Below, one piece after another: positions 1 through 64,000 of a stretch of 64,000 nt of DNA. The notes beneath the pieces are model-generated. The model was not told where the DNA came from and did not search any database. It saw only the letters and a program-made list of their open reading frames with translations. Each line of letters begins with the position of its first letter. Within the stretch, counting starts at the first letter, position 1. A program made the translations under genes and the position numbers. The stretch spans positions 1-64,000 of the forward strand of contig NZ_MJEJ02000026.1 in NCBI RefSeq assembly GCF_002095435.2. The letters are read 5' to 3'. The stretch comes from Williamsia sp. 1138 (lineage in GTDB: Bacteria; Actinomycetota; Actinomycetes; Mycobacteriales; Mycobacteriaceae).

Positions 1-578
1 GGGCCGTGCTCGGCGATGGCGGTGGTGAACATGTCGATCGCGGCGGGCTTGTTTTCGGTGTACTCGATGCGCCAGCAGACCGGGTGGCGGGAGAACACGT
101 CGATCGCGAGGTAGAGCTTGTAGCGGTCGTCGTTGGTCGGGCCGTGCAGGTCGGTGATGTCCCAGGACCACAACTGACCCGGGCCGCTGGCATGAATGAT
201 TGGTTTGGATCGACTGTGGTTGCCGGGGCTGCTGTGGTGGCCGCGGCGGCGGTCACCGACCGTGCCGTAGCGCGCAGCGATCCGGTAGAACGTGCGTGGT
301 GAGCAACCGATCTCACGCTTGTCGAAAGCGCGCCAATATGTTTGCTGCACAGACAGATCCGCGTATTCTTCACGGTTCAATATCTCGACAATGACCTCTT
401 CTTCGGTGGCGGTCAGCGCAGCCGGCTGGAACCGCTGCGTGTGCGGCACCGGATCCTGGACCGGCTTGTAATGACGGTAACCGCGCTCGATCCGGTAGTA
501 GGTCGAGCGAGCCAGACCGGTCAATGCGCATGCGGCTTTGACCCCGATCCAGGTGTGAGTGGCCAAGGCGGTGACCAA
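1..578 (-). CDS. IS3-family transposase OrfB (DDE integrase core), partial
   Basis: Catalytic part of an IS3-type transposase, which cuts and joins the element ends. Reading the minus strand from TTG 578, about 192 codons are open to the window edge without a stop. Visible parts are an N-terminal HTH_21-like segment (residues about 45-100, with an EEVIVEIL stretch) and the start of the rve integrase fold. The latter has a first acidic residue in WSWDITDLHG and a second in AIDVFSRHP. The third catalytic Glu would lie beyond the edge. This frame is -1 relative to orfA and overlaps its end, so it may be made as an OrfAB fusion by frameshifting near the CTTTCC stretch at about 587-592. The own-start choice (TTG 578) is uncertain. 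Confidence 0.8.
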   Translation of the reverse strand, partial: MVTALATHTWIGVKAACALTGLARSTYYRIERGYRHYKPVQDPVPHTQRFQPAALTATEEEVIVEILNREEYADLSVQQTYWRAFDKREIGCSPRTFYRIAARYGTVGDRRRGHHSSPGNHSRSKPIIHASGPGQLWSWDITDLHGPTNDDRYKLYLAIDVFSRHPVCWRIEYTENKPAAIDMFTTAIAEHG

Positions 579-583
579 CTCGG

Positions 584-1090
584 TCAGGAAAGATGATGTC
601 GCTTGAGCCAGGCCTGGTACTGCTCGGCGCTCATCAACGCCGGTGGGATCTGCGGACCCTCGTCCTCGGTCGAGCTCTTGGTGATCCCGTCCAAGAGCTC
701 GAAGGCTTTTCCCATGATCTCCAACGCCGCCTCGGACTGGGCGTTCTTCTTCTCCAACCGGGCGACTTTGGCGCGCAACCGGGCCAGCTCAGCGCGGTCT
801 TGGCTGTCCATGCGGTCCCTCGTTTTGTCGGCGGCAGCGACCATCGAGTCACTGAACGCACCAGACTCGCGGGCCTCTAACCACTCTCGCACGGTCGCCC
901 GAGTCAGGTTGTACTCACGCATCAACCGAGTCTTGGCGCCGCGTTGCACCGCCAGGTCCCAGCGCTGCAAAAACGCAACCCGGAACGCGATCGGGAACGA
1001 CCGCCGCCCCTTCGCTGACCGTCCAATCGGGATATCGATCGGGGTATCCAACAAATCCATGTCACACTCCATCCCCACCACCCCTACCAC
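584..1090 (-). CDS. IS3-family transposase OrfA (helix-turn-helix, leucine zipper)
   Basis: DNA-binding subunit of an IS3-type element. The N-terminal half (about residues 25-75) contains a helix-turn-helix of the transposase_8 type (RRSFPIAFRVAFLQRW, then TRATVREWLEARESGAF). Residues about 98-130 form a heptad-rich helix (AELARLRAKVARLEKKNAQS), as in the leucine zipper that mediates multimerisation in this family. The GTG start at 1090 is the longest option; ATG codons at about 1072 and 1060 are equally possible. The C-terminus overlaps the start of the orfB frame. The gene appears intact. Confidence 0.8.
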   Translation of the reverse strand: MVGVVGMECDMDLLDTPIDIPIGRSAKGRRSFPIAFRVAFLQRWDLAVQRGAKTRLMREYNLTRATVREWLEARESGAFSDSMVAAADKTRDRMDSQDRAELARLRAKVARLEKKNAQSEAALEIMGKAFELLDGITKSSTEDEGPQIPPALMSAEQYQAWLKRHHLS

Positions 1091-1165
1091 ACCTTGTGTC
1101 TTACGACCAGGATGGCAGAGAGGGAATTGCGGGTGGGCACTGGGAATTCGGGTGGACCGGAAGTG

Positions 1166-2350
1166 TCAGGCGTCCAAGCGGAGGAGCATCGAGCCCGCCT
1201 CGGGACCGCCACCAATACCTACCGCTGCGACAGACAGATCCTTCTTGATCTGCCGGTCTCCCGCCTCTCGCCAGAGTTGAGTGCAGGCTTCGTGAAGGAA
1301 TCCGTAGCCGTGCAGGCGTCCGGCAGAGAGTTGTCCTCCATGAGGATTGATGGGCAACGTGCCATCGATCGCGTAGTAGCCCTCATCGTCGAGGAACTGC
1401 CCGACCTTCCCGTGATCGGCGAATCCGAGCGCTTCGATCCACTGCGAGCACAGATAGCTGAATCCGTCGTAGAGGGTCGCGAAGTCCACGTCGGCCGGCG
1501 TGAGGTCGGTGCTGTCCCACATCGATGCGGCGGCATCGTGCGAAGCCATGGTGGTGAAATCGGTGCGCTGGTCCCACGTGTGCCGCTCATAGAGGGCCGA
1601 ACCGGCTGCCTCGATGGTGATCGGCGTATGGGCGAGCCCACCGGTCTCCTCCCGCCGAGACAGGATGATCGCCGTTGCGCCATCGCACGGCACATCGCAG
1701 TCGTAGAGCCCCATCGGTGTGGAGATCATCCGCGCATCGAGGTAGTCGTCCATCGTCATCGGCTTGCGGTAGATCGCGTTTGGATTCAACGCTGCGTTGT
1801 TGCGGGCGTTGATCACCAACTTGCCGAGATGCTCACGCGTCAGACCGAATTCGTACATGTAGCGCTGGGCGTACATGCCGATCCAGTTCGCGGGAGAGGC
1901 AGCCCCGAAAGGCATTCTGAACTCTGCGTGGCCCGATGCCCGCATCGCCTTCCCGGTCAGGGCAGCAGCCCGCCCGGATGCCTGCGCGGTGGCCTCCCAT
2001 ACGGACCGGAAGCACAGGACATGTGTCGCCCGCCCGGACGAGATCGCTGCCGCGGCGTCGAGCAAGGTGCCGATCTGGCCGGAGGTCTCGACACCGCTGA
2101 CGTGCCACTTGGTCTTGAGACCGAATGCGTCGCGAACGTCATGAGTGGTGGCTCCGACGAAGCCGCCCTCGGCGAGGACCGGTCCGGGATAGCTGGCGAC
2201 GCCATCGATGTCGTCGAACGACAGGCCGGCGTGGGCCACTGCCCGTTCGGTGGCCTCGAGTGCGAGATCGATGCCCGAGCGTCCGATCCGCCTGCCGATC
2301 TGTGATTGGCCGATACCGCTGATGACGGCCTTGTCGTCTACGAAGCTCAT
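1166..2350 (-). CDS. Thiolase-fold protein (Ltp2/SCPx-like), probable acyl-CoA retro-aldolase subunit
   Basis: Thiolase-superfamily protein of 394 aa, the usual length of Ltp2/SCPx-type enzymes that act on CoA thioesters at the end of side-chain beta-oxidation. The N-terminal thiolase half is clear (residues 8-16, then SSGRATHVLC near 105). Where a working thiolase has its nucleophilic Cys (about residue 89-90) this protein reads GVETSGQ, so there is no Cys. The C-terminal NPHGGQLSAG block is present, but the usual GHP reads RLHGYG. Loss of the Cys together with a DUF35 partner is the pattern of Ltp2-type aldolases rather than true thiolases. Its ATG overlaps the DUF35 stop by 4 bp, so the two are translationally coupled and probably form one complex. 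Substrate not determined. Confidence 0.75.
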   Translation of the reverse strand: MSFVDDKAVISGIGQSQIGRRIGRSGIDLALEATERAVAHAGLSFDDIDGVASYPGPVLAEGGFVGATTHDVRDAFGLKTKWHVSGVETSGQIGTLLDAAAAISSGRATHVLCFRSVWEATAQASGRAAALTGKAMRASGHAEFRMPFGAASPANWIGMYAQRYMYEFGLTREHLGKLVINARNNAALNPNAIYRKPMTMDDYLDARMISTPMGLYDCDVPCDGATAIILSRREETGGLAHTPITIEAAGSALYERHTWDQRTDFTTMASHDAAASMWDSTDLTPADVDFATLYDGFSYLCSQWIEALGFADHGKVGQFLDDEGYYAIDGTLPINPHGGQLSAGRLHGYGFLHEACTQLWREAGDRQIKKDLSVAAVGIGGGPEAGSMLLRLDA

Positions 2351-2760
2351 GCCGCCACCGGCCTGAAGAATGGCAGGGCCACGTCGTCATGCTCTTCGAA
2401 GACGACCTCGACCGCCATCCCGATCTCGACTGCGTCGACGTCGATCTCGACGATGCAGGTGGTCAGCCGCACATCCGGCTGGTCATCCAGCTCGACGACT
2501 GCGATGACGTACGGCGGCGGGAATGCAGGCAGCCATGGGTGATGGTTGATGGTGAAGGACGCGATGCGCGCACGTCCGGACGCCGCTTCGGGCCCGACAT
2601 TCCGGCTCCGGCAGCGCCAGCAGGCGCCGACCGGCGGATGGATCCAGCCGCGGCAGTCCTGGCAGCGGTAAATGCGGAGTTCGCCCTCGAATCCACCAGT
2701 CCAGAAGGCCTGGGATTCCAAGGTCACCTCCGGGAGCATCCGGCCTGTCTCAATAGACAT
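2347..2760 (-). CDS. DUF35 OB-fold / zinc-ribbon protein, partner of the thiolase-fold enzyme
   Basis: 137-aa DUF35 protein. A rubredoxin-like zinc ribbon carries Cys33, Cys36, Cys47 and Cys50 (CxxC pairs), followed by an OB fold (about residues 60-130, FTINHHPWLPAFPPPYVIAVVELDD). Such proteins bind the acyl-CoA and are obligate partners of thiolase-fold aldolases, as in ChsH2(DUF35)-Ltp2. First gene of a two-gene operon with a 4-bp overlap to the next gene. The ATG start at 2760 follows a good ribosome site (GGAAGGAAT). Confidence 0.8.
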   Translation of the reverse strand: MSIETGRMLPEVTLESQAFWTGGFEGELRIYRCQDCRGWIHPPVGACWRCRSRNVGPEAASGRARIASFTINHHPWLPAFPPPYVIAVVELDDQPDVRLTTCIVEIDVDAVEIGMAVEVVFEEHDDVALPFFRPVAA

Positions 2761-3074
2761 CGTCTAATTCCTTCCGAAAACCACTGGTTGCCCAGGTGGC
2801 AGTACGTGGTGCCGGGCGTGACGCCGGTCACGAGAGGTCAGGCTACCACTTATGGTCATACCGTCAGATCACTTCAGCCCGATCCAGTGGTGGACGGGCA
2901 CAATCTTCCCAGATAGTCCTTTGCACCAGCAGTATCGTCTCAAAATTTGGTAGTGATGCGCGACACAAAACGGACAAAATTATGTGTACACTCAGTCAGA
3001 TACTGGTCGATGGGATACGCCGACACTCGGTCGCGATCCGTTCCATCGAAGTCTGGACCGAAAGGAACAATGCC
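2761..3074. promoter_or_regulatory. Divergent intergenic region with operator-like motifs
   Basis: Control region between the DUF35 operon (left) and the CoA-transferase gene (right). It holds a perfect GTGA-CGCCGG-TCAC palindrome at 2818-2831 (CRP/GlxR type). It also has two copies of the island half-site in reverse sense (GTCAGAT at about 2865-2871 and 2996-3002), the second next to a TGTACACT stretch. The right third (2935-2990) is AT-richer than the surroundings, as expected for promoter DNA. No gene seen. Confidence 0.5.
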
Positions 3075-4289
3075 GTGGTCGGTGTGATGAATGGAATCCG
3101 TGTCGTCGAGGTGGCGGCCTGGACGTATGTGCCGGTCGCGGGGGCGATCCTGGCGGAGTGGGGGGCCGACGTGCTGAAGATTGAGCACCCCGAATCCGGC
3201 GATCCTCAGCGCGGTCTGGTCACGTCCGGCCTGATCCCGGCTGGCGGGGTCAACCACATGTTCGAACTTCCGAACCGCGGAAAACGCAGTGTTGCAATCG
3301 ATCTCAAGTCCGAAGAGGGACACGAGATTCTCATGAAACTGATTGCGACAGCTGACGTCTTCCTCACCAACTTCCGCCCCGACGCTCGCAAAAAGCTCGG
3401 ACTGGACGTCGACGACGTCCGGGCGGTCAACGACAAGATCGTCTACGTCCGCGGATCTTCGACCGGCCAGCGCGGCGAGGAATCCAACCGTGGTGGATAC
3501 GACATGACGTCCTTCTGGAGTCGTGGCGGGGCTGCCGACAACGTCAGCCCGGACGAACTCGATTACCGACTCACCATGCCCGGGCCCGCCTTTGGCGATG
3601 TCCTCGGGGGACTGACCATTGCCGGTGCTATCTCCACCGCACTCCTGCACCGCGAGCGGACCGGCGAGGCACTCACCGTCGACAGCTCGCTGCTGGCAAT
3701 GGGCGCCTGGTCGATGGGTGCCACGATCGCAGGTGCGCACGCATTCAACATGGAGCGCTACCCGAAGCACACGCCGTCGACCGCCGCGAACCCCTTGGTC
3801 AACATGTACAAGACGTCGGACGGCCGGTTCATCTCCCTGGTGATGCTCGAGTCCGATCGCTTCTGGCCGGAGCTGGTCACCGCTCTGGGTATTCCGGAGA
3901 TGATCACCGACCCCCGATTCGAGAACCACGCCAAGCGCGGCGAACACCGGCTCGAGGCCATCGAGGTTCTCAACAACGCCTTCGGCAAGCGGACCCTCGA
4001 AGAATGGAAGAAGGACCTGGCCAACATCGACGGCTCCTGGTCCGTTGTCCAGACACCTCGCGAGGTCGTCACGGACCCACAGGTCCTCGCCAACGGATAC
4101 ATCTCGGACCTCACCGATTCCAACGGCGTGGACTACAAGTTGGTCAACACACCGATCCAGTTCAACGAGACGCCCAACGAACTGACCCGAGCACCCGATC
4201 ACGGCGAACACACCGACGCCGTGCTCGAAGAGCTGGGACTGTCGATGGACGAGATCATCGGATACAAGGTCAGCGGCGCCATCCTGTAG
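3075..4289 (+). CDS. Class III (CaiB/BaiF) acyl-CoA transferase
   Basis: CoA-transferase of family III, about 404 aa, the normal length. It moves CoA between organic acids and so activates a carboxylate without ATP, or acts as a racemase in related members. The N-terminal signature (RVVEVAAWTYVPVAGAILAEWGADVLKIEHP) is clear. The catalytic Asp is in AFGDVLGGL, about residue 175. GTG 3075 is chosen because AAAGGA lies 8 bases upstream; ATG 3087 is the alternative. The frame is open further upstream but crosses the motif-bearing promoter. Followed by a strong hairpin at 4303. Likely activates a pathway intermediate; donor and acceptor unknown. Confidence 0.85.
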   Translation: MVGVMNGIRVVEVAAWTYVPVAGAILAEWGADVLKIEHPESGDPQRGLVTSGLIPAGGVNHMFELPNRGKRSVAIDLKSEEGHEILMKLIATADVFLTNFRPDARKKLGLDVDDVRAVNDKIVYVRGSSTGQRGEESNRGGYDMTSFWSRGGAADNVSPDELDYRLTMPGPAFGDVLGGLTIAGAISTALLHRERTGEALTVDSSLLAMGAWSMGATIAGAHAFNMERYPKHTPSTAANPLVNMYKTSDGRFISLVMLESDRFWPELVTALGIPEMITDPRFENHAKRGEHRLEAIEVLNNAFGKRTLEEWKKDLANIDGSWSVVQTPREVVTDPQVLANGYISDLTDSNGVDYKLVNTPIQFNETPNELTRAPDHGEHTDAVLEELGLSMDEIIGYKVSGAIL

Positions 4290-4302
4290 CTCGCAGTCAA
4301 CG

Positions 4303-4336
4303 AAAAGGGAGTGCACCGAAAGGTGCACTCCCTTTT
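4303..4336. terminator. Perfect hairpin with GAAA tetraloop
   Basis: 15-bp perfect arms (AAAAGGGAGTGCACC) around a GAAA loop. The arms end in AAAA and TTTT, so it can terminate transcription in both directions. It lies between the CoA-transferase gene and the convergent alcohol dehydrogenase gene. Confidence 0.9.
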
Positions 4337-4342
4337 CCATTG

Positions 4343-4405
4343 CCGTCGATCGTGCTCTAATCGCCATCGACCGTGCCGTTATCGCCGCCAGGGCACGGTC
4401 GGCGT
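4343..4405. repeat. Short copy of the 21-bp intergenic repeat (2 forward units, 1 inverted)
   Basis: Units at 4343-4363 (CCGTCGATCGTGCTCTAATC plus G) and 4364-4384 (CCATCGACCGTGCCGTTATC plus G) match the 21-bp repeat array near 24.1 kb. The following 4385-4405 carries GGGCACGGTCGGCG, the same core in reverse orientation. It sits between two convergent genes, directly after a terminator hairpin. Confidence 0.7.
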
Positions 4406-4412
4406 GCGCGGA

Positions 4413-5576
4413 TCAAACTCCGGCAGAGGCGGTTTCCAACACAGCGGCATCGGCGGCATCGGCGGCCGGATACCGCAGGATGCCGCGGACGTTCTTACCG
4501 GCACGCATGTCGTCGTAGCCGTCGTTGACACCCTCGAGCGGGTAGCTGCGGGTCACCATGGCGTCGAGGTCGACAAATCCGCCGCTCCACAGTTCCAGGA
4601 TCTTGGGGATGTCGGCACGCGGGTTGGCCGAGCCATAGAGGCTGCCGACGATCTGCTTTTCCTGCAGGGTCAGGTCCATCAGATTCACCGACACCTCACG
4701 CTCCATCATCGGATGGATGTTGGTGACAACGAGCCGTCCGCGTTTGGCGGTCATGGCCAAAGCCTTTGCGATCAAACGACCTTCACCCACACCCATGGCG
4801 CAGATGAACTTGTCGGCCCCCCGGTGCCAGGTCGCCTCGGCGACCACCTCCGGCGCTTCTTTCCACGACGCCGCGACGTGCGTGGCTCCCATGGACAAAG
4901 CGATCTCGCGCTTGTACTCGGACGGATCGATCACCGTGATGGTCCGGGCACCGGACAGCTTTGCGCCCTGGACCGCGGCGGCACCGATGCCGCCGACACC
5001 GGCCACGACGACGTTCTCCCCCGGTTGCACGTCTGCGGTGTAGACCGCCGAGCCCCACCCGGTGATGAATCCGCAACCGAGCAGGCAGGCACGGTCGAGC
5101 GGATGGTGCGGTTCGATCTTGATGCAACTGGCCTCGTTCACCACCGTGTGGTGGGCGAAGGAACCGACGCCGCACGACAGTGCCAGGTCTTCACCCTTGG
5201 TGTGATGCCGGGCGGTGTCGTCCTGAATCTGATTGCCGGAATATATCTTTGCACCGAGATCGCACAGGTTCTGGTGTCCGTTCGAGCACGACGGGCACCG
5301 GCCACACGACGGGATGAATCCGAAGACCACATGATCACCCGGCTCGAGCCAGGACACATGGGAGCCAACCTGCTTCACGACACCCGCACCTTCGTGTCCA
5401 CCGATGCAGGGCAACCGGAACGGCATGTCGCCGGTCACGATGTGCTCGTCGGAGTGGCACATTCCCGACGCATGCAACTCGACGAGCACCTCTTGCTCCT
5501 TGGGTGCATCGAGTTCGATCGTCTCGATCTGCCATGCAGCATTGCGCTCCCACAGGACCGCGGCCTTGGTCTCCAT
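4413..5576 (-). CDS. NDMA-dependent type zinc alcohol dehydrogenase
   Basis: Medium-chain zinc alcohol dehydrogenase, 387 aa, close to the actinobacterial NDMA-dependent alcohol dehydrogenases (TIGR03989-like), which keep a tightly bound NAD. Catalytic zinc ligands Cys40, His61 and Cys168 (CLLGCGF) are visible, as are the four structural-zinc cysteines Cys91, Cys94, Cys97 and Cys105. The Rossmann motif GVGGIG is at about 193-198. The start at ATG 5576 gives the classic METKAAVLWE N-terminus. It lies 37 bp downstream of the aldehyde dehydrogenase gene on the same strand, so the pair probably takes an alcohol to an acid. Physiological alcohol unknown. Confidence 0.88.
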   Translation of the reverse strand: METKAAVLWERNAAWQIETIELDAPKEQEVLVELHASGMCHSDEHIVTGDMPFRLPCIGGHEGAGVVKQVGSHVSWLEPGDHVVFGFIPSCGRCPSCSNGHQNLCDLGAKIYSGNQIQDDTARHHTKGEDLALSCGVGSFAHHTVVNEASCIKIEPHHPLDRACLLGCGFITGWGSAVYTADVQPGENVVVAGVGGIGAAAVQGAKLSGARTITVIDPSEYKREIALSMGATHVAASWKEAPEVVAEATWHRGADKFICAMGVGEGRLIAKALAMTAKRGRLVVTNIHPMMEREVSVNLMDLTLQEKQIVGSLYGSANPRADIPKILELWSGGFVDLDAMVTRSYPLEGVNDGYDDMRAGKNVRGILRYPAADAADAAVLETASAGV

Positions 5577-5613
5577 ATTGATTGTCCTTCCACACTGAGT
5601 TTTTGACGAGACG

Positions 5614-7062
5614 TCAGAGAATGATCGATTGCGACTCGAGATATGCCGCGATGCCTTCCGGCCCACCTTCACGCCCGATACCCGACTTCTTGAATCCACC
5701 GAAAGGACTTCCGAAATCAAGCGGCGCGGGAGAATTGATCGACACCGAACCGGTTTGCATACGCGTCGCGACGCGCGTGGCCCGGGCGGGATCGGCCGAC
5801 CAAACCGCACCCGCAAGTCCGTATTCGGAATCGTTGGCCACGGCAACCGCATCGTCATCGTCGTCATAGGCGATGACAACGGCCACCGGACCGAACAACT
5901 CGTCCCGGGCGACCGCCATGTCGTTGTCGACATCCGCGAGCACTGTCGGGCTGACATACGACCCGTTGAAACCCTCCGGCCGGTTTCCGCCTGCGACCAC
6001 GCGGGCGCCGGCCTCGATCGCGGCGGCTACTGCAGTCTCGATCCGGTCACGTGATGCGACGTTGATCACCGGGCCGACTTCGGTGTCGCGCTCCGCCGGA
6101 TCACCGATTCGCATCGCGGTGACGGCAGCGGCGAAAGGTTCGAGTATTTCGTCGTAGCGGCTGCGCGGCAGCAAGATACGGGTCTGTGCGGCGCAGATCT
6201 GACCGTTGTTGGCCATCACGCCGGTGACCAGACCCTTGATGAGTTTGGAGTCTACGACGACGTCGTCGAGAACGACGGCGGCCGACTTACCGCCGAGTTC
6301 CAGCGTGACGCGGCGGACGTCCTGCGCGCAGGCGGCGCCGATTTGCTTTCCGGCACCGGTCGATCCGGTGAAGCTGACCTTGTCGACGCCGGGATGCGAA
6401 ACGAGTGCCACGCCGGTGTCGACGCCACCGGAAACGATGTTGATCACGCCGGGCGGGATCCCGGCCTCTTCGATGCACTCACTGAGCATCGACAAACCAA
6501 GAGGCGCATCCGGCGACGGTTTGAGGACGATCGTGCACCCGGCGGCCAACGCCGGCGCCATCTTCAGCGCGGCGGTGAACAACGGGGCGTTCCAGGGAAC
6601 GATCGCTCCGACCACACCGACCGGGACTCGGCGGACCAGTACCTCGCCACCCATCACGGAAGGACGTTTCGCCTCGAACTCGTAGTCCGGAACGATTGCG
6701 GCACAGGACCGGTAGACGCCGAGAGTGGTGGCCAGCTGACCGAACGGTGTCCACTTGCGCGGCGAGCCGACTTCAGCCGAGATGACGTCGGCGAAGACCT
6801 TGGTCCTGGATTCGATCGCGTCGGCCAACGCGCCGATCGCCGCAGCGCGCTCGGTGGGGGTGCTGCGGCTCCAGGGACCGTGCTCGAGGGCCGCGCGGGC
6901 AGCCTCGACGGCGACCCCGACGTCGGATGCCGTCGCCTCGCTGACCCGTCCGAGCACTTCACCGGACGCCGGGGACCGAACCTCGATCTCGGGCCCGGAC
7001 GTCGGGCTCCACTTGCCCGACACGTACATGCCTTCGTATTCGTACAACGTGCAACCTTTCAT
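5614..7062 (-). CDS. Aldehyde dehydrogenase (NAD(P)-dependent)
   Basis: 482-aa member of the aldehyde dehydrogenase superfamily, oxidising an aldehyde to the acid. Visible catalytic parts are the oxyanion Asn in PWNAPLF (about 158), the general base Glu255 in LELGGK, the nucleophile Cys290 in NNGQICAAQ, and the C-terminal FGGFKKSGIGREGG. ATG 7062 is preceded by GGAGAAGAA. First gene of an operon with the NDMA-type alcohol dehydrogenase. An operator-like TGGC-AGTAAT-GTCA lies 61 bases upstream of the start. Confidence 0.9.
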   Translation of the reverse strand: MKGCTLYEYEGMYVSGKWSPTSGPEIEVRSPASGEVLGRVSEATASDVGVAVEAARAALEHGPWSRSTPTERAAAIGALADAIESRTKVFADVISAEVGSPRKWTPFGQLATTLGVYRSCAAIVPDYEFEAKRPSVMGGEVLVRRVPVGVVGAIVPWNAPLFTAALKMAPALAAGCTIVLKPSPDAPLGLSMLSECIEEAGIPPGVINIVSGGVDTGVALVSHPGVDKVSFTGSTGAGKQIGAACAQDVRRVTLELGGKSAAVVLDDVVVDSKLIKGLVTGVMANNGQICAAQTRILLPRSRYDEILEPFAAAVTAMRIGDPAERDTEVGPVINVASRDRIETAVAAAIEAGARVVAGGNRPEGFNGSYVSPTVLADVDNDMAVARDELFGPVAVVIAYDDDDDAVAVANDSEYGLAGAVWSADPARATRVATRMQTGSVSINSPAPLDFGSPFGGFKKSGIGREGGPEGIAAYLESQSIIL

Positions 7063-7122
7063 TTCTTCTCCGCGAGCGTCGGAGCCAAGGTGCAGCGGTC
7101 GCCCATCGAATCGGATCAATTC

Positions 7123-7136
7123 TGGCAGTAATGTCA
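7123..7136. promoter_or_regulatory. Operator-like inverted repeat before the aldehyde dehydrogenase operon
   Basis: TGGC-AGTAAT-GTCA in the context TTCTGGCAGTAATGTCAC. It closely resembles the sequence at 8262-8276 and the other copies in this island. It lies just upstream of the ALDH/ADH operon, in the short gap after the F420-type gene. Confidence 0.5.
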
Positions 7137-7168
7137 CTCTAGGGCAAGGATCGCTCCCTGCCACCGTT

Positions 7169-8251
7169 TCAGCCGAACAGGGGCCCGAGTTGATCAGGCG
7201 TGCTGCCGTGTAGGACCAGTTCGTCGGCACCGGCGTCGCGGTACTTCTCGAAGGTCGCCCAACAGTCGCTCGCCGAGCCCACCGCTGACGCGGAGCGGAT
7301 CCACTCCTCGGGCAGCGAAGACGCCACCTCGGTGAGTTGCTCGCGCGTCCGCACCGAATCCGCGGCCCCACGCACGCCGACCAGGTGTGGGTGGGCACGC
7401 AAGGCGTCGAGGTCATCGACCGACCAGCCGTTGACCTTCGCCAACTGCTCGCCGAAATTGGGTATTTGGTAATACGTGACCGCACGTCCCCCGACGACGG
7501 CCATCTCCTCGGCGGGATCGAGGCCGGTCGCGACAACGACCGTCGCGTAAACACGCACGCTGCCGGCCGGCCGGCCGGCTTCCTTCTCGGCCTCCCGAAC
7601 AATGTGCACCGAGCGTCCGACCGCCTCCGGCGTCAGGAACGGGTGCAACAGGACCCCGTCAAAGTGCCGGCCGGCGATGCCGAGCCCCTTGGGCCCGATG
7701 GCCGCGAACACCAGCGGAGGAACCCGCTGGTCAGGAAGGTCCGTGAGTCGCAGGGACGGGTACTTGCCTGCGGGCCCGTCATATTTGACCTTCTCCCCGC
7801 GACACAGTCGCCGGAAGAGTTCCACCGAATCGACGATCGACGCATTCGTCGACGGCGGCAGGCCGACGGCTTTCCACATCGCGTCGACGGACCTACCTAT
7901 ACCGATGACGATGCGGCCATTCGACATCGCCTGAGCAGTCATCGCCATCGATGCGAGCATCGCCGGATGCCGGGACTGAAAATGCGTGATGCCCGAGGCG
8001 ATCTTGATCGAATCGGTGACCTGGCCCATCGCACCGGCGAGGACCCCGAAATCCTTGGTGCCCCATCGTTCGCTGAGCCAGAGTGTGCGCAGCCCCAGTC
8101 GCTCGGCCTCGATCGCCTGACCGATCGCCGGTCGCGGATCGGGCACCCGCCCCGGAAGCGTGTACGCACCGAGCGCGAGGGACGTCTGCTGCCCCGCGTC
8201 ACCGATCGGGTTCGGCGCAATTTCCACATTGTTGGATTTTCTGTCCGTCAT
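7169..8251 (-). CDS. F420-dependent (luciferase-like) oxidoreductase, TIGR03857-like
   Basis: 360-aa TIM-barrel protein of the luciferase-like family. In mycolate actinobacteria most members of this subgroup use cofactor F420 rather than FMN. Family blocks are RVPDPRPAIGQAIEAERLGLRTLWLSERW (residues about 34-64), SGITHFQSRHPAMLASMAMTAQAMSNGR (about 90-118) and the glycine-rich VIGIGRSVDAMW that follows. It could carry out a hydride transfer or a monooxygenation on the pathway substrate. ATG 8251 is the natural start. Divergent from the APH-like kinase gene, with one operator-like site between them. Reaction not assignable from sequence. Confidence 0.75.
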   Translation of the reverse strand: MTDRKSNNVEIAPNPIGDAGQQTSLALGAYTLPGRVPDPRPAIGQAIEAERLGLRTLWLSERWGTKDFGVLAGAMGQVTDSIKIASGITHFQSRHPAMLASMAMTAQAMSNGRIVIGIGRSVDAMWKAVGLPPSTNASIVDSVELFRRLCRGEKVKYDGPAGKYPSLRLTDLPDQRVPPLVFAAIGPKGLGIAGRHFDGVLLHPFLTPEAVGRSVHIVREAEKEAGRPAGSVRVYATVVVATGLDPAEEMAVVGGRAVTYYQIPNFGEQLAKVNGWSVDDLDALRAHPHLVGVRGAADSVRTREQLTEVASSLPEEWIRSASAVGSASDCWATFEKYRDAGADELVLHGSTPDQLGPLFG

Positions 8252-8261
8252 AGCCCTATTC

Positions 8262-8276
8262 TGACAGTATTGGTCA
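8262..8276. promoter_or_regulatory. Operator-like inverted repeat, divergent promoter of F420 oxidoreductase and kinase genes
   Basis: TGAC-AGTATTG-GTCA in TTCTGACAGTATTGGTCAC, one of the best copies of the island motif. It lies 11 bases from the ATG at 8251 and about 63 bases before the kinase start, so it could serve both transcription units. Confidence 0.55.
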
Positions 8277-8338
8277 CTTTAGGAAAGGGCGTTCGCTTCC
8301 GAGTTCTCGGTGGCGTGCAACCCAGGGAAGGCATTCGC

Positions 8339-9442
8339 ATGGTTTACACACCGACCCGAGGTGAACTCGGCGGCGGCGCTCGCGAGATTCTGGACTCGTG
8401 GTTGCCCGAACGTGTCGCTCCGGGCGGCACCGGATTCGAGATCTCGGACTTCTCCGCGCCCGACGCGGGCTACTCGGGCAAGACAGTCTTCTTCACTGCC
8501 AATTGGACGGACACCACCGGCACCCGGCAGGAAGTCGATCTGGTGCTGCGCATGCAGGCTTCCGACCATCAGTTGTTCACTGAACCGGACGCTCCCCGGC
8601 AGGCGGAGATCATGCAACGTCTCGGACGTAGCGCCGGCATCGCGGTGCCCCAGATCGTTTGGATCGAACACGACGACTCGATCCTCGGAGCCCCGTTCTA
8701 TCTGATGCGTCGCGTCACCGGCCGGACGCCATCCGATGTCCCCAGCTGGCACAAGCGCGGCTGGACCACCGAGCTGTCGACATCCGAACGAGAGCTGTTG
8801 TGTGACAACGCGATCAAATCGCTGGTCGCAATACACCAAGTCGACGACCGAGAACTGCTGAACTTTCTCCGCGCCGACCCGGCCACCGGAACCACCGGGC
8901 TGGCGCGCTATCTCGACAACCTTCGCAGGTGGTACGAGTGGGCGCGCGAGGACCTCGTGGTCGGCGCCGATGTGCTGGAGCGGGCATTCGACGTCATCAT
9001 GACCGAGGCCCCGGCCACCGACCGCGACGGCGTGGTGTGGGGCGACGCCCGGGTGGGCAATATGTCTTTCGCCGACGACATGTCCGTCGCCGCGCTCTTC
9101 GACTGGGAAACCGCCACCACAGGCCCACCCGAGATCGACCTGGGTTGGTGGTTGATGTTCGAGGAGTTCCTCTGCGAGGCCTTGGGGTTCGCCCGGATGC
9201 CGGGAGTTCTCGACACCGACGGCACCATTGATCGCTACCTCGAGTTCGGCGGCCGGATCGACGGCGACATCACCTATTACAAACTGGTGGCTGCGTTTGT
9301 GTTGTCGCTCATCAACAATCGACTGGCCGTCCTGCTCGCCAGAGACGGCCTCGACGTCGATGTCGCACACAGCTATCCGAAAACCGTTGTCGCACTCGTC
9401 GAGCGATACCTGTCCGAACTGCATACCGAAGGAACGAGATGA
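8339..9442 (+). CDS. APH-fold phosphotransferase family protein, possible hydroxyacyl-CoA kinase
   Basis: 367-aa protein of the aminoglycoside-phosphotransferase/choline-kinase fold. Kinase elements are visible: the catalytic-loop motif WGDARVGN (HGDxxxxN type, with Trp for His) at about residue 238 and the metal-binding Asp in ALFDWETATTG. Relatives embedded in acyl-CoA catabolism include LvaA and the N-terminal domains of ACAD10/ACAD11. These phosphorylate hydroxyacyl-CoAs so that the phosphate can be eliminated. Starts at ATG 8339 after AGGGAAGG. The stop touches the next start (TGA/ATG overlap at 9439-9442), so it is coupled to the two hydratase genes. Aminoglycoside resistance is unlikely in this setting. 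Confidence 0.7.
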   Translation: MVYTPTRGELGGGAREILDSWLPERVAPGGTGFEISDFSAPDAGYSGKTVFFTANWTDTTGTRQEVDLVLRMQASDHQLFTEPDAPRQAEIMQRLGRSAGIAVPQIVWIEHDDSILGAPFYLMRRVTGRTPSDVPSWHKRGWTTELSTSERELLCDNAIKSLVAIHQVDDRELLNFLRADPATGTTGLARYLDNLRRWYEWAREDLVVGADVLERAFDVIMTEAPATDRDGVVWGDARVGNMSFADDMSVAALFDWETATTGPPEIDLGWWLMFEEFLCEALGFARMPGVLDTDGTIDRYLEFGGRIDGDITYYKLVAAFVLSLINNRLAVLLARDGLDVDVAHSYPKTVVALVERYLSELHTEGTR

Positions 9443-9891
9443 CCAGCACCTCCAACCCAGAAGCCTCGCCTGTCGGCGCCACCGGGCAACCCTGGGACAT
9501 GGTGATCGAACAGGGCAAGATTCGTGAGTTTGCGGCCGCCATGCAGTCGGACAACCCCGCATACCAGGGTCCGGACGCGATCATCCCTCCGACCTTTCTG
9601 GTCAACGCCGCGCACTGGGCCCCGGCCGGCGTACGGGTCACAGTCGGATTCGAACGCAAACGTCTCCTGCACGGCGAACAGGAGTACACATTCATCGGTC
9701 CACCGCCGAAAGTCGGTGATGTGTTGACCGCGCAAGAACGGCTTGTCGACCGATACGAGAAGCCGGGCAAGCGAGGCGGGCAGATGCGTTTCGCAGTGGT
9801 GCTCACCGAGTACCGCGATCGGGACGGCAACTTGGTTGCCCAGGCACAGGCCACCTTCATCGAACGAGCGGCACGAGGAGCATCTCAATGA
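9439..9891 (+). CDS. MaoC-like dehydratase, N-terminal-type subunit (hot-dog fold)
   Basis: 150-aa hot-dog protein of the MaoC_dehydrat_N type, similar to FAS1-like dehydratase domains (HadA/HadC or ChsH2 type). It has the region IIPPTFLVNAAHWAP (residues about 47-63) and HGEQEYTFIGPPPKVGDVL (about 75-95), but no catalytic DxNPxH motif. Such subunits pair with a catalytic MaoC protein, here encoded next with a 4-bp overlap (ATGA at 9888). Together they would hydrate an enoyl-CoA, probably one with a bulky acyl group. Confidence 0.8.
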   Translation: MTSTSNPEASPVGATGQPWDMVIEQGKIREFAAAMQSDNPAYQGPDAIIPPTFLVNAAHWAPAGVRVTVGFERKRLLHGEQEYTFIGPPPKVGDVLTAQERLVDRYEKPGKRGGQMRFAVVLTEYRDRDGNLVAQAQATFIERAARGASQ

Positions 9892-10319
9892 CCAGAACAC
9901 AGGCCTCACTCGCCGTCGGCGACACTGCGACCCCGCGCGACTTCGGCCCCATGACCCGTCAGATGTTCGTCCGCTATTCCGGCGCCTCGGGTGACCTCAA
10001 CCCGATGCACTACGACGACACCATGGCGCGGAGTGCTGGAAACCCGTCCGTGTTCTCCCAAGGCATGCACCAGTCGGCACTGCTGGCGACGTTCGCGACC
10101 GACTGGCTCGGCGCCGAGAACGTGCGACGGTTCGGCGTCCGGTTCCGCGAGCAGGTCTGGCCGGACGATGTCTTGACCTGTACCGGGACGGTCACTGCGA
10201 TCATTGACGGAGCCGGCGGCGAGGTCCTGGTCACCGTAGAACTGCTCTGCACACGGCAAACCGGTGCCGTCGCGATCGCGGGATCAGCCGATTTCGTCGT
10301 CCCAGGGGCCACGACGTGA
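9888..10319 (+). CDS. MaoC-family (R)-specific enoyl-CoA hydratase, catalytic subunit
   Basis: 143-aa hot-dog hydratase with the hydratase-2 motif DLNPMHYDD, giving the catalytic Asp36 and His41. It probably forms a heterodimer with the preceding subunit and adds water to a 2-enoyl-CoA. The order kinase, MaoC_N, MaoC with 4-bp overlaps indicates one operon starting at 8339. The stop lies about 70 bases before the double TetR gene. Confidence 0.85.
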   Translation: MTRTQASLAVGDTATPRDFGPMTRQMFVRYSGASGDLNPMHYDDTMARSAGNPSVFSQGMHQSALLATFATDWLGAENVRRFGVRFREQVWPDDVLTCTGTVTAIIDGAGGEVLVTVELLCTRQTGAVAIAGSADFVVPGATT

Positions 10320-10380
10320 GGAAATCGACGGCACCCGACCCGGGCTGTCGTTCGTCAATCTCGCCGATCAGCAGTTAGGC

Positions 10381-10395
10381 TGACCTCCAGTGTCA
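10381..10395. promoter_or_regulatory. Operator-like inverted repeat at the double TetR gene
   Basis: TGAC-CTCCAGT-GTCA, with GTATCTGACACTGGAGGTCA on the reverse strand. It overlaps the GTG start of the double TetR gene at 10390, so binding there would repress that gene directly. This is the pattern expected for autoregulation. Confidence 0.55.
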
Positions 10396-11724
10396 GATAC
10401 AACGCCGATTACACGCAGAGCCAGCTACGGCCCGTCCAGCCCCGACGTGGGCAGCCGGGGCGCGAACACGCGTACCAAGATCGTCGACGTCTCGTTGGAG
10501 CTGTTCGGCCGGGTGGGGTTCTTCAACACCTCGGTCGATGCCATCGCCAAAGAAGCCGACATCTCCAGGGCCACTCTCTACCAGTATTTCCCGGGCAAGG
10601 ACGAGATCTTTCTCGAGCTGCTCGATGTCTGCGGGCGGGCTCTCTTCCGCGTTGCGCGGCGCATCGGGCCGCTGGGCCCGACCAAGGTCGGGTTCGACAA
10701 TCTGAACTGGTGGCTCGGCGAGTGGAGTTGGGTCTTCGACCGGTACTCGACGATGTTCGTGCAGTGGACGAGTGTGGCGATGGCAGACACCTCGGTCCGA
10801 CCGCAGATCGATACATTCATGTCCGGATACACGAGAATGGTCACCGCCCGCCTCGAGCAGTCCGAGTTGCAGGGCATGGAACCGCGGGTGGCTTCGATGG
10901 CGATGATCGCGATCGTGCACCGCATCAACCTGTTCCTGGCCACCGACCGAACCTACGGGCGGGACACCCAGGCCGTCGTCGACTCGCTGTCCGTCTATCT
11001 GCAGTTGCTGCTGTTTCCGGAGACACCGTCATCCGTCCTGAACAGCATTCCCCTGGAGACGCCACCAGAAGATCCGGTCATCGAAGTACCCCCGCTGCCA
11101 TCGACCGCCGGCCTGTCGGCCGCCGACCGAACCGCGAACCTCAGCAAGCGTGCGGTCAATACCGTTCGCACCCTTGTCGATGCCGGAGCAACCCAGTTCC
11201 AGCTCAAGGGCTACCACCGCACCAGCGTCGACGACATCGTCGAGCAGGCCGGTCTCGCCCGCGGAACGTTCTACAAGTATTTCAGCGAAAAGCAGGATCT
11301 TCTCGTAGCCATCAGTATCGAGGGAACCGAGCAGGCGATCGACCATGCCGCACGCTTGAGCAAGATCGATCTCACTGATCCCGACACGACTGAACTCCGC
11401 GCCTGGATCAGCAGCTTCACCGCGTTCATGACGCGATACTCGGGTTCCATCGGTGCCTGGACCGAGAAGACCACGGACAACGATGTCGTGACCCAGTTGG
11501 GTATCTGCGGCCAGGCGGCGATGGATTCGGCCATGGTTGCGGACCTCATCACCAGAAAGCGGGACTACCCTTTCGATCCCGTGGTCGCGGCCATCATCTT
11601 CAGGTCACTTGTCGCGAGGATCCCGCAAGCCGCACAAGAGCTTTCACCGCCGTTGTCGGACGAAGCAACTGCCGACCTCTTGATCGACTGCATCAGGCGC
11701 GGTTTCTTCACCCACCTGACCTGA
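10390..11724 (+). CDS. Tandem (double) TetR-family regulator
   Basis: 444-aa protein made of two complete TetR units in one chain, about twice the usual length. Unit 1 has its HTH at residues about 20-65 (TSVDAIAKEADISRATLYQYFPGKDEIF) and a ligand domain to about 215. A Pro-rich linker follows (about 216-245). Unit 2 has its HTH at about 255-305 (TSVDDIVEQAGLARGTFYKYFSEKQDLL) and its own C-terminal domain. Both recognition helices look intact. The GTG 10390 start lies inside an operator-like repeat, so a leaderless mRNA or a later GTG (10447) is possible. It sits centrally in the catabolic island and is the best candidate for controlling the shared operator-like sites. Ligand unknown. Confidence 0.85.
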   Translation: MSDTTPITRRASYGPSSPDVGSRGANTRTKIVDVSLELFGRVGFFNTSVDAIAKEADISRATLYQYFPGKDEIFLELLDVCGRALFRVARRIGPLGPTKVGFDNLNWWLGEWSWVFDRYSTMFVQWTSVAMADTSVRPQIDTFMSGYTRMVTARLEQSELQGMEPRVASMAMIAIVHRINLFLATDRTYGRDTQAVVDSLSVYLQLLLFPETPSSVLNSIPLETPPEDPVIEVPPLPSTAGLSAADRTANLSKRAVNTVRTLVDAGATQFQLKGYHRTSVDDIVEQAGLARGTFYKYFSEKQDLLVAISIEGTEQAIDHAARLSKIDLTDPDTTELRAWISSFTAFMTRYSGSIGAWTEKTTDNDVVTQLGICGQAAMDSAMVADLITRKRDYPFDPVVAAIIFRSLVARIPQAAQELSPPLSDEATADLLIDCIRRGFFTHLT

Positions 11725-11827
11725 GTCACCCCTCTTGAATCTGACCACAGATCTTCATCTTCTGGCAGTCATTAGTACTGCCCTACTGCGTGTTTGAATC
11801 TCGATCACCGGCGCTCTTGATTGTTTC

Positions 11828-11841
11828 TGACAATTATGTCA
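11828..11841. promoter_or_regulatory. Operator-like inverted repeat before the SDR gene
   Basis: A fully symmetric copy of the island motif: TGAC-AATTAT-GTCA in TTCTGACAATTATGTCATC. It lies about 70 bases before the ATG at 11911. A weaker related stretch (TCTGGCAGTCATTAG) is at 11761. Confidence 0.6.
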
Positions 11842-11910
11842 TCTTTGATGAGGTTCTATTCGCCACGTCGGTACTCGATCGGGGTACCGCGGCAGGAGAG
11901 GAAACTCCAG

Positions 11911-12681
11911 ATGGATATAAGTCGCGCATCCGCACTCGTCACCGGTGGCGCCGGTGGTCTCGGCGAGGCCACGGTTCGCACCCTGGCCGCAGCCGGTACG
12001 TCGGTCGTCATCGCCGACCTCAATGACGAAAAGGGCAAAGCTCTCGAGGTCGAACTCGGTGACCACGTCCGCTACGTCAGCACCGATGTGCTGGACGAGA
12101 ACAGTGTCAACGCGGCACTGGCGGTCGCCAATGAACTTGCGCCACTTCGTATTGTCGTCAACGCCCACGGTGGTTCCGCGGGTGCATCGCGCGTTGTCGG
12201 ACGCGATGGCGAGCCGGCATCGTTCGAACAGTTCCAGTGGTACATCAACCTCTTCCTCAACGGCACGTTCAACGTGCTGCGCCTGGGCGCTGCCGCGATG
12301 TCCAAAAACGAGCCCGATGAGGTCGGCAACCGTGGCGTCATCGTGAACACCGCGAGTATCGCTGCGTTCGAGGGCCAGATCGGCCAGACGGCCTACTCGG
12401 CCGCGAAGGGTGGTGTCGTAGGACTGACGCTGCCTGCCGCACGCGATCTGACGAAGCAGGGCATCCGCGTGATGGCCATCGCCCCCGGCACTTTCTTCAC
12501 CCCCGCTTTCCAGATGGAACGCGAAGAGGCCGAAAAGCACTGGGGATCAACGGTTCCCTATCCGAACCGGATGGGCAGCCCGTCAGAGTACGCGGCTCTG
12601 GTCGAGCACATCGCCAAGAACGATTACCTCAATGGTGAGGTCATCCGTATCGACGGTGCACTGCGCTTCCAGCCGAAGTAG
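11911..12681 (+). CDS. Short-chain dehydrogenase/reductase, 3-hydroxyacyl-CoA dehydrogenase type II-like
   Basis: 256-aa SDR. The cofactor motif TGGAGGLG (about residues 11-18) and an Asp after the second strand (VVIADLND) indicate NAD preference. The catalytic Ser is in NTASIAAF and Tyr/Lys are in YSAAKGG. Overall it resembles HSD17B10-type enzymes that oxidise 3-hydroxyacyl-CoA or hydroxysteroids. ATG 11911 is chosen because GGAGAGGAA precedes it. The frame is open from 11821, but that part overlaps the operator. It fits the third step of beta-oxidation, after the MaoC hydratase. Followed by a long hairpin shared with the convergent dehydrogenase gene. Confidence 0.85.
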
Positions 12682-12702
12682 CAGGTTCGACACGTACGAC
12701 GA

Positions 12703-12760
12703 ACAAAGTACACCGTTCAGTCACAACCACATGTGGTCATGTCTGAACGGTGTACTTTGT
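12703..12760. terminator. Long inverted repeat between convergent genes
   Basis: 18-bp perfect arms (ACAAAGTACACCGTTCAG at 12703-12720 and its complement at 12743-12760). The 22-base loop itself contains the palindrome ACCACATGTGGT. Located between the SDR gene and the convergent acyl-CoA dehydrogenase gene; likely a bidirectional terminator. Confidence 0.7.
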
Positions 12761-12771
12761 GTTGCGGCCGG

Positions 12772-14916
12772 CTATCGCGCCACGGGGTCGCGCGGCAGAC
12801 CGAGCAGGCGTTCGGCGATGGTGTTGCGCATGATTTCCGACGTGCCACCGGCGATGGTCAGACAACGCGCGAAAAGGTACGCGTAGGTCAGCTCCGGGGT
12901 ATCCCCCGTGACCGCCGCGGTACCGGCCAGATCGATACCGAGCTCGGTAATACGCTGCGAATGCTCCGCTTTGACCAATTTCGTCACGTTGGCCTCCGGT
13001 CCAGGACCGGCGCCGATCACCGCGCGAGCAGCCTGCCGGAGATTGAGCAGACGGAGTGTGTGAGCCTCGGCAATCATCTCGCCGACGCGGTGCTCGCCGT
13101 CAGATGAGCCGGTCTCATCGAGCAACTTCACCAACTCTGCGGTACCGAATGCGATGGAACCGCTACCGCCACCGATGGATACGCGTTCGTTGCCCAGGGT
13201 CGCGCGGGCGACCTTCCAGCCCTCGCCCACTCCCCCGACCACATCGGAGTCGGGCACGAACACATCGTCGAAAAACACCTCGTTGAACAGCGCATCACCG
13301 GTGATCTCACGCAATGGGCGGATCTGGACACCCTCGGACGAGAGGTCGATCGCCATCATCGACACTCCCGCATGCTTCGATGCATCAGGATCGGTCCGCA
13401 CGGTTGCCAGACCCCACTGACATTCGAGTGCCACACTGGTCCAGACTTTTTGACCGGTCACGCGCCAGCCCCCGTCCACCTTCTTCCCGACGGTCCGGAC
13501 GGCGGCGGCATCCGACCCGGCGCCGGGTTCGCTGAACAATTGGCACCATTGGTCCCGCCCGCGGAGCACAGGCTCGATCCAGCGGTTGCGCTGATCATGC
13601 GAACCCACCTGCGCGATGGTCAGATTGACCCAGCCTGTGATTCCCAGGTCGGGCAGGTCGATGCCCTCGAATTCTTCCTCGATGACCAACTGCTCCATGG
13701 CCCCGGCCTCGCGTCCCCAGGGCTTACGCCAGTGCGGGACAAGATATCCGCTGTCGACGAGGTGGTCACGGCGTTCCGCCTCCGACAGGGGCCGTACGGC
13801 GTCCGCTTCGGCGCGCGCGGCGGCCCTGAATGCCTCGGCTTCCTCGGGGAGCTCGAAGGACGCACCCTGTGCCTGTCCGGCCCGGTAGGCGGCGACGATG
13901 TCGGACAGCGGATCAATATCGTCGGACAGGATGGCGGCGACCGTGGTCGCGCGCCGCAGGTACAGGTGCGCGTCGTGCTCCCAGGTGAAGCCGATGCCAC
14001 CGTGCAGCTGGATGTTCATCCGTGCGTTCTTGAGTTGTGTCGGGCCCGCGTAGGAGGCCGCGACAGCCGCGGCGAACCAGGTTCCGTCGATGTCGTTCGC
14101 GCGAGCGGCATCCCATGTGCTCGCAATGGTCGCCTCGGTGGCGATGAGCATGTTGGCGCAATGATGTTTGACCGCCTGGAATGAACCGATGGTCCGCCCG
14201 AACTGTTCGCGAACCTTCGCGTACTCGGTCGCCATCTCCAGACATGCCAATGCACCGCCGATGGCCTCGGCCGACGCGAGAATCCGCAAGATGCTTCGGC
14301 TCGAACGCGCTGCGCCGCCAAGGATTCGATGGGCCGGGGCCGCGACGCCGGCACACGAGACAGTGCCGAGACCACGCGTGGTGTCGAGAGCCTTCGCGGC
14401 GGTGACCTCCACTCCTGCGGTGTCCTTGTCGAGGACGACGATATCGTCGCCGAGCGCGAGAACCAGCACGTCGGCCTCTGGCGCTGACAGGACGGCGCGC
14501 ACCTGGCCGCTGATCAAACCTTCGGCGTCCAGCGTCAATCCAGCGGACAGCCCGACGCCGCCGACCGCGGATCCATCGCCGAGACCCTCGAGGAGTGCCG
14601 ACTTGAGGCCGGCGTCGCCCGCATGCGCGATGACAGCCGATGCGACGACTGTCGCCAGAAACGGACCGGGAGCAAGCTCGTGACCCAGCGCTTCGAGCAC
14701 GACGGTGAGCTCCGCGATGCCGTAGCCCGAGCCGCCGTATTCCTCCGGGAGATGCAGGCCCAGCCAGCCGAGGTCTGCCGTGCTCGACCAGAATTTGGCT
14801 AGGTCGGCCGATCCATCGAGGGAATCACGCGCAGCACCGCGGACATCGTGGCGCTGCAGATGGCCGGCGGCGGCATCGGCCAGCTCGATGTGTTCGGAGG
14901 ATATGGCAAGCGCCAT
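12772..14916 (-). CDS. Two-domain (fused) acyl-CoA dehydrogenase, FadE34-like
   Basis: 714-aa protein with two acyl-CoA dehydrogenase folds. The N-terminal unit (about 1-340) has GWLGLHLPEEYGGSGYG and LHGGIGFTWEHDAHLYLRR but lacks the SEPGAGSD flavin loop. The C-terminal unit (about 345-714) has LFSEPGAGSD, QKVWTS and IAGGTSEIMRNTIAERLLGLPR. One gene encoding both halves is the arrangement of mycobacterial FadE34, which acts on steroid side-chain CoA esters as a pseudo-heterotetramer. ATG 14916 follows AAAGGTGG; the frame is open to 14967. It would introduce the 2,3 double bond of a bulky acyl-CoA. An alternative is an ACAD11-like role with the APH kinase. Confidence 0.85.
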   Translation of the reverse strand: MALAISSEHIELADAAAGHLQRHDVRGAARDSLDGSADLAKFWSSTADLGWLGLHLPEEYGGSGYGIAELTVVLEALGHELAPGPFLATVVASAVIAHAGDAGLKSALLEGLGDGSAVGGVGLSAGLTLDAEGLISGQVRAVLSAPEADVLVLALGDDIVVLDKDTAGVEVTAAKALDTTRGLGTVSCAGVAAPAHRILGGAARSSRSILRILASAEAIGGALACLEMATEYAKVREQFGRTIGSFQAVKHHCANMLIATEATIASTWDAARANDIDGTWFAAAVAASYAGPTQLKNARMNIQLHGGIGFTWEHDAHLYLRRATTVAAILSDDIDPLSDIVAAYRAGQAQGASFELPEEAEAFRAAARAEADAVRPLSEAERRDHLVDSGYLVPHWRKPWGREAGAMEQLVIEEEFEGIDLPDLGITGWVNLTIAQVGSHDQRNRWIEPVLRGRDQWCQLFSEPGAGSDAAAVRTVGKKVDGGWRVTGQKVWTSVALECQWGLATVRTDPDASKHAGVSMMAIDLSSEGVQIRPLREITGDALFNEVFFDDVFVPDSDVVGGVGEGWKVARATLGNERVSIGGGSGSIAFGTAELVKLLDETGSSDGEHRVGEMIAEAHTLRLLNLRQAARAVIGAGPGPEANVTKLVKAEHSQRITELGIDLAGTAAVTGDTPELTYAYLFARCLTIAGGTSEIMRNTIAERLLGLPRDPVAR

Positions 14917-15198
14917 CTCGGCCACCTTTCGATTGCGAACTCGTTCTAGGGCTGTCGGCATACGCAACTGACCCTAGATGTCAGATGAAGGATATTCAAG
15001 GTTCAGTCCCAGACGGCTTTGGGAACCGCCCCAGACACCGTCTGGCAAAGATCGATACGTGCTGAACTGCACAAACAAACCCATGTGAAGCCACAGAAAA
15101 CCGATTCGTCCAACTCGTAGACAATGTGTCAGATGATCTACTATGGTTTCAGCCAGGAGTGACCCACGTCATTCACATGAGAGATTTGGAAGTCTTGT
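14917..15198. promoter_or_regulatory. Divergent promoter region of dehydrogenase and ligase genes, with operator-like motifs
   Basis: TGAC-CCTAGAT-GTCA at 14969-14983 faces the dehydrogenase gene. A second copy, GTGTCAGATGATC at 15126-15138, faces the ligase gene. GTGA-CCCACG-TCAT at 15159-15172 is a near-match to CRP/GlxR sites. CCAGACGG and CCGTCTGG near 15008-15045 could form a further stem. No gene seen. Confidence 0.5.
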
Positions 15199-16710
15199 AT
15201 GAGCATCTCGCTGATCTTGGACATGGCGATGTCGGGCAACCCCGACCAGAAGGCCATCACGGTCGATGGAACCTCGCTGACCTACGCCGAGTTCGGCGGG
15301 CTGGTCGCCGGTGCCGCAACCGTCATCGCGAAGGCCGACGCCAAGAACGTTGTCTTCTTGGGCAACTCCGGACTGGAACTCCCGGTGCTGTTGTTCGCCG
15401 CCGCCCATGCGGGTGTGCCCTTCGTTCCGGTCAATTACCGGTTGGCCACCGCACAGCTCGAACAGTTGATCGCACGCACGGAATCACCGCTGATCATTGC
15501 CGACCCCAGATACGTGTCCGAGCTGTCGTCCTTCCCCGGTGTGATGACGACCGACGAGGTCGCGACCGCCGCGCGTGCTGCCGCGGCCGATCCGCTGCCG
15601 GCCGCGATGGTCGATCCGGATGACCCGGCCATCGTTCTGTTCACCAGCGGAACAACGTCCGCGCCCAAGGGCGTGATCCTCCGGCACAGCCACCTGCTCA
15701 GCTATGTGATGGGCACCGTCGAATACGGTTCGGCGGCGGAGTCGGACGGCGCACTGATCAGCGTTCCGCCGTACCACATTGCGGGTATGGGAACGATTCT
15801 GACGAACGTCTACGCCGGGCGCCGCATGATCTACCTGCCGCAGTTCGATGCGCGGGCCTGGGTGGAACTGGTGCGCCGCGAAGGTGCGACGTCGGCGATG
15901 GTCGTGCCGACGATGCTGGACCGTATCGTCGACGTCCTGGCCGGCGAGCAAGCGGATGTCCCCAGCCTGAAATCACTGTCGTACGGCGGTGCGCGGATGC
16001 CGCGTCCCACCCTCGAAGCGGCTTTGCGTGCCTTCCCAGGTGCCGGTTTCGTCAACGCCTACGGTCTGACCGAGACCAGTTCGACCATCGCACTTCTCGG
16101 GCCCGACGATCACCGGGCCGCCCTCGAGAGCGACGTCCCGTCCGTCCAGGCCCGCCTCGGATCGATCGGACGCCCGGTGCCCGGCATCGAGATCCAGCTA
16201 CGGAGCGCCGACGGCATCCCGGCTGCATCTGGCGAGCAGGGTGAACTGTGGGTCCGCGGACCGCAGGTGTCCGGCGAGTACATGGGTGCCGGTTCCGTCC
16301 TCGACGCCGAGGGCTGGTTTCCCACCAAGGACCTCGCGTACACCGATGACGAGGGGTTCCTGTTCATCGTCGGTCGGAACGACGACACCATCATCCGCGG
16401 CGGTGAGAACATCGCGCCCGCCGAGATCGAAGACGTCCTGGTGAATCATCCACTGGTTCGCTCGGTGGTCGTTGTCGGTGTGCCCGATGATCATTGGGGC
16501 GAGGCCATTGTCGCCGCCGTGGTCGTCGAGCCGGCGGCGAACCCCGATCCCGAAGAGCTGCGCACCTATGTTCGTGAACGCCTCCGGGGCTCGCGCACAC
16601 CGGATCGCATCGTGTTTCTCGACGATCTCCCGACAACCGCGACGGGAAAGATCCTGCGCAAGAAGGTCGTGGCAGACATCGTCGAGCCATCGGCGGTATC
16701 CCGCTCGTAG
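15199..16710 (+). CDS. Acyl-CoA ligase (AMP-forming, FadD-type)
   Basis: 503-aa member of the acyl-adenylate-forming family, which activates a carboxylic acid to its CoA thioester with ATP. Motifs in order are the phosphate loop LFTSGTTSAPKGV (about 152-164), the A5 motif AYGLTETSS (about 290), the hinge FLFIVGRNDDTIIRGGENI (about 388-407) and the C-terminal catalytic Lys in TGKILRKK (about 490). ATG 15199 is the natural start. First gene of an operon with the small protein, the racemase-like gene and the enoyl-CoA hydratase. Probably the entry enzyme of the pathway; substrate cannot be read from the sequence. Confidence 0.88.
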   Translation: MSISLILDMAMSGNPDQKAITVDGTSLTYAEFGGLVAGAATVIAKADAKNVVFLGNSGLELPVLLFAAAHAGVPFVPVNYRLATAQLEQLIARTESPLIIADPRYVSELSSFPGVMTTDEVATAARAAAADPLPAAMVDPDDPAIVLFTSGTTSAPKGVILRHSHLLSYVMGTVEYGSAAESDGALISVPPYHIAGMGTILTNVYAGRRMIYLPQFDARAWVELVRREGATSAMVVPTMLDRIVDVLAGEQADVPSLKSLSYGGARMPRPTLEAALRAFPGAGFVNAYGLTETSSTIALLGPDDHRAALESDVPSVQARLGSIGRPVPGIEIQLRSADGIPAASGEQGELWVRGPQVSGEYMGAGSVLDAEGWFPTKDLAYTDDEGFLFIVGRNDDTIIRGGENIAPAEIEDVLVNHPLVRSVVVVGVPDDHWGEAIVAAVVVEPAANPDPEELRTYVRERLRGSRTPDRIVFLDDLPTTATGKILRKKVVADIVEPSAVSRS

Positions 16711-16757
16711 TAGCGGACCGAACTGTTGAAGTAACAAACCAGAACAAAGGAGACACC

Positions 16758-17063
16758 GTGTTGAAAACCGGAAGTCGTCTGCAGAGCCAGGTGTGCGGTA
16801 CGCAGGTCATCGTCATCAAAGCCACGACAGCCGATTCAGAACTCGATTGCGGCGGCCAGCCCATGGTCGATGTGGCACAGGCGCCGTCGTCCGGACTGAC
16901 CCCGGCGGCCGGGTTGGACGGTGGAACGCAGATCGGTAAGCGTTACGTCGACGCCGCCGACACCGTCGAAATCCTCGTCACCAAGTCGGGTGCCGGGAGT
17001 CTGTCACTCGGCGGCACGCCACTGGACATCAAGAGCGCCAAGCCACTTCCCTCCAGTGACTGA
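16758..17063 (+). CDS. Small conserved protein of unknown function between ligase and racemase genes
   Basis: 101-aa protein without a recognisable named domain. It begins [21 protein letters not shown] and ends [10 protein letters not shown]. Two cysteines (Cys13 and Cys31, the latter in LDCGGQPM) and many Gly, Ser and Thr suggest a compact beta-rich fold. Similar-looking small proteins occur near FadD genes in mycobacteria and rhodococci, but I know no assigned role. GTG 16758 follows AAAGGAGAC, a strong ribosome site. Its stop overlaps the next start by 8 bases, so it is co-translated with the racemase-like gene. It may be an accessory or metal-binding subunit; this is only a guess from context. 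Confidence 0.7.
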
Positions 17064-18156
17064 TCGCAGCATTCCTGCCGGCGGTCCGCTCGCCGGAATC
17101 CGCGTGCTCGAACTCGCGGGCGTCGGTCCCGGTCCCCACGCCGCCATGGTGCTGGGAGACCTGGGTGCCGATGTCGTGCGGGTTCAGCGACGTGGTGGAC
17201 TCCCGACACCCGGGACGCCGTCGAGCGCCGGCCTTCGCAATCGGACGATCGTGGAGGCCGACCTCAAGAACCCTGATGACCTGGTGGAAGTGAAACGATT
17301 TGTGCAACAAGCCGACATCTTGATCGAAGGATTTCGCCCGGGTGTGACGGAGCGGGTCGGCCTCGGTCCTGACGATGTCACCGCCCTCAATCCCCGGCTC
17401 ATCTACGGTCGTATGACCGGCTGGGGCCAGACCGGACCCCGAGCAATGGAGGCGGGTCACGACCTCAATTACATCGGGCTGACCGGACTGTTGCACGCCG
17501 TGGGGCGACCGGGTGAACGCCCGGTGCCGCCACTGAACCTGTTCGGCGACTTCGGTGGCGGCTCGATGTTCCTGGTGATCGGTCTGATCTCCGCGCTCGT
17601 CGAGCGCCAAACGTCCGGGCGCGGACAAGTCGTGGATGCGGCGATCGTGAACGGCACTCCGGCTCTGGGCCATCTGTTGTGGTCCATGCGCGGATCCGGC
17701 CGGTGGTCTGATGATCGTGGTGAGAACGTCTTCGACGGGTCCGCGCCGTTCTACGACACCTACGAATGCTCCGACGGCAAGTACGTTGCGGTCGGAGCCT
17801 TGGAGCCCCAGTTCTTTTCGACGCTACTCGACACTCTCGGTGTCGATCCCGCCGAGGTGGGCGCTCAGCGCGATCCGGAGAACTACCCGCGAATGCGCAA
17901 ACTCTTCACCGAGCGCTTCGGCTCTGCGCCCAGGGACCATTGGGCAGCTGTCTTCGCCGGAGTCGATGCCTGCGTCACCCCGGTGCTCACCTTTGCCGAG
18001 GCCGAAGCCGATCCGCAGCTCATTGCCCGTGACGTGTTCACGACCATCGACGGAGTCACCCAGCCCGCACCGGCGCCCTCGTTCTCCCGCACTCCGTCCT
18101 CGACTCCGGCGCCACCACCGCGACACGCGGTCGCGGCCTCCGACATCTGGGCTTGA
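17056..18156 (+). CDS. Alpha-methylacyl-CoA racemase-like protein (class III CoA-transferase family)
   Basis: 366-aa protein of the CaiB/BaiF family, with the AMACR/MCR N-terminus ([20 protein letters not shown]). The catalytic His (about 135, in [13 protein letters not shown]) and Asp (about 165, in [10 protein letters not shown]) of racemases are both present. AMACR converts (2R)- to (2S)-methylacyl-CoA so that branched chains can enter beta-oxidation. GTG 17056 overlaps the preceding gene by 8 bases. Its presence is the main clue that the substrate carries an alpha-methyl branch. A true CoA-transferase role remains possible. Confidence 0.82.
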
Positions 18157-18195
18157 CGATCAGCATTGCCAAACAACAACTTCTAAGGAATCGAC

Positions 18196-18996
18196 ATGAC
18201 CGAAACACTCGAAGCCCCCGCTCTCATCGAGCGCCGCGGACACGTCATGCTCATCACCCTCAATCGTCCGCAAGCGCGTAACGCCGTCAACGCCGAGATG
18301 TGCATCGTTGTCGGCGATGCGCTTGCCGAAGCGGACAAGGACCCCGACGTCCGGGCAGTGGTTCTCACCGGTGCCGGCGACAAGGCGTTCTGCGCGGGCG
18401 CCGACCTCAAGGCCCTCATGCGCGGCGAGGCCGTGATCCCGCCCGGACGCGAGAAATGGGGCTTGGCCGGTTACGTCGGGCAGGCGATCAGCAAACCCAC
18501 AATCGCGGCCGTCAACGGACCGGCGCTCGGTGGTGGCACCGAGCTGGTACTGGCCAGCGACCTCGTCGTCGCAGCCGACACCGCGGTGTTCGGATTGCCG
18601 GAGGTGACGCGAGGCCTGATCGCCGGAGCCGGCGGAGCGTTCCGCCTCGCCGCCAAACTCCCACCGGTCGTGGCCATGGAGCTGCTGCTGACCGGTGAAC
18701 CGATCACCGCAGCGCAGGCACTCGCGCTGCACCTGGTCAATCGGGTCGTGCCTGCTGCCGACGTCCTCGACACCGCACTTGCCCTCGCCGAGAAGATCGC
18801 GGCGAACGCCCCGCTGGCGGTCGCCGCCACGAAGCGCATAGCGCTGGCACAGGGCGAGTCCGGGGAGCGACCGGATGAGAGCCTCGGCTGGGAGATGACC
18901 AACGCAGCTCTCCCGGGCATCGCCTATTCCGAAGATGCCAAGGAAGGTCCGCTCGCGTTCGCCGAGAAGCGCGCCCCTGTGTGGCAGGGTCGCTGA
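18196..18996 (+). CDS. Enoyl-CoA hydratase/isomerase (crotonase family)
   Basis: 266-aa crotonase-fold protein that hydrates or isomerises enoyl-CoA. The CoA-binding oxyanion regions are GDKAFCAGADLKAL (about 61-75) and ALGGGTELVLASD (about 112-124). Both catalytic glutamates of hydratases are visible (GGTEL and LPEV). ATG 18196 follows AAGGAATCGAC. Last gene of the ligase operon, with a gap of about 40 bases from the racemase-like gene. A strong palindromic terminator follows. Confidence 0.88.
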   Translation: MTETLEAPALIERRGHVMLITLNRPQARNAVNAEMCIVVGDALAEADKDPDVRAVVLTGAGDKAFCAGADLKALMRGEAVIPPGREKWGLAGYVGQAISKPTIAAVNGPALGGGTELVLASDLVVAADTAVFGLPEVTRGLIAGAGGAFRLAAKLPPVVAMELLLTGEPITAAQALALHLVNRVVPAADVLDTALALAEKIAANAPLAVAATKRIALAQGESGERPDESLGWEMTNAALPGIAYSEDAKEGPLAFAEKRAPVWQGR

Positions 18997-19017
18997 CCGG
19001 CACCCACGCCAACTGAA

Positions 19018-19059
19018 CAAGGACTGCCCCGCAGCAACGTTGCTGCGGGGCAGTCCTTG
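19018..19059. terminator. Perfect 21-bp-arm palindrome between convergent genes
   Basis: The left arm, AAGGACTGCCCCGCAGCAAC preceded by C, is followed directly by its exact complement, giving a 42-base perfect palindrome centred on AACGTT. Lies between the enoyl-CoA hydratase gene and the convergent SnoaL-like gene. Likely a bidirectional terminator. Confidence 0.85.
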
Positions 19060-19069
19060 TCGCCGTCTG

Positions 19070-19657
19070 TCAGTGCGAACGGACGCCGAAGTCGATCTCG
19101 TGAATACTCGTAAATGGCGTGAAGCCTTCGCGGTCGACCCAGGAGGGCCGGGCCACGTGTCCGGGGTCGGGTCGGGCCCATTCGACCCATGGGCCCCAGT
19201 CGTTGCGGCTGAGCTTCTCGTCGATCGTCTGCGGCCACTGTGCCGATGCGTCGGCGTAGGTCTTGGCAAAAGCCTTCATCTCCCCCATCACCCACACGTC
19301 CTCTTCCGACCGCCACTTACCGTCACCGGCGTACTCGATGATCTGGAGCGAGTAGAAATCTATGGGTGGGGCGCCGGGCTCGGGATTGTCAGCGCGGTTG
19401 ACCAGCTTGTAGACCACCCGATGGCCGTCGATGACGTACCAGACCAACGGGTTGTACACATGTGGCGCACCGCCCATTGTGCCTTCGATGAAGCGAACGA
19501 TCTCGTTCGGTCCGGTGAAGGTTCCGTAGAAGTGGTCGGTGTAGGTGGCGTCGTCGGTGAACAGATTCGCCCACGCTTCCCAATCCTCGGCTACTTGACC
19601 CACCATGAAGTAGTGCCGGAACGCGGCCTCTACTTCTGCTCTGTCGAAATGCGCCAT
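19070..19657 (-). CDS. SnoaL/NTF2-like protein
   Basis: 195-aa protein of the SnoaL-like (NTF2) cone fold. Family elements are the N-terminal helix with AAFRHYFMVGQVAEDWEAWANLFTDDATYTDHFYGTFTG (residues about 12-50), an acidic FTDDATY turn and IIEYAGDGKWRSEEDVW. Members include isomerases, cyclases, hydroxylase partners and many unknowns. ATG 19657 is chosen because homologous folds start just before the first helix; the open frame extends further without support. Encoded 46 bases downstream of the extradiol dioxygenase gene, on the same strand, so probably in the ring-cleavage operon. Function not assignable. Confidence 0.75.
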   Translation of the reverse strand: MAHFDRAEVEAAFRHYFMVGQVAEDWEAWANLFTDDATYTDHFYGTFTGPNEIVRFIEGTMGGAPHVYNPLVWYVIDGHRVVYKLVNRADNPEPGAPPIDFYSLQIIEYAGDGKWRSEEDVWVMGEMKAFAKTYADASAQWPQTIDEKLSRNDWGPWVEWARPDPGHVARPSWVDREGFTPFTSIHEIDFGVRSH

Positions 19658-19703
19658 CGAAGTTCCGTTCTCCCGTGCTGTCGAGTTGCTTGTCGTGTGC
19701 GTC

Positions 19704-20564
19704 TCACCGCGAGACGGCGAGTCCCATTCCGGTGATCCATTCCTCGACCGGCTGGTAGACGACCGCGTCGAGCGGCTTTCCACCGCCCGCGGCTCCCGCG
19801 GCGAGCCAGGTTCGTACCTCGTTGGCGCCGACGCCGGCCTGGGCGCGCGCATCATCGGTGAGGGAGGCCAGCTCGGCGCCATCCCACTCGGCCAGTGCAC
19901 TCAAGAATGCCTTGTCCCACTCGGGCCTTATCTTCTTGCGCGCAGCGGCAGCGCCTTCGGCGATCACGCGGCGTCGCTCTTCGTCGCTGATGTCGTAGGC
20001 ATCGAGTTCCAGGCTCGGCGGCGAGTGGGACAGCCCGCCGGTTCCGATGACGAGCACGCGAGCATCGATGGTGTCCAGATACTGTCCGACGGCTTCTCCG
20101 AATGCGAGCACCCGTGCCGCCGACGGTAGCGGCCCGGTCGCGCAGTTGATCGGCACCGGGATGACCGGATAGGTGTTCAGGTCACCGGTGAGATCCCGGA
20201 GGGGCTGCGCAAAAGCATGGTCGAGGCCGACGCCCCGGCAGATCGAGATGTCGAACTCGGCGTCGAGGAGATGTGCGGCAAGATCAGTCGCGACGTCGAC
20301 CGGGATGTCGAGTGTCCCTTCGTCATGTCCGCCTTCGGGCAGGATCGATGCCGACATGGCGACAGCGAACGTCGGCACGACGTGCCGGAACGCCCGGCGG
20401 TGGTCGCCGCCGAACAGGATCGTGAAGTCGGGATCGAACTCGGTGACCATGGCGCGCGCATCTGCGAGACCGGCCCGGAACTCGGAGCCGAAGACATGCT
20501 CGGTGTCACGCTCCATGCCCGGGCTGTGACTTGCGCACACCACCAGGCGCTTCTGTTCGGTCAT
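19704..20564 (-). CDS. LigB-family (type III) extradiol dioxygenase, MhpB-like
   Basis: 286-aa protein of the LigB superfamily, similar to 2,3-dihydroxyphenylpropionate 1,2-dioxygenase (MhpB). It would cleave a catechol ring next to the diol using Fe(II). Family landmarks are ASHSPG (about 12-17), FGGDHRRAF (about 53-61), GLDHAFAQPLRDL (about 110-122) and VIGTGGLSHSPP (about 175-186). They contribute the His residues for iron binding and acid-base catalysis. ATG 20564 follows AAGGAG. Same operon as the SnoaL-like gene. It is the only ring-cleavage enzyme in the window; no MhpC-type hydrolase follows. Confidence 0.85.
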   Translation of the reverse strand: MTEQKRLVVCASHSPGMERDTEHVFGSEFRAGLADARAMVTEFDPDFTILFGGDHRRAFRHVVPTFAVAMSASILPEGGHDEGTLDIPVDVATDLAAHLLDAEFDISICRGVGLDHAFAQPLRDLTGDLNTYPVIPVPINCATGPLPSAARVLAFGEAVGQYLDTIDARVLVIGTGGLSHSPPSLELDAYDISDEERRRVIAEGAAAARKKIRPEWDKAFLSALAEWDGAELASLTDDARAQAGVGANEVRTWLAAGAAGGGKPLDAVVYQPVEEWITGMGLAVSR

Positions 20565-20622
20565 GACACTCCTTGTCAGCACCCGTTCGGCCGCCCGGCC
20601 GACGCGGTGTGCGAAACCAATA

Positions 20623-20642
20623 GTGACACTGACGTTAGATCA
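20623..20642. promoter_or_regulatory. Operator-like inverted repeat before the dioxygenase operon
   Basis: TGAC-ACTGAC-GTTA in GTGACACTGACGTTAGATCA. Nineteen of these 20 bases are identical to the copy at 28056-28075. It lies about 60 bases upstream of the dioxygenase ATG, in the divergent gap to fprB. Confidence 0.6.
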
Positions 20643-20708
20643 AATTCTGGCGCTAGTCGAGAGTCAGGTCTTACACACTTGACAGAACGGTATATCGCCA
20701 CCCAAAGT

Positions 20709-20722
20709 GGACGTAACTGTCA
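20709..20722. promoter_or_regulatory. Operator-like inverted repeat before fprB
   Basis: GGAC-GTAACT-GTCA, with ATCTGACAGTTACGTCC on the reverse strand. It lies about 20 bases upstream of the fprB start and close to its ribosome-binding site. Confidence 0.5.
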
Positions 20723-20742
20723 GATACTGGAGGGCGACACTC

Positions 20743-22422
20743 GTGGCTTTTGTGATCCTGCAAGCTTGTTGCAATGACGCCTCGTGCGTCGACGTATGCC
20801 CGGTCAATTGCATCCACCCCACACCCGATGAACCGGACTTCATGCGTACCGAGATGCTGCACATCGATCCGCAGACCTGCATCGATTGCGGCGCGTGCGT
20901 TGAAGCATGCCCCGTCGAGGCGATCAAGGCCGAGGACGAATTGGACGACCCCGAGCTCCCGTTCATCGAGCTCAACGCCGACTACTTCGAACAACACCCC
21001 ATGCAGACCGGCCAACTCGACGTCCCGAAACCACTGTGGCGGAAGGCGGACTTCTCGGAGATGCGCGTGGCCATCGTGGGGTCCGGGCCGGCCGCGTTCT
21101 ATGCGGCATCCGAACTGATAGCACTCAAGGGCGTCCAGGTCGACATGTTCGAACGCTTGCTCACGCCATACGGTCTGGTGCGCTCCGGGGTCGCCCCCGA
21201 CCACCCGGGCACGAAAGCGGTCACCGACATCTTCCGAACCCTGGAGCGTCGCAAAAACTTTCGGTTGCATCTCGGCGTCCAGATCGGCGTCGACCTCACA
21301 CACGAGGAACTCCTGGCCCACAACCACGCTGTCATCTACGCGGTTGGTGCATCATCAGATCGCCGCCTCGGCATCAACGGAGAAGATCTGCCGGGCAGTC
21401 ATACCGCCACCGAGTTCGTCGGCTGGTACAACGGGCACCCCGACTATGCGGAGCGTACCTACGACTTGAGTGGCGAACGTGCCGTCATAGTCGGCAACGG
21501 CAACGTCGCGCTCGATGTCGCGCGTATCCTGCTCACCGATCCGGACGACCTCGATCGCACCGATATCGCAGACCACGCATTGGAAGTCTTGCGCACCAGC
21601 AATATCCGCGAGGTCGTCGTCCTCGGTCGGCGCGGTGTGGCGCAAGCCGGGTACACCAATCCCGAAATGATGGCGTTGCGTCACCTACCCGGGGTCGATC
21701 TCGTGATCGACCCCGACGAAGCGCAGATCGATCCCGTCACGCAAGGCATCCTGGATTCGCCCGAGACCGAGTCATCGGTGAAGGCCAAGGTCTCCCTGGC
21801 CCGCAAGGTTGCCGACGAAGGGGGAAGGGGCGCAACGAAACGTCTCGTGCTGAGGTACCTCACCTCCCCCACCGAGACCTCCGGCACCGATCGGGTCGAG
21901 TCCGTCGACGTCACGCGCAACGCACTCGAGCTGACCGACTCCGGGGCGGTCGTCGCGGTCCCAACGGACACTACCGAAACCATCGAGACGACACTGATCC
22001 TGCGTGCCGTCGGCTATCGGGGCGTTCCGGTGCCCGGAGTGCCCTTCGACGACGCTCGCGGTGTCATCTCCAACAACGAGGGCAGGGTTGTCACGTTGGT
22101 CGATGAGGAGCCCATTCAGGGCGTCTATGCCACCGGGTGGGTCAAGCGCGGTCCATCCGGGGTCATCGGAACGAATAAGAAGTGCGCCGCCGACACAGTT
22201 GATCTGCTGCTGCAGGACTACGTCGCCGGAGCCCTCGCCGATCCCCCACAGGACGCTGAGTCGTTTGCGGACCTGGTCTCGGAACGGGCGCCCGAGGTCG
22301 TCGACTTCGCCGGCTGGTCGCTCATCGACAAGGCAGAGAAGGCGGCCGGCAAGCCACGGAAGCGACCCCGCGTCAAGTTCGTCGATGTCGACTCGATGAT
22401 GGCTGTCGTTCGCGGCGATTGA
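20743..22422 (+). CDS. fprB: FprB-like ferredoxin-ferredoxin/NADP+ reductase fusion
   Basis: 559-aa protein with an N-terminal 7Fe-type ferredoxin domain (residues 1-~75). Its cysteines are in CCNDASCVDVCPVNC and CIDCGACVEACP. A flavoprotein of the adrenodoxin-reductase type follows, with an FAD motif VAIVGSGPAAFYAA (about 108-121) and an NADP motif VIVGNGNVALDVARIL (about 247-262). Mycobacterial FprB (Rv0886) has the same fusion and length. It passes electrons from NADPH to an oxygenase. GTG 20743 gives the family start (AFVILQ). In this island it may feed a ring-hydroxylating or P450-type oxygenase encoded elsewhere. Controlled by a nearby operator-like site. Confidence 0.88.
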   Translation: MAFVILQACCNDASCVDVCPVNCIHPTPDEPDFMRTEMLHIDPQTCIDCGACVEACPVEAIKAEDELDDPELPFIELNADYFEQHPMQTGQLDVPKPLWRKADFSEMRVAIVGSGPAAFYAASELIALKGVQVDMFERLLTPYGLVRSGVAPDHPGTKAVTDIFRTLERRKNFRLHLGVQIGVDLTHEELLAHNHAVIYAVGASSDRRLGINGEDLPGSHTATEFVGWYNGHPDYAERTYDLSGERAVIVGNGNVALDVARILLTDPDDLDRTDIADHALEVLRTSNIREVVVLGRRGVAQAGYTNPEMMALRHLPGVDLVIDPDEAQIDPVTQGILDSPETESSVKAKVSLARKVADEGGRGATKRLVLRYLTSPTETSGTDRVESVDVTRNALELTDSGAVVAVPTDTTETIETTLILRAVGYRGVPVPGVPFDDARGVISNNEGRVVTLVDEEPIQGVYATGWVKRGPSGVIGTNKKCAADTVDLLLQDYVAGALADPPQDAESFADLVSERAPEVVDFAGWSLIDKAEKAAGKPRKRPRVKFVDVDSMMAVVRGD

Positions 22423-22782
22423 CTCGCCGCACCAGAACCACTGCCCGAACTATTCTGACACTCGCGGTTATCTCTTGCATCGACTGAGCAATTCCGAACC
22501 AGGGATTAGTGATATGGATTCAGCGACACTGGTTTCGCCTCCGCGTGCCCTTTTACTGGTCTGACATTAACGTCTCTCCGGACGGGAACATCACGGTTCG
22601 ATAACATTGTCCGAAAAGGGTAGGAGTGACGCCCGTCATAGTCCACGATTCAGAGGTTCGTATCTGACACTGCGTCTTCAAATAGTTTGAACTTTGTGAT
22701 CGCTCGCAAGACAAGTACGACGCTCAACGGAACAACCCATGTGCGGGCGCAGCTTCTCTCGTCCCGACCTCAGGAGCACAAC
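22423..22782. promoter_or_regulatory. Promoter and leader region of the substrate-binding protein gene
   Basis: A 360-base gap. It contains TGAC-ATTAAC-GTCT at 22562-22575 and a second TATCTGACACTGCGTCT at 22661-22677, both variants of the island motif. Between them lies GTGA-CGCCCG-TCAT (22626-22639), a near-match to CRP/GlxR sites. Operator-like motifs on both sides of a CRP-like site suggest dual control of the transport gene. No coding potential seen. Confidence 0.5.
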
Positions 22783-24051
22783 ATGCAGAAATCAAGGACA
22801 GGCCGGCGGTTGATCGCAACGACTCTGCTGTCGGCCGCCCTCACCGCCGGAATGGTCGCCTGTAGCAGTTCGGATGATGGAGGCGACGCAGCTGCCGAGC
22901 CTTCGGCAAACGAGTCCGTACTCGGCACGCCGAACAAGGCCACCGGGACTCCGGTCACCATCGGATTCGTCAGCGAGGGACAGTCTCAGTCCATCGACGT
23001 CACCGACGAGATCCGAGGCGCCGAAGCTGCCGCCAACTACGCCAACGAGTACCTCGGCGGTATCGGGGGCCACCCCATCCAGGTCAAGTCCTGCCAAGCG
23101 CTGGCGCAGCCCGCCGTCGCGACCGACTGTGCCAACCAGATGGTCCAGGCCAAGGCCGCGGCCGTGGTCGGGCCGACTCCCGGTGAACTCGACAACCTCG
23201 TCGACGTCCTCTCTCCCGCCAAGATCCCGCTGGTGATCCACAGTGGGACAACGCAAAAGGGTCTCAGCTCTCCCGGCGTCTTCTCGCTGACTAACGGCAC
23301 CGCCTACTTCGCCATCTCCGCGACTGCGGCGAAGGACGAGGGACTCAAGAACACCGTCGGTGTCGCCATCGGCGTACCGGGTGCCGAGGGGCCCACCCGT
23401 CAGCTCGGTAGCCTGATCTGGGGCAACGCGGGTCTCGACTTCAGTGTGGTCGGCATTCCGCCCGGCACCGCCGATATGACCCCGCAGATCAGCGCAGCAG
23501 GTGCCGACGCCGACAACTTCTTCGTCATCGGCAACGACAGCTTCTGCACCAGCGCGTTCAAGGCGATCAAGACCACCAAGCCAAATGCTCCGATCTTCGC
23601 GATCGACCGATGCGTCACCATCGGCGGCGGTTCCTCGATCCCGAACGGCTACGAGGACATCAACGTCGCCACGGCACTGAACCTCAGCCCGGATGCACCC
23701 GACTCACAGCTCTACTCAGCGGTTCTCGCGAAGTACGGCGACGGCGCCAAGTTCGGCCAGCTGTCCTCAGCCGGATACGCCCCGATGCTCGGCATGATCA
23801 AGGCACTCAACGCCGCCAAGGTCACCGACCCGACGCAGCAGACCGTCATGGAGGCCATGAAGACGGCTCCGCCGACCGAGTACCCGCTCACCAACGGAAT
23901 CATGTTCCAGTGCAACGGCAAGCAGATCCCCATCTCGCCCAACATCTGCAGCGCCGACGGCATTCTCGCCAAAGCAACCAAGAACGGTGAACTCACCGAC
24001 TTCCAACAGGTGACCATCGATCCGAAGCTGTACGCAACACCGAGCGCCTGA
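22783..24051 (+). CDS. Branched-chain amino acid-type ABC transporter substrate-binding lipoprotein (LivK-like)
   Basis: 422-aa periplasmic-binding-type protein. A signal peptide with lipobox (GMVACSSSDDG, Cys about 26) anchors it to the membrane. It has the family I receptor fold: TPVTIGFVSEGQSQ at the start, NQMVQAKAAAVVGP, then PLVIHSGTTQKGL. Relatives bind amino acids, but also aromatic acids, urea and other ligands in actinobacteria. ATG 22783 follows AGGAG. The permease/ATPase genes converge on it from the other side, so the importer is split over two operons that carry the same operator motif. Ligand probably the island's substrate. Confidence 0.88.
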   Translation: MQKSRTGRRLIATTLLSAALTAGMVACSSSDDGGDAAAEPSANESVLGTPNKATGTPVTIGFVSEGQSQSIDVTDEIRGAEAAANYANEYLGGIGGHPIQVKSCQALAQPAVATDCANQMVQAKAAAVVGPTPGELDNLVDVLSPAKIPLVIHSGTTQKGLSSPGVFSLTNGTAYFAISATAAKDEGLKNTVGVAIGVPGAEGPTRQLGSLIWGNAGLDFSVVGIPPGTADMTPQISAAGADADNFFVIGNDSFCTSAFKAIKTTKPNAPIFAIDRCVTIGGGSSIPNGYEDINVATALNLSPDAPDSQLYSAVLAKYGDGAKFGQLSSAGYAPMLGMIKALNAAKVTDPTQQTVMEAMKTAPPTEYPLTNGIMFQCNGKQIPISPNICSADGILAKATKNGELTDFQQVTIDPKLYATPSA

Positions 24052-24070
24052 TAGACCAGCTCGAACTCAG

Positions 24071-24105
24071 CTGGCCGTCAGCCCGAAAGGGCTGGCGGCC
24101 AGTTT
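24071..24105 (+). terminator. Hairpin terminator after the binding-protein gene
   Basis: 14-bp arms CTGGCCGTCAGCCC / GGGCTGGCGGCCAG with a GAAA loop and one G-T pair, followed by TTT. It lies about 20 bases after the stop. Confidence 0.85.
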
Positions 24106-24131
24106 CGTTGTGTCTCAATGTTCCCGGCCCT

Positions 24132-24319
24132 CCGTCGACCGTGCCGATAACACCGTCGACCGTGCCCATCCAACCATCGATCGTGCCGATATCACCATCG
24201 GCCGGCCCATCCGACCATCGAGCGGGCCGATATCACCGCCGAGCGTGCCAATATCGCCATCGACCGGGCCCTCGTTTCAGTCGACCGTGCGAATAATGCC
24301 GTCGCGCACCCGATGTTGC
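24132..24319. repeat. Tandem array of about nine 21-bp repeats, forward orientation
   Basis: Units start at 24132, 24153, 24174, 24195, 24215, 24236, 24257, 24278 and 24299 (unit 4 is 20 bp, the last is degenerate). The consensus begins CCRTCGAYCGTGCC, and the last 7 bases are often SATATCR or CATCCRA. It begins about 30 bases after the hairpin behind the LivK-like gene. There are no unique spacers, so this is not a CRISPR. Confidence 0.85.
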
Positions 24320-24342
24320 AGACTCACCCAGCGACTCGCTCG

Positions 24343-24427
24343 CACCAGGAGCACACTCGATGGCCACATCGGCACGGTCGGTGGTTGATTGGGCACGATC
24401 GACGGTCGGATCGGCACGATCAACCGG
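24343..24427. repeat. Same 21-bp repeat in reverse orientation, four units
   Basis: Units at 24343-24363, 24364-24384, 24385-24405 and 24406-24427 carry the core GGCACGRTCGRYGG, the reverse complement of the forward array. The two arrays face each other across about 23 bases (24320-24342). The whole could fold into a large imperfect hairpin or cruciform. The rest of this 447-base gap (24052-24498) holds only terminators. Confidence 0.8.
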
Positions 24428-24446
24428 TGGTGCACGGGCACAACAA

Positions 24447-24483
24447 AGCCGGCCACCCTCCGCAGTGCGGATGGTGGCCGGCT
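24447..24483 (-). terminator. Hairpin terminator after the second ATPase gene
   Basis: 18-bp arms AGCCGGCCACCCTCCGCA / TGCGGATGGTGGCCGGCT with one mismatch. It lies 16 bases beyond the stop of the LivF-like gene on the minus strand. Confidence 0.8.
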
Positions 24484-24498
24484 CTGGTGTCGAAAGGG

Positions 24499-25263
24499 TC
24501 AGACAGCCTCTCCGAGGTAGGCCTGCTCCAGGAGTTCGGGATTCTTTGCGAGATCGCGTGCGGAGCCGCTGAGCCGGACACCACCGTGGACGATGACCAA
24601 CGCCTCATCGGCAACCTCGAGAGCCAACTGGACGTGCTGTTCCACCAGCACCACAACAGCATTGGTCTCATCGGCGATCCGGCGGACGATCGGCAGCAAC
24701 TCCTCGACAATGACCGGTGCCAGCCCCATGCTCATCTCGTCGATGAGGAGAACTCGGGGATTCTGGGTCAGAGCGCGAGCCACGGCCAGCATCTGTTGCT
24801 CACCACCCGACAGCGACCCTGCATTGACCTTGATTCGCTTCGCCAAGGCCGGGAACATCTCCATCGCCGCATCAACGCTGAGGCCTCCGGACCGCTTCGC
24901 GATCGATAGGTTCTCGCGAACCGTCATCGACGTGAAGAGCGCCCGGTCATCCGGGACCAGCACCAGCCCGCGACGATTGGCCTCGCCGGGTCGGCCACTT
25001 CGCAATTCTTTGCCCTCGACGACAACGTCACCACCCTTGCGCGGTAGCAATCCCGCCAGAGTGTTCATCAGTGTCGACTTGCCGGCACCGTTCGGGCCCA
25101 GGATCGCGAGCACAGAACCGGCCTGGAGCGAGAAGCTGACATCGCGGACCACCCGCACCGAGCCGTAACCGGCCGACACCTCCCGGCACTCCAGGATCGG
25201 AACCGCGGTGGGCCCGGGATCGTTCGAATGGTTCGCTTCGTCAGCCAGTTTCAAGTCAGCCAT
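24499..25263 (-). CDS. ABC transporter ATP-binding protein, LivF-like
   Basis: 254-aa ABC ATPase of the branched-chain amino acid (HAAT) type. Walker A GPNGAGKST (about 54-62), signature LSGGEQQ (about 153), Walker B VLLIDEM and the H-loop (VEQHV) are intact. An extension of about 25 residues precedes the ATPase core. ATG 25263 overlaps the end of the permease fusion gene by 8 bases, so it is co-translated. It pairs with the ATPase domain fused to the permeases to form the heterodimeric motor. Confidence 0.9.
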   Translation of the reverse strand: MADLKLADEANHSNDPGPTAVPILECREVSAGYGSVRVVRDVSFSLQAGSVLAILGPNGAGKSTLMNTLAGLLPRKGGDVVVEGKELRSGRPGEANRRGLVLVPDDRALFTSMTVRENLSIAKRSGGLSVDAAMEMFPALAKRIKVNAGSLSGGEQQMLAVARALTQNPRVLLIDEMSMGLAPVIVEELLPIVRRIADETNAVVVLVEQHVQLALEVADEALVIVHGGVRLSGSARDLAKNPELLEQAYLGEAV

Positions 25264-28021
25264 GAACCTGAGCCTCTCTTCCTAGGTATGCGGTCGCGAC
25301 GGTCCGGTTGGCCCGGATCTCCGCAGGGGTTCCGGAGGCGATGAGCTCACCGAAGTTGAGGACGTGGACCTCGTCGCAGATGTTCAGAACCAGATCCATG
25401 TCGTGATCGACCATGAGAATGGTGATCCCGCTGTCGCAGATCCTTCTCAGTCGCTCGCCCAACCAACGGCTTTCGGTGCTGTCCAGACCACCGGCCGGTT
25501 CGTCGAGCAAAAGCAGGTTCGGTGAACCGGCAAGAGCGCGAGCGATCGAAACCAGCTGGCGCTGTCCCTGAGACAATTCGCCGGCCGGGCGCTCACTGAT
25601 GTCGCCGATACCGAGCAGTTCGAACACCTCGGTCAGATGACCGATGTCATTGTGCTCGGCCTTGACATCGGGACGGTGCACTGCGGCGGTCCGACCGACT
25701 TTGACGTTCTCGGTCACACTGAGGTCGTCGTACAGTTCGATCGCCTGGAAGGTACGACCCAGACCTGCCCGGATCCGATTGTGCGGTGCGAGCCCGCCCA
25801 TCGAGGCACCGGCCAGCGTCACCTCGCCGGTGTAGTCGGCGAATCCGGTGATCGCGTCCATCAGCGTCGTCTTGCCGGCGCCGTTCGGGCCGATGAGCCC
25901 GACCAGTGCACCCTTGGGAATCTGCAGCGATACGTCCGACAGTGCTACCGCACCACCGTATTTCACCGAAACATCGGTGAGGGCGAGCTCAGGCAGCGCT
26001 GCGCGGTCGAACACCCGGGGCTCGGCCGACAGGTCCTTGGCAGGAACGTCGGGAGCGGTGTCCGACGCCGGCGCCGCCTTGGCCTTCGCTTTGAGCGACG
26101 CAGCGCGACGACTCGCCAGCAACGTATGGGCCGGTCCGACGATGCCCTCGGGATTGAGGATGACGGTGAAGATCAGCAGCACGCTGGAGATGACGACGTA
26201 CCACCCACTCACCGACCACATCTCGTCGACGAAAATGAACAACAACCCGTTGGCCGCTGTGACGCCTGCCAAGATGCCACCGGCCACCGAGGTGATGCCC
26301 GCCAGATAGACAGTGGCGAACAGAGCCACACCACCCAATGCAGCATAGGAATCGAAGGTCACCGTCTGCTGCTGATAGGCGAGCAGGGAACCACCGATGC
26401 CGGCGATGAATGCACCGATCGCGAACGCCAGGATCTTCACCCGGACGACGCTGACACCAGCCGCGGCAGCGGATCTTTCGTTGGCCCGCACAGCGAGCAT
26501 TTCGGTGCCGAGGCGGCTACGACGCAACAGGGCGACGAAGACGGCGACGGCGACGAGGACCAGGAGGACCAGAATACCGAAGGTGACTCGCGGATAGTCC
26601 AGTCCCTGACCGATACCCAGATCCCAACCGAACAGGCTGGGCTTCGGTGCCTTGACACCCTCGGCGCCCACGATGTCGACGTTCCGGAACCAGATGGCCT
26701 CGACCGCGAATGCCATTGCCAGCGTCACCACCGCAACGGTGAGCCCTCGAATCCGCAAGGCGGGCAACCCGATCAGAACACCGAGTGCGGCCGCACACAG
26801 CGCCGCCACGATCGGAGCGATCGGGAAGGGCAAATGAAATGTGTTGGCGATCGGACCGAGCAGGAAGCCCGCGACACCGGCGATGGTCAACTGGGCCAGG
26901 GAGACCTGTCCCGCGTAACCGGTGACGACGACCGACGACAGCGCGACGATGGCCATGATGAAGCTGACGATCAGACCGGTACGCATGCGGTCATCGAGCA
27001 GCACCAGAGCCAGGACACCAACGATCGTCATCACAACGGCGGTAGGTGCCACATGATTCGGTCTCGGCGCACGTCCAAGGGTCTGCAAGATGATCGCACC
27101 ACGGGCAGGCAGCGGCTTGGCACGGATCAACAGCACCAGCAGGATCAAGATCAGCGGAACCAGTTCGGGCAGTCCGGCGGCCGGCAGCCAGTCGAACGTC
27201 GTTGCCAGATACTGCGCCTCGGACTGAAGCATTCCGACTGCCAGACCGGCGAATACGGCGACCACGACGAGATCGAAGCGGGCCAGGATGGCTGCTGCCA
27301 AGGCCGGGACGATGAACAGGGTGTAGGCAACCGGCACCAACGGGACGATGGGCGCGATCAGGATGCCCGCGAGTCCGGCAACCGCGGAACTGAGCATCCA
27401 GTTGTAGGCCGCGATCCGGTCGGGTGAGATACCGCTGACGTAGGCACCGCGCTCGGTTTCGGCAGACGCGCGAGTGGCGAGGCCGAACTTCGTGTAGCGG
27501 AAGACCAGTGCCAGCAGAATTGCCAAGACAACGATCGTGAGCGCGAAGTAGAAGCGGTCGGCCGACAACTGCAGGTCACCAGCCTGCCAGATATCGGTCG
27601 GGAAGATCGGGTCGACCGATATCGGGTCAGTGCCGAGTTTCTGTGCAACCAACCCTGCGATCAGGAGCGAGATTCCCAACGCCGCGACCGCGCGTGCCAC
27701 CAGAGGCGATGTGCGCAGCGGCCGGAAGACCAGCAAATACAGGATCAAGCCGAGAAGCGCGGCGATGACCAGTGAGAGCGCCATTGCAGGCCACATTCCC
27801 ATCGGCCCGCCGAGGTCTATCGAGTCCGGCAGACCCGGGATGAGGATGAGTAGCTCGCCCTCACGTAGGTATGCGTACGTGTACGCAGTGTACAGCGCGA
27901 TGGCTCCCGTCGCGAAGTTCACGACGCCCGAGCTGCGATACGTCAAGACGACAGCCAGTGCCAAAGCGCCGAAAACTGCGCCGTTGCCTAGCCCGAGTAG
28001 CAAAAACACCAGATGCTGCAT
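25256..28021 (-). CDS. Fused ABC importer: permease (LivH) - permease (LivM) - ATPase (LivG)
   Basis: About 921-aa single protein containing three parts that are normally separate. Residues 1-~300 are a LivH-type permease (NGAVFGALALAVVLTYRSSGVVNFATGA). About 310-620 are a LivM-type permease (GYAGQVSLAQLTIAGVAGFL, GLPALRIRGLTVAVVTLAMAF). A charged Ala/Lys linker (about 630-675) leads to a LivG-type ATPase with Walker A GPNGAGKTT, signature LSQGQRQL, Walker B LLLLDEP and H-loop VDHD. Many hydrophobic segments are visible. ATG 28021 gives the usual MQHLVFLLLGLGNG start; GTG 28039 is possible. It imports the ligand of the LivK-like protein. The fusion enforces 1:1:1 stoichiometry. Confidence 0.9.
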   Translation of the reverse strand: MQHLVFLLLGLGNGAVFGALALAVVLTYRSSGVVNFATGAIALYTAYTYAYLREGELLILIPGLPDSIDLGGPMGMWPAMALSLVIAALLGLILYLLVFRPLRTSPLVARAVAALGISLLIAGLVAQKLGTDPISVDPIFPTDIWQAGDLQLSADRFYFALTIVVLAILLALVFRYTKFGLATRASAETERGAYVSGISPDRIAAYNWMLSSAVAGLAGILIAPIVPLVPVAYTLFIVPALAAAILARFDLVVVAVFAGLAVGMLQSEAQYLATTFDWLPAAGLPELVPLILILLVLLIRAKPLPARGAIILQTLGRAPRPNHVAPTAVVMTIVGVLALVLLDDRMRTGLIVSFIMAIVALSSVVVTGYAGQVSLAQLTIAGVAGFLLGPIANTFHLPFPIAPIVAALCAAALGVLIGLPALRIRGLTVAVVTLAMAFAVEAIWFRNVDIVGAEGVKAPKPSLFGWDLGIGQGLDYPRVTFGILVLLVLVAVAVFVALLRRSRLGTEMLAVRANERSAAAAGVSVVRVKILAFAIGAFIAGIGGSLLAYQQQTVTFDSYAALGGVALFATVYLAGITSVAGGILAGVTAANGLLFIFVDEMWSVSGWYVVISSVLLIFTVILNPEGIVGPAHTLLASRRAASLKAKAKAAPASDTAPDVPAKDLSAEPRVFDRAALPELALTDVSVKYGGAVALSDVSLQIPKGALVGLIGPNGAGKTTLMDAITGFADYTGEVTLAGASMGGLAPHNRIRAGLGRTFQAIELYDDLSVTENVKVGRTAAVHRPDVKAEHNDIGHLTEVFELLGIGDISERPAGELSQGQRQLVSIARALAGSPNLLLLDEPAGGLDSTESRWLGERLRRICDSGITILMVDHDMDLVLNICDEVHVLNFGELIASGTPAEIRANRTVATAYLGREAQVHG

Positions 28022-28055
28022 TGTGACGCCAATCCTCACCGGAGATCTTTCAAAG

Positions 28056-28093
28056 GTGACACTGATGTTAGATCATGCTGCGACGTACGTCAC
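28056..28093. promoter_or_regulatory. Operator-like repeat and CRP-like site before the permease fusion gene
   Basis: TGAC-ACTGAT-GTTA at 28057-28070 in GTGACACTGATGTTAGATCA, almost identical to 20623-20642. Beside it lies GCGA-CGTACG-TCAC at 28080-28093, a symmetric GTGA-N6-TCAC variant. Both are within 75 bases of the start. Confidence 0.6.
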
Positions 28094-28146
28094 CATATTT
28101 CTCCGAATTGATGTCGTTCACATTTTCGGGCCAGCCGACGGGACCG

Positions 28147-28494
28147 TCAGTCCTTGGCAGGCGCCGCGTTCCAGTAGTCCCGGTTGCTGGCCACTTTCCC
28201 GTCACGCAGCGTGCCGACCGACGATCCACGGAGTCCCACCGGATGCATGATCCACTCGACAGCGAAACGGTCTCCGCTCACCAGGCCGGTCACCACTTCA
28301 TAGGTGGCCCCGGGCACCTTCGTGATGGATCCCTCCACGAACGCGCGCGCCTGCGCCAGGCCTCGCGCCGCATGCCCGGATGGAACATCTTCCAAGACAA
28401 CATTGTCCGCGAACCAGTCGGTGATCGCGTCGACGTCCGCCGAATCCCATGCCGCGTAGTACTCCGTCATCCAGCCGGTATTGTCATTGATCAT
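28147..28494 (-). CDS. SnoaL-like protein (NTF2 fold), small
   Basis: 115-aa SnoaL-like protein covering the whole fold: WMTEYYAAWDSADVDAITDWFADNVVLEDVPSGHAARG at the N-terminus, then YEVVTGLVSGDRFAVEWIMHPVG. Members with this layout include limonene-1,2-epoxide hydrolase-like and polyketide-cyclase-like enzymes. Asp residues in the pocket region are present, but I cannot assign catalysis. ATG 28494 follows GAGGAAG. It overlaps the TetR gene by 11 bases, so both are one unit. The gene lies upstream of the transporter, separated by the operator region. Confidence 0.78.
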   Translation of the reverse strand: MINDNTGWMTEYYAAWDSADVDAITDWFADNVVLEDVPSGHAARGLAQARAFVEGSITKVPGATYEVVTGLVSGDRFAVEWIMHPVGLRGSSVGTLRDGKVASNRDYWNAAPAKD

Positions 28495-29110
28495 TGCTTC
28501 CTCTTTTCTCTTCGGTTGACATTTCATGTACGGCAAACAGCTGCCGCAGCGAAGACTCCAGCGCATCGATACCGTCGTTGCCGGGAGTATCGCCACCTGC
28601 TGCGGCGAGCGCTGGATGAATCGATCCACTCTGCGCCCGGCCCCGGGTTGCGAGCCAGCCGACGAACATCAGGTACGTGGCCGTGAAGATCTCCCTCGCG
28701 TCCTTTTCCGCGAACCCGGCCCCGCGCAGGATGTCGAGCGCGGTCGTCGTGAGTCGCGCGGCCGCGGCTGATGGACCCTGCGCGGTCAGCGCTCGCAGTC
28801 CGGTACCCGGATAGCGAAGGAAAGCACGGTCCATGGCCGCCACCAGCCCGATGTACTGGTCGACCCACGACTCGTCCGGATCGATCTCGATGTCGATCTG
28901 TCCGGCCACGGCTTCGACCACCCGATCGGCGAGATCAGCCTTACCCCGCAGGTGATAGTGGATCGCCGGGGCAGTCACCCCGCATGCCTCGGCAACAGCG
29001 CGCACGGTCATCTCCTGCAGTGAAGACCCTTCCACCACCTGCAATGCCGCGTCCAGCAATTGATTCTCCGACATCGGCGACGGTTGGGTCCCTCCGCGGT
29101 TTCGCACCAT
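28484..29110 (-). CDS. TetR-family transcriptional regulator
   Basis: 208-aa TetR repressor. The N-terminal HTH is at residues about 15-62 (LLDAALQVVEGSSLQEMTVRAVAEACGVTAPAIHYHLRGKADL), followed by a C-terminal ligand domain of the usual size. It is divergent from the FAD monooxygenase gene and coupled to the small SnoaL-like gene. Local control of those two units, through the TGTCATA/TGTCATTTACA sequences at about 29145-29183, is the simplest reading. Ligand unknown. Confidence 0.85.
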   Translation of the reverse strand: MVRNRGGTQPSPMSENQLLDAALQVVEGSSLQEMTVRAVAEACGVTAPAIHYHLRGKADLADRVVEAVAGQIDIEIDPDESWVDQYIGLVAAMDRAFLRYPGTGLRALTAQGPSAAAARLTTTALDILRGAGFAEKDAREIFTATYLMFVGWLATRGRAQSGSIHPALAAAGGDTPGNDGIDALESSLRQLFAVHEMSTEEKRGSNDQ

Positions 29111-29197
29111 CTCGACTCTGCCTCTCGCTCGGCTCCTCTGATTATGTCATAGTAAATGAGAGCGATTGACTGTATGTAAATGACAAAAGGGGATCAG
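29111..29197. promoter_or_regulatory. Divergent promoter between TetR and FAD monooxygenase genes
   Basis: AT-rich stretch with TTATGTCATAG near 29143 and TGTAAATGACA near 29174, which are inverted half-sites about 30 bases apart. AAAGGGG just before 29198 is the monooxygenase ribosome-binding site. The motif differs from the island operator. Confidence 0.4.
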
Positions 29198-30430
29198 ATG
29201 AAGGCGGACATAGTTGTCATCGGCGGCGGCATCGGTGGTTGCGCTCTGGCCGCTCGAATGGCGACGGCCGGTCTGGCGGTGACCGTTCTCGAACGTGAGC
29301 CCATGTATCGCGACATGGTGCGCGGAGAGGCCATGGTGCCCTGGGGTTTTCTCGAAGCAGTCGAACTCGGCGTGGCCGAAGCGGTGCTCGAGGCAGAAGG
29401 AGCCTCTGTCATCACCCGGATGACTCCCTACGACGAGACGCTCACAGTCGAACAGGCGCGACGCCGGTCCAAGGACCTCTCGGCCTCCGTCCCCGGCGCG
29501 CCCGGTGTCATCGGAGTGGGACACCCCGAACTCCGCGAAGCGCTGGCCAATAGCGCGGTCAAAGCTGGAGCGACCGTGGTTCGAGGTGTGCGCCGATCGA
29601 CGGTGGTCGCCGGCGACGCCCCACAAGTCACCTTCGAACTCGATGGCAGTGAGCGTACAGTCGACTGTCGCCTGGTCGTCGGCGCGGACGGCAAGTTCTC
29701 GACAACCCGCGCGGCACTAGGTATTTCGATGTTCACCAACGAGGCGCGCGTCAAATTGACCGGGATGCTCGTCGATGACGGCGGAACTTGGGACCGCGCG
29801 GTCACCACAATCGCCGTCGACGGCCGCAATCAATTCATCGTCATCCCCCGCGCCGACAGCAAATTGCGGCTGTACGTCGGGCGAAACGTGAACGACCCGG
29901 AACCGTTGAAAGGACCGGCGACGATCACCGAGTTCCTCGAGTCGTATCGAACTCCCATCTTCCCCAATCATGATGAGCTGGCGGTGTCCGAACCCATCGG
30001 GCCGTGCGCTACCTTTCCGATGAACGATGCGTGGACCGATACACCCGTCGTACCGGGAGGAGCACTCATCGGTGATGCCGCGGGATGGAGCAACCCAGTC
30101 ACCGCGCAAGGGCTCAGCATCGCTCTTCGCGATGCGCGAGTATTGTCAGAAGCATTGCTGGACAACGCCATATGGACGCCCGAGACGTTGTCCGGGTACA
30201 CAATCGAGCGAAGTGCACGAATGGCCCGCCTGCGTTTCGCCAGCGCCCTCACCGATCTGATCGCCGGCTTCGGGATGAGCGACCGCGCGACACGTCGACC
30301 GCGCATCTTGGGTCTCCTCGGACAACGGCCTGAACTCGGGGCTGCACTCACAGCAGTCCACTCCGGACCGTGGAGTGTCGAGGCGGAGTCCTACTCCCCC
30401 GACATTCTCACCACTGTCGCATTGGCTTAG
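29198..30430 (+). CDS. FAD-dependent monooxygenase (PHBH/UbiH-type)
   Basis: 410-aa flavoprotein of the p-hydroxybenzoate-hydroxylase fold. The N-terminal FAD motif is VVIGGGIGGCALAARMATAG (about 6-25). The middle DG motif is LVVGADGKFSTTR (about 161-173). The second FAD motif is GALIGDAAGWSNPVTAQGLSIALRDA (about 289-314), the equivalent of GDAAH. The family hydroxylates aromatic rings or epoxidises alkenes with NAD(P)H and O2. ATG 29198 follows AAAGGGG. Standing alone opposite a TetR, it could supply the catechol for the extradiol enzyme. Substrate unknown. Confidence 0.82.
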   Translation: MKADIVVIGGGIGGCALAARMATAGLAVTVLEREPMYRDMVRGEAMVPWGFLEAVELGVAEAVLEAEGASVITRMTPYDETLTVEQARRRSKDLSASVPGAPGVIGVGHPELREALANSAVKAGATVVRGVRRSTVVAGDAPQVTFELDGSERTVDCRLVVGADGKFSTTRAALGISMFTNEARVKLTGMLVDDGGTWDRAVTTIAVDGRNQFIVIPRADSKLRLYVGRNVNDPEPLKGPATITEFLESYRTPIFPNHDELAVSEPIGPCATFPMNDAWTDTPVVPGGALIGDAAGWSNPVTAQGLSIALRDARVLSEALLDNAIWTPETLSGYTIERSARMARLRFASALTDLIAGFGMSDRATRRPRILGLLGQRPELGAALTAVHSGPWSVEAESYSPDILTTVALA

Positions 30431-30738
30431 CTGAGTACTTCAGCTTCTGCACCCGCCGTGTGAGCCGTCGCATTATCCTCGCTCTAGTCACTCGAACTCC
30501 GTAGCCGCTAACTGCCTTGGGCGCAGATGGGCCGTTGACGTCATCGGTGTGCGTGTTGCGCATAGGCTTCAAGGAACAACAGTTTTTGCGCCCGAAGCAA
30601 TGCCCGAAGCTACTAGGCGATCTGGCGTCTACCAATTGTCCAGCCGACCGGAAGATGGAACGACTGCAGATTGACCCCAAAGCCGATAGATGGCCTGCCG
30701 AGGCCGCGAACTGCCTAGGAAAGGGTTGAAGAGAAACG
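30431..30738. other. Non-coding or decayed 308-base stretch
   Basis: Between the monooxygenase gene and the DoxX gene. Long open frames cross it only in antisense to doxX and have no recognisable domain. The stretch is less GC-rich and less codon-biased than the neighbours. I see no repeat of the operator motif and no convincing gene. Confidence 0.4.
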
Positions 30739-31263
30739 ATGACGCGCCTGTTCACGAAACCGGCCTCCGACCACACCGCCGTGCAACTACTGCTCCGCGC
30801 CGCCATCGGCGGCACGATGATCGCGCACGGGGTCAAACACGGCCGCAGCCTCGACGGCACCGCCGGTTGGTTCGGATCCATCGGCTTCAAACAACCCAAA
30901 CTCCAGGCACAAGCCTCCGCAATCGTCGAAGTCGGCGCCGGAACCGCCATCGTCGCCGGCGCCGGCACACCGCTCGCCGCAGCCGCTGTGGTCGGCACCA
31001 TGGCAGTCGCCGCGCGATCGGTACACCAACCGAACGGCTTCTTCATCACCTCAGAAGGCTGGGAATACGTCGCCAACCTATCCGTGGCAGCCATCGCCCT
31101 CGCCGACATCGGACCCGGACGGTTCAGCATCGACCGCGCCTTCGGACTCGACCACAAACTCACCTCGGGTCAAGCCGCCGGAGTCGCTGCCGGGGTCGGA
31201 CTGGTCGCTGCCGGAGCACAACTCGCAGCGTTTCACCGACCGCAGAAGACAAACCCGCTGTGA
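30739..31263 (+). CDS. DoxX family membrane protein
   Basis: 174-aa DoxX-type membrane protein. Four hydrophobic segments are visible at about residues 14-32, 60-85, 108-128 and 145-165. The N-terminal family motif is LLLRAAIGGTMIAHGVKHGRS. Proteins of this family sit in redox or thiol-stress complexes, and many are of unknown role. ATG 30739 has only a weak ribosome site (GAAGAG). It is isolated between the catabolic island and the nitrate operon, with no partner gene on its strand. Confidence 0.8.
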   Translation: MTRLFTKPASDHTAVQLLLRAAIGGTMIAHGVKHGRSLDGTAGWFGSIGFKQPKLQAQASAIVEVGAGTAIVAGAGTPLAAAAVVGTMAVAARSVHQPNGFFITSEGWEYVANLSVAAIALADIGPGRFSIDRAFGLDHKLTSGQAAGVAAGVGLVAAGAQLAAFHRPQKTNPL

Positions 31264-31427
31264 GAGCAGACCCTTCCAACTCAGAGCAGGCTGGCGCGGA
31301 ACTTCCAGGTGTCACAGCGGATCCATGCAGGCCACCCGCCTTCAATCTGCGCTAATTGGATTTAGCGCAGAAGATCCCGCGCCTTGACGACGTGACTATC
31401 TCCCATCCATCGCACATATGCCCGTCG

Positions 31428-31498
31428 CTCCCGAAGATGGTGGATTCTGGCGAGCAAAAGCCCAGGTGGGCCTCACCAGAACCCACCATTTTCGGGAG
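31428..31498. terminator. Long imperfect hairpin between convergent genes
   Basis: 27-bp arms beginning CTCCCGAAGATGGTGG, pairing to a right arm that ends CCCACCATTTTCGGGAG. There are three mismatches, each able to form G-U in one transcript. An inner GCCCAGGTGGGC stem lies in the loop. It ends just before the stop of the chelatase-like gene at 31500. Confidence 0.7.
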
Positions 31499-31499
31499 G

Positions 31500-32219
31500 T
31501 CAGGAGTTTGCCAGGACGGGGCGGACCGAACGCATCCGGCGGACGACGAGGTCGACCACTCGGGGATCGGCACCGAGGGGCTGGGCGACACCGTCTGCTC
31601 CTGCAGCGTGCAGCCGGTCGTGAAACAGTCCGTGTGCCAACAGATATGAGGCGATGAACACCCGACGACCGGTGCGTGAGCGCGTGTCGGCGACCACGTC
31701 CGCGATCCGCGGACTCGCGGTGGCGACGTATCCCACCGGGACCCGCTCACCGATCATCGCTCCCAGGAGCGTCGCGGCCCGGCGAACCTGACCGAGCGCG
31801 AACAGGTCCGACGACCCGGCCGCGGCTAGGACCACCGAGTCACCACGCCGCCAGCCACATTCGGTGAGCCGCTGCGCGAGCACCCTGGCGAGTTCCGGAT
31901 CGGGACCCAGGGCTCGCGAGACCGACGTCGCCGCGTGACCGCTGGCGGCGATGTGGTCGGGCAGGTCTTTGCGGACGTGATATCCCTCGGCGAGAAACGC
32001 CGGAACAACGATCGCCGACCCATCGACCTCGCGGAGGATTTCTGACGGCGACGGCCCCAGGACGTCGACGAATGCCACACGCGTGGAACCGATCTGCGCC
32101 GATACCTTCTCGGCCAGATCCGCGATCATCGCGACCCCGTGCTCCGAACGCGTGCCGTGAGCGACCAGGATCGGGGTCGCGCCGACACCTTGGATACTCA
32201 GCGACTCTCTGATACTCAC
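31500..32219 (-). CDS. Sirohydrochlorin chelatase-like (CbiX/SirB family) protein
   Basis: 239-aa protein with two CbiX-type halves. The first has LVAHGTRSEHG with the metal-binding His (about residue 21) and VVPAFLAEGYHVRKDLPDHI (about 71-90), which supplies a second His. The second half has VLAAAGSSD and IASYLLAHGLFHDRL. The family inserts Fe2+ or Co2+ into sirohydrochlorin. Next to nirBD it most probably makes siroheme for nitrite reductase. GTG 32219 overlaps the stop of the regulator gene by 4 bases. Similar to Mtb Rv0259c in context. Last gene of the nitrate operon. Confidence 0.82.
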   Translation of the reverse strand: MSIRESLSIQGVGATPILVAHGTRSEHGVAMIADLAEKVSAQIGSTRVAFVDVLGPSPSEILREVDGSAIVVPAFLAEGYHVRKDLPDHIAASGHAATSVSRALGPDPELARVLAQRLTECGWRRGDSVVLAAAGSSDLFALGQVRRAATLLGAMIGERVPVGYVATASPRIADVVADTRSRTGRRVFIASYLLAHGLFHDRLHAAGADGVAQPLGADPRVVDLVVRRMRSVRPVLANS

Positions 32220-33385
32220 GTGTTCTCCCCCTCCTCGTATTCGACGTCGACGGACAACCGGTAGCCGCGTTTGACGACGGTCTGGATCATCCGCGAGTCA
32301 CCGAGACCGGCACGCAATCTGGCCATCGCCGTCTCGACGGCATGGGTGTCGTCGCCACCGCCCGGGAGTTCGGTCAGCAGTGCCTGCCGCGACACCACCC
32401 GGCCCGGCCTGCGGGCCAGTGCCTTGAGCAGGGTGAGCCCCGCCGGAGACAAGGGCCGAAGCGCAGAGTCGACCATCACAGAACGGCTCCGGATGCTCAT
32501 GTCATGCCCTGCCACCCGGAACGTGGGAACCCGCCGCGGCAGTTCTTCGGTGATGTGCCGGGCAAGTGCGCCCAGCCGGTAGCGGGCCGGACGCGAGGTC
32601 GGGACGCGTAAAGCGGCCAGAGGCCCGGCCGTGATGGACCCGACACACATCGCGTGCACGTCGGTCCGCAACGCCTCGAGCAGAGGTTCGAGCCGGCCGG
32701 TGTCCTGCGCGCGGCCCAGCATCGATGCGACAGCCGGGGCACTCGTGAACGACACCGCATCGAGGTCGAAGTTGATGATCTGAGAGATCATCTGATCGAT
32801 GGCCGTGGTGTCGCGAGGTGGCAGCCACCGGTACACCGGGATCGGCAGCACCTCGGCGCCCGCCTCACGCAGTACCTCACAAAAGTCCGGCAACGGTTCC
32901 CACTCGGTGGTCGCACCGTGCAACTGGACGCCGATACGAGTTCCCTCGACACCCTCGTCGAGGAGGTGTTCGAGGACCTCGCTCGACGACTCGTTGGGCG
33001 GTGACCATTCCTCGCGAAGCCCTCCGGCCCGGATCGCCCCCTTGGCCTTCGGTCCGCGCGCAAGGACCCGCGAGCGCTCCAGCGACGCGATCAGACTCTC
33101 GGCGATCCCCCAGTCCTCGGCGGCCTCCATCCAGCCCCGGAAGCCGATACCGGTTGTGGCGACCACGATTTCGGGTGGATCGGCAACGATCAACTCGGTG
33201 ACCGAGCGCAACTCTGCGTCATCGGCCAGGGGAATGATCTGAATGGCAGGCGCATGCTCGACCTGCGCACCGCGTCGCTCCAGCAACGCGGCGAACTCGT
33301 CGGCACGGCGCGCAGCCGTGATCCCGATCGTGAACCCGGTCAACGGACCGGTTTCGCATTCGGTTGTGGGATCACCCGCTTTCAC
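32216..33385 (-). CDS. nnaR: NnaR-type regulator: uroporphyrinogen-III synthase-like domain fused to a winged helix
   Basis: 389-aa two-domain protein. Residues about 15-270 resemble uroporphyrinogen-III synthase (HemD). Residues about 290-380 form an OmpR/PhoB-type winged helix (RPLSPAGLTLLKALARRPGRVVSRQALLTEL to VKRGYRL). This architecture is that of NnaR (M. smegmatis MSMEG_0432, Mtb Rv0260c), which activates nitrate/nitrite assimilation genes together with GlnR. GTG 33385 follows GGAGG; an upstream GTG (33403) has no ribosome site. It is encoded inside the operon it should control. Whether the HemD part has enzyme activity cannot be told. Confidence 0.82.
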   Translation of the reverse strand: MKAGDPTTECETGPLTGFTIGITAARRADEFAALLERRGAQVEHAPAIQIIPLADDAELRSVTELIVADPPEIVVATTGIGFRGWMEAAEDWGIAESLIASLERSRVLARGPKAKGAIRAGGLREEWSPPNESSSEVLEHLLDEGVEGTRIGVQLHGATTEWEPLPDFCEVLREAGAEVLPIPVYRWLPPRDTTAIDQMISQIINFDLDAVSFTSAPAVASMLGRAQDTGRLEPLLEALRTDVHAMCVGSITAGPLAALRVPTSRPARYRLGALARHITEELPRRVPTFRVAGHDMSIRSRSVMVDSALRPLSPAGLTLLKALARRPGRVVSRQALLTELPGGGDDTHAVETAMARLRAGLGDSRMIQTVVKRGYRLSVDVEYEEGENT

Positions 33386-33404
33386 AGCACCTCCATGCTT
33401 CACG

Positions 33405-33794
33405 CTATCTGGGCCTGACCTGGATCAGGTTTGCTTGTACACGCACGTCGTAGACGGGCAAAGATACATTCTCGTCGCTCAGGCAGCGCCCGTCCACCAG
33501 GGAGAAGACCTGCTTGAGCAGCGGGGACGCCACAGTGGGCTCGCCGGACCGGTCCCCGACCAGGCCGCGGGACATCACGGCCGCCCGCCCGAACGGATCG
33601 ATGTTGCCGACGGCATACAGTGTCGGCGCGGACTCACCCGCCGCGTGCGCGTCCGGTACGAGGAACAGGGCTACCTGCTCGCCGTCAGGCAGCAGCACCG
33701 CGACACCACGTCCCGGCACCAACTGGCCAAGTCGGCACGCGTCTGTCCAACTGGTCGCGACGTCCGTCGCGCGTGTGTCATCGACGAGACTCAT
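33405..33794 (-). CDS. nirD: Nitrite reductase small subunit
   Basis: 129-aa NirD-type protein with a Rieske-like beta fold but no CxH cluster motifs, as usual for assimilatory NirD. Typical segments are QVALFLVPDAHA and VSLPVYDVRVQ. It partners NirB in NAD(P)H-dependent reduction of nitrite to ammonium. ATG 33794 lies 17 bases inside the nirB end, so the subunits are co-translated. The C-terminus (LIQVRPR) ends 20 bases before the regulator gene start. Confidence 0.88.
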   Translation of the reverse strand: MSLVDDTRATDVATSWTDACRLGQLVPGRGVAVLLPDGEQVALFLVPDAHAAGESAPTLYAVGNIDPFGRAAVMSRGLVGDRSGEPTVASPLLKQVFSLVDGRCLSDENVSLPVYDVRVQANLIQVRPR

Positions 33795-36327
33795 CGTCAG
33801 ATTCCTCCGTTCGCCGGCGGGCTGCGCCGGGCTGCGGTGTTCCCAACAGTACCGGCACCTTGCGGCCGGCACCCTCCGAGAACTCGATGGTTGGGTCGGG
33901 CTCGGCGGGAGCATTGACGAACGAGACGAAACGGGAAAGTTTTTCCTCGTCGTCCAGCACCCCCGCCCATTCGTCCTTGTAGCCGGCGACGTGCTCTGCC
34001 ATCGCCGACTCGAGCTCGGCGGCAATGCCGAGACTGTCATCACACACAACGGCTTTGAGGTGATCCAGGCCACCTTCGAGGCCGGCGATCCAGGGGGCCG
34101 TGCGCTGCAGCCGATCAGCGGTCCGGATGTAGAACATCAGGTACCGGTCGATGTAGGCGATGAGCGTCTGATCGTCGATACCCGAAGCGAGCAGCTGGGC
34201 GTGGGCCGGACTCTGACCACCGTTTCCGCCGACGTACAGATTCCAGCCGTGTTCGGTCGCGATCACACCGACGTCCTTGCCCCGCGCCTCCGCGCACTCG
34301 CGGGCGCACCCGGACACCCCGAACTTGATCTTGTGGGGTGAACGCAAACCGCGATAACGCCTTTCGAGGTCAACTGCCATCCCCACCGAGTCCTGGACCC
34401 CGTAGCGACACCAGGTGCTGCCGACACAGCTCTTGACGGTGCGCAGACTCTTGCCGTACGCCTGCCCCGACTCCATCCCGGCCTCGACCAGCCGGCGCCA
34501 GATCTGCGGGAGCTCTTCCACCCGCGCACCGAAGAGATCGATCCGCTGACCGCCGGTCACCTTGGTGTACAGGCCGAAGTCCTTGGCGACCTGGCCGATG
34601 ACGATCAACTGGTCCGGCGTCACCTCACCACCCGGCATGCGCGGCACCACCGAATAGGTGCCGTTCTTCTGGATGTTCGCCAGGAAGTGGTCGTTGGTGT
34701 CCTGCAGCGCGGCCTGCTCCCCCGCCAGGATGTGATCGCTGGACGTCGACGCGAGGATCGAGGCCACTGTGGGTTTGCAGATCTCGCAACCCGCGCCGGT
34801 ACCGTGGCGCGCGACCAGGTCGGTGAACGTACGGATACCCGTGGCCTGCACGATCTCGAACAGCTCGCTACGTGACTGGGAGAAGTGTTCACACAACGAC
34901 TTCGAGATCTCTACACCGGAATCGGCGAGCAGTCTCGTGATCGACGGTATGCACCCACCGCAGGTGGTACCTGCCTTGGTGCAAGTCTTGACGGCCGAGA
35001 CATCCTGGGCGCCATGGGCTATCGCCCCGCAGATATCACCCTTGCTGACGCCGTTGCAGGAGCAGATCTCGGCACCGTCGGGCAACGCCGAGATACCCAC
35101 ACCTTCTCCGGCGGCCGGCGCGATCAGCGCTGCCGGATCACCGGGAACGGGACCGCCGACCATCGGCTTGAGCAACGCGTACTGCGTGGCGTCCCCGACC
35201 AGTACCCCGCCGAGCAAGGTCTTTGCATCGTCGGAGACGACGACCTTCGCGTACGTCCCCGCCACGGGGTCGTTGAAGACGACCTCAAGGGCACCTTCGG
35301 TGGCACCCATCGCGTCACCGAAGCTGGCCACGTCCACGCCCAGCAATTTGAGTTTTGTCGACAGATCGGCGCCCGGGAACTCCGAATGCCCTCCGAGCAG
35401 ACGGTCCGCGACCACCTCGGCGGTGTGGTAGCCGGGAGCCACCAGCCCGTAGCAACGACCGTTCACCGCCGCGACCTCACCGATGGCGTAGATGTCCGGG
35501 TCGTCGGTCCGGCAGCCGTCGTCGACGAGTACGCCGCCACGCTCTCCGACCGCAAGGTCGGCGTCGCGGGCCAACTGATCACGCGGCCGGACCCCGGCCG
35601 AGAAGACCAGCAGCGCAGCGTCATCGATGGTGCTCTCGTCAGACAGCGTGACGGTCATCATTCCGTCGTCGTGCTGCTCGATCGCGCTGGTCCCGACGCC
35701 GGTGTGCACGGCAACCCCGAGCCCCTCCACGAGATTCGCCAGCAGCGCCCCACCGCCCTCGTCGACCTGCAACGGCATCAGCCGGGGCGCGAACTCGACG
35801 ACGTGCGGTGCCAGCCCCAGCAGTTTGAGGGCGTTCGCCGCCTCGAGACCGAGCAGACCACCGCCCACCACCACGGCTTTCGCTCCGTCCGGCGCAGATT
35901 CCGCCCGCGCCCGGATCTGGTCGAGGTCGTCGAGGGTGCGGTACACGAAACAGTTTTCCGAGTCCGAACCGGCGACCGGCGGCACGAACGGGTACGAGCC
36001 GGTGGCCAGCACGAGCGCATCGAAGACGATGCTGGAGTCGTCGTCGAGCACCGCGGTTCGCGCGACCCGGTTGACACGCGCGACGCGCCGACCGGTCAGC
36101 AGATTGACCAGAGGATCACCCGGATAGGTGTTCCCGTCCAGCGCCAACGCAGCGGGATCCCAGCTGTTGACGTAGGACGACAGGCCCACCCGGTCGTACG
36201 CGGGCGCGGCTTCCTCGCAGACCACAACGATCCGCCATTGGTCGGTGACATCACGTTCGCGCAATTCCTGGACGAACCGGTGACCGACCATTCCGTGGCC
36301 GACCACGACCACTGTCTTGCTGGGCAT
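33778..36327 (-). CDS. nirB: NAD(P)H-dependent nitrite reductase large subunit
   Basis: 849-aa siroheme nitrite reductase. Domains in order: FAD/NAD(P) oxidoreductase (VVVGHGMVGHRFVQEL at 5-20; second motif VVVGGGLLGLEAANAL), two BFD-type Fe-S segments (CSCNGVSKGDICGAI with TTCGGC; GAGCEICKP), a ferredoxin-like half-domain, then the siroheme/4Fe-4S domain. The last carries CVGSTWCRYG and GVSGCARECAEARGKD, which supply four cysteines. It reduces nitrite to ammonium for assimilation. ATG 36327 starts a normal-length protein. Overlaps nirD by 17 bases. The cytoplasmic location follows from the absence of a signal peptide. Confidence 0.93.
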   Translation of the reverse strand: MPSKTVVVVGHGMVGHRFVQELRERDVTDQWRIVVVCEEAAPAYDRVGLSSYVNSWDPAALALDGNTYPGDPLVNLLTGRRVARVNRVARTAVLDDDSSIVFDALVLATGSYPFVPPVAGSDSENCFVYRTLDDLDQIRARAESAPDGAKAVVVGGGLLGLEAANALKLLGLAPHVVEFAPRLMPLQVDEGGGALLANLVEGLGVAVHTGVGTSAIEQHDDGMMTVTLSDESTIDDAALLVFSAGVRPRDQLARDADLAVGERGGVLVDDGCRTDDPDIYAIGEVAAVNGRCYGLVAPGYHTAEVVADRLLGGHSEFPGADLSTKLKLLGVDVASFGDAMGATEGALEVVFNDPVAGTYAKVVVSDDAKTLLGGVLVGDATQYALLKPMVGGPVPGDPAALIAPAAGEGVGISALPDGAEICSCNGVSKGDICGAIAHGAQDVSAVKTCTKAGTTCGGCIPSITRLLADSGVEISKSLCEHFSQSRSELFEIVQATGIRTFTDLVARHGTGAGCEICKPTVASILASTSSDHILAGEQAALQDTNDHFLANIQKNGTYSVVPRMPGGEVTPDQLIVIGQVAKDFGLYTKVTGGQRIDLFGARVEELPQIWRRLVEAGMESGQAYGKSLRTVKSCVGSTWCRYGVQDSVGMAVDLERRYRGLRSPHKIKFGVSGCARECAEARGKDVGVIATEHGWNLYVGGNGGQSPAHAQLLASGIDDQTLIAYIDRYLMFYIRTADRLQRTAPWIAGLEGGLDHLKAVVCDDSLGIAAELESAMAEHVAGYKDEWAGVLDDEEKLSRFVSFVNAPAEPDPTIEFSEGAGRKVPVLLGTPQPGAARRRTEESDDESRR

Positions 36328-36452
36328 ATCTACTCCTGTGTTGGATTGTTCGCTTCGGCTCGGGCCTTGTTGCGCGCTCTTCGCTCGTCACGTGGCCGCT
36401 GCGCGTCCGCGTTCCTCAATGCATCGCTCGCGGCCCGAACCTGCGCTCACTG

Positions 36453-37904
36453 TCAGGCATCTGCGGTCGCGAGCCATTCGCACAGTCCTTCGACCACCGA
36501 TTCACAACTGCCACAACCGGTCGTGGCACGTGTTGCCTCTGCCATCGCGAGTGGATTACGCGCCCCTTTGCGCCACGCGTCGGTGAGGTTCTTCTTGGAC
36601 ACCGTGTTACAGCGGCAGATGATGGCCTCGCCGGGCATCTGCGCCGGGCTCGCCGATTCGGTTGCGCCACCGGTCAGATGACCGAGCAGCAATCGCATTC
36701 GATCTGTGGGCACCGGCGCACCCGAATCGAACAGCTGGGTGATGGTGCCCACCACTTCCGGGTTCCCGAGCAGCACCGCGCCGACCAGCCGCTCCTTGCG
36801 CACCACCACTTTGGCGTAACGGCCACGATGCGGATCGGACAGGGTCAGCACCTCGGCCTCGAGATCGCCCGGGTCGGTGTCGACCTCGCCCATCGAGGCC
36901 AGATCGATATCGTGGGCTTTGAGTCGCAGGATCTGCTGCGTGCCTTCATATCCTGTTGGTTCGGAGGCGAGCAGGTTCCGGGCCACCGTCTCGGCCATCT
37001 CCCACCCGGGTTGCACCAGGCCGTAGACGATATCGCGATGCTGGGCGCATTCACCGATCGCGAAGACGGCTCGATCGCTCGTCCGCAGATGATCGTCGAC
37101 GAGGATGCCGCGTTCGGTGGCGATGCCTGCCTCTGCAGCGAGTTCGATGTTGGGTGCGATGCCGGCGGTGACGATCACCAGATCCGCCCCCAGCGTCGAC
37201 CCGTCGGCGAGGACCACTTCGCGGCCGGTGCCGGGGGCGTCGCGCACCGCGGTCACGCGCGTTCCGAGCACCACATCCATCCCGATCTCACGCAGCACCC
37301 GAGAGAGCACCGCGCCACCGGCGGCATCCATCTGCTTCTCCATCGGATACGCACGCGGATGAACCACCGTCACCTGGGCGCCGCGCAGCAGTGCACCGCG
37401 AGCGGCCTCGAGACCGAGCAGGCCGCCGCCCACGACGACGACACGGGTGTTCTCGTGCAGCGCCGAGACGATGGCCTCGCAGTCGGCGAGGTTGCGGAAG
37501 GCGATGACCCCGGGGATCGGGGTGCCGGTAACTGTGGTCGCGCCGGCGATCGGTGGGATGAACGCCCGGCTGCCGGTGGCGAAGACGAGGTTGTCGTACT
37601 GATGCACGGTGCCGTCGTCACACTGGACGCTCTGCGCGTCTCGGTCGATCGAGGTGACCCGCACCCCGGTGTGGGTCTGCAGGTTGCGCTCGGAATACCA
37701 GCCGGCCGCGCGAATCATGGTGTCGGCAGCGCGGATGCGGCCGGCGACCACATTCGACATCAGGATGCGGTTGTACGCCGCGTTCGGCTCGTCACCGATG
37801 ACGACACTGGTCACCTGGGCGCCGGTCGGGTCGAGCCGGTGCAGTTCTTCTTGCAGACGGGCCCCGGCCATCCCGTTCCCGATGATCACGACGCGCTTGC
37901 TCAT
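36453..37904 (-). CDS. NAD(P)/FAD oxidoreductase with C-terminal BFD [2Fe-2S] domain (NasB-like)
   Basis: 483-aa flavoprotein: FAD motif VVIIGNGMAGARLQEEL (4-20), NAD motif VVVGGGLLGLEAARGAL (about 152-168), and a C-terminal BFD domain with Cys in ICRCNTVSKKN and TTGCGSCESVV. It resembles the first third of NirB plus one Fe-S domain. It is most likely the electron donor (NasB/NasC role) for the nitrate reductase NasA encoded directly upstream. The ATG overlaps the nasA stop by 4 bases. It is paralogous to the NirB N-terminus, which follows 125 bases downstream. Confidence 0.85.
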   Translation of the reverse strand: MSKRVVIIGNGMAGARLQEELHRLDPTGAQVTSVVIGDEPNAAYNRILMSNVVAGRIRAADTMIRAAGWYSERNLQTHTGVRVTSIDRDAQSVQCDDGTVHQYDNLVFATGSRAFIPPIAGATTVTGTPIPGVIAFRNLADCEAIVSALHENTRVVVVGGGLLGLEAARGALLRGAQVTVVHPRAYPMEKQMDAAGGAVLSRVLREIGMDVVLGTRVTAVRDAPGTGREVVLADGSTLGADLVIVTAGIAPNIELAAEAGIATERGILVDDHLRTSDRAVFAIGECAQHRDIVYGLVQPGWEMAETVARNLLASEPTGYEGTQQILRLKAHDIDLASMGEVDTDPGDLEAEVLTLSDPHRGRYAKVVVRKERLVGAVLLGNPEVVGTITQLFDSGAPVPTDRMRLLLGHLTGGATESASPAQMPGEAIICRCNTVSKKNLTDAWRKGARNPLAMAEATRATTGCGSCESVVEGLCEWLATADA

Positions 37905-40027
37905 AAGACCTCCAGTCGTACTGCGCAGGCCTTGAACTCAGGCATCCTGCTGGTGGGGTCGAGTGCCGGGTTGGTCAGCAGGTTGGCGCGCTGGTCCCCG
38001 GCGTAGTGGAACGGGAGGAAGACGGTGTCGGGTCTCAGCGAGTCGACGCAGCGGGCCGCTGCTGTTGCCGATCCGCGTCGCGAGGTCATCAAGACCTGTG
38101 CGCCATCGGCGATCCCGAGCCGCTCCGCGGTATCGGTGTTCACCTCGACGAACATTGGTCCCGCCGCGTCCGCGAGGGCTTTGACGTGCCTGGTCTGCGC
38201 ACCCGACTGGTAATGCGTGAGGACCCGGCCCGTGGTGCACACCAGCGGGTACTCGGCGTCGACCGGCTCGGTGGGACCGTGATGGTCGACGGCGATGAAC
38301 TTCGCCCGGCCGTCGTCGGTTGCGAAGCGCTGCAGGAACATCCGTGGTGTTCCGGGGTGCCCGACCTCGGGGCACGGCCAGTGGATCGCCTCGTCGTTGT
38401 CGAGCCGGTCGTAGGTGACACCGGTGTAATCGGCCGGTCCGCCCGCCGAGGCCCTGCGGAGCTCGTCGAAGACCTCACGGGGATCGGTCGGGAAACGCTC
38501 TGCGGGCTGCCCGAGCCGGATGGCCAGTTCCGCGAGCACCTCGAGCTCGCTGCGGGCCCCATCGGCGACCGGCACCGCCTGCCGCCTGCGCAGCACGCGA
38601 CCCTCGAGGGAGGTCATGGTGCCCTCTTCCTCGGCCCATTGCAGCACGGGTAGCACGACGTCGGCCATGGCGGCGGTCTCCGAGAGCAGGAAGTCGTTGA
38701 CCACCAACATGTCCAGCGACGACAGCCGATCGACGACGTGCCCTGCGCGCGGTGCGGACACGGCGAGGTTGGCGCCGTGCACCATCAGCATCTTGGGGCC
38801 GCCCGGTTGGCCGAGCGATTCGAGCAATTCGTACGCGCTCTGCCCGGGTCCGGGCAGATCGTCGGGGTCGATCCCCCACACCTTCGCGACATGCGCCCGC
38901 GCGGCCGGATCGGCGATCTTGCGGTAACCCGGGAGCTGGTCGGCCTTCTGCCCGTGCTCGCGGCCACCCTGCCCATTGCCCTGGCCGGTGATGCAGCCGT
39001 AGCCACTGCCCTTACGGCCACACAGCCCGAGCAGCAACGACAGGCCGATGACCGCGCTGACGGTGTCGGTTCCCGTCGAATGCTGTTCTGCGCCACGAGC
39101 CGTGAGCACGTAGGCACCCGTTCCGTTGTCCCGGGCCGCCGCGAGCAGTGCCACTGTGCGGCGCATCGCGGCGACCGGCACCCCGGTGACCCGCTCGGCC
39201 CGCTCGGGCCACCATTGGCCGGCAATACGCCAGAAGTCGTCGAATCCGGATGTGCGGTCGGCGATGTAGTCGAGGTCGGCGTAACCCTCGGTCACCGCAA
39301 TGTGCGCCATTCCCAGTGCGAGCGGCAGGTCGGTGCCCGGGGCCAACTGCAGGTGCACCCCGCCGTCGGCGACCGCACGTTCGACGGTGGCGGTCCGCCG
39401 CGGATCCGCCACCACCAGCCCGCCGGCCCGTGCGGCGGTCATCAGGTGACTGACCATGGGTGGCATCGTCTCCGCGACGTTGCCTCCGAGGATCACGATG
39501 GCCCGCGCGGACCCGATGTCGGCGAGCGGGAACGGCAGGCCTCGATCGAGTCCGAACGACTTGATCCCGGCGGCGGCCGCCGAACTCATACAGAACCGGC
39601 CGTTGTAGTCGATGTTCGACGTGCCCAGTGCCACACGAGCGAACTTGCCCAGCTGGTAGGCCTTTTCGTTGGTCAGCCCGCCACCGCCGAAGATTCCGAC
39701 GGCGTCGGCGCCGTGCTCCCGACGTGCTCTGGCAAACCCCGACGCGACCACATCGAGTGCGTCGTCCCAGGTCGTCGGGGTCAAGACGCCGTCGCGCCGT
39801 ACCAGGGGCGTGGTCAGCCGGTTGGGGTTGCGCAGTACATCGGCTGCGGTCCAACCCTTCTGGCACAACCCGCCCTTGTTGGTCGGGAACTGCCGCGGGG
39901 TCACCTCGGCGTCAGCGGCGCCTTTGCCACTGATGCTCATCGCGCACTGCAGACCGCAGTACGGGCAATGGGTCTTCGTCCCCACCGGGGCCGCCACGGC
40001 GGGGGCCGACAACGCCTCCGCGGTCAC
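37901..40027 (-). CDS. nasA: Assimilatory nitrate reductase catalytic subunit
   Basis: 708-aa molybdopterin oxidoreductase. The N-terminal 4Fe-4S motif is HCPYCGLQC, with a fourth Cys in KGGLCQKGW. Mo-bis-MGD binding domains follow (SNIDYNGRFCMSSAAAAG, GSARAIVILGGNVAETMP), then the C-terminal molydop_binding domain (RGSATAAARCVDSLRPDTVFLPFHYA). No Tat signal, so it is cytoplasmic and assimilatory. GTG 40027 overlaps the transporter stop by 4 bases (GTGA); the longer open frame is an upstream artefact. It reduces nitrate to nitrite with electrons from the NasB-like protein encoded next. Confidence 0.9.
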   Translation of the reverse strand: MTAEALSAPAVAAPVGTKTHCPYCGLQCAMSISGKGAADAEVTPRQFPTNKGGLCQKGWTAADVLRNPNRLTTPLVRRDGVLTPTTWDDALDVVASGFARARREHGADAVGIFGGGGLTNEKAYQLGKFARVALGTSNIDYNGRFCMSSAAAAGIKSFGLDRGLPFPLADIGSARAIVILGGNVAETMPPMVSHLMTAARAGGLVVADPRRTATVERAVADGGVHLQLAPGTDLPLALGMAHIAVTEGYADLDYIADRTSGFDDFWRIAGQWWPERAERVTGVPVAAMRRTVALLAAARDNGTGAYVLTARGAEQHSTGTDTVSAVIGLSLLLGLCGRKGSGYGCITGQGNGQGGREHGQKADQLPGYRKIADPAARAHVAKVWGIDPDDLPGPGQSAYELLESLGQPGGPKMLMVHGANLAVSAPRAGHVVDRLSSLDMLVVNDFLLSETAAMADVVLPVLQWAEEEGTMTSLEGRVLRRRQAVPVADGARSELEVLAELAIRLGQPAERFPTDPREVFDELRRASAGGPADYTGVTYDRLDNDEAIHWPCPEVGHPGTPRMFLQRFATDDGRAKFIAVDHHGPTEPVDAEYPLVCTTGRVLTHYQSGAQTRHVKALADAAGPMFVEVNTDTAERLGIADGAQVLMTSRRGSATAAARCVDSLRPDTVFLPFHYAGDQRANLLTNPALDPTSRMPEFKACAVRLEVL

Positions 40028-41460
40028 GGGATGACAGGCGCCGGGTTGGCAGGATCGGCGGTCGGGGCGTCGGAAGGCGCTGCACTGTTCCCGGGTGTTT
40101 CGATGGAGCGCCGCACGTAGAACCACCAGGTCACCAGCGCGGCGACCACATAAAAGGCCATGAAGATCGCGAAAGCCTGCGTCGCAGACTGATTGGACTT
40201 GTAGCTGTCCCGCAGCACCAGGTTGATGGCCACCCCGCCGAGGCCACCGAACGCACCGGCGATACCGATGAGCGCACCGGACATCGAGCGTGACCAGTTT
40301 GCCTTCCCGATCGAGTTGAGCCCCGGATTGACCTTCGCCTTGTGCTCCCAGATGGCCGGGATGATCTTGTACACCGAGCCGTTCGCGATACCGGAGATGA
40401 TGAACAGCAACACGAATCCGATCACGAACGCCGTCAGGGTGCCGCCGGTGATCTTCTTGTCGTTGGCGTCGGACATCGCGCTGGCCACCACCAGGATCGA
40501 CGACGCCGCGATCATCGCCGCGAAGCAGTACATGGTGATCTTGCCGCCACCGATCTTGTCGGCGAGCTTGCCGCCGTACGGACGGGAGATCGAGCCCAGA
40601 AGTGGTCCGATCCAGGCGATCTGGGCTGCGGCGAGGGCTGGTTTGGTGGCGCCGTTGGCGGTGAACGAGATGTTCAGCACCTGGCTGAACGCGAACCCGA
40701 AGCCGATGAACGAACCGAAGGTGCCGACATACAGCAGCGAGATCAACCAGGTGTCCTTGTACTTCAGCGTGTCGAGCATCGCCCGGCCGCTGGAGGTCTG
40801 GTGGTCCAGGTTGTCCATGTAGATGGCCGCGCCGACACCGGCGATCGCGAGCAACACCAGGTAGATGGCGCAGAGGATCTCGGGTTGGTCGGAGGCGATC
40901 CAGATCACGAAGAGACCGACCAACTGGATCGCGGGGACGCCGATGTTGCCGCCACCTGCGTTGAGACCGAGCGCCCAGCCCTTGAGGCGCTGCGGGTAGA
41001 AGGCGTTGATGTTGGTCATCGACGAGGCGAAGTTGCCACCACCGAAACCGGTCAGCGCGGCGACGAAGAGGAACCAGCCGAACCCGAACTCACCGGGGTT
41101 CATCATCAGCATCAGGGTCAGCCCGGTGGGGATCATCAGGACGACCGCGGAGAAGATGGCCCAGTTACGTCCACCGAAGATCGCGGTGGCCTGGGTGTAC
41201 GGGATCCGCAAGCATGAACCGACGAAGGTCGCGGTCGCGCCGATCACGAACTTCTGGTCGAGGCTGATGCCGTATTCGGGACCCATGAGCAGTGCCAGCG
41301 CGGAGAACATGGACCAGATCGAGAAGCCGACGTGCTCGCAGATGATGGACCAGACGAGGTTGCGCTTGGCGATCGCGGCGTTGCCGTTGTCCCACGCCTC
41401 GACATCTTCTGGGTCCCAATCAGTGATGTAGTGCTTTCGTTTTGTGCCCGAAACGGTCAC
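40024..41460 (-). CDS. narK: Nitrate/nitrite transporter, MFS NarK family
   Basis: 478-aa major-facilitator protein with about 12 hydrophobic segments. NarK signatures are GFGGGNFASSMTNINAFYPQRLKGWALGLNAGGGNIG (about 140-176, nitrate signature 1) and the second copy GIANGSVYKIIPAIW with GALIGIAGAFGGLGGV. The conserved Arg of the substrate site is in the SCLRIPY region. GTG 41460 follows GAGGAGGACTCCT, a strong ribosome site. First gene of the nitrate operon. It imports nitrate, possibly exchanging nitrite. The C-terminal tail is Pro/Ala rich. Confidence 0.9.
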   Translation of the reverse strand: MTVSGTKRKHYITDWDPEDVEAWDNGNAAIAKRNLVWSIICEHVGFSIWSMFSALALLMGPEYGISLDQKFVIGATATFVGSCLRIPYTQATAIFGGRNWAIFSAVVLMIPTGLTLMLMMNPGEFGFGWFLFVAALTGFGGGNFASSMTNINAFYPQRLKGWALGLNAGGGNIGVPAIQLVGLFVIWIASDQPEILCAIYLVLLAIAGVGAAIYMDNLDHQTSSGRAMLDTLKYKDTWLISLLYVGTFGSFIGFGFAFSQVLNISFTANGATKPALAAAQIAWIGPLLGSISRPYGGKLADKIGGGKITMYCFAAMIAASSILVVASAMSDANDKKITGGTLTAFVIGFVLLFIISGIANGSVYKIIPAIWEHKAKVNPGLNSIGKANWSRSMSGALIGIAGAFGGLGGVAINLVLRDSYKSNQSATQAFAIFMAFYVVAALVTWWFYVRRSIETPGNSAAPSDAPTADPANPAPVIP

Positions 41461-41662
41461 AGGAGTCCTCCTCGTAGGTCCGGCGCCGGGGCCGGGTTGA
41501 CTTGAGGAGAACGGTAGGAAACCGGTGTTGCCGCAATTTTGCAATCAGTGACCGAACAATCACAGTGTTCTCACACCTCCCTGGCGGCAGAGGTGAGATG
41601 AGAGCCCGAAAATGTCGTACAGCCGCCGGTGACCACCGGCATCACTGCAGATCAGAAGGGTG

Positions 41663-42529
41663 TTAGACCAGGAACCGAACCATGTCGGAGACCCGCTTGA
41701 GGCCCGGCAGAGCGCCTGCGGTGGACCTCGGATGTAACGCATGCACGGCCAGCCTGAACATCACGGCACGCAACATCATCTGTGGCCACTCCGGCAGATC
41801 GCCCCACCGTTCGATGAGGGCGTCGTCCGCTCCACCCCATGCGAGCGCGTCGACGACGACGACCGCCGCGGCCCACGATGCGGGTCGCCAGTACGGCGTG
41901 ATGTCGGTGATCCCCGGCGCCGCGGCACCCGCGAACAGCACGGTGCCGAACAGATCACCGTGCACCAACTGCGACGGTGACTCGACCTTTTTCCGAAGGG
42001 TGGCCAGGTTGTGCAGGATCTCCAGGCTGGTGACGCCGTCCGGCGAGGTCGGATCGCCCATCCCGGCGGCTCGGGCCGATCTCATCGGGACGTCGTCCCA
42101 GGCCGCGCGGTCGGAGGCGGTGAACACGTCGACGTCGGTGTAGGGCGGCGCCGGCGGCTGCATCAGGAATCGGGGACGTTCCAGCGAAGCGGTGACCTCG
42201 TGCAACCGGTCCGCCAGCGACACCACCTCGTCGTAGCGAGGTTCGGGGGTGCCGGCGATGTAGGTGTCAGCACGCCACCCCGACACCACGTAACGCCCGT
42301 CGGAGGATCGCACCGGCCGAGCGATTCGGACCCCGTCGACGTAAAGGGCCTCGCGAACCTTTGCCGACCAGGCCGCACGCGCGTGATCAGGGACCAACGA
42401 CAACACGGTCTCGCCGATCCGCCAGCCGCCTTCCCAACCGTCGCCGAGAGCCACCACGGGATCCTGTGTCAGTCCGAACGTCTGCAGCACATGCTCCGGC
42501 GGCTCGACGGAGGTCAAGTCAGAGGTCAC
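41663..42529 (-). CDS. TIGR02569-family protein (Rv3205c-like)
   Basis: 288-aa actinobacterial protein with weak kinase-fold (APH-like) features. LVHGDLFGTVLFAG fits the HGDxxxxN loop and GITDITPYWRP the metal-binding loop. Family role unknown. GTG 42529 (TSDLTSVEPPEHV) is chosen because it gives the usual family length and the upstream part is not conserved-looking. Downstream of moeZ on the same strand, as in Mtb Rv3206c-Rv3205c. It marks the left end of the conserved block. Confidence 0.75.
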   Translation of the reverse strand: MTSDLTSVEPPEHVLQTFGLTQDPVVALGDGWEGGWRIGETVLSLVPDHARAAWSAKVREALYVDGVRIARPVRSSDGRYVVSGWRADTYIAGTPEPRYDEVVSLADRLHEVTASLERPRFLMQPPAPPYTDVDVFTASDRAAWDDVPMRSARAAGMGDPTSPDGVTSLEILHNLATLRKKVESPSQLVHGDLFGTVLFAGAAAPGITDITPYWRPASWAAAVVVVDALAWGGADDALIERWGDLPEWPQMMLRAVMFRLAVHALHPRSTAGALPGLKRVSDMVRFLV

Positions 42530-42620
42530 GTTGTCGAGGTTACCGGCGCGAGGCGCCGGAGCCCCGCAGGCGCTGCGGGTGTCCCCACCGCGAATCGTTG
42601 CGCCCTCGGCGAGAGTGCGG

Positions 42621-43796
42621 TCAGTAGACGGGAAGGGTCGTATCGACCTGCTTGGCCCAGGCGGTGATGCCACCTTGCAGATGGGTGGCGTCGGAGAAAC
42701 CTGCCTTCTTCACCGCGGCCAGCGCCTCAGCCGACCTGATGCCCGTCTTGCAATAGAGCACGGCCGGGCGGTCATGCGGCAGTTTCGCCAGCCCCTCCCC
42801 GGACTCGATATCGCCCTTCGGGATGAGGGTCGCGCCGTCGATCTTGACGATCTCCCACTCCACCGGCTCCCGCACGTCGATGAGTGCGATCCGCTCCCCG
42901 GCGTCGAGGCGTTCCTTGAGTTCGACAGCGGTCAGCGTCGAGTCGGCGGCCGCCGACACACCTTCGTCCGAGACGACACCGCAGAACGCGTCGTAGTCGA
43001 TCAGTTCGGTGATCTTGGGCGCCTGCGGATCCTTGCGGAGATTGATCGTCCGGTAGCGCATGTCGAGGGCGTCGTACACCATCAGGCGCCCGAGCAGGGT
43101 CTCGCCGATCCCCGTGATCAGCTTGATCGCCTCGGTACCCATGATCGAACCTATCGACGCGCACAGGATTCCGAGTACGCCCCCCTCGGCGCACGACGGC
43201 ACCATCCCGGGCGGCGGCGCTTCGGGGTAGAGGTCGCGGTAGTTCAATCCGAGGCCGTCCGGGGCGTCCTCCCAGAACACCGACGCCTGCCCCTCGAACC
43301 GGTAGATCGAGCCCCAGACGTACGGCTTGCCGGCGAGCACGGCCGCGTCGTTCACCAGGTATCGGGTGGCGAAGTTGTCCGTGCCGTCGACGATGAGGTC
43401 GTACTGCTCGAAGAGCCCGACGGCGTTGTCGTTGTCGAGGCGGAACTTGTGGGTGTGGACCGTGACCAGGGGGTTGATCTCCAGAATGGAGTCGCGGGCG
43501 GAGTCGGCCTTCGGCCGGCCCACGTCGGACTGACCGTGGATCACCTGACGCTGCAAATTCGATTCGTCGACCTCGTCGAACTCCACGATGCCGATGGTGC
43601 CGACGCCTGCGGCGGCGAGATAGAGCAGCGCCGGTGACCCGAGTCCACCCGCGCCGATGACGAGGACCTTCGCATTCTTGAGACGCTTCTGGCCGTCCAC
43701 ACCGAGGTCGGGGATGATCAGGTGCCTGCTGTAGCGGGCCACCTCATCGCGGGTGAGCTCTCCGGCGGGCTCGACCAGCGGGGGCAATGTCGACAC
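42621..43796 (-). CDS. moeZ: MoeZ/MoeB-type adenylyltransferase-sulfurtransferase
   Basis: 391-aa protein with an E1-like adenylation domain (GAGGLGSPALLYLAAAGVGTIG at about 48-69; Asp in VDGTDNFATRYLVND) and a C-terminal rhodanese domain with active Cys in LYCKTGIRS (about 355). It activates the C-terminus of small sulfur carriers (MoaD, CysO, ThiS) and transfers sulfur, serving molybdopterin and cysteine synthesis. GTG 43796 gives the length of Mtb MoeZ (392 aa). It also supports the molybdenum-dependent NasA encoded in this window. Confidence 0.92.
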   Translation of the reverse strand: MSTLPPLVEPAGELTRDEVARYSRHLIIPDLGVDGQKRLKNAKVLVIGAGGLGSPALLYLAAAGVGTIGIVEFDEVDESNLQRQVIHGQSDVGRPKADSARDSILEINPLVTVHTHKFRLDNDNAVGLFEQYDLIVDGTDNFATRYLVNDAAVLAGKPYVWGSIYRFEGQASVFWEDAPDGLGLNYRDLYPEAPPPGMVPSCAEGGVLGILCASIGSIMGTEAIKLITGIGETLLGRLMVYDALDMRYRTINLRKDPQAPKITELIDYDAFCGVVSDEGVSAAADSTLTAVELKERLDAGERIALIDVREPVEWEIVKIDGATLIPKGDIESGEGLAKLPHDRPAVLYCKTGIRSAEALAAVKKAGFSDATHLQGGITAWAKQVDTTLPVY

Positions 43797-43926
43797 GGGC
43801 GGTCTCCTCAGCGTGATCAGCGGACGACCGTCGATCCGGTCGTCCCATCTGCTACCTGCAACGAGTATGTGCCTGCGAAGATTCCAACCGGCGCGAAGCA
43901 CCGCGTCACCATCGGGCGCCCCGGGA

Positions 43927-45887
<1,961 letters not shown>

Positions 45888-45905
45888 GAATCAACTGACG
45901 CGATC

Positions 45906-46139
45906 TCAGATCGCGCCGAAGCCAACTTTCCGGGCGTCGGAGACACCGACCTCGACGTACGCGATCTTGGTGACGGGGATCAGGTAGCGAGAACCCTTGT
46001 CGTCTTCCAGACGCAGCAACTGCTCGTTGCCTGCCAGTGCGGCCTCGACCGCGGCGTGCGCTTCGTCGCTGCTCTTCTCGGTGTGTACAACCACTTCGCG
46101 AGAGCTGTCGGTGATCCCGATCTTCACATCAACGGCCAC
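45906..46139 (-). CDS. DUF3107 small protein (TB9.4-like)
   Basis: 77-aa protein of the DUF3107 family, an actinobacterial ATP-binding-like small protein (Mtb Rv3208A/TB9.4). It has DVKIGITDSSREVVV and YLIPVTKIAYVEVG. GTG 46139 is preferred because GGAGGAT lies 5 bases before it; an in-frame GTG at 46151 would overlap that ribosome site. Convergent with the TetR gene. Function unknown. Confidence 0.82.
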   Translation of the reverse strand: MAVDVKIGITDSSREVVVHTEKSSDEAHAAVEAALAGNEQLLRLEDDKGSRYLIPVTKIAYVEVGVSDARKVGFGAI

Positions 46140-46237
46140 AAAATCCTCCACAGATATACGTTCGAACTCTCGGGTCTAACTCTGCTCTTGCAATCCTGCT
46201 GGCCTGAATCTAGCCCCACCGGCCTTGCGGCGGACAG

Positions 46238-46933
46238 TCAGCCCAACCCCATATCCGCCATGCGCTGTGCATGCCGATCCTGGATCGAACCGAAGAAGTC
46301 CACGATCTGGTTGAGGTCGGCCTCGACGGAGAACAACAGCTCGGTGAGCGCCTCTTGGCCGGCCAGCACGTACTGGGTCTGCGTGATCGCCTCACCGAGC
46401 AGCCGCCGGCCCCACAACGTCAGGGGCGAAGAGAGCGCGGGGTCGGCCGCGACTGCTTCGCGGATGGCTGCCACGGCGAACTCCGAGTGTCCGGTCTCGG
46501 CCATCACGGTGCGCACCACGGCCTCGGCGTCTTTCGGCAGAGTGCCCGCGATCTCCATGTAGAAGTCGGCGGCCAGACCGTCGCCGACGTACGCCTTCAC
46601 CAGCGACTCATGCCAATTACTCGGCACCGTCGACGAGTGGTACTTCTCGAGCACCGGTGTGTACGCGGCAATCGACTCGTAGACGTCGACCCCGCGAGCG
46701 CCCAGGGCTTCCTGCAGGATCTCGAAGTGACTCATCTCTGCGGCGGCCATACTCGCCATCTCGACCCGGCCACGCATGTCGGGCGCCATCGTCGCCTCCG
46801 ACGCCAGGCGGTAGAACGCGGCCAGTTCGCCGCAGGCCAGTACCCCGAACAGTTCGGTGATACCGGGATGAGAGGCTGACGAACCGGCGGCGACATCGGA
46901 CACCGGCGGCTGCGTTTGTGAACCAGACGACAT
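46238..46933 (-). CDS. Ferritin-like fold protein (Rv3210c-like)
   Basis: 231-aa helical protein of the ferritin-like superfamily (tRNA-hydroxylase/MiaE-related fold). Candidate metal ligands recur in helices: GELAAFYRL (Glu about 33), AAAEMSHFEIL (Glu and His about 66-69), ETGHSEFA and LLGEAITQTQYVLAG. The same length as Mtb Rv3210c. ATG 46933 is the first codon of the conserved part. Divergent from rhlE. No experimental role known to me. Confidence 0.78.
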   Translation of the reverse strand: MSSGSQTQPPVSDVAAGSSASHPGITELFGVLACGELAAFYRLASEATMAPDMRGRVEMASMAAAEMSHFEILQEALGARGVDVYESIAAYTPVLEKYHSSTVPSNWHESLVKAYVGDGLAADFYMEIAGTLPKDAEAVVRTVMAETGHSEFAVAAIREAVAADPALSSPLTLWGRRLLGEAITQTQYVLAGQEALTELLFSVEADLNQIVDFFGSIQDRHAQRMADMGLG

Positions 46934-47138
46934 GAGAGCGAGTGTAGTCAGCACGTCGGAACCGGGCATGCGGACGACGACCCGGGTGCGGCATCCGGGG
47001 GTGCTACACGATGCGATGTCACCACCTGGACGTGGGCCACGTACACTGCCAGGGGTGAGCCGTGCGCATGAGCCGGCTCGCAGGAATTTGTGCGCGCACC
47101 GATGGCGGTCCGATATCTGTTGGGCCCGATTTGACCAG

Positions 47139-47189
47139 ATGCAGGTTGCCCGAGTCCGCCTTTGCACCGCGGCCAGTGAGCTGATCTGA
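47139..47189 (+). other. Candidate 16-codon upstream ORF before rhlE
   Basis: ATG CAG GTT ... TGA encodes MQVARVRLCTAASELI and ends 10 bases before the TTG start proposed for rhlE. It may be a leader peptide. It could equally be chance, and no ribosome site stands out. Confidence 0.25.
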
Positions 47190-47199
47190 CGGTTGATCT

Positions 47200-48927
47200 T
47201 TGCAGTGCGCGCGGGAGCACATTGCGAAAGGCAATCAACTGAACATCGAACAAGAAGCCAAAAACACCGCCTTGGATGACATCGTCGAAGAAGAGCACGT
47301 CATCGTGGCGGAAGACCACGTCTCCCCCACGTTCGCCGAGCTCGGCGTCCGGCAGGAGATCGTCGACGCCCTCACCGCCGACGGCATCACCAACACCTTC
47401 GCCATCCAGGAACTGACCCTGCCGCTGGCGATGGCAGGCGACGACCTGATCGGTCAGGCCCGCACCGGCATGGGCAAGACCCTCGGTTTCGGCGTACCGC
47501 TGTTGCAGCGGGTGTCGCAGGCGACGGCCGAACCCGGCGAGCGCGGCATCTGGAAACTGGACGGCACCCCGCGCGCACTGATCATCGTGCCCACCCGCGA
47601 ACTCTGCATCCAGGTGACCGATGACCTCGAGATCGCGGCCAAGGGCCTCCACGTCGACACCGCAGACGGCCAGAACCGGCCCATCCGGCTGCTGTCGATC
47701 TTCGGAGGCAGGCCCTTCGAACATCAGATCAGCGAGCTCAAGATCGGTATCGACGTCGTCGTCGGCACCCCCGGCCGCCTCCTCGACCTCGCCCGTCAGG
47801 GCCACCTGATCCTGGGCAAGGTCCAGGTTCTGGTTCTCGACGAGGCCGACGAAATGCTGGACCTGGGCTTCCTGCCCGACATCGAGCGCCTCATGAGTTC
47901 GCTCCCCGACGCCCGTCAGACCATGCTCTTCTCGGCGACGATGCCCGGGCCGATCGTGACGCTGGCGCGCACCTTCCTGACGAAGCCGACCCACATCCGG
48001 GCCGAGCACGCCAACGATTCGGCGATCCACGAGCGCACCACCCAGTACGTCTACCGGGCCCACGCACTGGACAAGGCCGAGCTGGTCGCACGCATCCTGC
48101 AGGCCGAAGGTCGCGGCGCGACAATGATTTTCACTCGCACCAAGCGCACCGCACAGAAGGTCGCCGACGATCTCGCCGAACGCGGATTCGCAGTCGGCGC
48201 CGTACACGGTGACCTCGGGCAGGTCGCTCGAGAGAAGGCACTCACCGCTTTCCGTGAGGGCCGCATCAACGTGCTCGTCGCCACCGACGTCGCTGCACGT
48301 GGCATCGACATCGACGACGTCACGCACGTCATCAACTATCAGTGCCCCGACGACGAGAAGACCTACGTCCACCGCATCGGTCGCACGGGTCGCGCCGGCC
48401 GCACCGGCATCGCGGTCACCCTGGTCGACTGGGACGAGCTGCACCGCTGGGAGATGATCAGCAAGGCGCTCGACCTCGCCAAGGACGAGCCGGTCGAAAC
48501 CTATTCCAGCTCACCGCATCTGCGTGAAGAGATGGGCATCTCGGAGTCTGCCACCGGTCGGATCGGTCAGGGCCCGGCCGTGGTGCGCGACGACCGCAAG
48601 GACCGCGATTCGCGCTCGGGCGGCGGGCGTTCGGGCGGCGGAGAGAAGCGCGAACTCGCCGGCCAACGCAGGTCGACATCATCGGCATCACGGCAGCGTC
48701 GGCGCACCCGCTCCGGAAGCAGCGATGCGCCCGCCACCGGTGACGCCGCGTCGACCACGGCAGCCGTCGCGGACACCGCAGCGGCTTCTACCGCTCCGGA
48801 CACCGGATCGCCTGCAACGACCTCCGAGGGTGGAGACCGCCCCCGGCGTCGTCGTCGCCGCCGGAACGGTGGATCTGCCGACAAGTCATCGGCCTCCGGC
48901 GACACCGTGGGTAACGCCTCGGAGTAA
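47200..48927 (+). CDS. rhlE: DEAD-box RNA helicase
   Basis: About 575-aa DEAD-box helicase, counterpart of Mtb RhlE (Rv3211). Motifs in order: Q-motif (PTFAELGVRQEIVDAL...IQELTLPLAM), I (ARTGMGKT), Ia (PTRELC), Ib (TPGRLLD), II (LDEADEML), III (SATMP), IV (MIFTRTKRT), V (ATDVAARGID), VI (HRIGRTGRAGRTG). The C-terminal tail (about 445-575) is disordered, with Arg/Gly-rich and Ala/Thr-rich stretches ending near PRRRRRRRNGG. Motif I has GMGKT in place of GSGKT. The start is uncertain: TTG 47200 lacks a ribosome site, while GAAAGG sits before an in-frame CTG at 47239. Likely roles are RNA unwinding, ribosome assembly and cold adaptation. Confidence 0.9.
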   Translation: MQCAREHIAKGNQLNIEQEAKNTALDDIVEEEHVIVAEDHVSPTFAELGVRQEIVDALTADGITNTFAIQELTLPLAMAGDDLIGQARTGMGKTLGFGVPLLQRVSQATAEPGERGIWKLDGTPRALIIVPTRELCIQVTDDLEIAAKGLHVDTADGQNRPIRLLSIFGGRPFEHQISELKIGIDVVVGTPGRLLDLARQGHLILGKVQVLVLDEADEMLDLGFLPDIERLMSSLPDARQTMLFSATMPGPIVTLARTFLTKPTHIRAEHANDSAIHERTTQYVYRAHALDKAELVARILQAEGRGATMIFTRTKRTAQKVADDLAERGFAVGAVHGDLGQVAREKALTAFREGRINVLVATDVAARGIDIDDVTHVINYQCPDDEKTYVHRIGRTGRAGRTGIAVTLVDWDELHRWEMISKALDLAKDEPVETYSSSPHLREEMGISESATGRIGQGPAVVRDDRKDRDSRSGGGRSGGGEKRELAGQRRSTSSASRQRRRTRSGSSDAPATGDAASTTAAVADTAAASTAPDTGSPATTSEGGDRPRRRRRRRNGGSADKSSASGDTVGNASE

Positions 48928-48932
48928 CTGAC

Positions 48933-50153
48933 GTGCTCAAGCCTGAGCGGCGCACGCCGGTCGACCTGTTGATCGTTGCCGTCATCGCGGCGGTCGTCAT
49001 CGTCGCCGGCGTGGCCATCTGGGCCTCCAGTTCGGTGGAGAACACCGAGTCCGACCCGTCCCCGGTCGCTGCGGCGCCGCCCGCGTCGGCGACCGCGGTG
49101 CCTGCCTCGTACTCCGAGGCCTGGCGGACCCCCAGTGACGCCACAGCCGGGCCGGTCATCGTCGGGGGTGTCGTCGTCACCGGCGATGGCGACACCGTCG
49201 TGGGCCACGACGCGGAGTCCGGCCGTCAGCTCTGGTCGTACCGTCGAGACCTCCCGCTGTGCGGGGTGTCCGGCTGGAGCGCGTCCGGTCGCGATTACGC
49301 GATCGCGGTGTACCGCAACTCGCGCGGTTGCAGCGAGGTCACTGCGCTGTTCGGCTCGACGGGCAAGCGCGCGACCACCCGCAGCAGCGACGCCGACAAC
49401 TCTCTCGACTTCAGCTTCGACCGGGATTACTTTCTGGCGCAAGGTGATACGCGACTCGAGATCTGGCGCAGCGACCTGGTGCGGACCATCGAATACGGCC
49501 GGGTCGATGCTCCGGTCAATCCCGGATCGCAACCGCGCTCGGGTTGTGAACTCGTCTCCAGCGCCGTCAGCAGCCCCAAGGTCGCCATCGTCGAGCACTG
49601 CGGGATCGAACCGGGTTACCGCCTCACCGTCCTCGGATCCACCCTCGACAGCAACGAGAAACTCGAAGAATTCGGCTCGACCCTGATCACCGCAGAGCTC
49701 GGTTCGCCACCTCGCGTCGTCGCGGTAGGGAGCAACAGTGTCGCGGTGTACGTGTCCTCCCCCGAGCCCATGCTCGAGACCTATGCGTTCGACGGCACAC
49801 TGCAGAACCGGACCTCCCTGCTGGGCGGACCCGTCGGCGCCGAGAGCAAACCGATCACCGGCGACGGCATCGTCACGTTCTGGACGGGCAAGGCAACCGT
49901 CGTGCTCGACGCCGAGACCCTGCAAGCCCGCTTCCAGGTCCCCGAGACGCTGGGACCGGGAGTGGTCATGGCAGGTTCACTACTGCTGCCCAGTGCCACC
50001 GGGATCAGCGAACACAAACTCGTCGACGGCCAGCCGATCCGGTCGATCCCGGTTGCCCGGGACGGCTACACCGGCGGGGTGATCACGCTCGGCGTGATCG
50101 GCGATGAACTGGTGCAGCAGTGGGGTTCGACTGTCTCGGTGCTCAGCCCGTAG
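48933..50153 (+). CDS. Rv3212-like membrane-anchored beta-propeller protein
   Basis: 406-aa protein with one N-terminal membrane helix (about 10-30, LLIVAVIAAVVIVAGVAIWA), a Ser/Pro/Ala linker, and an extracytoplasmic repeat domain of the PQQ/quinoprotein beta-propeller type (VVVTGDGDTVVGHDAESGRQLWSYRRD). Pairs of Cys (LCGVSGW, SRGCSEV; SGCELVS, EHCGIEPGY) may form disulfides. Mtb Rv3212 (407 aa) follows rhlE in the same way. GTG 48933 lies 5 bases after the rhlE stop. Function unknown. Confidence 0.8.
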   Translation: MLKPERRTPVDLLIVAVIAAVVIVAGVAIWASSSVENTESDPSPVAAAPPASATAVPASYSEAWRTPSDATAGPVIVGGVVVTGDGDTVVGHDAESGRQLWSYRRDLPLCGVSGWSASGRDYAIAVYRNSRGCSEVTALFGSTGKRATTRSSDADNSLDFSFDRDYFLAQGDTRLEIWRSDLVRTIEYGRVDAPVNPGSQPRSGCELVSSAVSSPKVAIVEHCGIEPGYRLTVLGSTLDSNEKLEEFGSTLITAELGSPPRVVAVGSNSVAVYVSSPEPMLETYAFDGTLQNRTSLLGGPVGAESKPITGDGIVTFWTGKATVVLDAETLQARFQVPETLGPGVVMAGSLLLPSATGISEHKLVDGQPIRSIPVARDGYTGGVITLGVIGDELVQQWGSTVSVLSP

Positions 50154-50172
50154 CCGAAAGCTGCTGCAAATA

Positions 50173-50228
50173 CACACGTTTGAGTCAAAATCACACGTTG
50201 CAACGTGTGATTTTGACTCAAACGTGTG
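50173..50228. terminator. 56-base perfect palindrome between convergent genes
   Basis: Two exact 28-base arms, starting CACACGTTTGAGTCAAAATC and meeting at ACGTTG/CAACGT with no loop. Placed between the Rv3212-like gene and the convergent ParA-like gene. It probably ends both transcripts, but the arms are far longer than termination needs and there is no U-tract. Confidence 0.75.
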
Positions 50229-50256
50229 CTTTTGTCGGCCTGCCCCGGCGTTGCCG

Positions 50257-51048
50257 TCAGACCGCTTCGATGGTCACCAGGTCTGCGCCGCCGTTCCAGT
50301 GCTTCCACAGGTTCTCCGACAGCTCGCGGTACGCCGTAGACCCCTTGTTCTTACGGCCTCCCACCACGCTGACACCCGAGGCCGAGGCCTCGGCGAACTT
50401 CACGGTGCGCGGAATGGCCGGCGAGAGCACCGGTAGGTCGTAGCGATCGGACACGTCGGCCAGCACATCGCGGCTGTGGGTGGTGCGCGCGTCATACAGC
50501 GTCGGTAGCGCTCCCAACAGTTGCAGATCGGGGTTGGTGATCTGCTGCACCTCGGTCACGGTCCGCAACAGCTGCCCGACCCCGCGGTGTGCCAGCGTCT
50601 CGCACTGCAAGGGCACGATCACCTCGTCGGCGGCGGTCAACCCGTTGAGCGTGAGCACCCCGAGCGAGGGCGGGCAGTCGATGATGATCACGTCGTAGTC
50701 GCCCTCGACGGTCTTGAGTGCACGCTTGAGCGCGTACTCGCGACCCGGCCGCATCAGCAGCAGCGCCTCGGCACCCGCGAGGTCGATGGTCGCCGGCAGC
50801 AGCGACACCTTGTCTTCGGTGTCGAGCAGGGCATCGGCGATGGCGCCCTCACCCAGCAGGACGTCATGGACCGATATGGTCAATTTGTCCGGATCATGCC
50901 CCAGCGAAAAGGTAAGGCAGCCTTGCGGATCCAGATCGACCACCAACACCGACAGTCCCATGTCGGCGAGCGCCGCACCCAGTGAGACAACCGTGGTGGT
51001 CTTGGCGACCCCACCCTTCTGATTCGCCACAGCAAGTATCTTGCTCAT
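50257..51048 (-). CDS. ParA/Soj-like ATPase (Rv3213c-like)
   Basis: 263-aa ParA/MinD-family ATPase. The deviant Walker A KGGVAKTTTVV (about 11-20) has the signature Lys, Walker A' is VVDLDPQG (about 38-45), and Walker B is VIIIDCPPSLG (about 118). It acts as a dimeric switch on DNA or membrane. No ParB gene is adjacent, so this is the orphan Soj-like protein of the conserved block rather than the chromosome-partition ParA. ATG 51048; the longer frame is not supported. Confidence 0.87.
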   Translation of the reverse strand: MSKILAVANQKGGVAKTTTVVSLGAALADMGLSVLVVDLDPQGCLTFSLGHDPDKLTISVHDVLLGEGAIADALLDTEDKVSLLPATIDLAGAEALLLMRPGREYALKRALKTVEGDYDVIIIDCPPSLGVLTLNGLTAADEVIVPLQCETLAHRGVGQLLRTVTEVQQITNPDLQLLGALPTLYDARTTHSRDVLADVSDRYDLPVLSPAIPRTVKFAEASASGVSVVGGRKNKGSTAYRELSENLWKHWNGGADLVTIEAV

Positions 51049-51114
51049 TCCCTGACCCCCTTCGCCTCGAGCAGCACTCTCCATTTCCTTGACCCTATGC
51101 GTCAACCGGGCAGA

Positions 51115-51777
51115 ATGTCTGGAGTGACTGCTTCCGGCTCGGCCATTCATCGCCTCATCCTCATCCGACACGGCGAAACGGAGTGGTCCAAGACCGGTAA
51201 ACACACCGGATCGAGTGACATAGCCCTCACCGAACTCGGCGAAGAGCAGGCGAGGAGTCTGCGCGAACCCCTCGACGAACTCCTGCTGACCGACCCGCTG
51301 GTGCTCTCCTCGCCACGGCGGCGCGCCATGCACACCGCAGAACTGGCGGGCCTGGAGATCAGCCGGACCGGCGAGGAGTTCTCCGAGTGGGATTACGGCA
51401 CCTATGAGGGCCTGACCACGCCGGAGATCCGCGAGAGCGATCCCGGATGGACGGTATGGAGCCGGGGCGGCCCCGGCGGAGAATCACCCGCGCAGATGAG
51501 CGACCGGATGGACAGTGTCATCGGCGAGCTGTTGGATTGCCTGCTCACCAGGTCCGTCGTCGTGATCGGACACGGGCACTTCTCCCGATCACTGCTCGCT
51601 CGGTGGATCGGTTCGCCTGTGGAGTTCGGTGCGCATTTCGCCATGCTCCCGGCGTCGGTGGCGGTCCTCGGCTTCGACGGTGAGACCCGGCAGATCCAAT
51701 CGATGGGGATCACCGGCTATCGCAGCGCCGACTACGTGGACGCCGGACGTCCGGCGCACGTCCGCACGTCGCTCTGA
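51115..51777 (+). CDS. Histidine phosphatase family protein (Rv3214/Gpm2-like)
   Basis: 220-aa member of the phosphoglycerate-mutase-like superfamily. The catalytic RHGE motif is in LILIRHGETEWS (about 17-28). Acid/base Glu is in EWDYGTYEGLTTPEI, and the second His is in IGHGHFSRSLLARW. The Mtb counterpart Rv3214 was named Gpm2 but behaves as an acid phosphatase, so a broad phosphatase role is more likely than mutase. ATG 51115; GTG 51124 is possible. Divergent from the ParA-like gene. Confidence 0.85.
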   Translation: MSGVTASGSAIHRLILIRHGETEWSKTGKHTGSSDIALTELGEEQARSLREPLDELLLTDPLVLSSPRRRAMHTAELAGLEISRTGEEFSEWDYGTYEGLTTPEIRESDPGWTVWSRGGPGGESPAQMSDRMDSVIGELLDCLLTRSVVVIGHGHFSRSLLARWIGSPVEFGAHFAMLPASVAVLGFDGETRQIQSMGITGYRSADYVDAGRPAHVRTSL

Positions 51778-51811
51778 CGTCCCCGACGAGCGACAAGGAC
51801 CCCGAATCCGG

Positions 51812-52282
51812 TCAGGAGCGCTTTTTCTTCTTCGCGGGGGCCTTCCTCAACGGCGGCGCGGGATCATCGACGTCCTGCGCCGGAGGATCGATCTCGTAGG
51901 CCGCCGCAAACCACTTCATCGCCGACGGACTGAACAGACAGACCAGCGCCGCGACGAGTACCACGAGCAACGGGGTGCCTATCAGCGGAAGGTTGCTGTC
52001 GGTCATCAACGCGAACGCGACGGGTAAGAGAAGGATCTGTGCCACCACCGCGATCGCACGACCCCAGCGCCGCCCGGTCAGCAGCGCGACACCGCCCGCC
52101 AACACGCCGCCACCGAGTATCGCGAACCACGCCGCAGTGCCGTATCCGCTGATGAAGTCTTCTTTGTGACCCATCAGCTCCCTGATCACCATCCAGATCG
52201 CGGCCCCGACAGCGAGCACTCCTTCGAGTGTGACTATCGCGCCGGCACGGCGGACATTGAGGGGAGGAGGAGTTTCAGACAC
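51812..52282 (-). CDS. Conserved integral membrane protein (Rv3217c-like)
   Basis: 156-aa protein with four hydrophobic segments (about residues 12-32, 47-67, 73-95 and 100-122), including TGRRWGRAIAVVAQ between helices. The C-terminal tail is Pro/Ala-rich and ends in KKKKRS. GTG 52282 is chosen; longer starts overlap the promoter of the divergent DAG kinase gene. Function unknown. Position matches Rv3217c. Confidence 0.75.
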   Translation of the reverse strand: MSETPPPLNVRRAGAIVTLEGVLAVGAAIWMVIRELMGHKEDFISGYGTAAWFAILGGGVLAGGVALLTGRRWGRAIAVVAQILLLPVAFALMTDSNLPLIGTPLLVVLVAALVCLFSPSAMKWFAAAYEIDPPAQDVDDPAPPLRKAPAKKKKRS

Positions 52283-52394
52283 GCGGACCAGCGTAGTGGT
52301 TGCCGCTGAGCGCACGTCCGCCAGAGGACTGCGAAGGGCTGCACACGCAGCGGAAAGGGGACGACCGCGCGGTCTGCCGCTAGGCTCACTTCTC

Positions 52395-53375
52395 GTGCGC
52401 GCGATGCTGATCGTCAACCCCTTCGCCACCTCGACAACCGAGGCCGGCCGGGACGCGCTGCGTGACACCCTGACCGCATCGTTGCGGCGTCCCGGCGACG
52501 CGGTCACCACCTCGAACGGCTTCGACGTCACCGTCGAGCACACCACGCATCGTGGTCATGCCGGCGAACTGGCGGCGATTGCTCGGGCCGAAGGATATGA
52601 CGTGGTGGTCGTGCACGGAGGCGATGGCAGCGTCAACGAGGTCGTCAACGGACTCCTCGACTCCCCCGCCGTGCCGGCAGTCGGTCCTCCATCACCCGCG
52701 CTCGCCGTGGTTCCGGGCGGTAGCGCGAACGTCTTCGCGCGTGCGCTGGGCATAGATCCGGACCCGCTCAAGGCGACCGGACAGCTCGTGGATCTGCTCG
52801 CGACGGGCCAGCGACGGCGAGTCAGCTTGGGGCACACCGACAATCGGTGGTTCCTGTTCAATGCCGGACTCGGTGTGGACGCCCGGGTCATCAAGTCGAT
52901 CGAGGAGCAGCGCACGGCTGGGCATCAGGCCACGGCGGGCCGATATTTCTGGACGACCGTGCGGACCTTCATCGGCGCTGCGCGCGACACACCGACGCTG
53001 ACCGTGCGGATACCCGACGCCGATCCTGTCGACGGGGTGCACTTCGCGTTCGTCTCGAACGCGAGCCCTTGGACCTATCTGGGTACCCGGCCCATCGAGA
53101 CCAACCCCGGCACCAACTTCGACAACCGTCTCGGCGTCTTCGCCTCGCGGTCGATGAACCCGATCCGCAATCTGCCGCTCGCACGGCAACTGCTCTCGAA
53201 GCGATCCACACCCCATGTTCGGCATCTGCTGCGGGCCGACGATGTGGACGCCGTGGAAATCACCAGCACTGAACCCATCGACATGCAGATGGATGGCGAA
53301 TACCTTGGAACACGGACCGCGTTGACGGTGCATTGCCGGGCCGCCGCGGTCGAGGTTGTCGCTCCCAAATCGTGA
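52395..53375 (+). CDS. Diacylglycerol/lipid kinase family protein (Rv3218-like)
   Basis: 326-aa DagK/YegS/BmrU-type lipid kinase. The catalytic nucleotide loop is VVHGGDGSVNEVVNGLL (about 73-89) and the second motif PGGSANVFARALG (about 110-122). The C-terminal beta-sandwich is typical (IDMQMDGEYLG). It would phosphorylate diacylglycerol or a related lipid at the inner membrane face. GTG 52395 follows TAGGCT at about -10 distance, so the mRNA may be leaderless; ATG 52404 is an alternative. Confidence 0.85.
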   Translation: MRAMLIVNPFATSTTEAGRDALRDTLTASLRRPGDAVTTSNGFDVTVEHTTHRGHAGELAAIARAEGYDVVVVHGGDGSVNEVVNGLLDSPAVPAVGPPSPALAVVPGGSANVFARALGIDPDPLKATGQLVDLLATGQRRRVSLGHTDNRWFLFNAGLGVDARVIKSIEEQRTAGHQATAGRYFWTTVRTFIGAARDTPTLTVRIPDADPVDGVHFAFVSNASPWTYLGTRPIETNPGTNFDNRLGVFASRSMNPIRNLPLARQLLSKRSTPHVRHLLRADDVDAVEITSTEPIDMQMDGEYLGTRTALTVHCRAAAVEVVAPKS

Positions 53376-53546
53376 AGCAGTGACTCTTCACACAGGAGGA
53401 GTCCGAGGTCACACCCGGTTTCTGCCGTAAATCACGGGCGTAACCGGCGGCAGAGTAGTACAAAGGTGGGTGGACCCATGAAGGCACCCCCTACACAGTG
53501 ATATTGCCCACGTGTTAACGCAACACCATTGACTTCATCTGGATTC

Positions 53547-53560
53547 GTGAAAGTATTCAC
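53547..53560. promoter_or_regulatory. CRP-like binding site upstream of whiB1
   Basis: GTGA-AAGTAT-TCAC, a perfect GTGA-N6-TCAC palindrome, 85 bases before the whiB1 ATG. In M. tuberculosis the cAMP receptor protein Rv3676 binds the whiB1 promoter, so the same control is likely. The remaining upstream stretch (53376-53644) shows no gene. Confidence 0.75.
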
Positions 53561-53644
53561 AAGCAACAGTGCGGAAACAAAACCTACGCACACATGAACT
53601 GACGGTTACGAGCGGCGCGAAGAGGCGCCTGAAGGAGCAGTAGG

Positions 53645-53899
53645 ATGGACTGGCGTCACAACGCAATTTGTCGCGACGAGGATCCGGAGCTGTTCTTCCC
53701 GGTGGGAAACAGTGGCCCGGCTATCGCGCAAATTGCTGATGCGAAGCTCGTCTGCAACCGCTGCCCGGTTACAGCTGATTGCCTCACATGGGCACTGGAG
53801 TCGGGACAGGACGCAGGCGTTTGGGGCGGGATGAGCGAAGACGAGCGTCGTGCGCTCAAGCGGCGTAACGCACGCAGCCGCACCCGCAGCTCGGTCTAA
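53645..53899 (+). CDS. whiB1: Fe-S transcription factor WhiB1
   Basis: 84-aa WhiB protein, the same length as Mtb WhiB1. The four 4Fe-4S cysteines are Cys9, Cys37, Cys40 and Cys46 (CRDEDPELFF, CNRCPVTADC). The GVWGG turn (about 58-62) and a basic C-terminal tail (ALKRRNARSRTR) complete the fold. WhiB1 binds sigma-A region 4, senses nitric oxide and is essential in mycobacteria. A ribosome site GAAGGAGCAGTAGG precedes ATG 53645. Monocistronic, ended by a strong hairpin. Confidence 0.95.
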   Translation: MDWRHNAICRDEDPELFFPVGNSGPAIAQIADAKLVCNRCPVTADCLTWALESGQDAGVWGGMSEDERRALKRRNARSRTRSSV

Positions 53900-53946
53900 A
53901 CACCGAGCGGGTGGTGACAGCCCAAAGACCACCAAAACAGACAACC

Positions 53947-53972
53947 AACCCGGTGGCACATGCCACCGGGTT
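53947..53972. terminator. Hairpin terminator after whiB1
   Basis: 12-bp perfect arms AACCCGGTGGCA / TGCCACCGGGTT with a 2-base gap, followed by CGTGTTGTT. Between whiB1 and the convergent pdtaS. Confidence 0.88.
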
Positions 53973-54039
53973 CGTGTTGTTCTAGGGCCCGAGGGCTTTT
54001 GCGCGACTGCGCTCTGAACCACTGTCAGCACAACGTAAT

Positions 54040-55536
54040 TCAGCGCAGCGGCACGGTCAGGACCGCTTCGGTGCCGCCGTGCGGACCACCTCGGAGTTCG
54101 AGCTGGCCGGCGAGTTCGATCTGCACCAGGGTGTGCACGATCTGCAGTCCCAGCCGCTCCGACTTCGACGGGTCGAAACCGTCTGGCAAGCCGATTCCGT
54201 TGTCGTGCACGGTTATGACGAGCTCACGAGTGCTACGTGAGGTGTCGATGAGCACCCGTCCGGACTGTTCCGGCGCGAAACCGTGTTCCACCGCGTTCTG
54301 TATCAATTCGGTCAGCACCATCACCATCGGCATCGCGAGATCCGACTTCAGAACACCGATCTTGCCGATCCGCCGCACGGTGACCTGACTGCCCCCGGAT
54401 GCCACATCCGCCATCACCGGCACCAACTGGTCGATCACGACGTCGAGGTCGACTTCCTCGTCAACACTCCCGGACAGCAGTTCGTGGACCAGCGCGATGG
54501 ATGCCACCCGACGGACGGCCTCGCCGAGCGCGTGTTTGGCCTCTGCGTTGGACGTCCTCCGGGCCTGGAGCCGCAGCAGCGCGGACACACTCTGCAGATT
54601 GTTCTTCACGCGGTGGTGGATCTCGCGAATCGTTGCGTCTTTGCTGATCAGGGCGAGATCCCGACGTTTGACCTCGGTCACGTCGCGCACGAGGATGACC
54701 GCACCCACGAGGGCGCCCCGCGGGCGGAGCGGCACCGCCCGGATGAGCACTGTTGCACGGTGGGCATCCGCCTCGATCCGCATCCCGGCCTCCCCGGCAA
54801 CGGCGGCCCGCAACATCGCCGCGGCCTCCTCCGATTCGAAGGGGTCGGTCAGCAGTGAGACCGTGACGTCCGCGAGATCGTTTCCACCAAGCTCGGAGTT
54901 CCACCCCATGCGGTGGTAGGCCGACAGGGCGTTGGGGCTCGCGTACTGGACAACACCGTGTTCGTCGACACGAATGAGGCCGTCGCCCACCCTCGGGGTC
55001 GACAGGCCGCGAGGGTTGCCCTCGTACTGCGGAAAGGTCCCTTCGGACACCATTTGGCACAAGTCATTGGCGCAGTCCTGGTAGGACACCTCGAGCGGTG
55101 AGGGTAACCGCGGCTGCGTCAGATTGATCGCCCGGGCAAGCACCGCGATCACGGCGCCCTCGAACCGGACCGGAACCGCTTCTCGCCGGATCGCCACCGA
55201 ACCGACCCAGGTCGGATCCTCTTCGCGCAGGATACGGCCGGATGCCAGGGCTCCGAAAACCTGCGGGTTGTCTCCGAGAGCTATCGAGGTACCCACCACA
55301 TCGGAAGGAAAGACCGTCGGCGCCGTGTTCGGGCGACACTGCGCGACGCACACCATCTGCGCGGCGTCATCGCCGTATGCAGTGCTGCTGCCCCGCTGGG
55401 AATGGACCCACAACTGCAGATCCGCGAACGAGAGGTCGGCCAGTAGCTGCCATTCGGCCACCACCCGTTGCAGGTGTGCACCCGCGGAACCGATCAGTTC
55501 GGTGTGTTCGGCCAGAAGTTCGGACAGGGTCGACAT
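54040..55536 (-). CDS. pdtaS: Cytosolic sensor histidine kinase PdtaS
   Basis: 498-aa soluble sensor kinase: GAF domain (about 1-150), PAS domain (about 165-285), HisKA_2 dimerisation/phosphoacceptor (REIHHRVKNNLQSVSALLRLQARR, about 303-326) and HATPase (N-box TELIQNAVEHGF, G-box DNGIGLPDG). This is the layout of Mtb PdtaS (Rv3220c), which phosphorylates the antiterminator-type response regulator PdtaR encoded elsewhere. It responds to metals, NO or cyclic-di-GMP-related signals in mycobacteria. No membrane segments. ATG 55536. Confidence 0.92.
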   Translation of the reverse strand: MSTLSELLAEHTELIGSAGAHLQRVVAEWQLLADLSFADLQLWVHSQRGSSTAYGDDAAQMVCVAQCRPNTAPTVFPSDVVGTSIALGDNPQVFGALASGRILREEDPTWVGSVAIRREAVPVRFEGAVIAVLARAINLTQPRLPSPLEVSYQDCANDLCQMVSEGTFPQYEGNPRGLSTPRVGDGLIRVDEHGVVQYASPNALSAYHRMGWNSELGGNDLADVTVSLLTDPFESEEAAAMLRAAVAGEAGMRIEADAHRATVLIRAVPLRPRGALVGAVILVRDVTEVKRRDLALISKDATIREIHHRVKNNLQSVSALLRLQARRTSNAEAKHALGEAVRRVASIALVHELLSGSVDEEVDLDVVIDQLVPVMADVASGGSQVTVRRIGKIGVLKSDLAMPMVMVLTELIQNAVEHGFAPEQSGRVLIDTSRSTRELVITVHDNGIGLPDGFDPSKSERLGLQIVHTLVQIELAGQLELRGGPHGGTEAVLTVPLR

Positions 55537-55576
55537 GAGGAACGGGACCTACCGTCGTCTCAGTGTTCCGCAGTTC

Positions 55577-55795
55577 TCAATTCTCGATGACGGCGATGAG
55601 ATCGCCGGCTTGGATGACCTCGCCGACCTTGACCTTGACCTCGGTGATCGTGCCCGCCTCTTCGGCCAGCACCGGGATCTCCATCTTCATCGATTCCAGC
55701 AGCACCAAAGTGTCGCCCGCATCCACCGTCTGACCGGGGGTGACGACCACTTCGAGAACGCTCGCCACGATCTCTGCCACGACCTCTTCTGACAT
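55577..55795 (-). CDS. Biotinylated carrier-like protein (TB7.3)
   Basis: 72-aa single biotinyl/lipoyl domain. The biotinylation motif is LLESMKMEIPV (Lys about 38). Mtb Rv3221c (TB7.3, 71 aa) is the counterpart. It carries biotin, but the carboxylase it serves is not known. ATG 55795 is preferred over 55801 because GGGAGG sits at good spacing. 40 bases upstream of pdtaS on the same strand, possibly co-transcribed. Confidence 0.9.
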   Translation of the reverse strand: MSEEVVAEIVASVLEVVVTPGQTVDAGDTLVLLESMKMEIPVLAEEAGTITEVKVKVGEVIQAGDLIAVIEN

Positions 55796-55980
55796 CGCCA
55801 TCCTCCCGGAGTTGGTGTTCCGGTATCAACCTATCGCACCGAAGCGCGCAGCCGATTCATCGCGACGGCGTCGGCCGGTTTCCGCAACAGCCACGTCCTG
55901 TCTCGGCCTCGGGGCGTTGCCGCATTTCAGCCGATGCCACTACTCGTGTCACAATGGATCGCTGTCGAAAGGAGACTGCC

Positions 55981-56055
55981 ATGGGAAAGCGTGGACGTAA
56001 GAAGCGGGCCCGCAAGAAGAATGCCGCGAACCACGGTAAGCGTCCCAACGCCTGA
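55981..56055 (+). CDS. 50S ribosomal protein bL37
   Basis: A 24-codon gene: MGKRGRKKRARKKNAANHGK followed by RPNA, with AAAGGAGA 6 bases before the ATG. It matches the very small, highly basic ribosomal protein bL37 found in mycobacterial large subunits and conserved in Actinobacteria. Easily missed because of its size. It lies between the divergent biotinyl-protein gene and the convergent rshA. Confidence 0.9.
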   Translation: MGKRGRKKRARKKNAANHGKRPNA

Positions 56056-56128
56056 TCGGTGTTGGTCCTCACCGGGGCTCGGCCCTTTTGTCAGGCCGTG
56101 ATCGTCCCGCGCGCGAAGGAAGTGAAAA

Positions 56129-56437
56129 CTATCCGCGCGTCTCGCGGATGATCACGGTCTTTCGAATTTCCAGGGTCAGCCGCTCCCGCAGACCGGCCGG
56201 AGCTTGCTCACCGCCACATTTACGGCTCACCAGACTCTTCAGCTGCTGTTCGATGCCGTAGTGCTCGAGGCAGGGCGCGCAGGTGTCGATGTGTGACTGC
56301 AGGCGTGCGCGGGCGTGCGTGTCGCACTCGTTGTCCAGCAGCAGCCAGACGTCCGCGATGACCGCCGAGCAATCGAGTCGCTCCGCTTCGTCGATCTCTT
56401 CGGGCGATCCGCTGCCCGTTACGTCTCCGGTGCTCAT
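56129..56437 (-). CDS. rshA: Anti-sigma factor RshA (zinc-binding anti-sigma)
   Basis: 102-aa ZAS-type anti-sigma factor. Zinc/redox residues are in the HxxxCxxC motif HIDTCAPC (about 49-56) with an upstream Cys in [13 protein letters not shown]. Under thiol-oxidising stress it releases SigH. ATG 56437 overlaps the sigH stop by 4 bases, so the pair is translationally coupled. Length and arrangement equal Mtb rshA. Confidence 0.93.
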
Positions 56438-57078
56438 CGGGCAACCTCCTGTTCCTGGTCGGACTGGCCGCCGGCGCCTTGGCCGGGAGTTCCTCTGTTG
56501 AATCCACGCTCGCGCGCGACATCACCGAGTAGTTCTCGCAACTGCTTGCGACCACGGTGCAGACGCGACATGACGGTACCGATCGGGGTGTCCATGATCT
56601 GGGCGATCTCCTTGTAGGGCAGACCCTCCACGTCGGCGTAGTACACAGCCATCCGGAAGTCTTCGGGCAACTCCTGCAGAGCCGCCTTGATGTCGTCGTC
56701 CGGTAGCGCATCGAGCGCTTCGATCTCGGCCGAACGCAACCCGGTGGAGGTGTGCTCTGCTGTCGCAGCCAACTGCCAGTCGGTGATCTCGTCGGTGGGA
56801 TACTGCGCAGGCTGCCGTTGCCGCTTCCGGTATCCGTTGATGTAGGTGTTCGTCAGGATGCGGTACAACCAGGCCTTCAGATTGGTACCGGCCTTGAACG
56901 ACTTGAAGGCGGTGAACGCCTTCACATAGGTCTCTTGCACCAGATCTTCCGCGTCCGCGGGATTGCGCGTCATGCGCAGTGCGGCTCCGTACATCTGATC
57001 GAGCAACGGCAGCGCATCACGCTCGAATCGGGCGAACTGCTCTTCCGGTGTCTCGGCTGTGGCTTCGGCTTCTGTCAC
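56434..57078 (-). CDS. sigH: ECF sigma factor SigH
   Basis: 214-aa group 4 sigma factor. Region 2 ([38 protein letters not shown], about 18-55) and region 4 ([47 protein letters not shown], about 138-184) are complete. SigH directs the oxidative- and heat-stress response (thioredoxins, clp). GTG 57078 gives the Mtb length. The longer frame starts upstream of the likely SigH promoter at 57185-57210, so it cannot be the start from that promoter. Confidence 0.93.
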
Positions 57079-57184
57079 GACAATCCCTTCAAGACCCGCG
57101 GGAAAATCAAGTCTGTCGAGCAAGCCTACCGACCCGGTCTGTTCCGAGTTACTGTGCACACCACACCTCCTTCGCAGATGACTC

Positions 57185-57210
57185 AACACCGCGCCGAGGT
57201 GGCTTGTTCC
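57185..57210 (-). promoter_or_regulatory. SigH-type autoregulatory promoter
   Basis: On the minus strand GGAACA is followed, 17 bases later, by GTT, matching the SigH consensus GGAAYA-N16/17-GTT. It lies about 105 bases upstream of the sigH GTG. Confidence 0.8.
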
Positions 57211-57266
57211 GGATATGTCCACTTTCGCCGACGCTGCATCTAAATCGCCTGGGAGAATGACCGGCT

Positions 57267-57746
57267 ATGGCGGCAACAGCGGCGATCAAGGCTCTGGACC
57301 TGGGCGGGATCAACCACCGTGTTCACAAGTACGCGACGGCCTCTGACGGCGCATGGGGACCCGAGGCCGTCGAGCACATGGCCGGCGTCGGAGCCGTACC
57401 TGAACAGATCTTCAAGACGCTCGTCCTCGACGTCGGAGGCACGCTTGCGGTGGCAGTGATCCCGGTTCCCGAGCGGTTGTCGCTCAAGTCGGCCGCCGCA
57501 GCCTTGAACCTCACCGGAAAAGCGATGATGGCCGACCCGAAGGACGTCATGCGGGTGACCGGTTATGTACTCGGCGGTGTCTCGCCCGTCGGCCAGAAGA
57601 AGACACTCCCGACAGTCATCGACGACAGCGCGCACCTCTGGGACACCGTGTTCTGCAGCGCCGGCAAGCGCGGTCTGGAGATCGAGCTCGCCCCGGACGA
57701 CCTGATCAGGGTGTGCGCCGCCGTCGTCGGCGACATCCTCGCCTGA
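57267..57746 (+). CDS. ybaK: YbaK/EbsC-type aminoacyl-tRNA deacylase
   Basis: 159-aa YbaK-family protein. Family residues are in TLVLDVGGTLAVAVIPVPERLSLK (the catalytic Lys region is GKAMMADPKDVMRVTGYVLGGVSPVG, about 91-116). YbaK hydrolyses Cys-tRNA(Pro) made by mischarging. ATG 57267. Divergent from sigH and convergent with the HxlR gene (gap of 3 bases). Position agrees with the Rv3224A/B area in Mtb, where the gene is split. Confidence 0.88.
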   Translation: MAATAAIKALDLGGINHRVHKYATASDGAWGPEAVEHMAGVGAVPEQIFKTLVLDVGGTLAVAVIPVPERLSLKSAAAALNLTGKAMMADPKDVMRVTGYVLGGVSPVGQKKTLPTVIDDSAHLWDTVFCSAGKRGLEIELAPDDLIRVCAAVVGDILA

Positions 57747-57749
57747 AGG

Positions 57750-58145
57750 TCACCGCTCGTCGTAGCGGGCTCGCGCCTCGAACACCTCATCCATATTGGA
57801 TTCGGCCCACAGCTTGACCCCGTACATCAACTCCCGCAACGAATCTCCCAATGGTGTCAGCGAGTAGTCCACCCGCACCGGCACACTCGCGGTCACGTTG
57901 CGCTCGACCAAGCCGTCTCGCTCGAGTGCTCTCAGAGTCTGCGTCAGCATCTTCTGACTGACCCCTGCCAATCGGCGGGAGAGCTCCGAATACCGCAGGG
58001 TCCCGTCACCGAGTGCGACCAGCACCAGCGACACCCATTTGTCACTCACCCGGTCCAACAGCATTCGACTCGGACATGCGGCCACATACGCGTCGTACTC
58101 GCGTTTGGCCTGGTCTCGGCGCGCGGAGGCGGTAGTCGTGGCCAT
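57750..58145 (-). CDS. HxlR-family transcriptional regulator
   Basis: 131-aa winged-helix protein of the HxlR/YodB type, with CPSRMLLDRVSDKWVSLVLVALGDGTLRYSELSRRLAGVSQKMLTQTLRALERDGL. Cys25 lies just before the first helix, as in redox- or electrophile-sensing YodB/HypR relatives. It is divergent from a quinone-reductase-like gene, which it most likely represses. The 113-base gap holds ACGCACTTTTAGGTGC, a candidate operator. Confidence 0.87.
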   Translation of the reverse strand: MATTTASARRDQAKREYDAYVAACPSRMLLDRVSDKWVSLVLVALGDGTLRYSELSRRLAGVSQKMLTQTLRALERDGLVERNVTASVPVRVDYSLTPLGDSLRELMYGVKLWAESNMDEVFEARARYDER

Positions 58146-58258
58146 CAGGACTCACTTTCAGGTCAGTTACGCACTTTTAGGTGCCTACTTCCCAATAGAG
58201 AGTGCCAGCGTCAAGGTGGTTTTCGCAAGAGTCAATCACCCGATGAAAAGGACATCTC

Positions 58259-59161
58259 ATGCGCGCAGTACTCACCACGGGGAACCAGGACCTGCGGGTC
58301 ACCGACATCGCCACTCCAGAACCCGGCACCGGGCAAGTGCGGATCCGGGTACGGGCCGCCGCGGTCAACCCGGTGGATCTGTCCACCGCGGACGGAATGT
58401 TCCACGACCTCGGCCTGCTCCCACCGGACGCTGTCGTCGGGATCGGGTGGGACGTCTCTGGAGTCGTTGACGCCGTCGGGGCCGAGGTCGGAGCATTCCG
58501 TCCCGGTGACGAGGTCGTCGGATTGCGCACCGGATTCGACGCCGACATCGGAACGTACAGCGAACAAGTGGTTCTGGACGCCGACGCGATCGCACCCCTG
58601 CCGGCCGGCCTCGACCTCACCCGTGCCGCTGCGGTACCACTGATCGCCCAGACTGCGGCCCAGGCCATCGCCTTGCTGGGTCCGCAGGTAAAGACCCTGC
58701 TGGTCACCGGCTCGTCCGGCGGTGTCGGTAGCTATGCCATACCCCTCGCGGCCCGGCGGGGGCTCACCGTGACTGCTCTGGGCAAAGCCGACGATGCCGA
58801 ACGCCTCCGGGAATCGGGCGCCGACGTCGTCGCGACATCGCTCGAAGACGTGCAGGGACAACGGTTCGATGCGGTGCTCGACCCCGCCGTCATCGGAACC
58901 GATCTCTTCACAGTCATCGTCGACGCCGGCCAGTACGTCGGTTTGATCCCGGCCGCCGTACCACCGTCAGAACGAGAGATCGAGGTCGAGGCCGTTTCCG
59001 TCCACGCCGACGGCACGGAATTGGCAGGACTGCTGATCGACGTCGCAGCCGGGCGACTCCCGTTGCGCATCGCCGGCGAGTTCCCTCTTGCCGAGGTGGA
59101 GAAGGCCCACGCCGCGGTGGCGGCGAAAGCGGCCCCGGGCCGCCTGCTGGTGACGGCTTGA
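58259..59161 (+). CDS. Zinc-free MDR oxidoreductase (quinone oxidoreductase-like)
   Basis: 300-aa medium-chain reductase of the quinone oxidoreductase group. GroES-like N-terminal half (VVGIGWDVSGVVDAVGAEV), NADP-binding motif LLVTGSSGGVGSYAIPLA (about 143-160). No zinc-binding cysteines. NADPH-dependent reduction of quinones or enones is the usual activity. ATG 58259. Divergent from the HxlR gene, the typical pairing for electrophile-inducible detoxification. Confidence 0.85.
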   Translation: MRAVLTTGNQDLRVTDIATPEPGTGQVRIRVRAAAVNPVDLSTADGMFHDLGLLPPDAVVGIGWDVSGVVDAVGAEVGAFRPGDEVVGLRTGFDADIGTYSEQVVLDADAIAPLPAGLDLTRAAAVPLIAQTAAQAIALLGPQVKTLLVTGSSGGVGSYAIPLAARRGLTVTALGKADDAERLRESGADVVATSLEDVQGQRFDAVLDPAVIGTDLFTVIVDAGQYVGLIPAAVPPSEREIEVEAVSVHADGTELAGLLIDVAAGRLPLRIAGEFPLAEVEKAHAAVAAKAAPGRLLVTA

Positions 59162-59171
59162 GCGGGTTCGC

Positions 59172-59561
59172 TCAGTCCGGCTTGCGCGGGTAGTTGGCCT
59201 CGTACTCGCTCCTGGTGACCTCGCGCCGGGCCTGGCGCTTGACATCGATGAGGCTTCCGTCGAGTCCGTTACTGGTCAACAGATGTCGCCGATAGATGCT
59301 CATCAGGGCGATCTCGAAGTACACCAAGGGGATCAGCAGCAGCGCGATCATGCCGATGCGGTAGACGAACGGACCGGGAACCAGCAGCGCGAAGGCGAGC
59401 AGGATCGGTACGAACGGCAACACACCCCGGATGATGTAGCGGCGTCTGCTGCCCGGTCCTGTCACGTCGCGCACAACCCAGTCGCGCATCGACTCCGGAA
59501 GCGGCCTGCCGAGCAGGTATTTGACGACCTGGAGGGGATTCGGGGTGCTCCGGGTGCTCAC
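59172..59561 (-). CDS. DUF5313-like small membrane protein
   Basis: 129-aa protein. N-terminal soluble part LQVVKYLLGRPLPESMRDWVVRDVTGPGSRRRYIIR, then two hydrophobic segments (about 48-68 and 72-92), and a basic C-terminal tail. Actinobacterial family of unknown role. GTG 59561 overlaps the upstream SRAP gene stop by 4 bases, so it is translated with it. Confidence 0.75.
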   Translation of the reverse strand: MSTRSTPNPLQVVKYLLGRPLPESMRDWVVRDVTGPGSRRRYIIRGVLPFVPILLAFALLVPGPFVYRIGMIALLLIPLVYFEIALMSIYRRHLLTSNGLDGSLIDVKRQARREVTRSEYEANYPRKPD

Positions 59562-60295
59562 ACGCGCTCGATGAGGTCGGCGCGGTTGTTGCGTACGTTG
59601 TTCACGTCCGTCGAGACCCGGTAGGGCTCGAGGTGCGGTTCGGGCAGGGCGTCGAGCAATTCGCGGGCCAAGTCGGCCTTTCCACTGGTGCAATCGAGCC
59701 ATTGGTCTTGCAGTTCCGGCGTCACGATCACGGGGGTGCGGTCGTGGATGTGGCCGAGCGCATCCGCGGCCGGGCGGGTGATGACGGTGGTCGTCCAGAG
59801 CCAGCGATCGGGATCGTCCTTGGCCTTGTCGGGGTCGGGCCACAGTTCGTACAGGCCGGCAAATCCGAGGATGGGTGTGTCGGGGTCGTGGAGGAAGTAA
59901 GGGATCTTCTTGCCGTCGGCGTCCTTGGTCCATTCGAAGAACCCCGCCGCGGGAAGTATGCAGCGTCGCCGCGCTGCTGCAGCCTTGAACGACGGTTTCT
60001 CGGTCAGGGTCTCGGACCGGGCGTTGATCATGCGGCTGCCGATCTTGGGGTCTTTCGCCCAGCTGGGCACCAGACCCCAGCGCAGGGGTCGTAGCTGCCG
60101 GGTCACGACGGGTTCGGAGTCGGCATCTTCCGGATCAGACCGCTCCGCCCGCTCCAGGACCGTCGGCACCGTCGTGGTCGGAGCGACGTTGTAGGACGGC
60201 CGGTCCAGCGTGCTCGCGTCATCTTCGGCCAAGGCGGCATCGAAGGCCGCAACCAGATCAGAAGTACTCGCCGTCGTGGCGTATCGCCCGCACAT
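59558..60295 (-). CDS. SRAP (HMCES/YedK) abasic-site protein
   Basis: 245-aa SRAP-domain protein. Processing leaves the catalytic Cys2 at the N-terminus (MCGRYA). Other active residues are Asn in INARSET, Glu in AGFFEWTK and His in LGHIHDRTPVI. It forms a stable thiazolidine with abasic sites in single-stranded DNA and protects replication forks. ATG 60295 is fixed by the need for Cys2; the longer frame is wrong. Counterpart of Mtb Rv3226c, next to aroA there too. Confidence 0.92.
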   Translation of the reverse strand: MCGRYATTASTSDLVAAFDAALAEDDASTLDRPSYNVAPTTTVPTVLERAERSDPEDADSEPVVTRQLRPLRWGLVPSWAKDPKIGSRMINARSETLTEKPSFKAAAARRRCILPAAGFFEWTKDADGKKIPYFLHDPDTPILGFAGLYELWPDPDKAKDDPDRWLWTTTVITRPAADALGHIHDRTPVIVTPELQDQWLDCTSGKADLARELLDALPEPHLEPYRVSTDVNNVRNNRADLIERV

Positions 60296-60393
60296 GGGAC
60301 CCATTATCCACCCGCGAACCGACATCACCGACACGGCGAGGCGCCCCCCCGACCGAGTCGAGGGGCGCCCGTTGTTCAGTATCGGTGAACCGG

Positions 60394-61143
60394 CTATTGG
60401 GCCGCGGCCTCCTGGACCTTCGCGATCTGCTTGTTGAGGAGATCGACGACGATCGCCTCGTCGTCGCTGTTCCAGTTCGCGGCACCCTCACCGGTCAACG
60501 AGACCTGGACGCTCACGGTCGTGCCGACGACGTAGGCACCGGTCGACCGGATGGTGATCGGAACACTGTCGGCGCCCACCGTGGCGGTGCCGGTACTCAC
60601 GAGGGTCTTGGCCGGAACCGTGCTCCCTTCGACGTCTTCGACGGAGTTCTCCATCTCCGCGACGAGTTCTGCTCCGTTGTCGGTCGGACCACGCAAGGTC
60701 ATCGCCGGGCAGGACTCGATGTCGCTCGCGACCTTGTCGAGGCTGCCGTTCTGTCCGAGCATCACCTCGGTCTCGATGCTGGTGCCGTCCGTCAGGGTGT
60801 ACTCGACCCTGGCCTTGTCGAACTGGTCGGTGCCCTCATCCATCTCCGCGATGGTCGCACAGTTCGCGGGAGTGACCTCGGGGTCGGAGTCCTCGTCGGC
60901 GTCGATGGCCGCCTTGTCCAGCACGACGTACTCACCGCCGCCGGGAAAATCGGACTCGGCGAGCATCAGGTCTTCGGCGCGGGCGTCGAGTTCGGCCGCG
61001 GTGGGCCCGGCGCTGCTCGCCGGGGCCGCGCTCTGAGACGAATCCGAGGAGTCAGACGAATCGCTCGAACATGCCGACAGGGTCAAAAGTGCTGCCGCAC
61101 AGACGGCGATCGCTGCGCCGCTGCGGTGGATGCCAAGTTTCAT
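60394..61143 (-). CDS. Secreted lipoprotein of unknown function
   Basis: 249-aa predicted lipoprotein. Signal peptide (AAIAVCAAALLTLSAC) with lipobox LSAC, Cys about 25, then a Ser/Asp repeat (SSDSSDSSDSS) and an Ala/Ser linker. The mature domain (about 50-249) is alpha/beta with two Cys (ANCATIAEM and ESCPAMTL) that may pair. It resembles the actinobacterial sensor-like lipoprotein families but I cannot name one. ATG 61143 is fixed by the signal peptide. Divergent from aroA. Confidence 0.75.
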   Translation of the reverse strand: MKLGIHRSGAAIAVCAAALLTLSACSSDSSDSSDSSQSAAPASSAGPTAAELDARAEDLMLAESDFPGGGEYVVLDKAAIDADEDSDPEVTPANCATIAEMDEGTDQFDKARVEYTLTDGTSIETEVMLGQNGSLDKVASDIESCPAMTLRGPTDNGAELVAEMENSVEDVEGSTVPAKTLVSTGTATVGADSVPITIRSTGAYVVGTTVSVQVSLTGEGAANWNSDDEAIVVDLLNKQIAKVQEAAAQ

Positions 61144-61277
61144 GAAAAGAACATAGCGGCCGAACCGCGCGAAAACCCCGGGTTGTCCATCATTCGACGT
61201 ACTCCATTCCAGCAGGTCAACCATCGGACGAGGAAACGATCTGGGGCGGTGACGTGGGCACGTGAAAGACTGACCGG

Positions 61278-62540
61278 GTGAATGCATGGAATGCCCCGTA
61301 CGCTCCGGCGCCTGTGCACGCCACGGTGACGCTGCCCGGCAGCAAGTCGATCACCAACCGGGCACTGGTCATCGCCGCGCACGCCGACGGCCCATCGACC
61401 CTGGCGGGCACGCTGCGCAGTCGCGACACCGATCTGATGCTCTCCGCCCTCGAGTCGCTCGGTGTGGGTGTCCACACCGATCCGGCCGACCCCACCCGGG
61501 TGACGATCACCCCGGCATCGATGCACGGCGCAGTGATCGATTGCGGTCTGGCCGGAACCGTCATGCGCTTCGTACCCGCCCTGGCCGCACTCGCCGACGG
61601 CAAGGTCGAGTTCGACGGCGACGAGCAGGCCCGCAGCCGCCCGCTCCACACCATCCTCGACGCGCTGCGCGACCTCGGCGTAGATGTAGACGGCAGCGCA
61701 TTGCCGTTCACCGTTCGCGGTGGCGGCGCGGTACGCGGAGGTGACGTCACCGTCGATGCCTCGGCGTCCTCGCAGTTCGTGTCCGGACTGCTGCTCTCCG
61801 GCGCCCGGTTCACCGAGGGCCTCACCGTCCATCACGTGGGCGAGCCGGTTCCGTCCATGCCGCACATCGAGATGACCATCGGCATGCTGCGCGACGCCGG
61901 CGTCGAGGTCGACACGTCGGTCGCCGACCGCTGGCACATCGCACCCGGACCGGTCCGCGCGGTCGACTGGCAGATCGAGCCGGATCTGTCGAATGCGGCG
62001 GCGTTCCTGGCCGCGGCCGCCGTGACCGGCGGGCAGGTCAGCGTCCCCCGGTGGCCGAGCCACACCACCCAACCCGGCGCGGTCATCGTCGACATCCTCG
62101 AAGTCATGGGCTGCCGCAGCACGGTGGTGGACGGCCTCCTGACGACCACCGGACCGGAAGCGTTGCAGGGAATCTCGTGGGACATGAGCGCCGTCGGCGA
62201 GCTGACACCCACGGTCGCCGCGATGTGCGCCCTGGCCGACGGACGCTCGGAGTTGTCTGGGATCGCACATCTGCGCGGGCACGAGACCGATCGCCTCGCC
62301 GCACTGGTCACCGAGATCACCAGGCTCGGCGGCGGGTGCCGCGAGACCTCCGACGGGCTCATCATCGACCCTGCCCCGCTGCACGCGGGGCTCTGGCGTT
62401 CCTACGCAGATCACCGGATGGCCACCGCGGGTGCGCTGATCGGGCTGGTGACCGACGGTGTTCAGGTGGACGACGTGCAGACCACCGAGAAGACGCTCCC
62501 CGACTTTCCTGCGATGTGGGCCGGGATGATCCGCGGTTGA
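61278..62540 (+). CDS. aroA: 3-phosphoshikimate 1-carboxyvinyltransferase (EPSP synthase)
   Basis: 420-aa EPSP synthase of the shikimate pathway: shikimate-3-phosphate + PEP to EPSP. Substrate-binding motifs [16 protein letters not shown] (about 22-37), [18 protein letters not shown] (about 93-110; the usual GNAGT reads GLAGT), and the catalytic Asp in [13 protein letters not shown] and [14 protein letters not shown] 61278. The stop overlaps rsgA by 4 bases (TTGA). Confidence 0.95.
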
Positions 62541-63529
62541 GCAAGCGGCAGTACGACGAGTCTGATGTCCGGGTGCGCCCGGGCAGGAGTAGTCGTCCAC
62601 GAACGAAGACCCGTCCGGAACACAACGATGCCGAAACCGCGATGGTGGTCTCGGTCGACCGTGGCCGGTGGGGTGTTGTGCTCGAAGACGATCCCGGTAC
62701 CCGGGTGGTGTGCATGCGGGCACGCGAACTCGGACGGACCCCGATCGTGGTCGGCGACGACGTGTCGGTCGTCGGCGACCTGTCCGGCAGAACCGACACG
62801 CTCGCTCGGATCGTCAGGGTCGCCGAGCGCCGAACCGTCTTGCGACGCACAGCCGATGACACCGATCCCTACGAGCGGATCGTCGTCGCCAACGCCGACC
62901 AGCTCCTCATCGTCACGGCCCTCGCAGATCCCCCGCCACGCACCGGATTCGTCGAAAGGGCCCTGGCTGCCGCGTATGTCGGTGGACTCACGCCTGTGTT
63001 GTGCCTGACCAAGGGCGACCTGGCCGATCCCGACTCGTTCCGGGCCGCATTCGCCGACCTCGATCTGCCGGTCTTGATCGCCGGACGCGACGACCCGATC
63101 GAACCCGCCCAAGAACTGCTGGCGGGCAAGATCACCGCCTTGATCGGGCACAGTGGCGTCGGCAAGTCGACGCTGATCAACCGGCTCGTCCCGGACGCCT
63201 ATCGGGCGACGGCCGTTGTGTCCGGTGTCGGCAAGGGACGGCACACGTCGACCCAATCGGTCGTCTTGCCGTTACCCGGCGGCGGCTGGGCCGTCGACAC
63301 CCCGGGCATCCGGTCGTTCGGACTCGCCCACATCGGGCCCGAAGACGTCATTCGGGCGTTCGACGATCTGAGCGCCGCGATCGAGAATTGCCCCCGGGGC
63401 TGCACCCACCTCGGTCCCCCGGCCGATCCGGAATGCGCCCTCGACGCGCTGACCGGTCAGCACCACCGCCGCGCCATGGCCGTGCGCGAATTGCTCGTCT
63501 CCCTCAGCGTCGCCAACCACTGGGATTGA
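62537..63529 (+). CDS. rsgA: Ribosome small subunit-dependent GTPase RsgA
   Basis: 330-aa circularly permuted GTPase (counterpart of Mtb Rv3228, same length). N-terminal OB-fold ([15 protein letters not shown]), then G4 TKGD, G1 [15 protein letters not shown]2 (GRHTST), G3 DTPGIRSFG, and a C-terminal zinc knuckle ([11 protein letters not shown]...ECAL). It checks the decoding centre during 30S maturation. TTG 62537 overlaps the aroA stop. Confidence 0.93.
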
Positions 63530-63534
63530 TCCGC

Positions 63535-63600
63535 AGACGCTCCACAAATACAAAGACGCTCCACAAATTTGTGGAGCGTCTTCGGATTTGTGGAGCGTCT
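63535..63600. terminator. Nested palindrome array between convergent rsgA and desA3
   Basis: A 30-base perfect palindrome at 63553-63582 (arms AAGACGCTCCACAAA). It is flanked by a further copy of one arm on each side: AGACGCTCCACAAAT at 63535-63549 and its complement at 63586-63600. Outer and inner arms can pair in alternative ways. It starts 5 bases after the rsgA stop and ends 5 bases before the desA3 stop. Confidence 0.8.
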
Positions 63601-63605
63601 GAAAC

Positions 63606-64000
63606 TTAGCTGGCGTGCACTGCTTTTCGTCGTGCGGCAACCTCGGCGATCGCGGTCTTGAGACCGACTCGCTTCTCTTCGCCCGCCGCCGCCAACTGCT
63701 TGCCCCGGACGGCCGCAGCCGCGCGCAAACCGGAGAACTTCTTCTCCGACGCGGTCTCCGGCGCGTCGTCCGACGTCGCGGTCAGGAAGCGGTCGGGCAG
63801 AGACAGCTTGCTGATGGTCCGGAACGTCTGCCAGTACTGCCGAGACAGGGACCCCGTGGTGTACGGGAGGTCGTACTTCTCGCACAGCTCCCGGATCCGG
63901 ACGCCGATCTCGGCGTAACGGTTGGACGGCAGGTCCGGGTAGAGGTGGTGCTCGATCTGGTAGCAGAGATTGCCACTCATGAACGCCATCGCGGGCCCGG
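63606..64000 (-). CDS. desA3: Membrane fatty acid desaturase, C-terminal part (DesA3-like)
   Basis: C-terminal 131 or so residues of a membrane di-iron desaturase; the gene continues beyond the right edge. The third histidine box is visible in QIEHHLYPDLPSNRY, followed by ELCEKYDLPYTTGSL. An Ala/Lys-rich C-terminal tail ends KAVHAS. In Mtb, DesA3 (Rv3229c) converts stearoyl- to oleoyl-CoA and follows Rv3228 in the same orientation. Confidence 0.88.
   Translation of the reverse strand, partial: GPAMAFMSGNLCYQIEHHLYPDLPSNRYAEIGVRIRELCEKYDLPYTTGSLSRQYWQTFRTISKLSLPDRFLTATSDDAPETASEKKFSGLRAAAAVRGKQLAAAGEEKRVGLKTAIAEVAARRKAVHAS

Follow-up and report, generated by a model that had tools for sequence, protein, structure and literature searches.

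The window, the whole stretch of 64,000 nucleotides analysed here, carries part of a 66-kb catabolic island of Williamsia sp. 1138 that spans the window contig (C7) and contig C1, which adjoins C7 in two relatives (Table 1). The sequence-only reading had argued for one regulon covering the island; the regulon was retained, and the island and its sites were found to extend up to ~39 kb past the window's left end. The island also includes P450 and ring-cleavage genes, and no mce family was detected among 55 Pfam-scanned proteins, drawn from the island within the window and from a portion of its C1 arm.

Table 1. Genes and predicted operators of the island (window positions unless prefixed C1; site scores in bits from a matrix trained on other genera).
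Feature	Position	Strand	Remarks
NDMA-dependent-type ADH	4413–5576	−	Pfam ADH; TIGR03989, 513 bits (cut-off 440)
ALDH	5614–7062	−	Pfam Aldedh
Operator upstream of ALDH-ADH operon	7121–7136	+	26.0 bits; half-site TCTGGCA
LLM-class F420-dependent-type oxidoreductase	7169–8251	−	ATG 8251; TIGR03857, 498 bits (cut-off 218)
Operator between divergent F420-type oxidoreductase (−) and kinase (+)	8260–8276	+	28.2 bits
APH-type kinase and two MaoC/FAS1_DH-type dehydratases	8339–10319	+	Pfam APH, FAS1_DH_region, MaoC; kinase start GTG 8315 or ATG 8339
Operator across double-TetR start codon	10381–10397	−	21.0 bits; GTG 10390 inside; same letters in W. muralis
Double-TetR regulator	10390–11724	+	444 aa, GTG start; Pfam TetR_N in two stretches
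Operator upstream of SDR	11826–11841	+	28.2 bits
SDR	11911–12681		
Fused double acyl-CoA dehydrogenase	12772–14916	−	Pfam; NCBIfam
Operator between divergent fused acyl-CoA dehydrogenase (−) and acyl-CoA ligase operon (+)	14969–14985	−	20.8 bits
Second, weaker operator, tandem to 14969	15119–15133	−	11.8 bits; spacer 5
Acyl-CoA ligase, CoA-transferase III, enoyl-CoA hydratase	15199–18996	+	Pfam
LigB-type dioxygenase and SnoaL-like protein	19070–20564	−	NF009909, 445 bits (cut-off 286); SnoaL_2
Operator between LigB dioxygenase (−) and ferredoxin/reductase fusion (+)	20624–20639	−	24.5 bits; TCTAAC half-site
Second operator in the same gap	20709–20724	−	19.4 bits; 85 bp tandem to 20624
Fer4 ferredoxin/pyridine-nucleotide reductase fusion	20743–22422	+	Pfam
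Operator 1 of 3 before LivK-type protein	22454–22470	+	17.4 bits
Operator 2 of 3 before LivK-type protein	22560–22575	+	14.5 bits
Operator 3 of 3 before LivK-type protein	22663–22677	+	15.5 bits; spacer 5
LivK-type periplasmic binding protein	22810–24051	+	Peripla_BP_6
Branched-chain-type ABC importer, permease-ATPase fusion plus ATPase	24499–28021	−	Pfam BPD_transp_2 (two stretches), ABC_tran
Operator before the ABC permease-ATPase fusion (−)	28057–28072	−	26.6 bits
C1 sites	C1:2022, 2135, 5187, 21367		C1:21367 is the top-scoring island site, 30.1 bits

The nine main sites listed by the sequence-only reading were all recovered, each with at least 14.5 bits, and the 19 of 20 bases shared by the copies at 20623 and 28056 were confirmed. 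Among its four weaker copies those at 22661 (15.5 bits) and 15126 (11.8 bits) were kept, and those at 2865 (2868, minus strand, 6.2 bits) and 2996 (3000, minus strand, 6.6 bits), both below 7 bits, were not supported. The site at 22454 (plus strand, 17.4 bits) and the four C1 sites did not figure in that list. The site at 5604–5618 (14.2 bits), counted among the 16 island sites and with the same letters in W. muralis, is not listed as an operator, being matched in 0 of 30 orthologous ADH loci. When transcription units were divided by hand, 11 of the 13 in C7:1125–28150 had a site of at least 13 bits at the head; the thiolase/DUF35 and CoA-transferase units had only sites below the matrix cut-off.

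Concentration and conservation of the motif

TCTGACA was found 14 times in 6,553 bp of island intergenic DNA (38 stretches, C7 below 31.5 kb and C1 below 28 kb), one copy overlapping the double-TetR start, and once in 18,831 bp of control intergenic DNA, both sets taking in 30 bp of each gene start. Coding sequences contained 1 copy in 54,087 bp of the island and 5 in 91,170 bp of the control, and among 6-mers TCTGAC ranked first. Across the 66-kb island the matrix scan (sites of 13 bits or more) gave 16 distinct sites, versus 4 in 368 kb elsewhere. The island sites were divided between C7:1125–28150 (12) and C1:1–39000 (4 distinct); outside it there were none in the remaining 41 kb of C7, one in 61 kb of C1, and three in 15 other stretches (266 kb), 5 of which had been picked for carrying an earlier pattern match. 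The empty 41 kb of C7, whose genes are partly annotated, fits the earlier observation that the motif is absent before nitrate and housekeeping genes. Matches to TCTRACAN3-5KGTC clustered at the island as had been anticipated for a genome scan, 8 of the 20 lying in about 1% of the genome (7 matches genome-wide with the reversed pattern). In W. muralis (G006), 8 of 18 matches lie within the syntenic island; since no genome-wide excess of this loose pattern was found there (18 versus 15 reversed), it is the concentration and not the total that constitutes the evidence in that species.

Comparison with W. muralis showed 222 of 224 aligned site bases to be identical, against 4642 of 5563 (83%) other intergenic bases and 591 of 717 flanking bases. 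In relatives, a site was found upstream of 30 of 31 ALDH, 9 of 12 SDR and 16 of 25 LigB orthologues, at the 8260 operator in 11/11 (oxidoreductase) and 12/12 (kinase) cases, and at the 14969 operator in 7/13 (acyl-CoA dehydrogenase) and 9/11 (acyl-CoA ligase); these operon-head counts are inflated, since the same 42 loci, many of them from close relatives, had served to train the matrix. The overlap leaves the window, footprint and held-out tests unaffected. Two C1 proteins, 31892–33385 (27/28) and 39634–41130 (15/16), were left out of the orthologue counts, their matches falling once more on the ALDH loci (28/28 and 16/17). Matches were present at 7 of 10 DUF35 orthologue loci, five of them in the MAG group L100–L104 and the two others scoring 12.0 and 11.8 bits.

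The oxidoreductase orthologues of at least 65% identity had the site in 4 of 4 cases, with the regulator in all four genomes, and homologues at 40–50% identity in 0 of 7. The P450 orthologues of G093 and G345 had no 11-bit match within 4.2 kb around them. P450 matches were found in 103 genomes; among the 25 homologues at 46–51% identity whose loci were fetched, none had a 15-bit match and three had matches of 11.3–13.5 bits.

The double-TetR regulator and its predicted operator

The product of 10390–11724 belongs to the TetR family (PF00440, 114 bits, two stretches), and its helix-turn-helix (HTH) regions near residues 25–78 and 254–320 correspond to two TetR units in a chain of the expected size (about 400–450 aa). 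The start at 10390, backed by a conserved N-arm in alignment A1, was preferred over the gene caller's 10447. Relatives occur in Williamsia, Gordonia, Rhodococcus, Tomitella, Nocardia, Mycobacterium, Nocardioides, Streptomyces and actinobacterial MAGs.

The dyad was counted 181 times in 44 double-TetR loci, versus 12 for the reversed pattern; the figures for 36 loci with only single-domain similarity were 16 and 21. All 42 non-Williamsia double-TetR loci (7–21 kb each) contained a match of at least 15 bits, versus 3 of 42 with the reversed matrix. Held-out double-TetR regions of G093, G345 and G225 (237 kb) gave 19 matches and 1 reversed; G201 was left out because its contig C45 (7 matches, 0 reversed) duplicates the record of training locus L099, and its contig C46, with a 33% relative, gave 2 and 0. 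Since the motif goes with the double TetR across actinobacteria, this protein very probably controls the island, and its role as regulator of the island sites, suggested for testing by the sequence-only reading, is strongly supported by these comparisons. We hold with high confidence that the motif is its operator and the island its regulon. The single regulon put forward earlier for most of the island is well supported by the concentration, the conservation between species, the operon-head placement and the double-TetR linkage. Autoregulation is proposed from the predicted operator at 10381–10397; in relatives, a site at the double-TetR start was found in only 7 of 40 loci.

Regarding architecture, the TGAC/GTCA core of the facing half-sites was upheld and the plain palindrome was not, the operator being asymmetric with two unlike half-sites. 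Among 83 sites with a symmetric core the AGA flank was present on no, one or two sides in 20, 61 and 2 cases, respectively; 12.7 two-sided sites were expected, and 0 of 200,000 shuffles gave 2 or fewer. The asymmetry was not seen in an unbiased core count of G093 (3 of 8 one-sided). Of 65 neighbouring pairs, 64 had both sites facing the same way (21 of 22 when taken as sequence clusters), and in a cluster of 22 mycobacterial loci the centres of two same-direction sites are 76.5–80.5 bp apart. Helical phasing of paired sites is not claimed: raw Rayleigh values looked significant, yet the pairs are mostly orthologous, and by eye no single period emerges from the spacings of the various pair types (about 68, 76, 85, 89, 96, 103, 105, 112, 123, 130, 133, 142, 158–165 and 190 bp). 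A symmetric operator as the ancestral state was also rejected, on tree position and on the G093 and G345 counts. Two-sided AGA occurs in L100–L104, in 4 of 24 cores counted as distinct and in 5 of 19 cores from intergenic DNA, a group that joins G225 in the tree (99/95) and, less surely, G345 (93/86), and in 0 of 8 cores of G093 and 0 of 5 of G345.

By sequence analogy with Mce3R, we infer that the single-chain double TetR folds as a pseudo-dimer that would place two unlike HTHs on adjacent major grooves. One HTH would read WTCTG(A/G)CA (sometimes TCTAACA) and the other TGTCAC(T/C)WTAG, with 6–7 bp separating TGAC from GTCA. The half-sites being unlike, each operator has a direction, and neighbouring operators are arranged in tandem. 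In the absence of inducer the protein would cover promoters or start codons and block the operons, many of them divergent pairs; an inducer, perhaps an acyl-CoA or aromatic acid of the pathway, would release it.

Three other explanations were weighed. The motif could have arisen by chance or from the composition of AT-richer intergenic DNA, short seeds being frequent and TGAC alone mildly enriched (97 in 6.6 kb of island versus 182 in 18.8 kb of control intergenic DNA), but this is refuted by the reversed-pattern controls, the footprint conservation and the held-out genomes. It is improbable that a real regulon is read by another regulator, for example the single TetR at 28484–29110 or the TetR at C1:10608–11219, although both carry TetR_N and lie in the island or at its edge, and G133 holds sites with no double TetR found at E ≤ 1e-20 in that draft genome (a P450 with two strong sites, 26.2 and 28.2 bits, on a 3.9-kb contig of a draft listed with 4% contamination). 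With thresholds of 40% identity and 60% coverage, the 28484 TetR was matched in 1 of 44 loci and the C1 TetR in 0 of 44, whereas each of the 42 non-Williamsia loci has the motif, a comparison in which regulators outside the 7–21 kb loci could be missed; a symmetric homodimer, moreover, does not predict a consistently asymmetric operator.

The asymmetry might alternatively not be read by the protein, the GTCACTWTAG side being the −10 box of a promoter and overlapping a symmetric operator. On the other strand this flank is CTATAGTGAC, which resembles a −10 hexamer, and the orientation suits the downstream gene at 7121, 8260 and C1:5187. However, 42 of the 60 sites before a single gene (35 distinct), as picked with the asymmetric matrix and automatic gene calls, face the unusable way, C1:21367 among them, and their right flank starts with T or C in more than 90%, not with GA; we consider this explanation unlikely. 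Joining two subunits in one chain would have left the half-sites free to diverge and so given each operator its polarity. That single-chain double-TetR repressors throughout the phylum read directional operators, with promoters using tandem same-direction arrays and the Mce3R mode being general, is an extension that we favour slightly.

Double-TetR proteins are numerous in actinomycetes (204 predicted, cited in the accessible text of PMC11667970). For a widespread subfamily of them the present data predict an operator together with its direction, and a regulon that can be tested, one switch being proposed for a 66-kb island whose genes encode P450, NDMA-type ADH, F420-type oxidoreductase and ring-cleavage functions. 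The double TetR may become a biosensor part once its inducer is known and, if the directional-operator reading is true, many uncharacterised double-TetR regulons would have a readable code.

Comparison with known TetR-family systems

KstR, the repressor of steroid catabolism, is an example of a TetR-family protein that controls a large CoA-linked catabolic regulon in actinobacteria. Its operator differs from the island operator, and its model gave 46 bits on the double TetR (cut-off 280). MftR, which has one TetR unit, is the top NCBIfam match (TIGR03968) of the double TetR, at 81.6 bits against a cut-off of 224.9, the best stretch being residues 20–74, the first HTH. The island carries an NDMA-dependent-type ADH, and enzymes of this type use mycofactocin. 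The MftR operator, T-N2-GGCA-N5-TGCC-N2-A, has a half-site T-N2-GGCA resembling TCTGGCA here, and is described in the available part of PMC8728441 as a symmetric 27-bp palindrome, whereas the present operators are asymmetric.

No paper on the island motif or regulator was found in a search of mainly open-access text, and the accessible part of PMC2277422 gives no operator letters. TCTGACA occurs in a dsz primer table (PMC6534649, available part).

Mce3R (9b7y), the closest solved chain by sequence, likewise carries two TetR units in one chain. Alignment is confined to the two HTH regions (30.5 and 26.7 bits), so that the full-length similarity of an Mce3R orthologue was not found, nor was an mce family among the 55 scanned proteins. 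The accessible text of PMC11667970, which presents its structure as the first of a double TetR, limits mce3R orthologues to a subset of pathogenic mycobacteria, unlike the present family with its members in nine groups from Williamsia to actinobacterial MAGs, and reports no palindrome for the Mce3R regions, whereas the operators here have the TGAC-N6/7-GTCA core; in the available part of PMC4482099 the Mce3R motif is larger and more complex. As described in PMC11667970 (same portion), Mce3R is autoregulated, has a lipid/cholesterol-linked regulon and binds an asymmetric operator, and the 20/61/2 distribution gives the predicted sites here the same asymmetric character, as compared by published description. 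Its two 25-bp sites 53 bp apart are, by our own arithmetic, 78 bp apart centre to centre, and the mycobacterial cluster found here has a spacing of 76.5–80.5 bp.

Extent and gene content of the island

Contig C7 (69,348 bp), whose first 64 kb form the window, belongs to a draft genome of 6.08 Mb whose closest named relatives are Williamsia limnetica and W. muralis. Since C7 is joined at about base 1125 to C1, another contig of the same genome, in both relatives, the island was defined to span about 66 kb, made up of C1:1-39 kb and C7:1125-28.1 kb. The stretch 1-1124 is absent from this junction in both, which suggests either a mobile element or an assembly break at a repeat.

Features of the island and of neighbouring DNA (window coordinates unless stated)
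Feature	Location	Coordinates	Strand	Basis
Thiolase-like proteins (two; one next to a DUF35/ChsH2-like protein)	island			family search
ALDH with NDMA-dependent-type ADH	island			family search
LLM-class F420-type oxidoreductase	island			family search
Kinase; MaoC-type pair	island			family search
Acyl-CoA dehydrogenases (one fused, further single ones)	island			family search
Ligases; CoA-transferases	island			family search
P450; Rieske oxygenase; LigB dioxygenase	island			family search
LivK-type importer	island			family search
Double TetR, 444 aa		10390-11724	+
Single 921-aa chain: two permease stretches and ATPase, branched-chain-type importer		25256-28021
790-aa fusion: acyl-CoA ligase and enoyl-CoA hydratase	C1 arm of island	L032:9489-11861
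rve-type integrase	contig end 1-1124	3-578	-
Response-regulator-type DNA-binding domain fused to HemD uroporphyrinogen-III synthase		32216-33385
Conserved TCTGACATATTTTGTC	outside island	C1:157544-157559

Concentration and conservation of the operator-like motif

The sequence-only reading had placed a TCTGAC half-site, facing GTCA, GTCT or GTTA, at most transcription units of the island, and direct reading of the sequence confirmed all of these positions. TCTGACA was counted 14 times in 6,553 bp of island intergenic DNA (38 stretches) versus a single copy in the 18,831 bp of the intergenic control; coding DNA held one copy in 54,087 bp (island) and five in 91,170 bp (control). For island intergenic, control intergenic, island coding and control coding DNA, the counts were 7, 0, 0 and 0 for ATCTGACA and 11, 0, 1 and 1 for TCTGAC-N5-7-GTC. 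A blind motif search of the island intergenic DNA returned TG(A/T)CA in all five top solutions. From the control set the search returned periodic, GC-rich patterns with a higher objective, but this set was nearly three times larger; two block-shuffled island sets reached objectives near 79 versus 168, and the top solution of one of them resembled GTCACGTGAC.

The genome was scanned with a two-block weight matrix trained on loci L064-L105, Williamsia excluded. At 13 bits or more, sites were concentrated in the island, as the proposal of a single regulon had anticipated: 12 in C7:1125-28150 and four distinct ones in C1:1-39000, with none in 41 kb, one in 61 kb and three in 266 kb elsewhere, although five of the 15 control stretches had been selected for holding a pattern match, a bias that works against concentration. 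Eight of the 20 genome-wide matches to TCTRACAN3-5KGTC lay inside the island (seven matches in the whole genome for the reversed control), as did 8/18 in W. muralis (reversed, 15). Six other Williamsia genomes, with no similarity match at E ≤ 1e-30, gave 7-15 pattern matches versus 5-13 for the reversed pattern. The TCTGACATATTTTGTC element has letter-for-letter copies in W. limnetica and in genome G141, and is possibly another conserved element.

In the comparison with W. muralis, the 16 sites matched at 222 of their 224 aligned bases, versus 4642/5563 in other intergenic DNA and 591/717 in flanking bases. Twelve sites were wholly identical, those at 8260 and 20709 differed by one base each, and those at 22454 and 22560 (33 bases) fell in unaligned DNA.

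Association of the motif with the double TetR

Relatives of the double TetR are uncommon (5/397 genomes sampled in the order, E ≤ 1e-40). The dyad was found 181 times, versus 12 in reversed controls, in 44 loci (L062-L105) that were retrieved by similarity to this protein and hence hold the regulator by selection; 36 loci retrieved for similarity to one domain alone, most of them belonging to other phyla, gave 16 versus 21. At 15 bits or more the matrix found sites in 42/42 non-Williamsia double-TetR loci (reversed, 3/42), but these loci had trained it, so the held-out test matters: genomes G093, G345 and G225, where regulator identity is 39-46%, gave 19 matches versus one reversed in 237 kb. 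Loci L043-L046 on contig C3 of G093 include three double-TetR paralogues, 44-46% identical to the window protein, within about 165 kb, and an additional 27% match lies in the same stretch.

At 65% identity or more, oxidoreductase orthologues carried an upstream site in 4/4 genomes, the window's own included (28.2, 16.7, 14.2 and 13.9 bits), and all hold the regulator; none of seven homologues at 40-50% identity, one of them in the window's own genome, had a site. Counting against the linkage, a P450 gene in G133 (L158) has two strong sites and no double TetR was found in that draft. The P450 contig is 3.9 kb and the draft is given 4% contamination; contamination or a missing contig is a possible cause of this exception.

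In the matrix training loci, upstream sites were found at the heads of transcription units for ALDH (30/31), oxidoreductase (11/11), kinase (12/12), P450 (21/21), SDR (9/12), ligase (9/11), LigB (16/25), fused acyl-CoA dehydrogenase (7/13), double TetR (7/40) and CoA-transferase at 3075 (2/12). Among internal genes they preceded none of the three behind P450 (0/20, 0/20, 0/18), nor the second MaoC (0/40), ADH (0/30) or thiolase (0/10), and few copies of hydratase (3/30), SnoaL (2/11) and the gene at 16758 (1/11). The exceptions, internal in the window, were the first MaoC (22/36) and the CoA-transferase at 17104 (10/20), which may head operons in other loci; the first MaoC does so in L072, the one locus looked at.

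Asymmetry of the predicted operator and its proposed recognition

The operator consensus is WTCTG(A/G)CA-N4/5-(T)GTCAC(T/C)WTAG, with a spacer of 6 or 7, less often 5. An unbiased test of asymmetry was made on exact TGAC-N6/7-GTCA cores. The 83 distinct cores of the main group had an AGA flank on 0, 1 or 2 sides in 20, 61 and 2 cases; 12.7 two-sided cores were expected, and none of 200,000 shuffles gave as few as 2. The corresponding counts were 13/7/4 for five MAG loci (L100-L104), 5/3/0 for G093 and 2/3/0 for G345. Neighbouring sites within 250 bp had the same orientation in 64/65 pairs and in 21/22 sequence clusters, which still share promoter ancestry, so that the independent number is smaller. 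A -10 box does not easily explain this asymmetry, since 42 of 60 single-gene sites are oriented so as to be unable to serve as one, yet are asymmetric too. Between divergent genes lay 136 of 199 intergenic sites.

The predicted operators lie near gene starts. One is separated by 9 bp from the ATG of the oxidoreductase (8251, a start from which the alignment runs from residue 1 in eight orthologous loci, including two from Williamsia) and sits in the short divergent gap ahead of the kinase (start 8315 or 8339); another covers the GTG start of the double-TetR gene. These positions would suit steric repression, the general behaviour of TetR proteins.

The double-TetR class is already known; no description of the operator and regulon of this subfamily was found in the literature searched, mostly non-subscription papers. 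Orthology to Mce3R was ruled out, as the alignment covers the HTH regions only and no mce family was found among 55 proteins scanned with Pfam (window island and part of the C1 arm). In the alignment, conservation of the double TetR is strong in the N-terminal arm, and both HTHs are conserved as well. Because HTH1 resembles MftR, our guess is that it would read the TCTG(A/G)CA half. The best solved match is Mce3R, in which two unlike HTHs of one chain are reported to bind an asymmetric operator (PMC11667970). We propose that the double TetR acts in the same mode, with two unlike HTHs of a single chain on an asymmetric operator.
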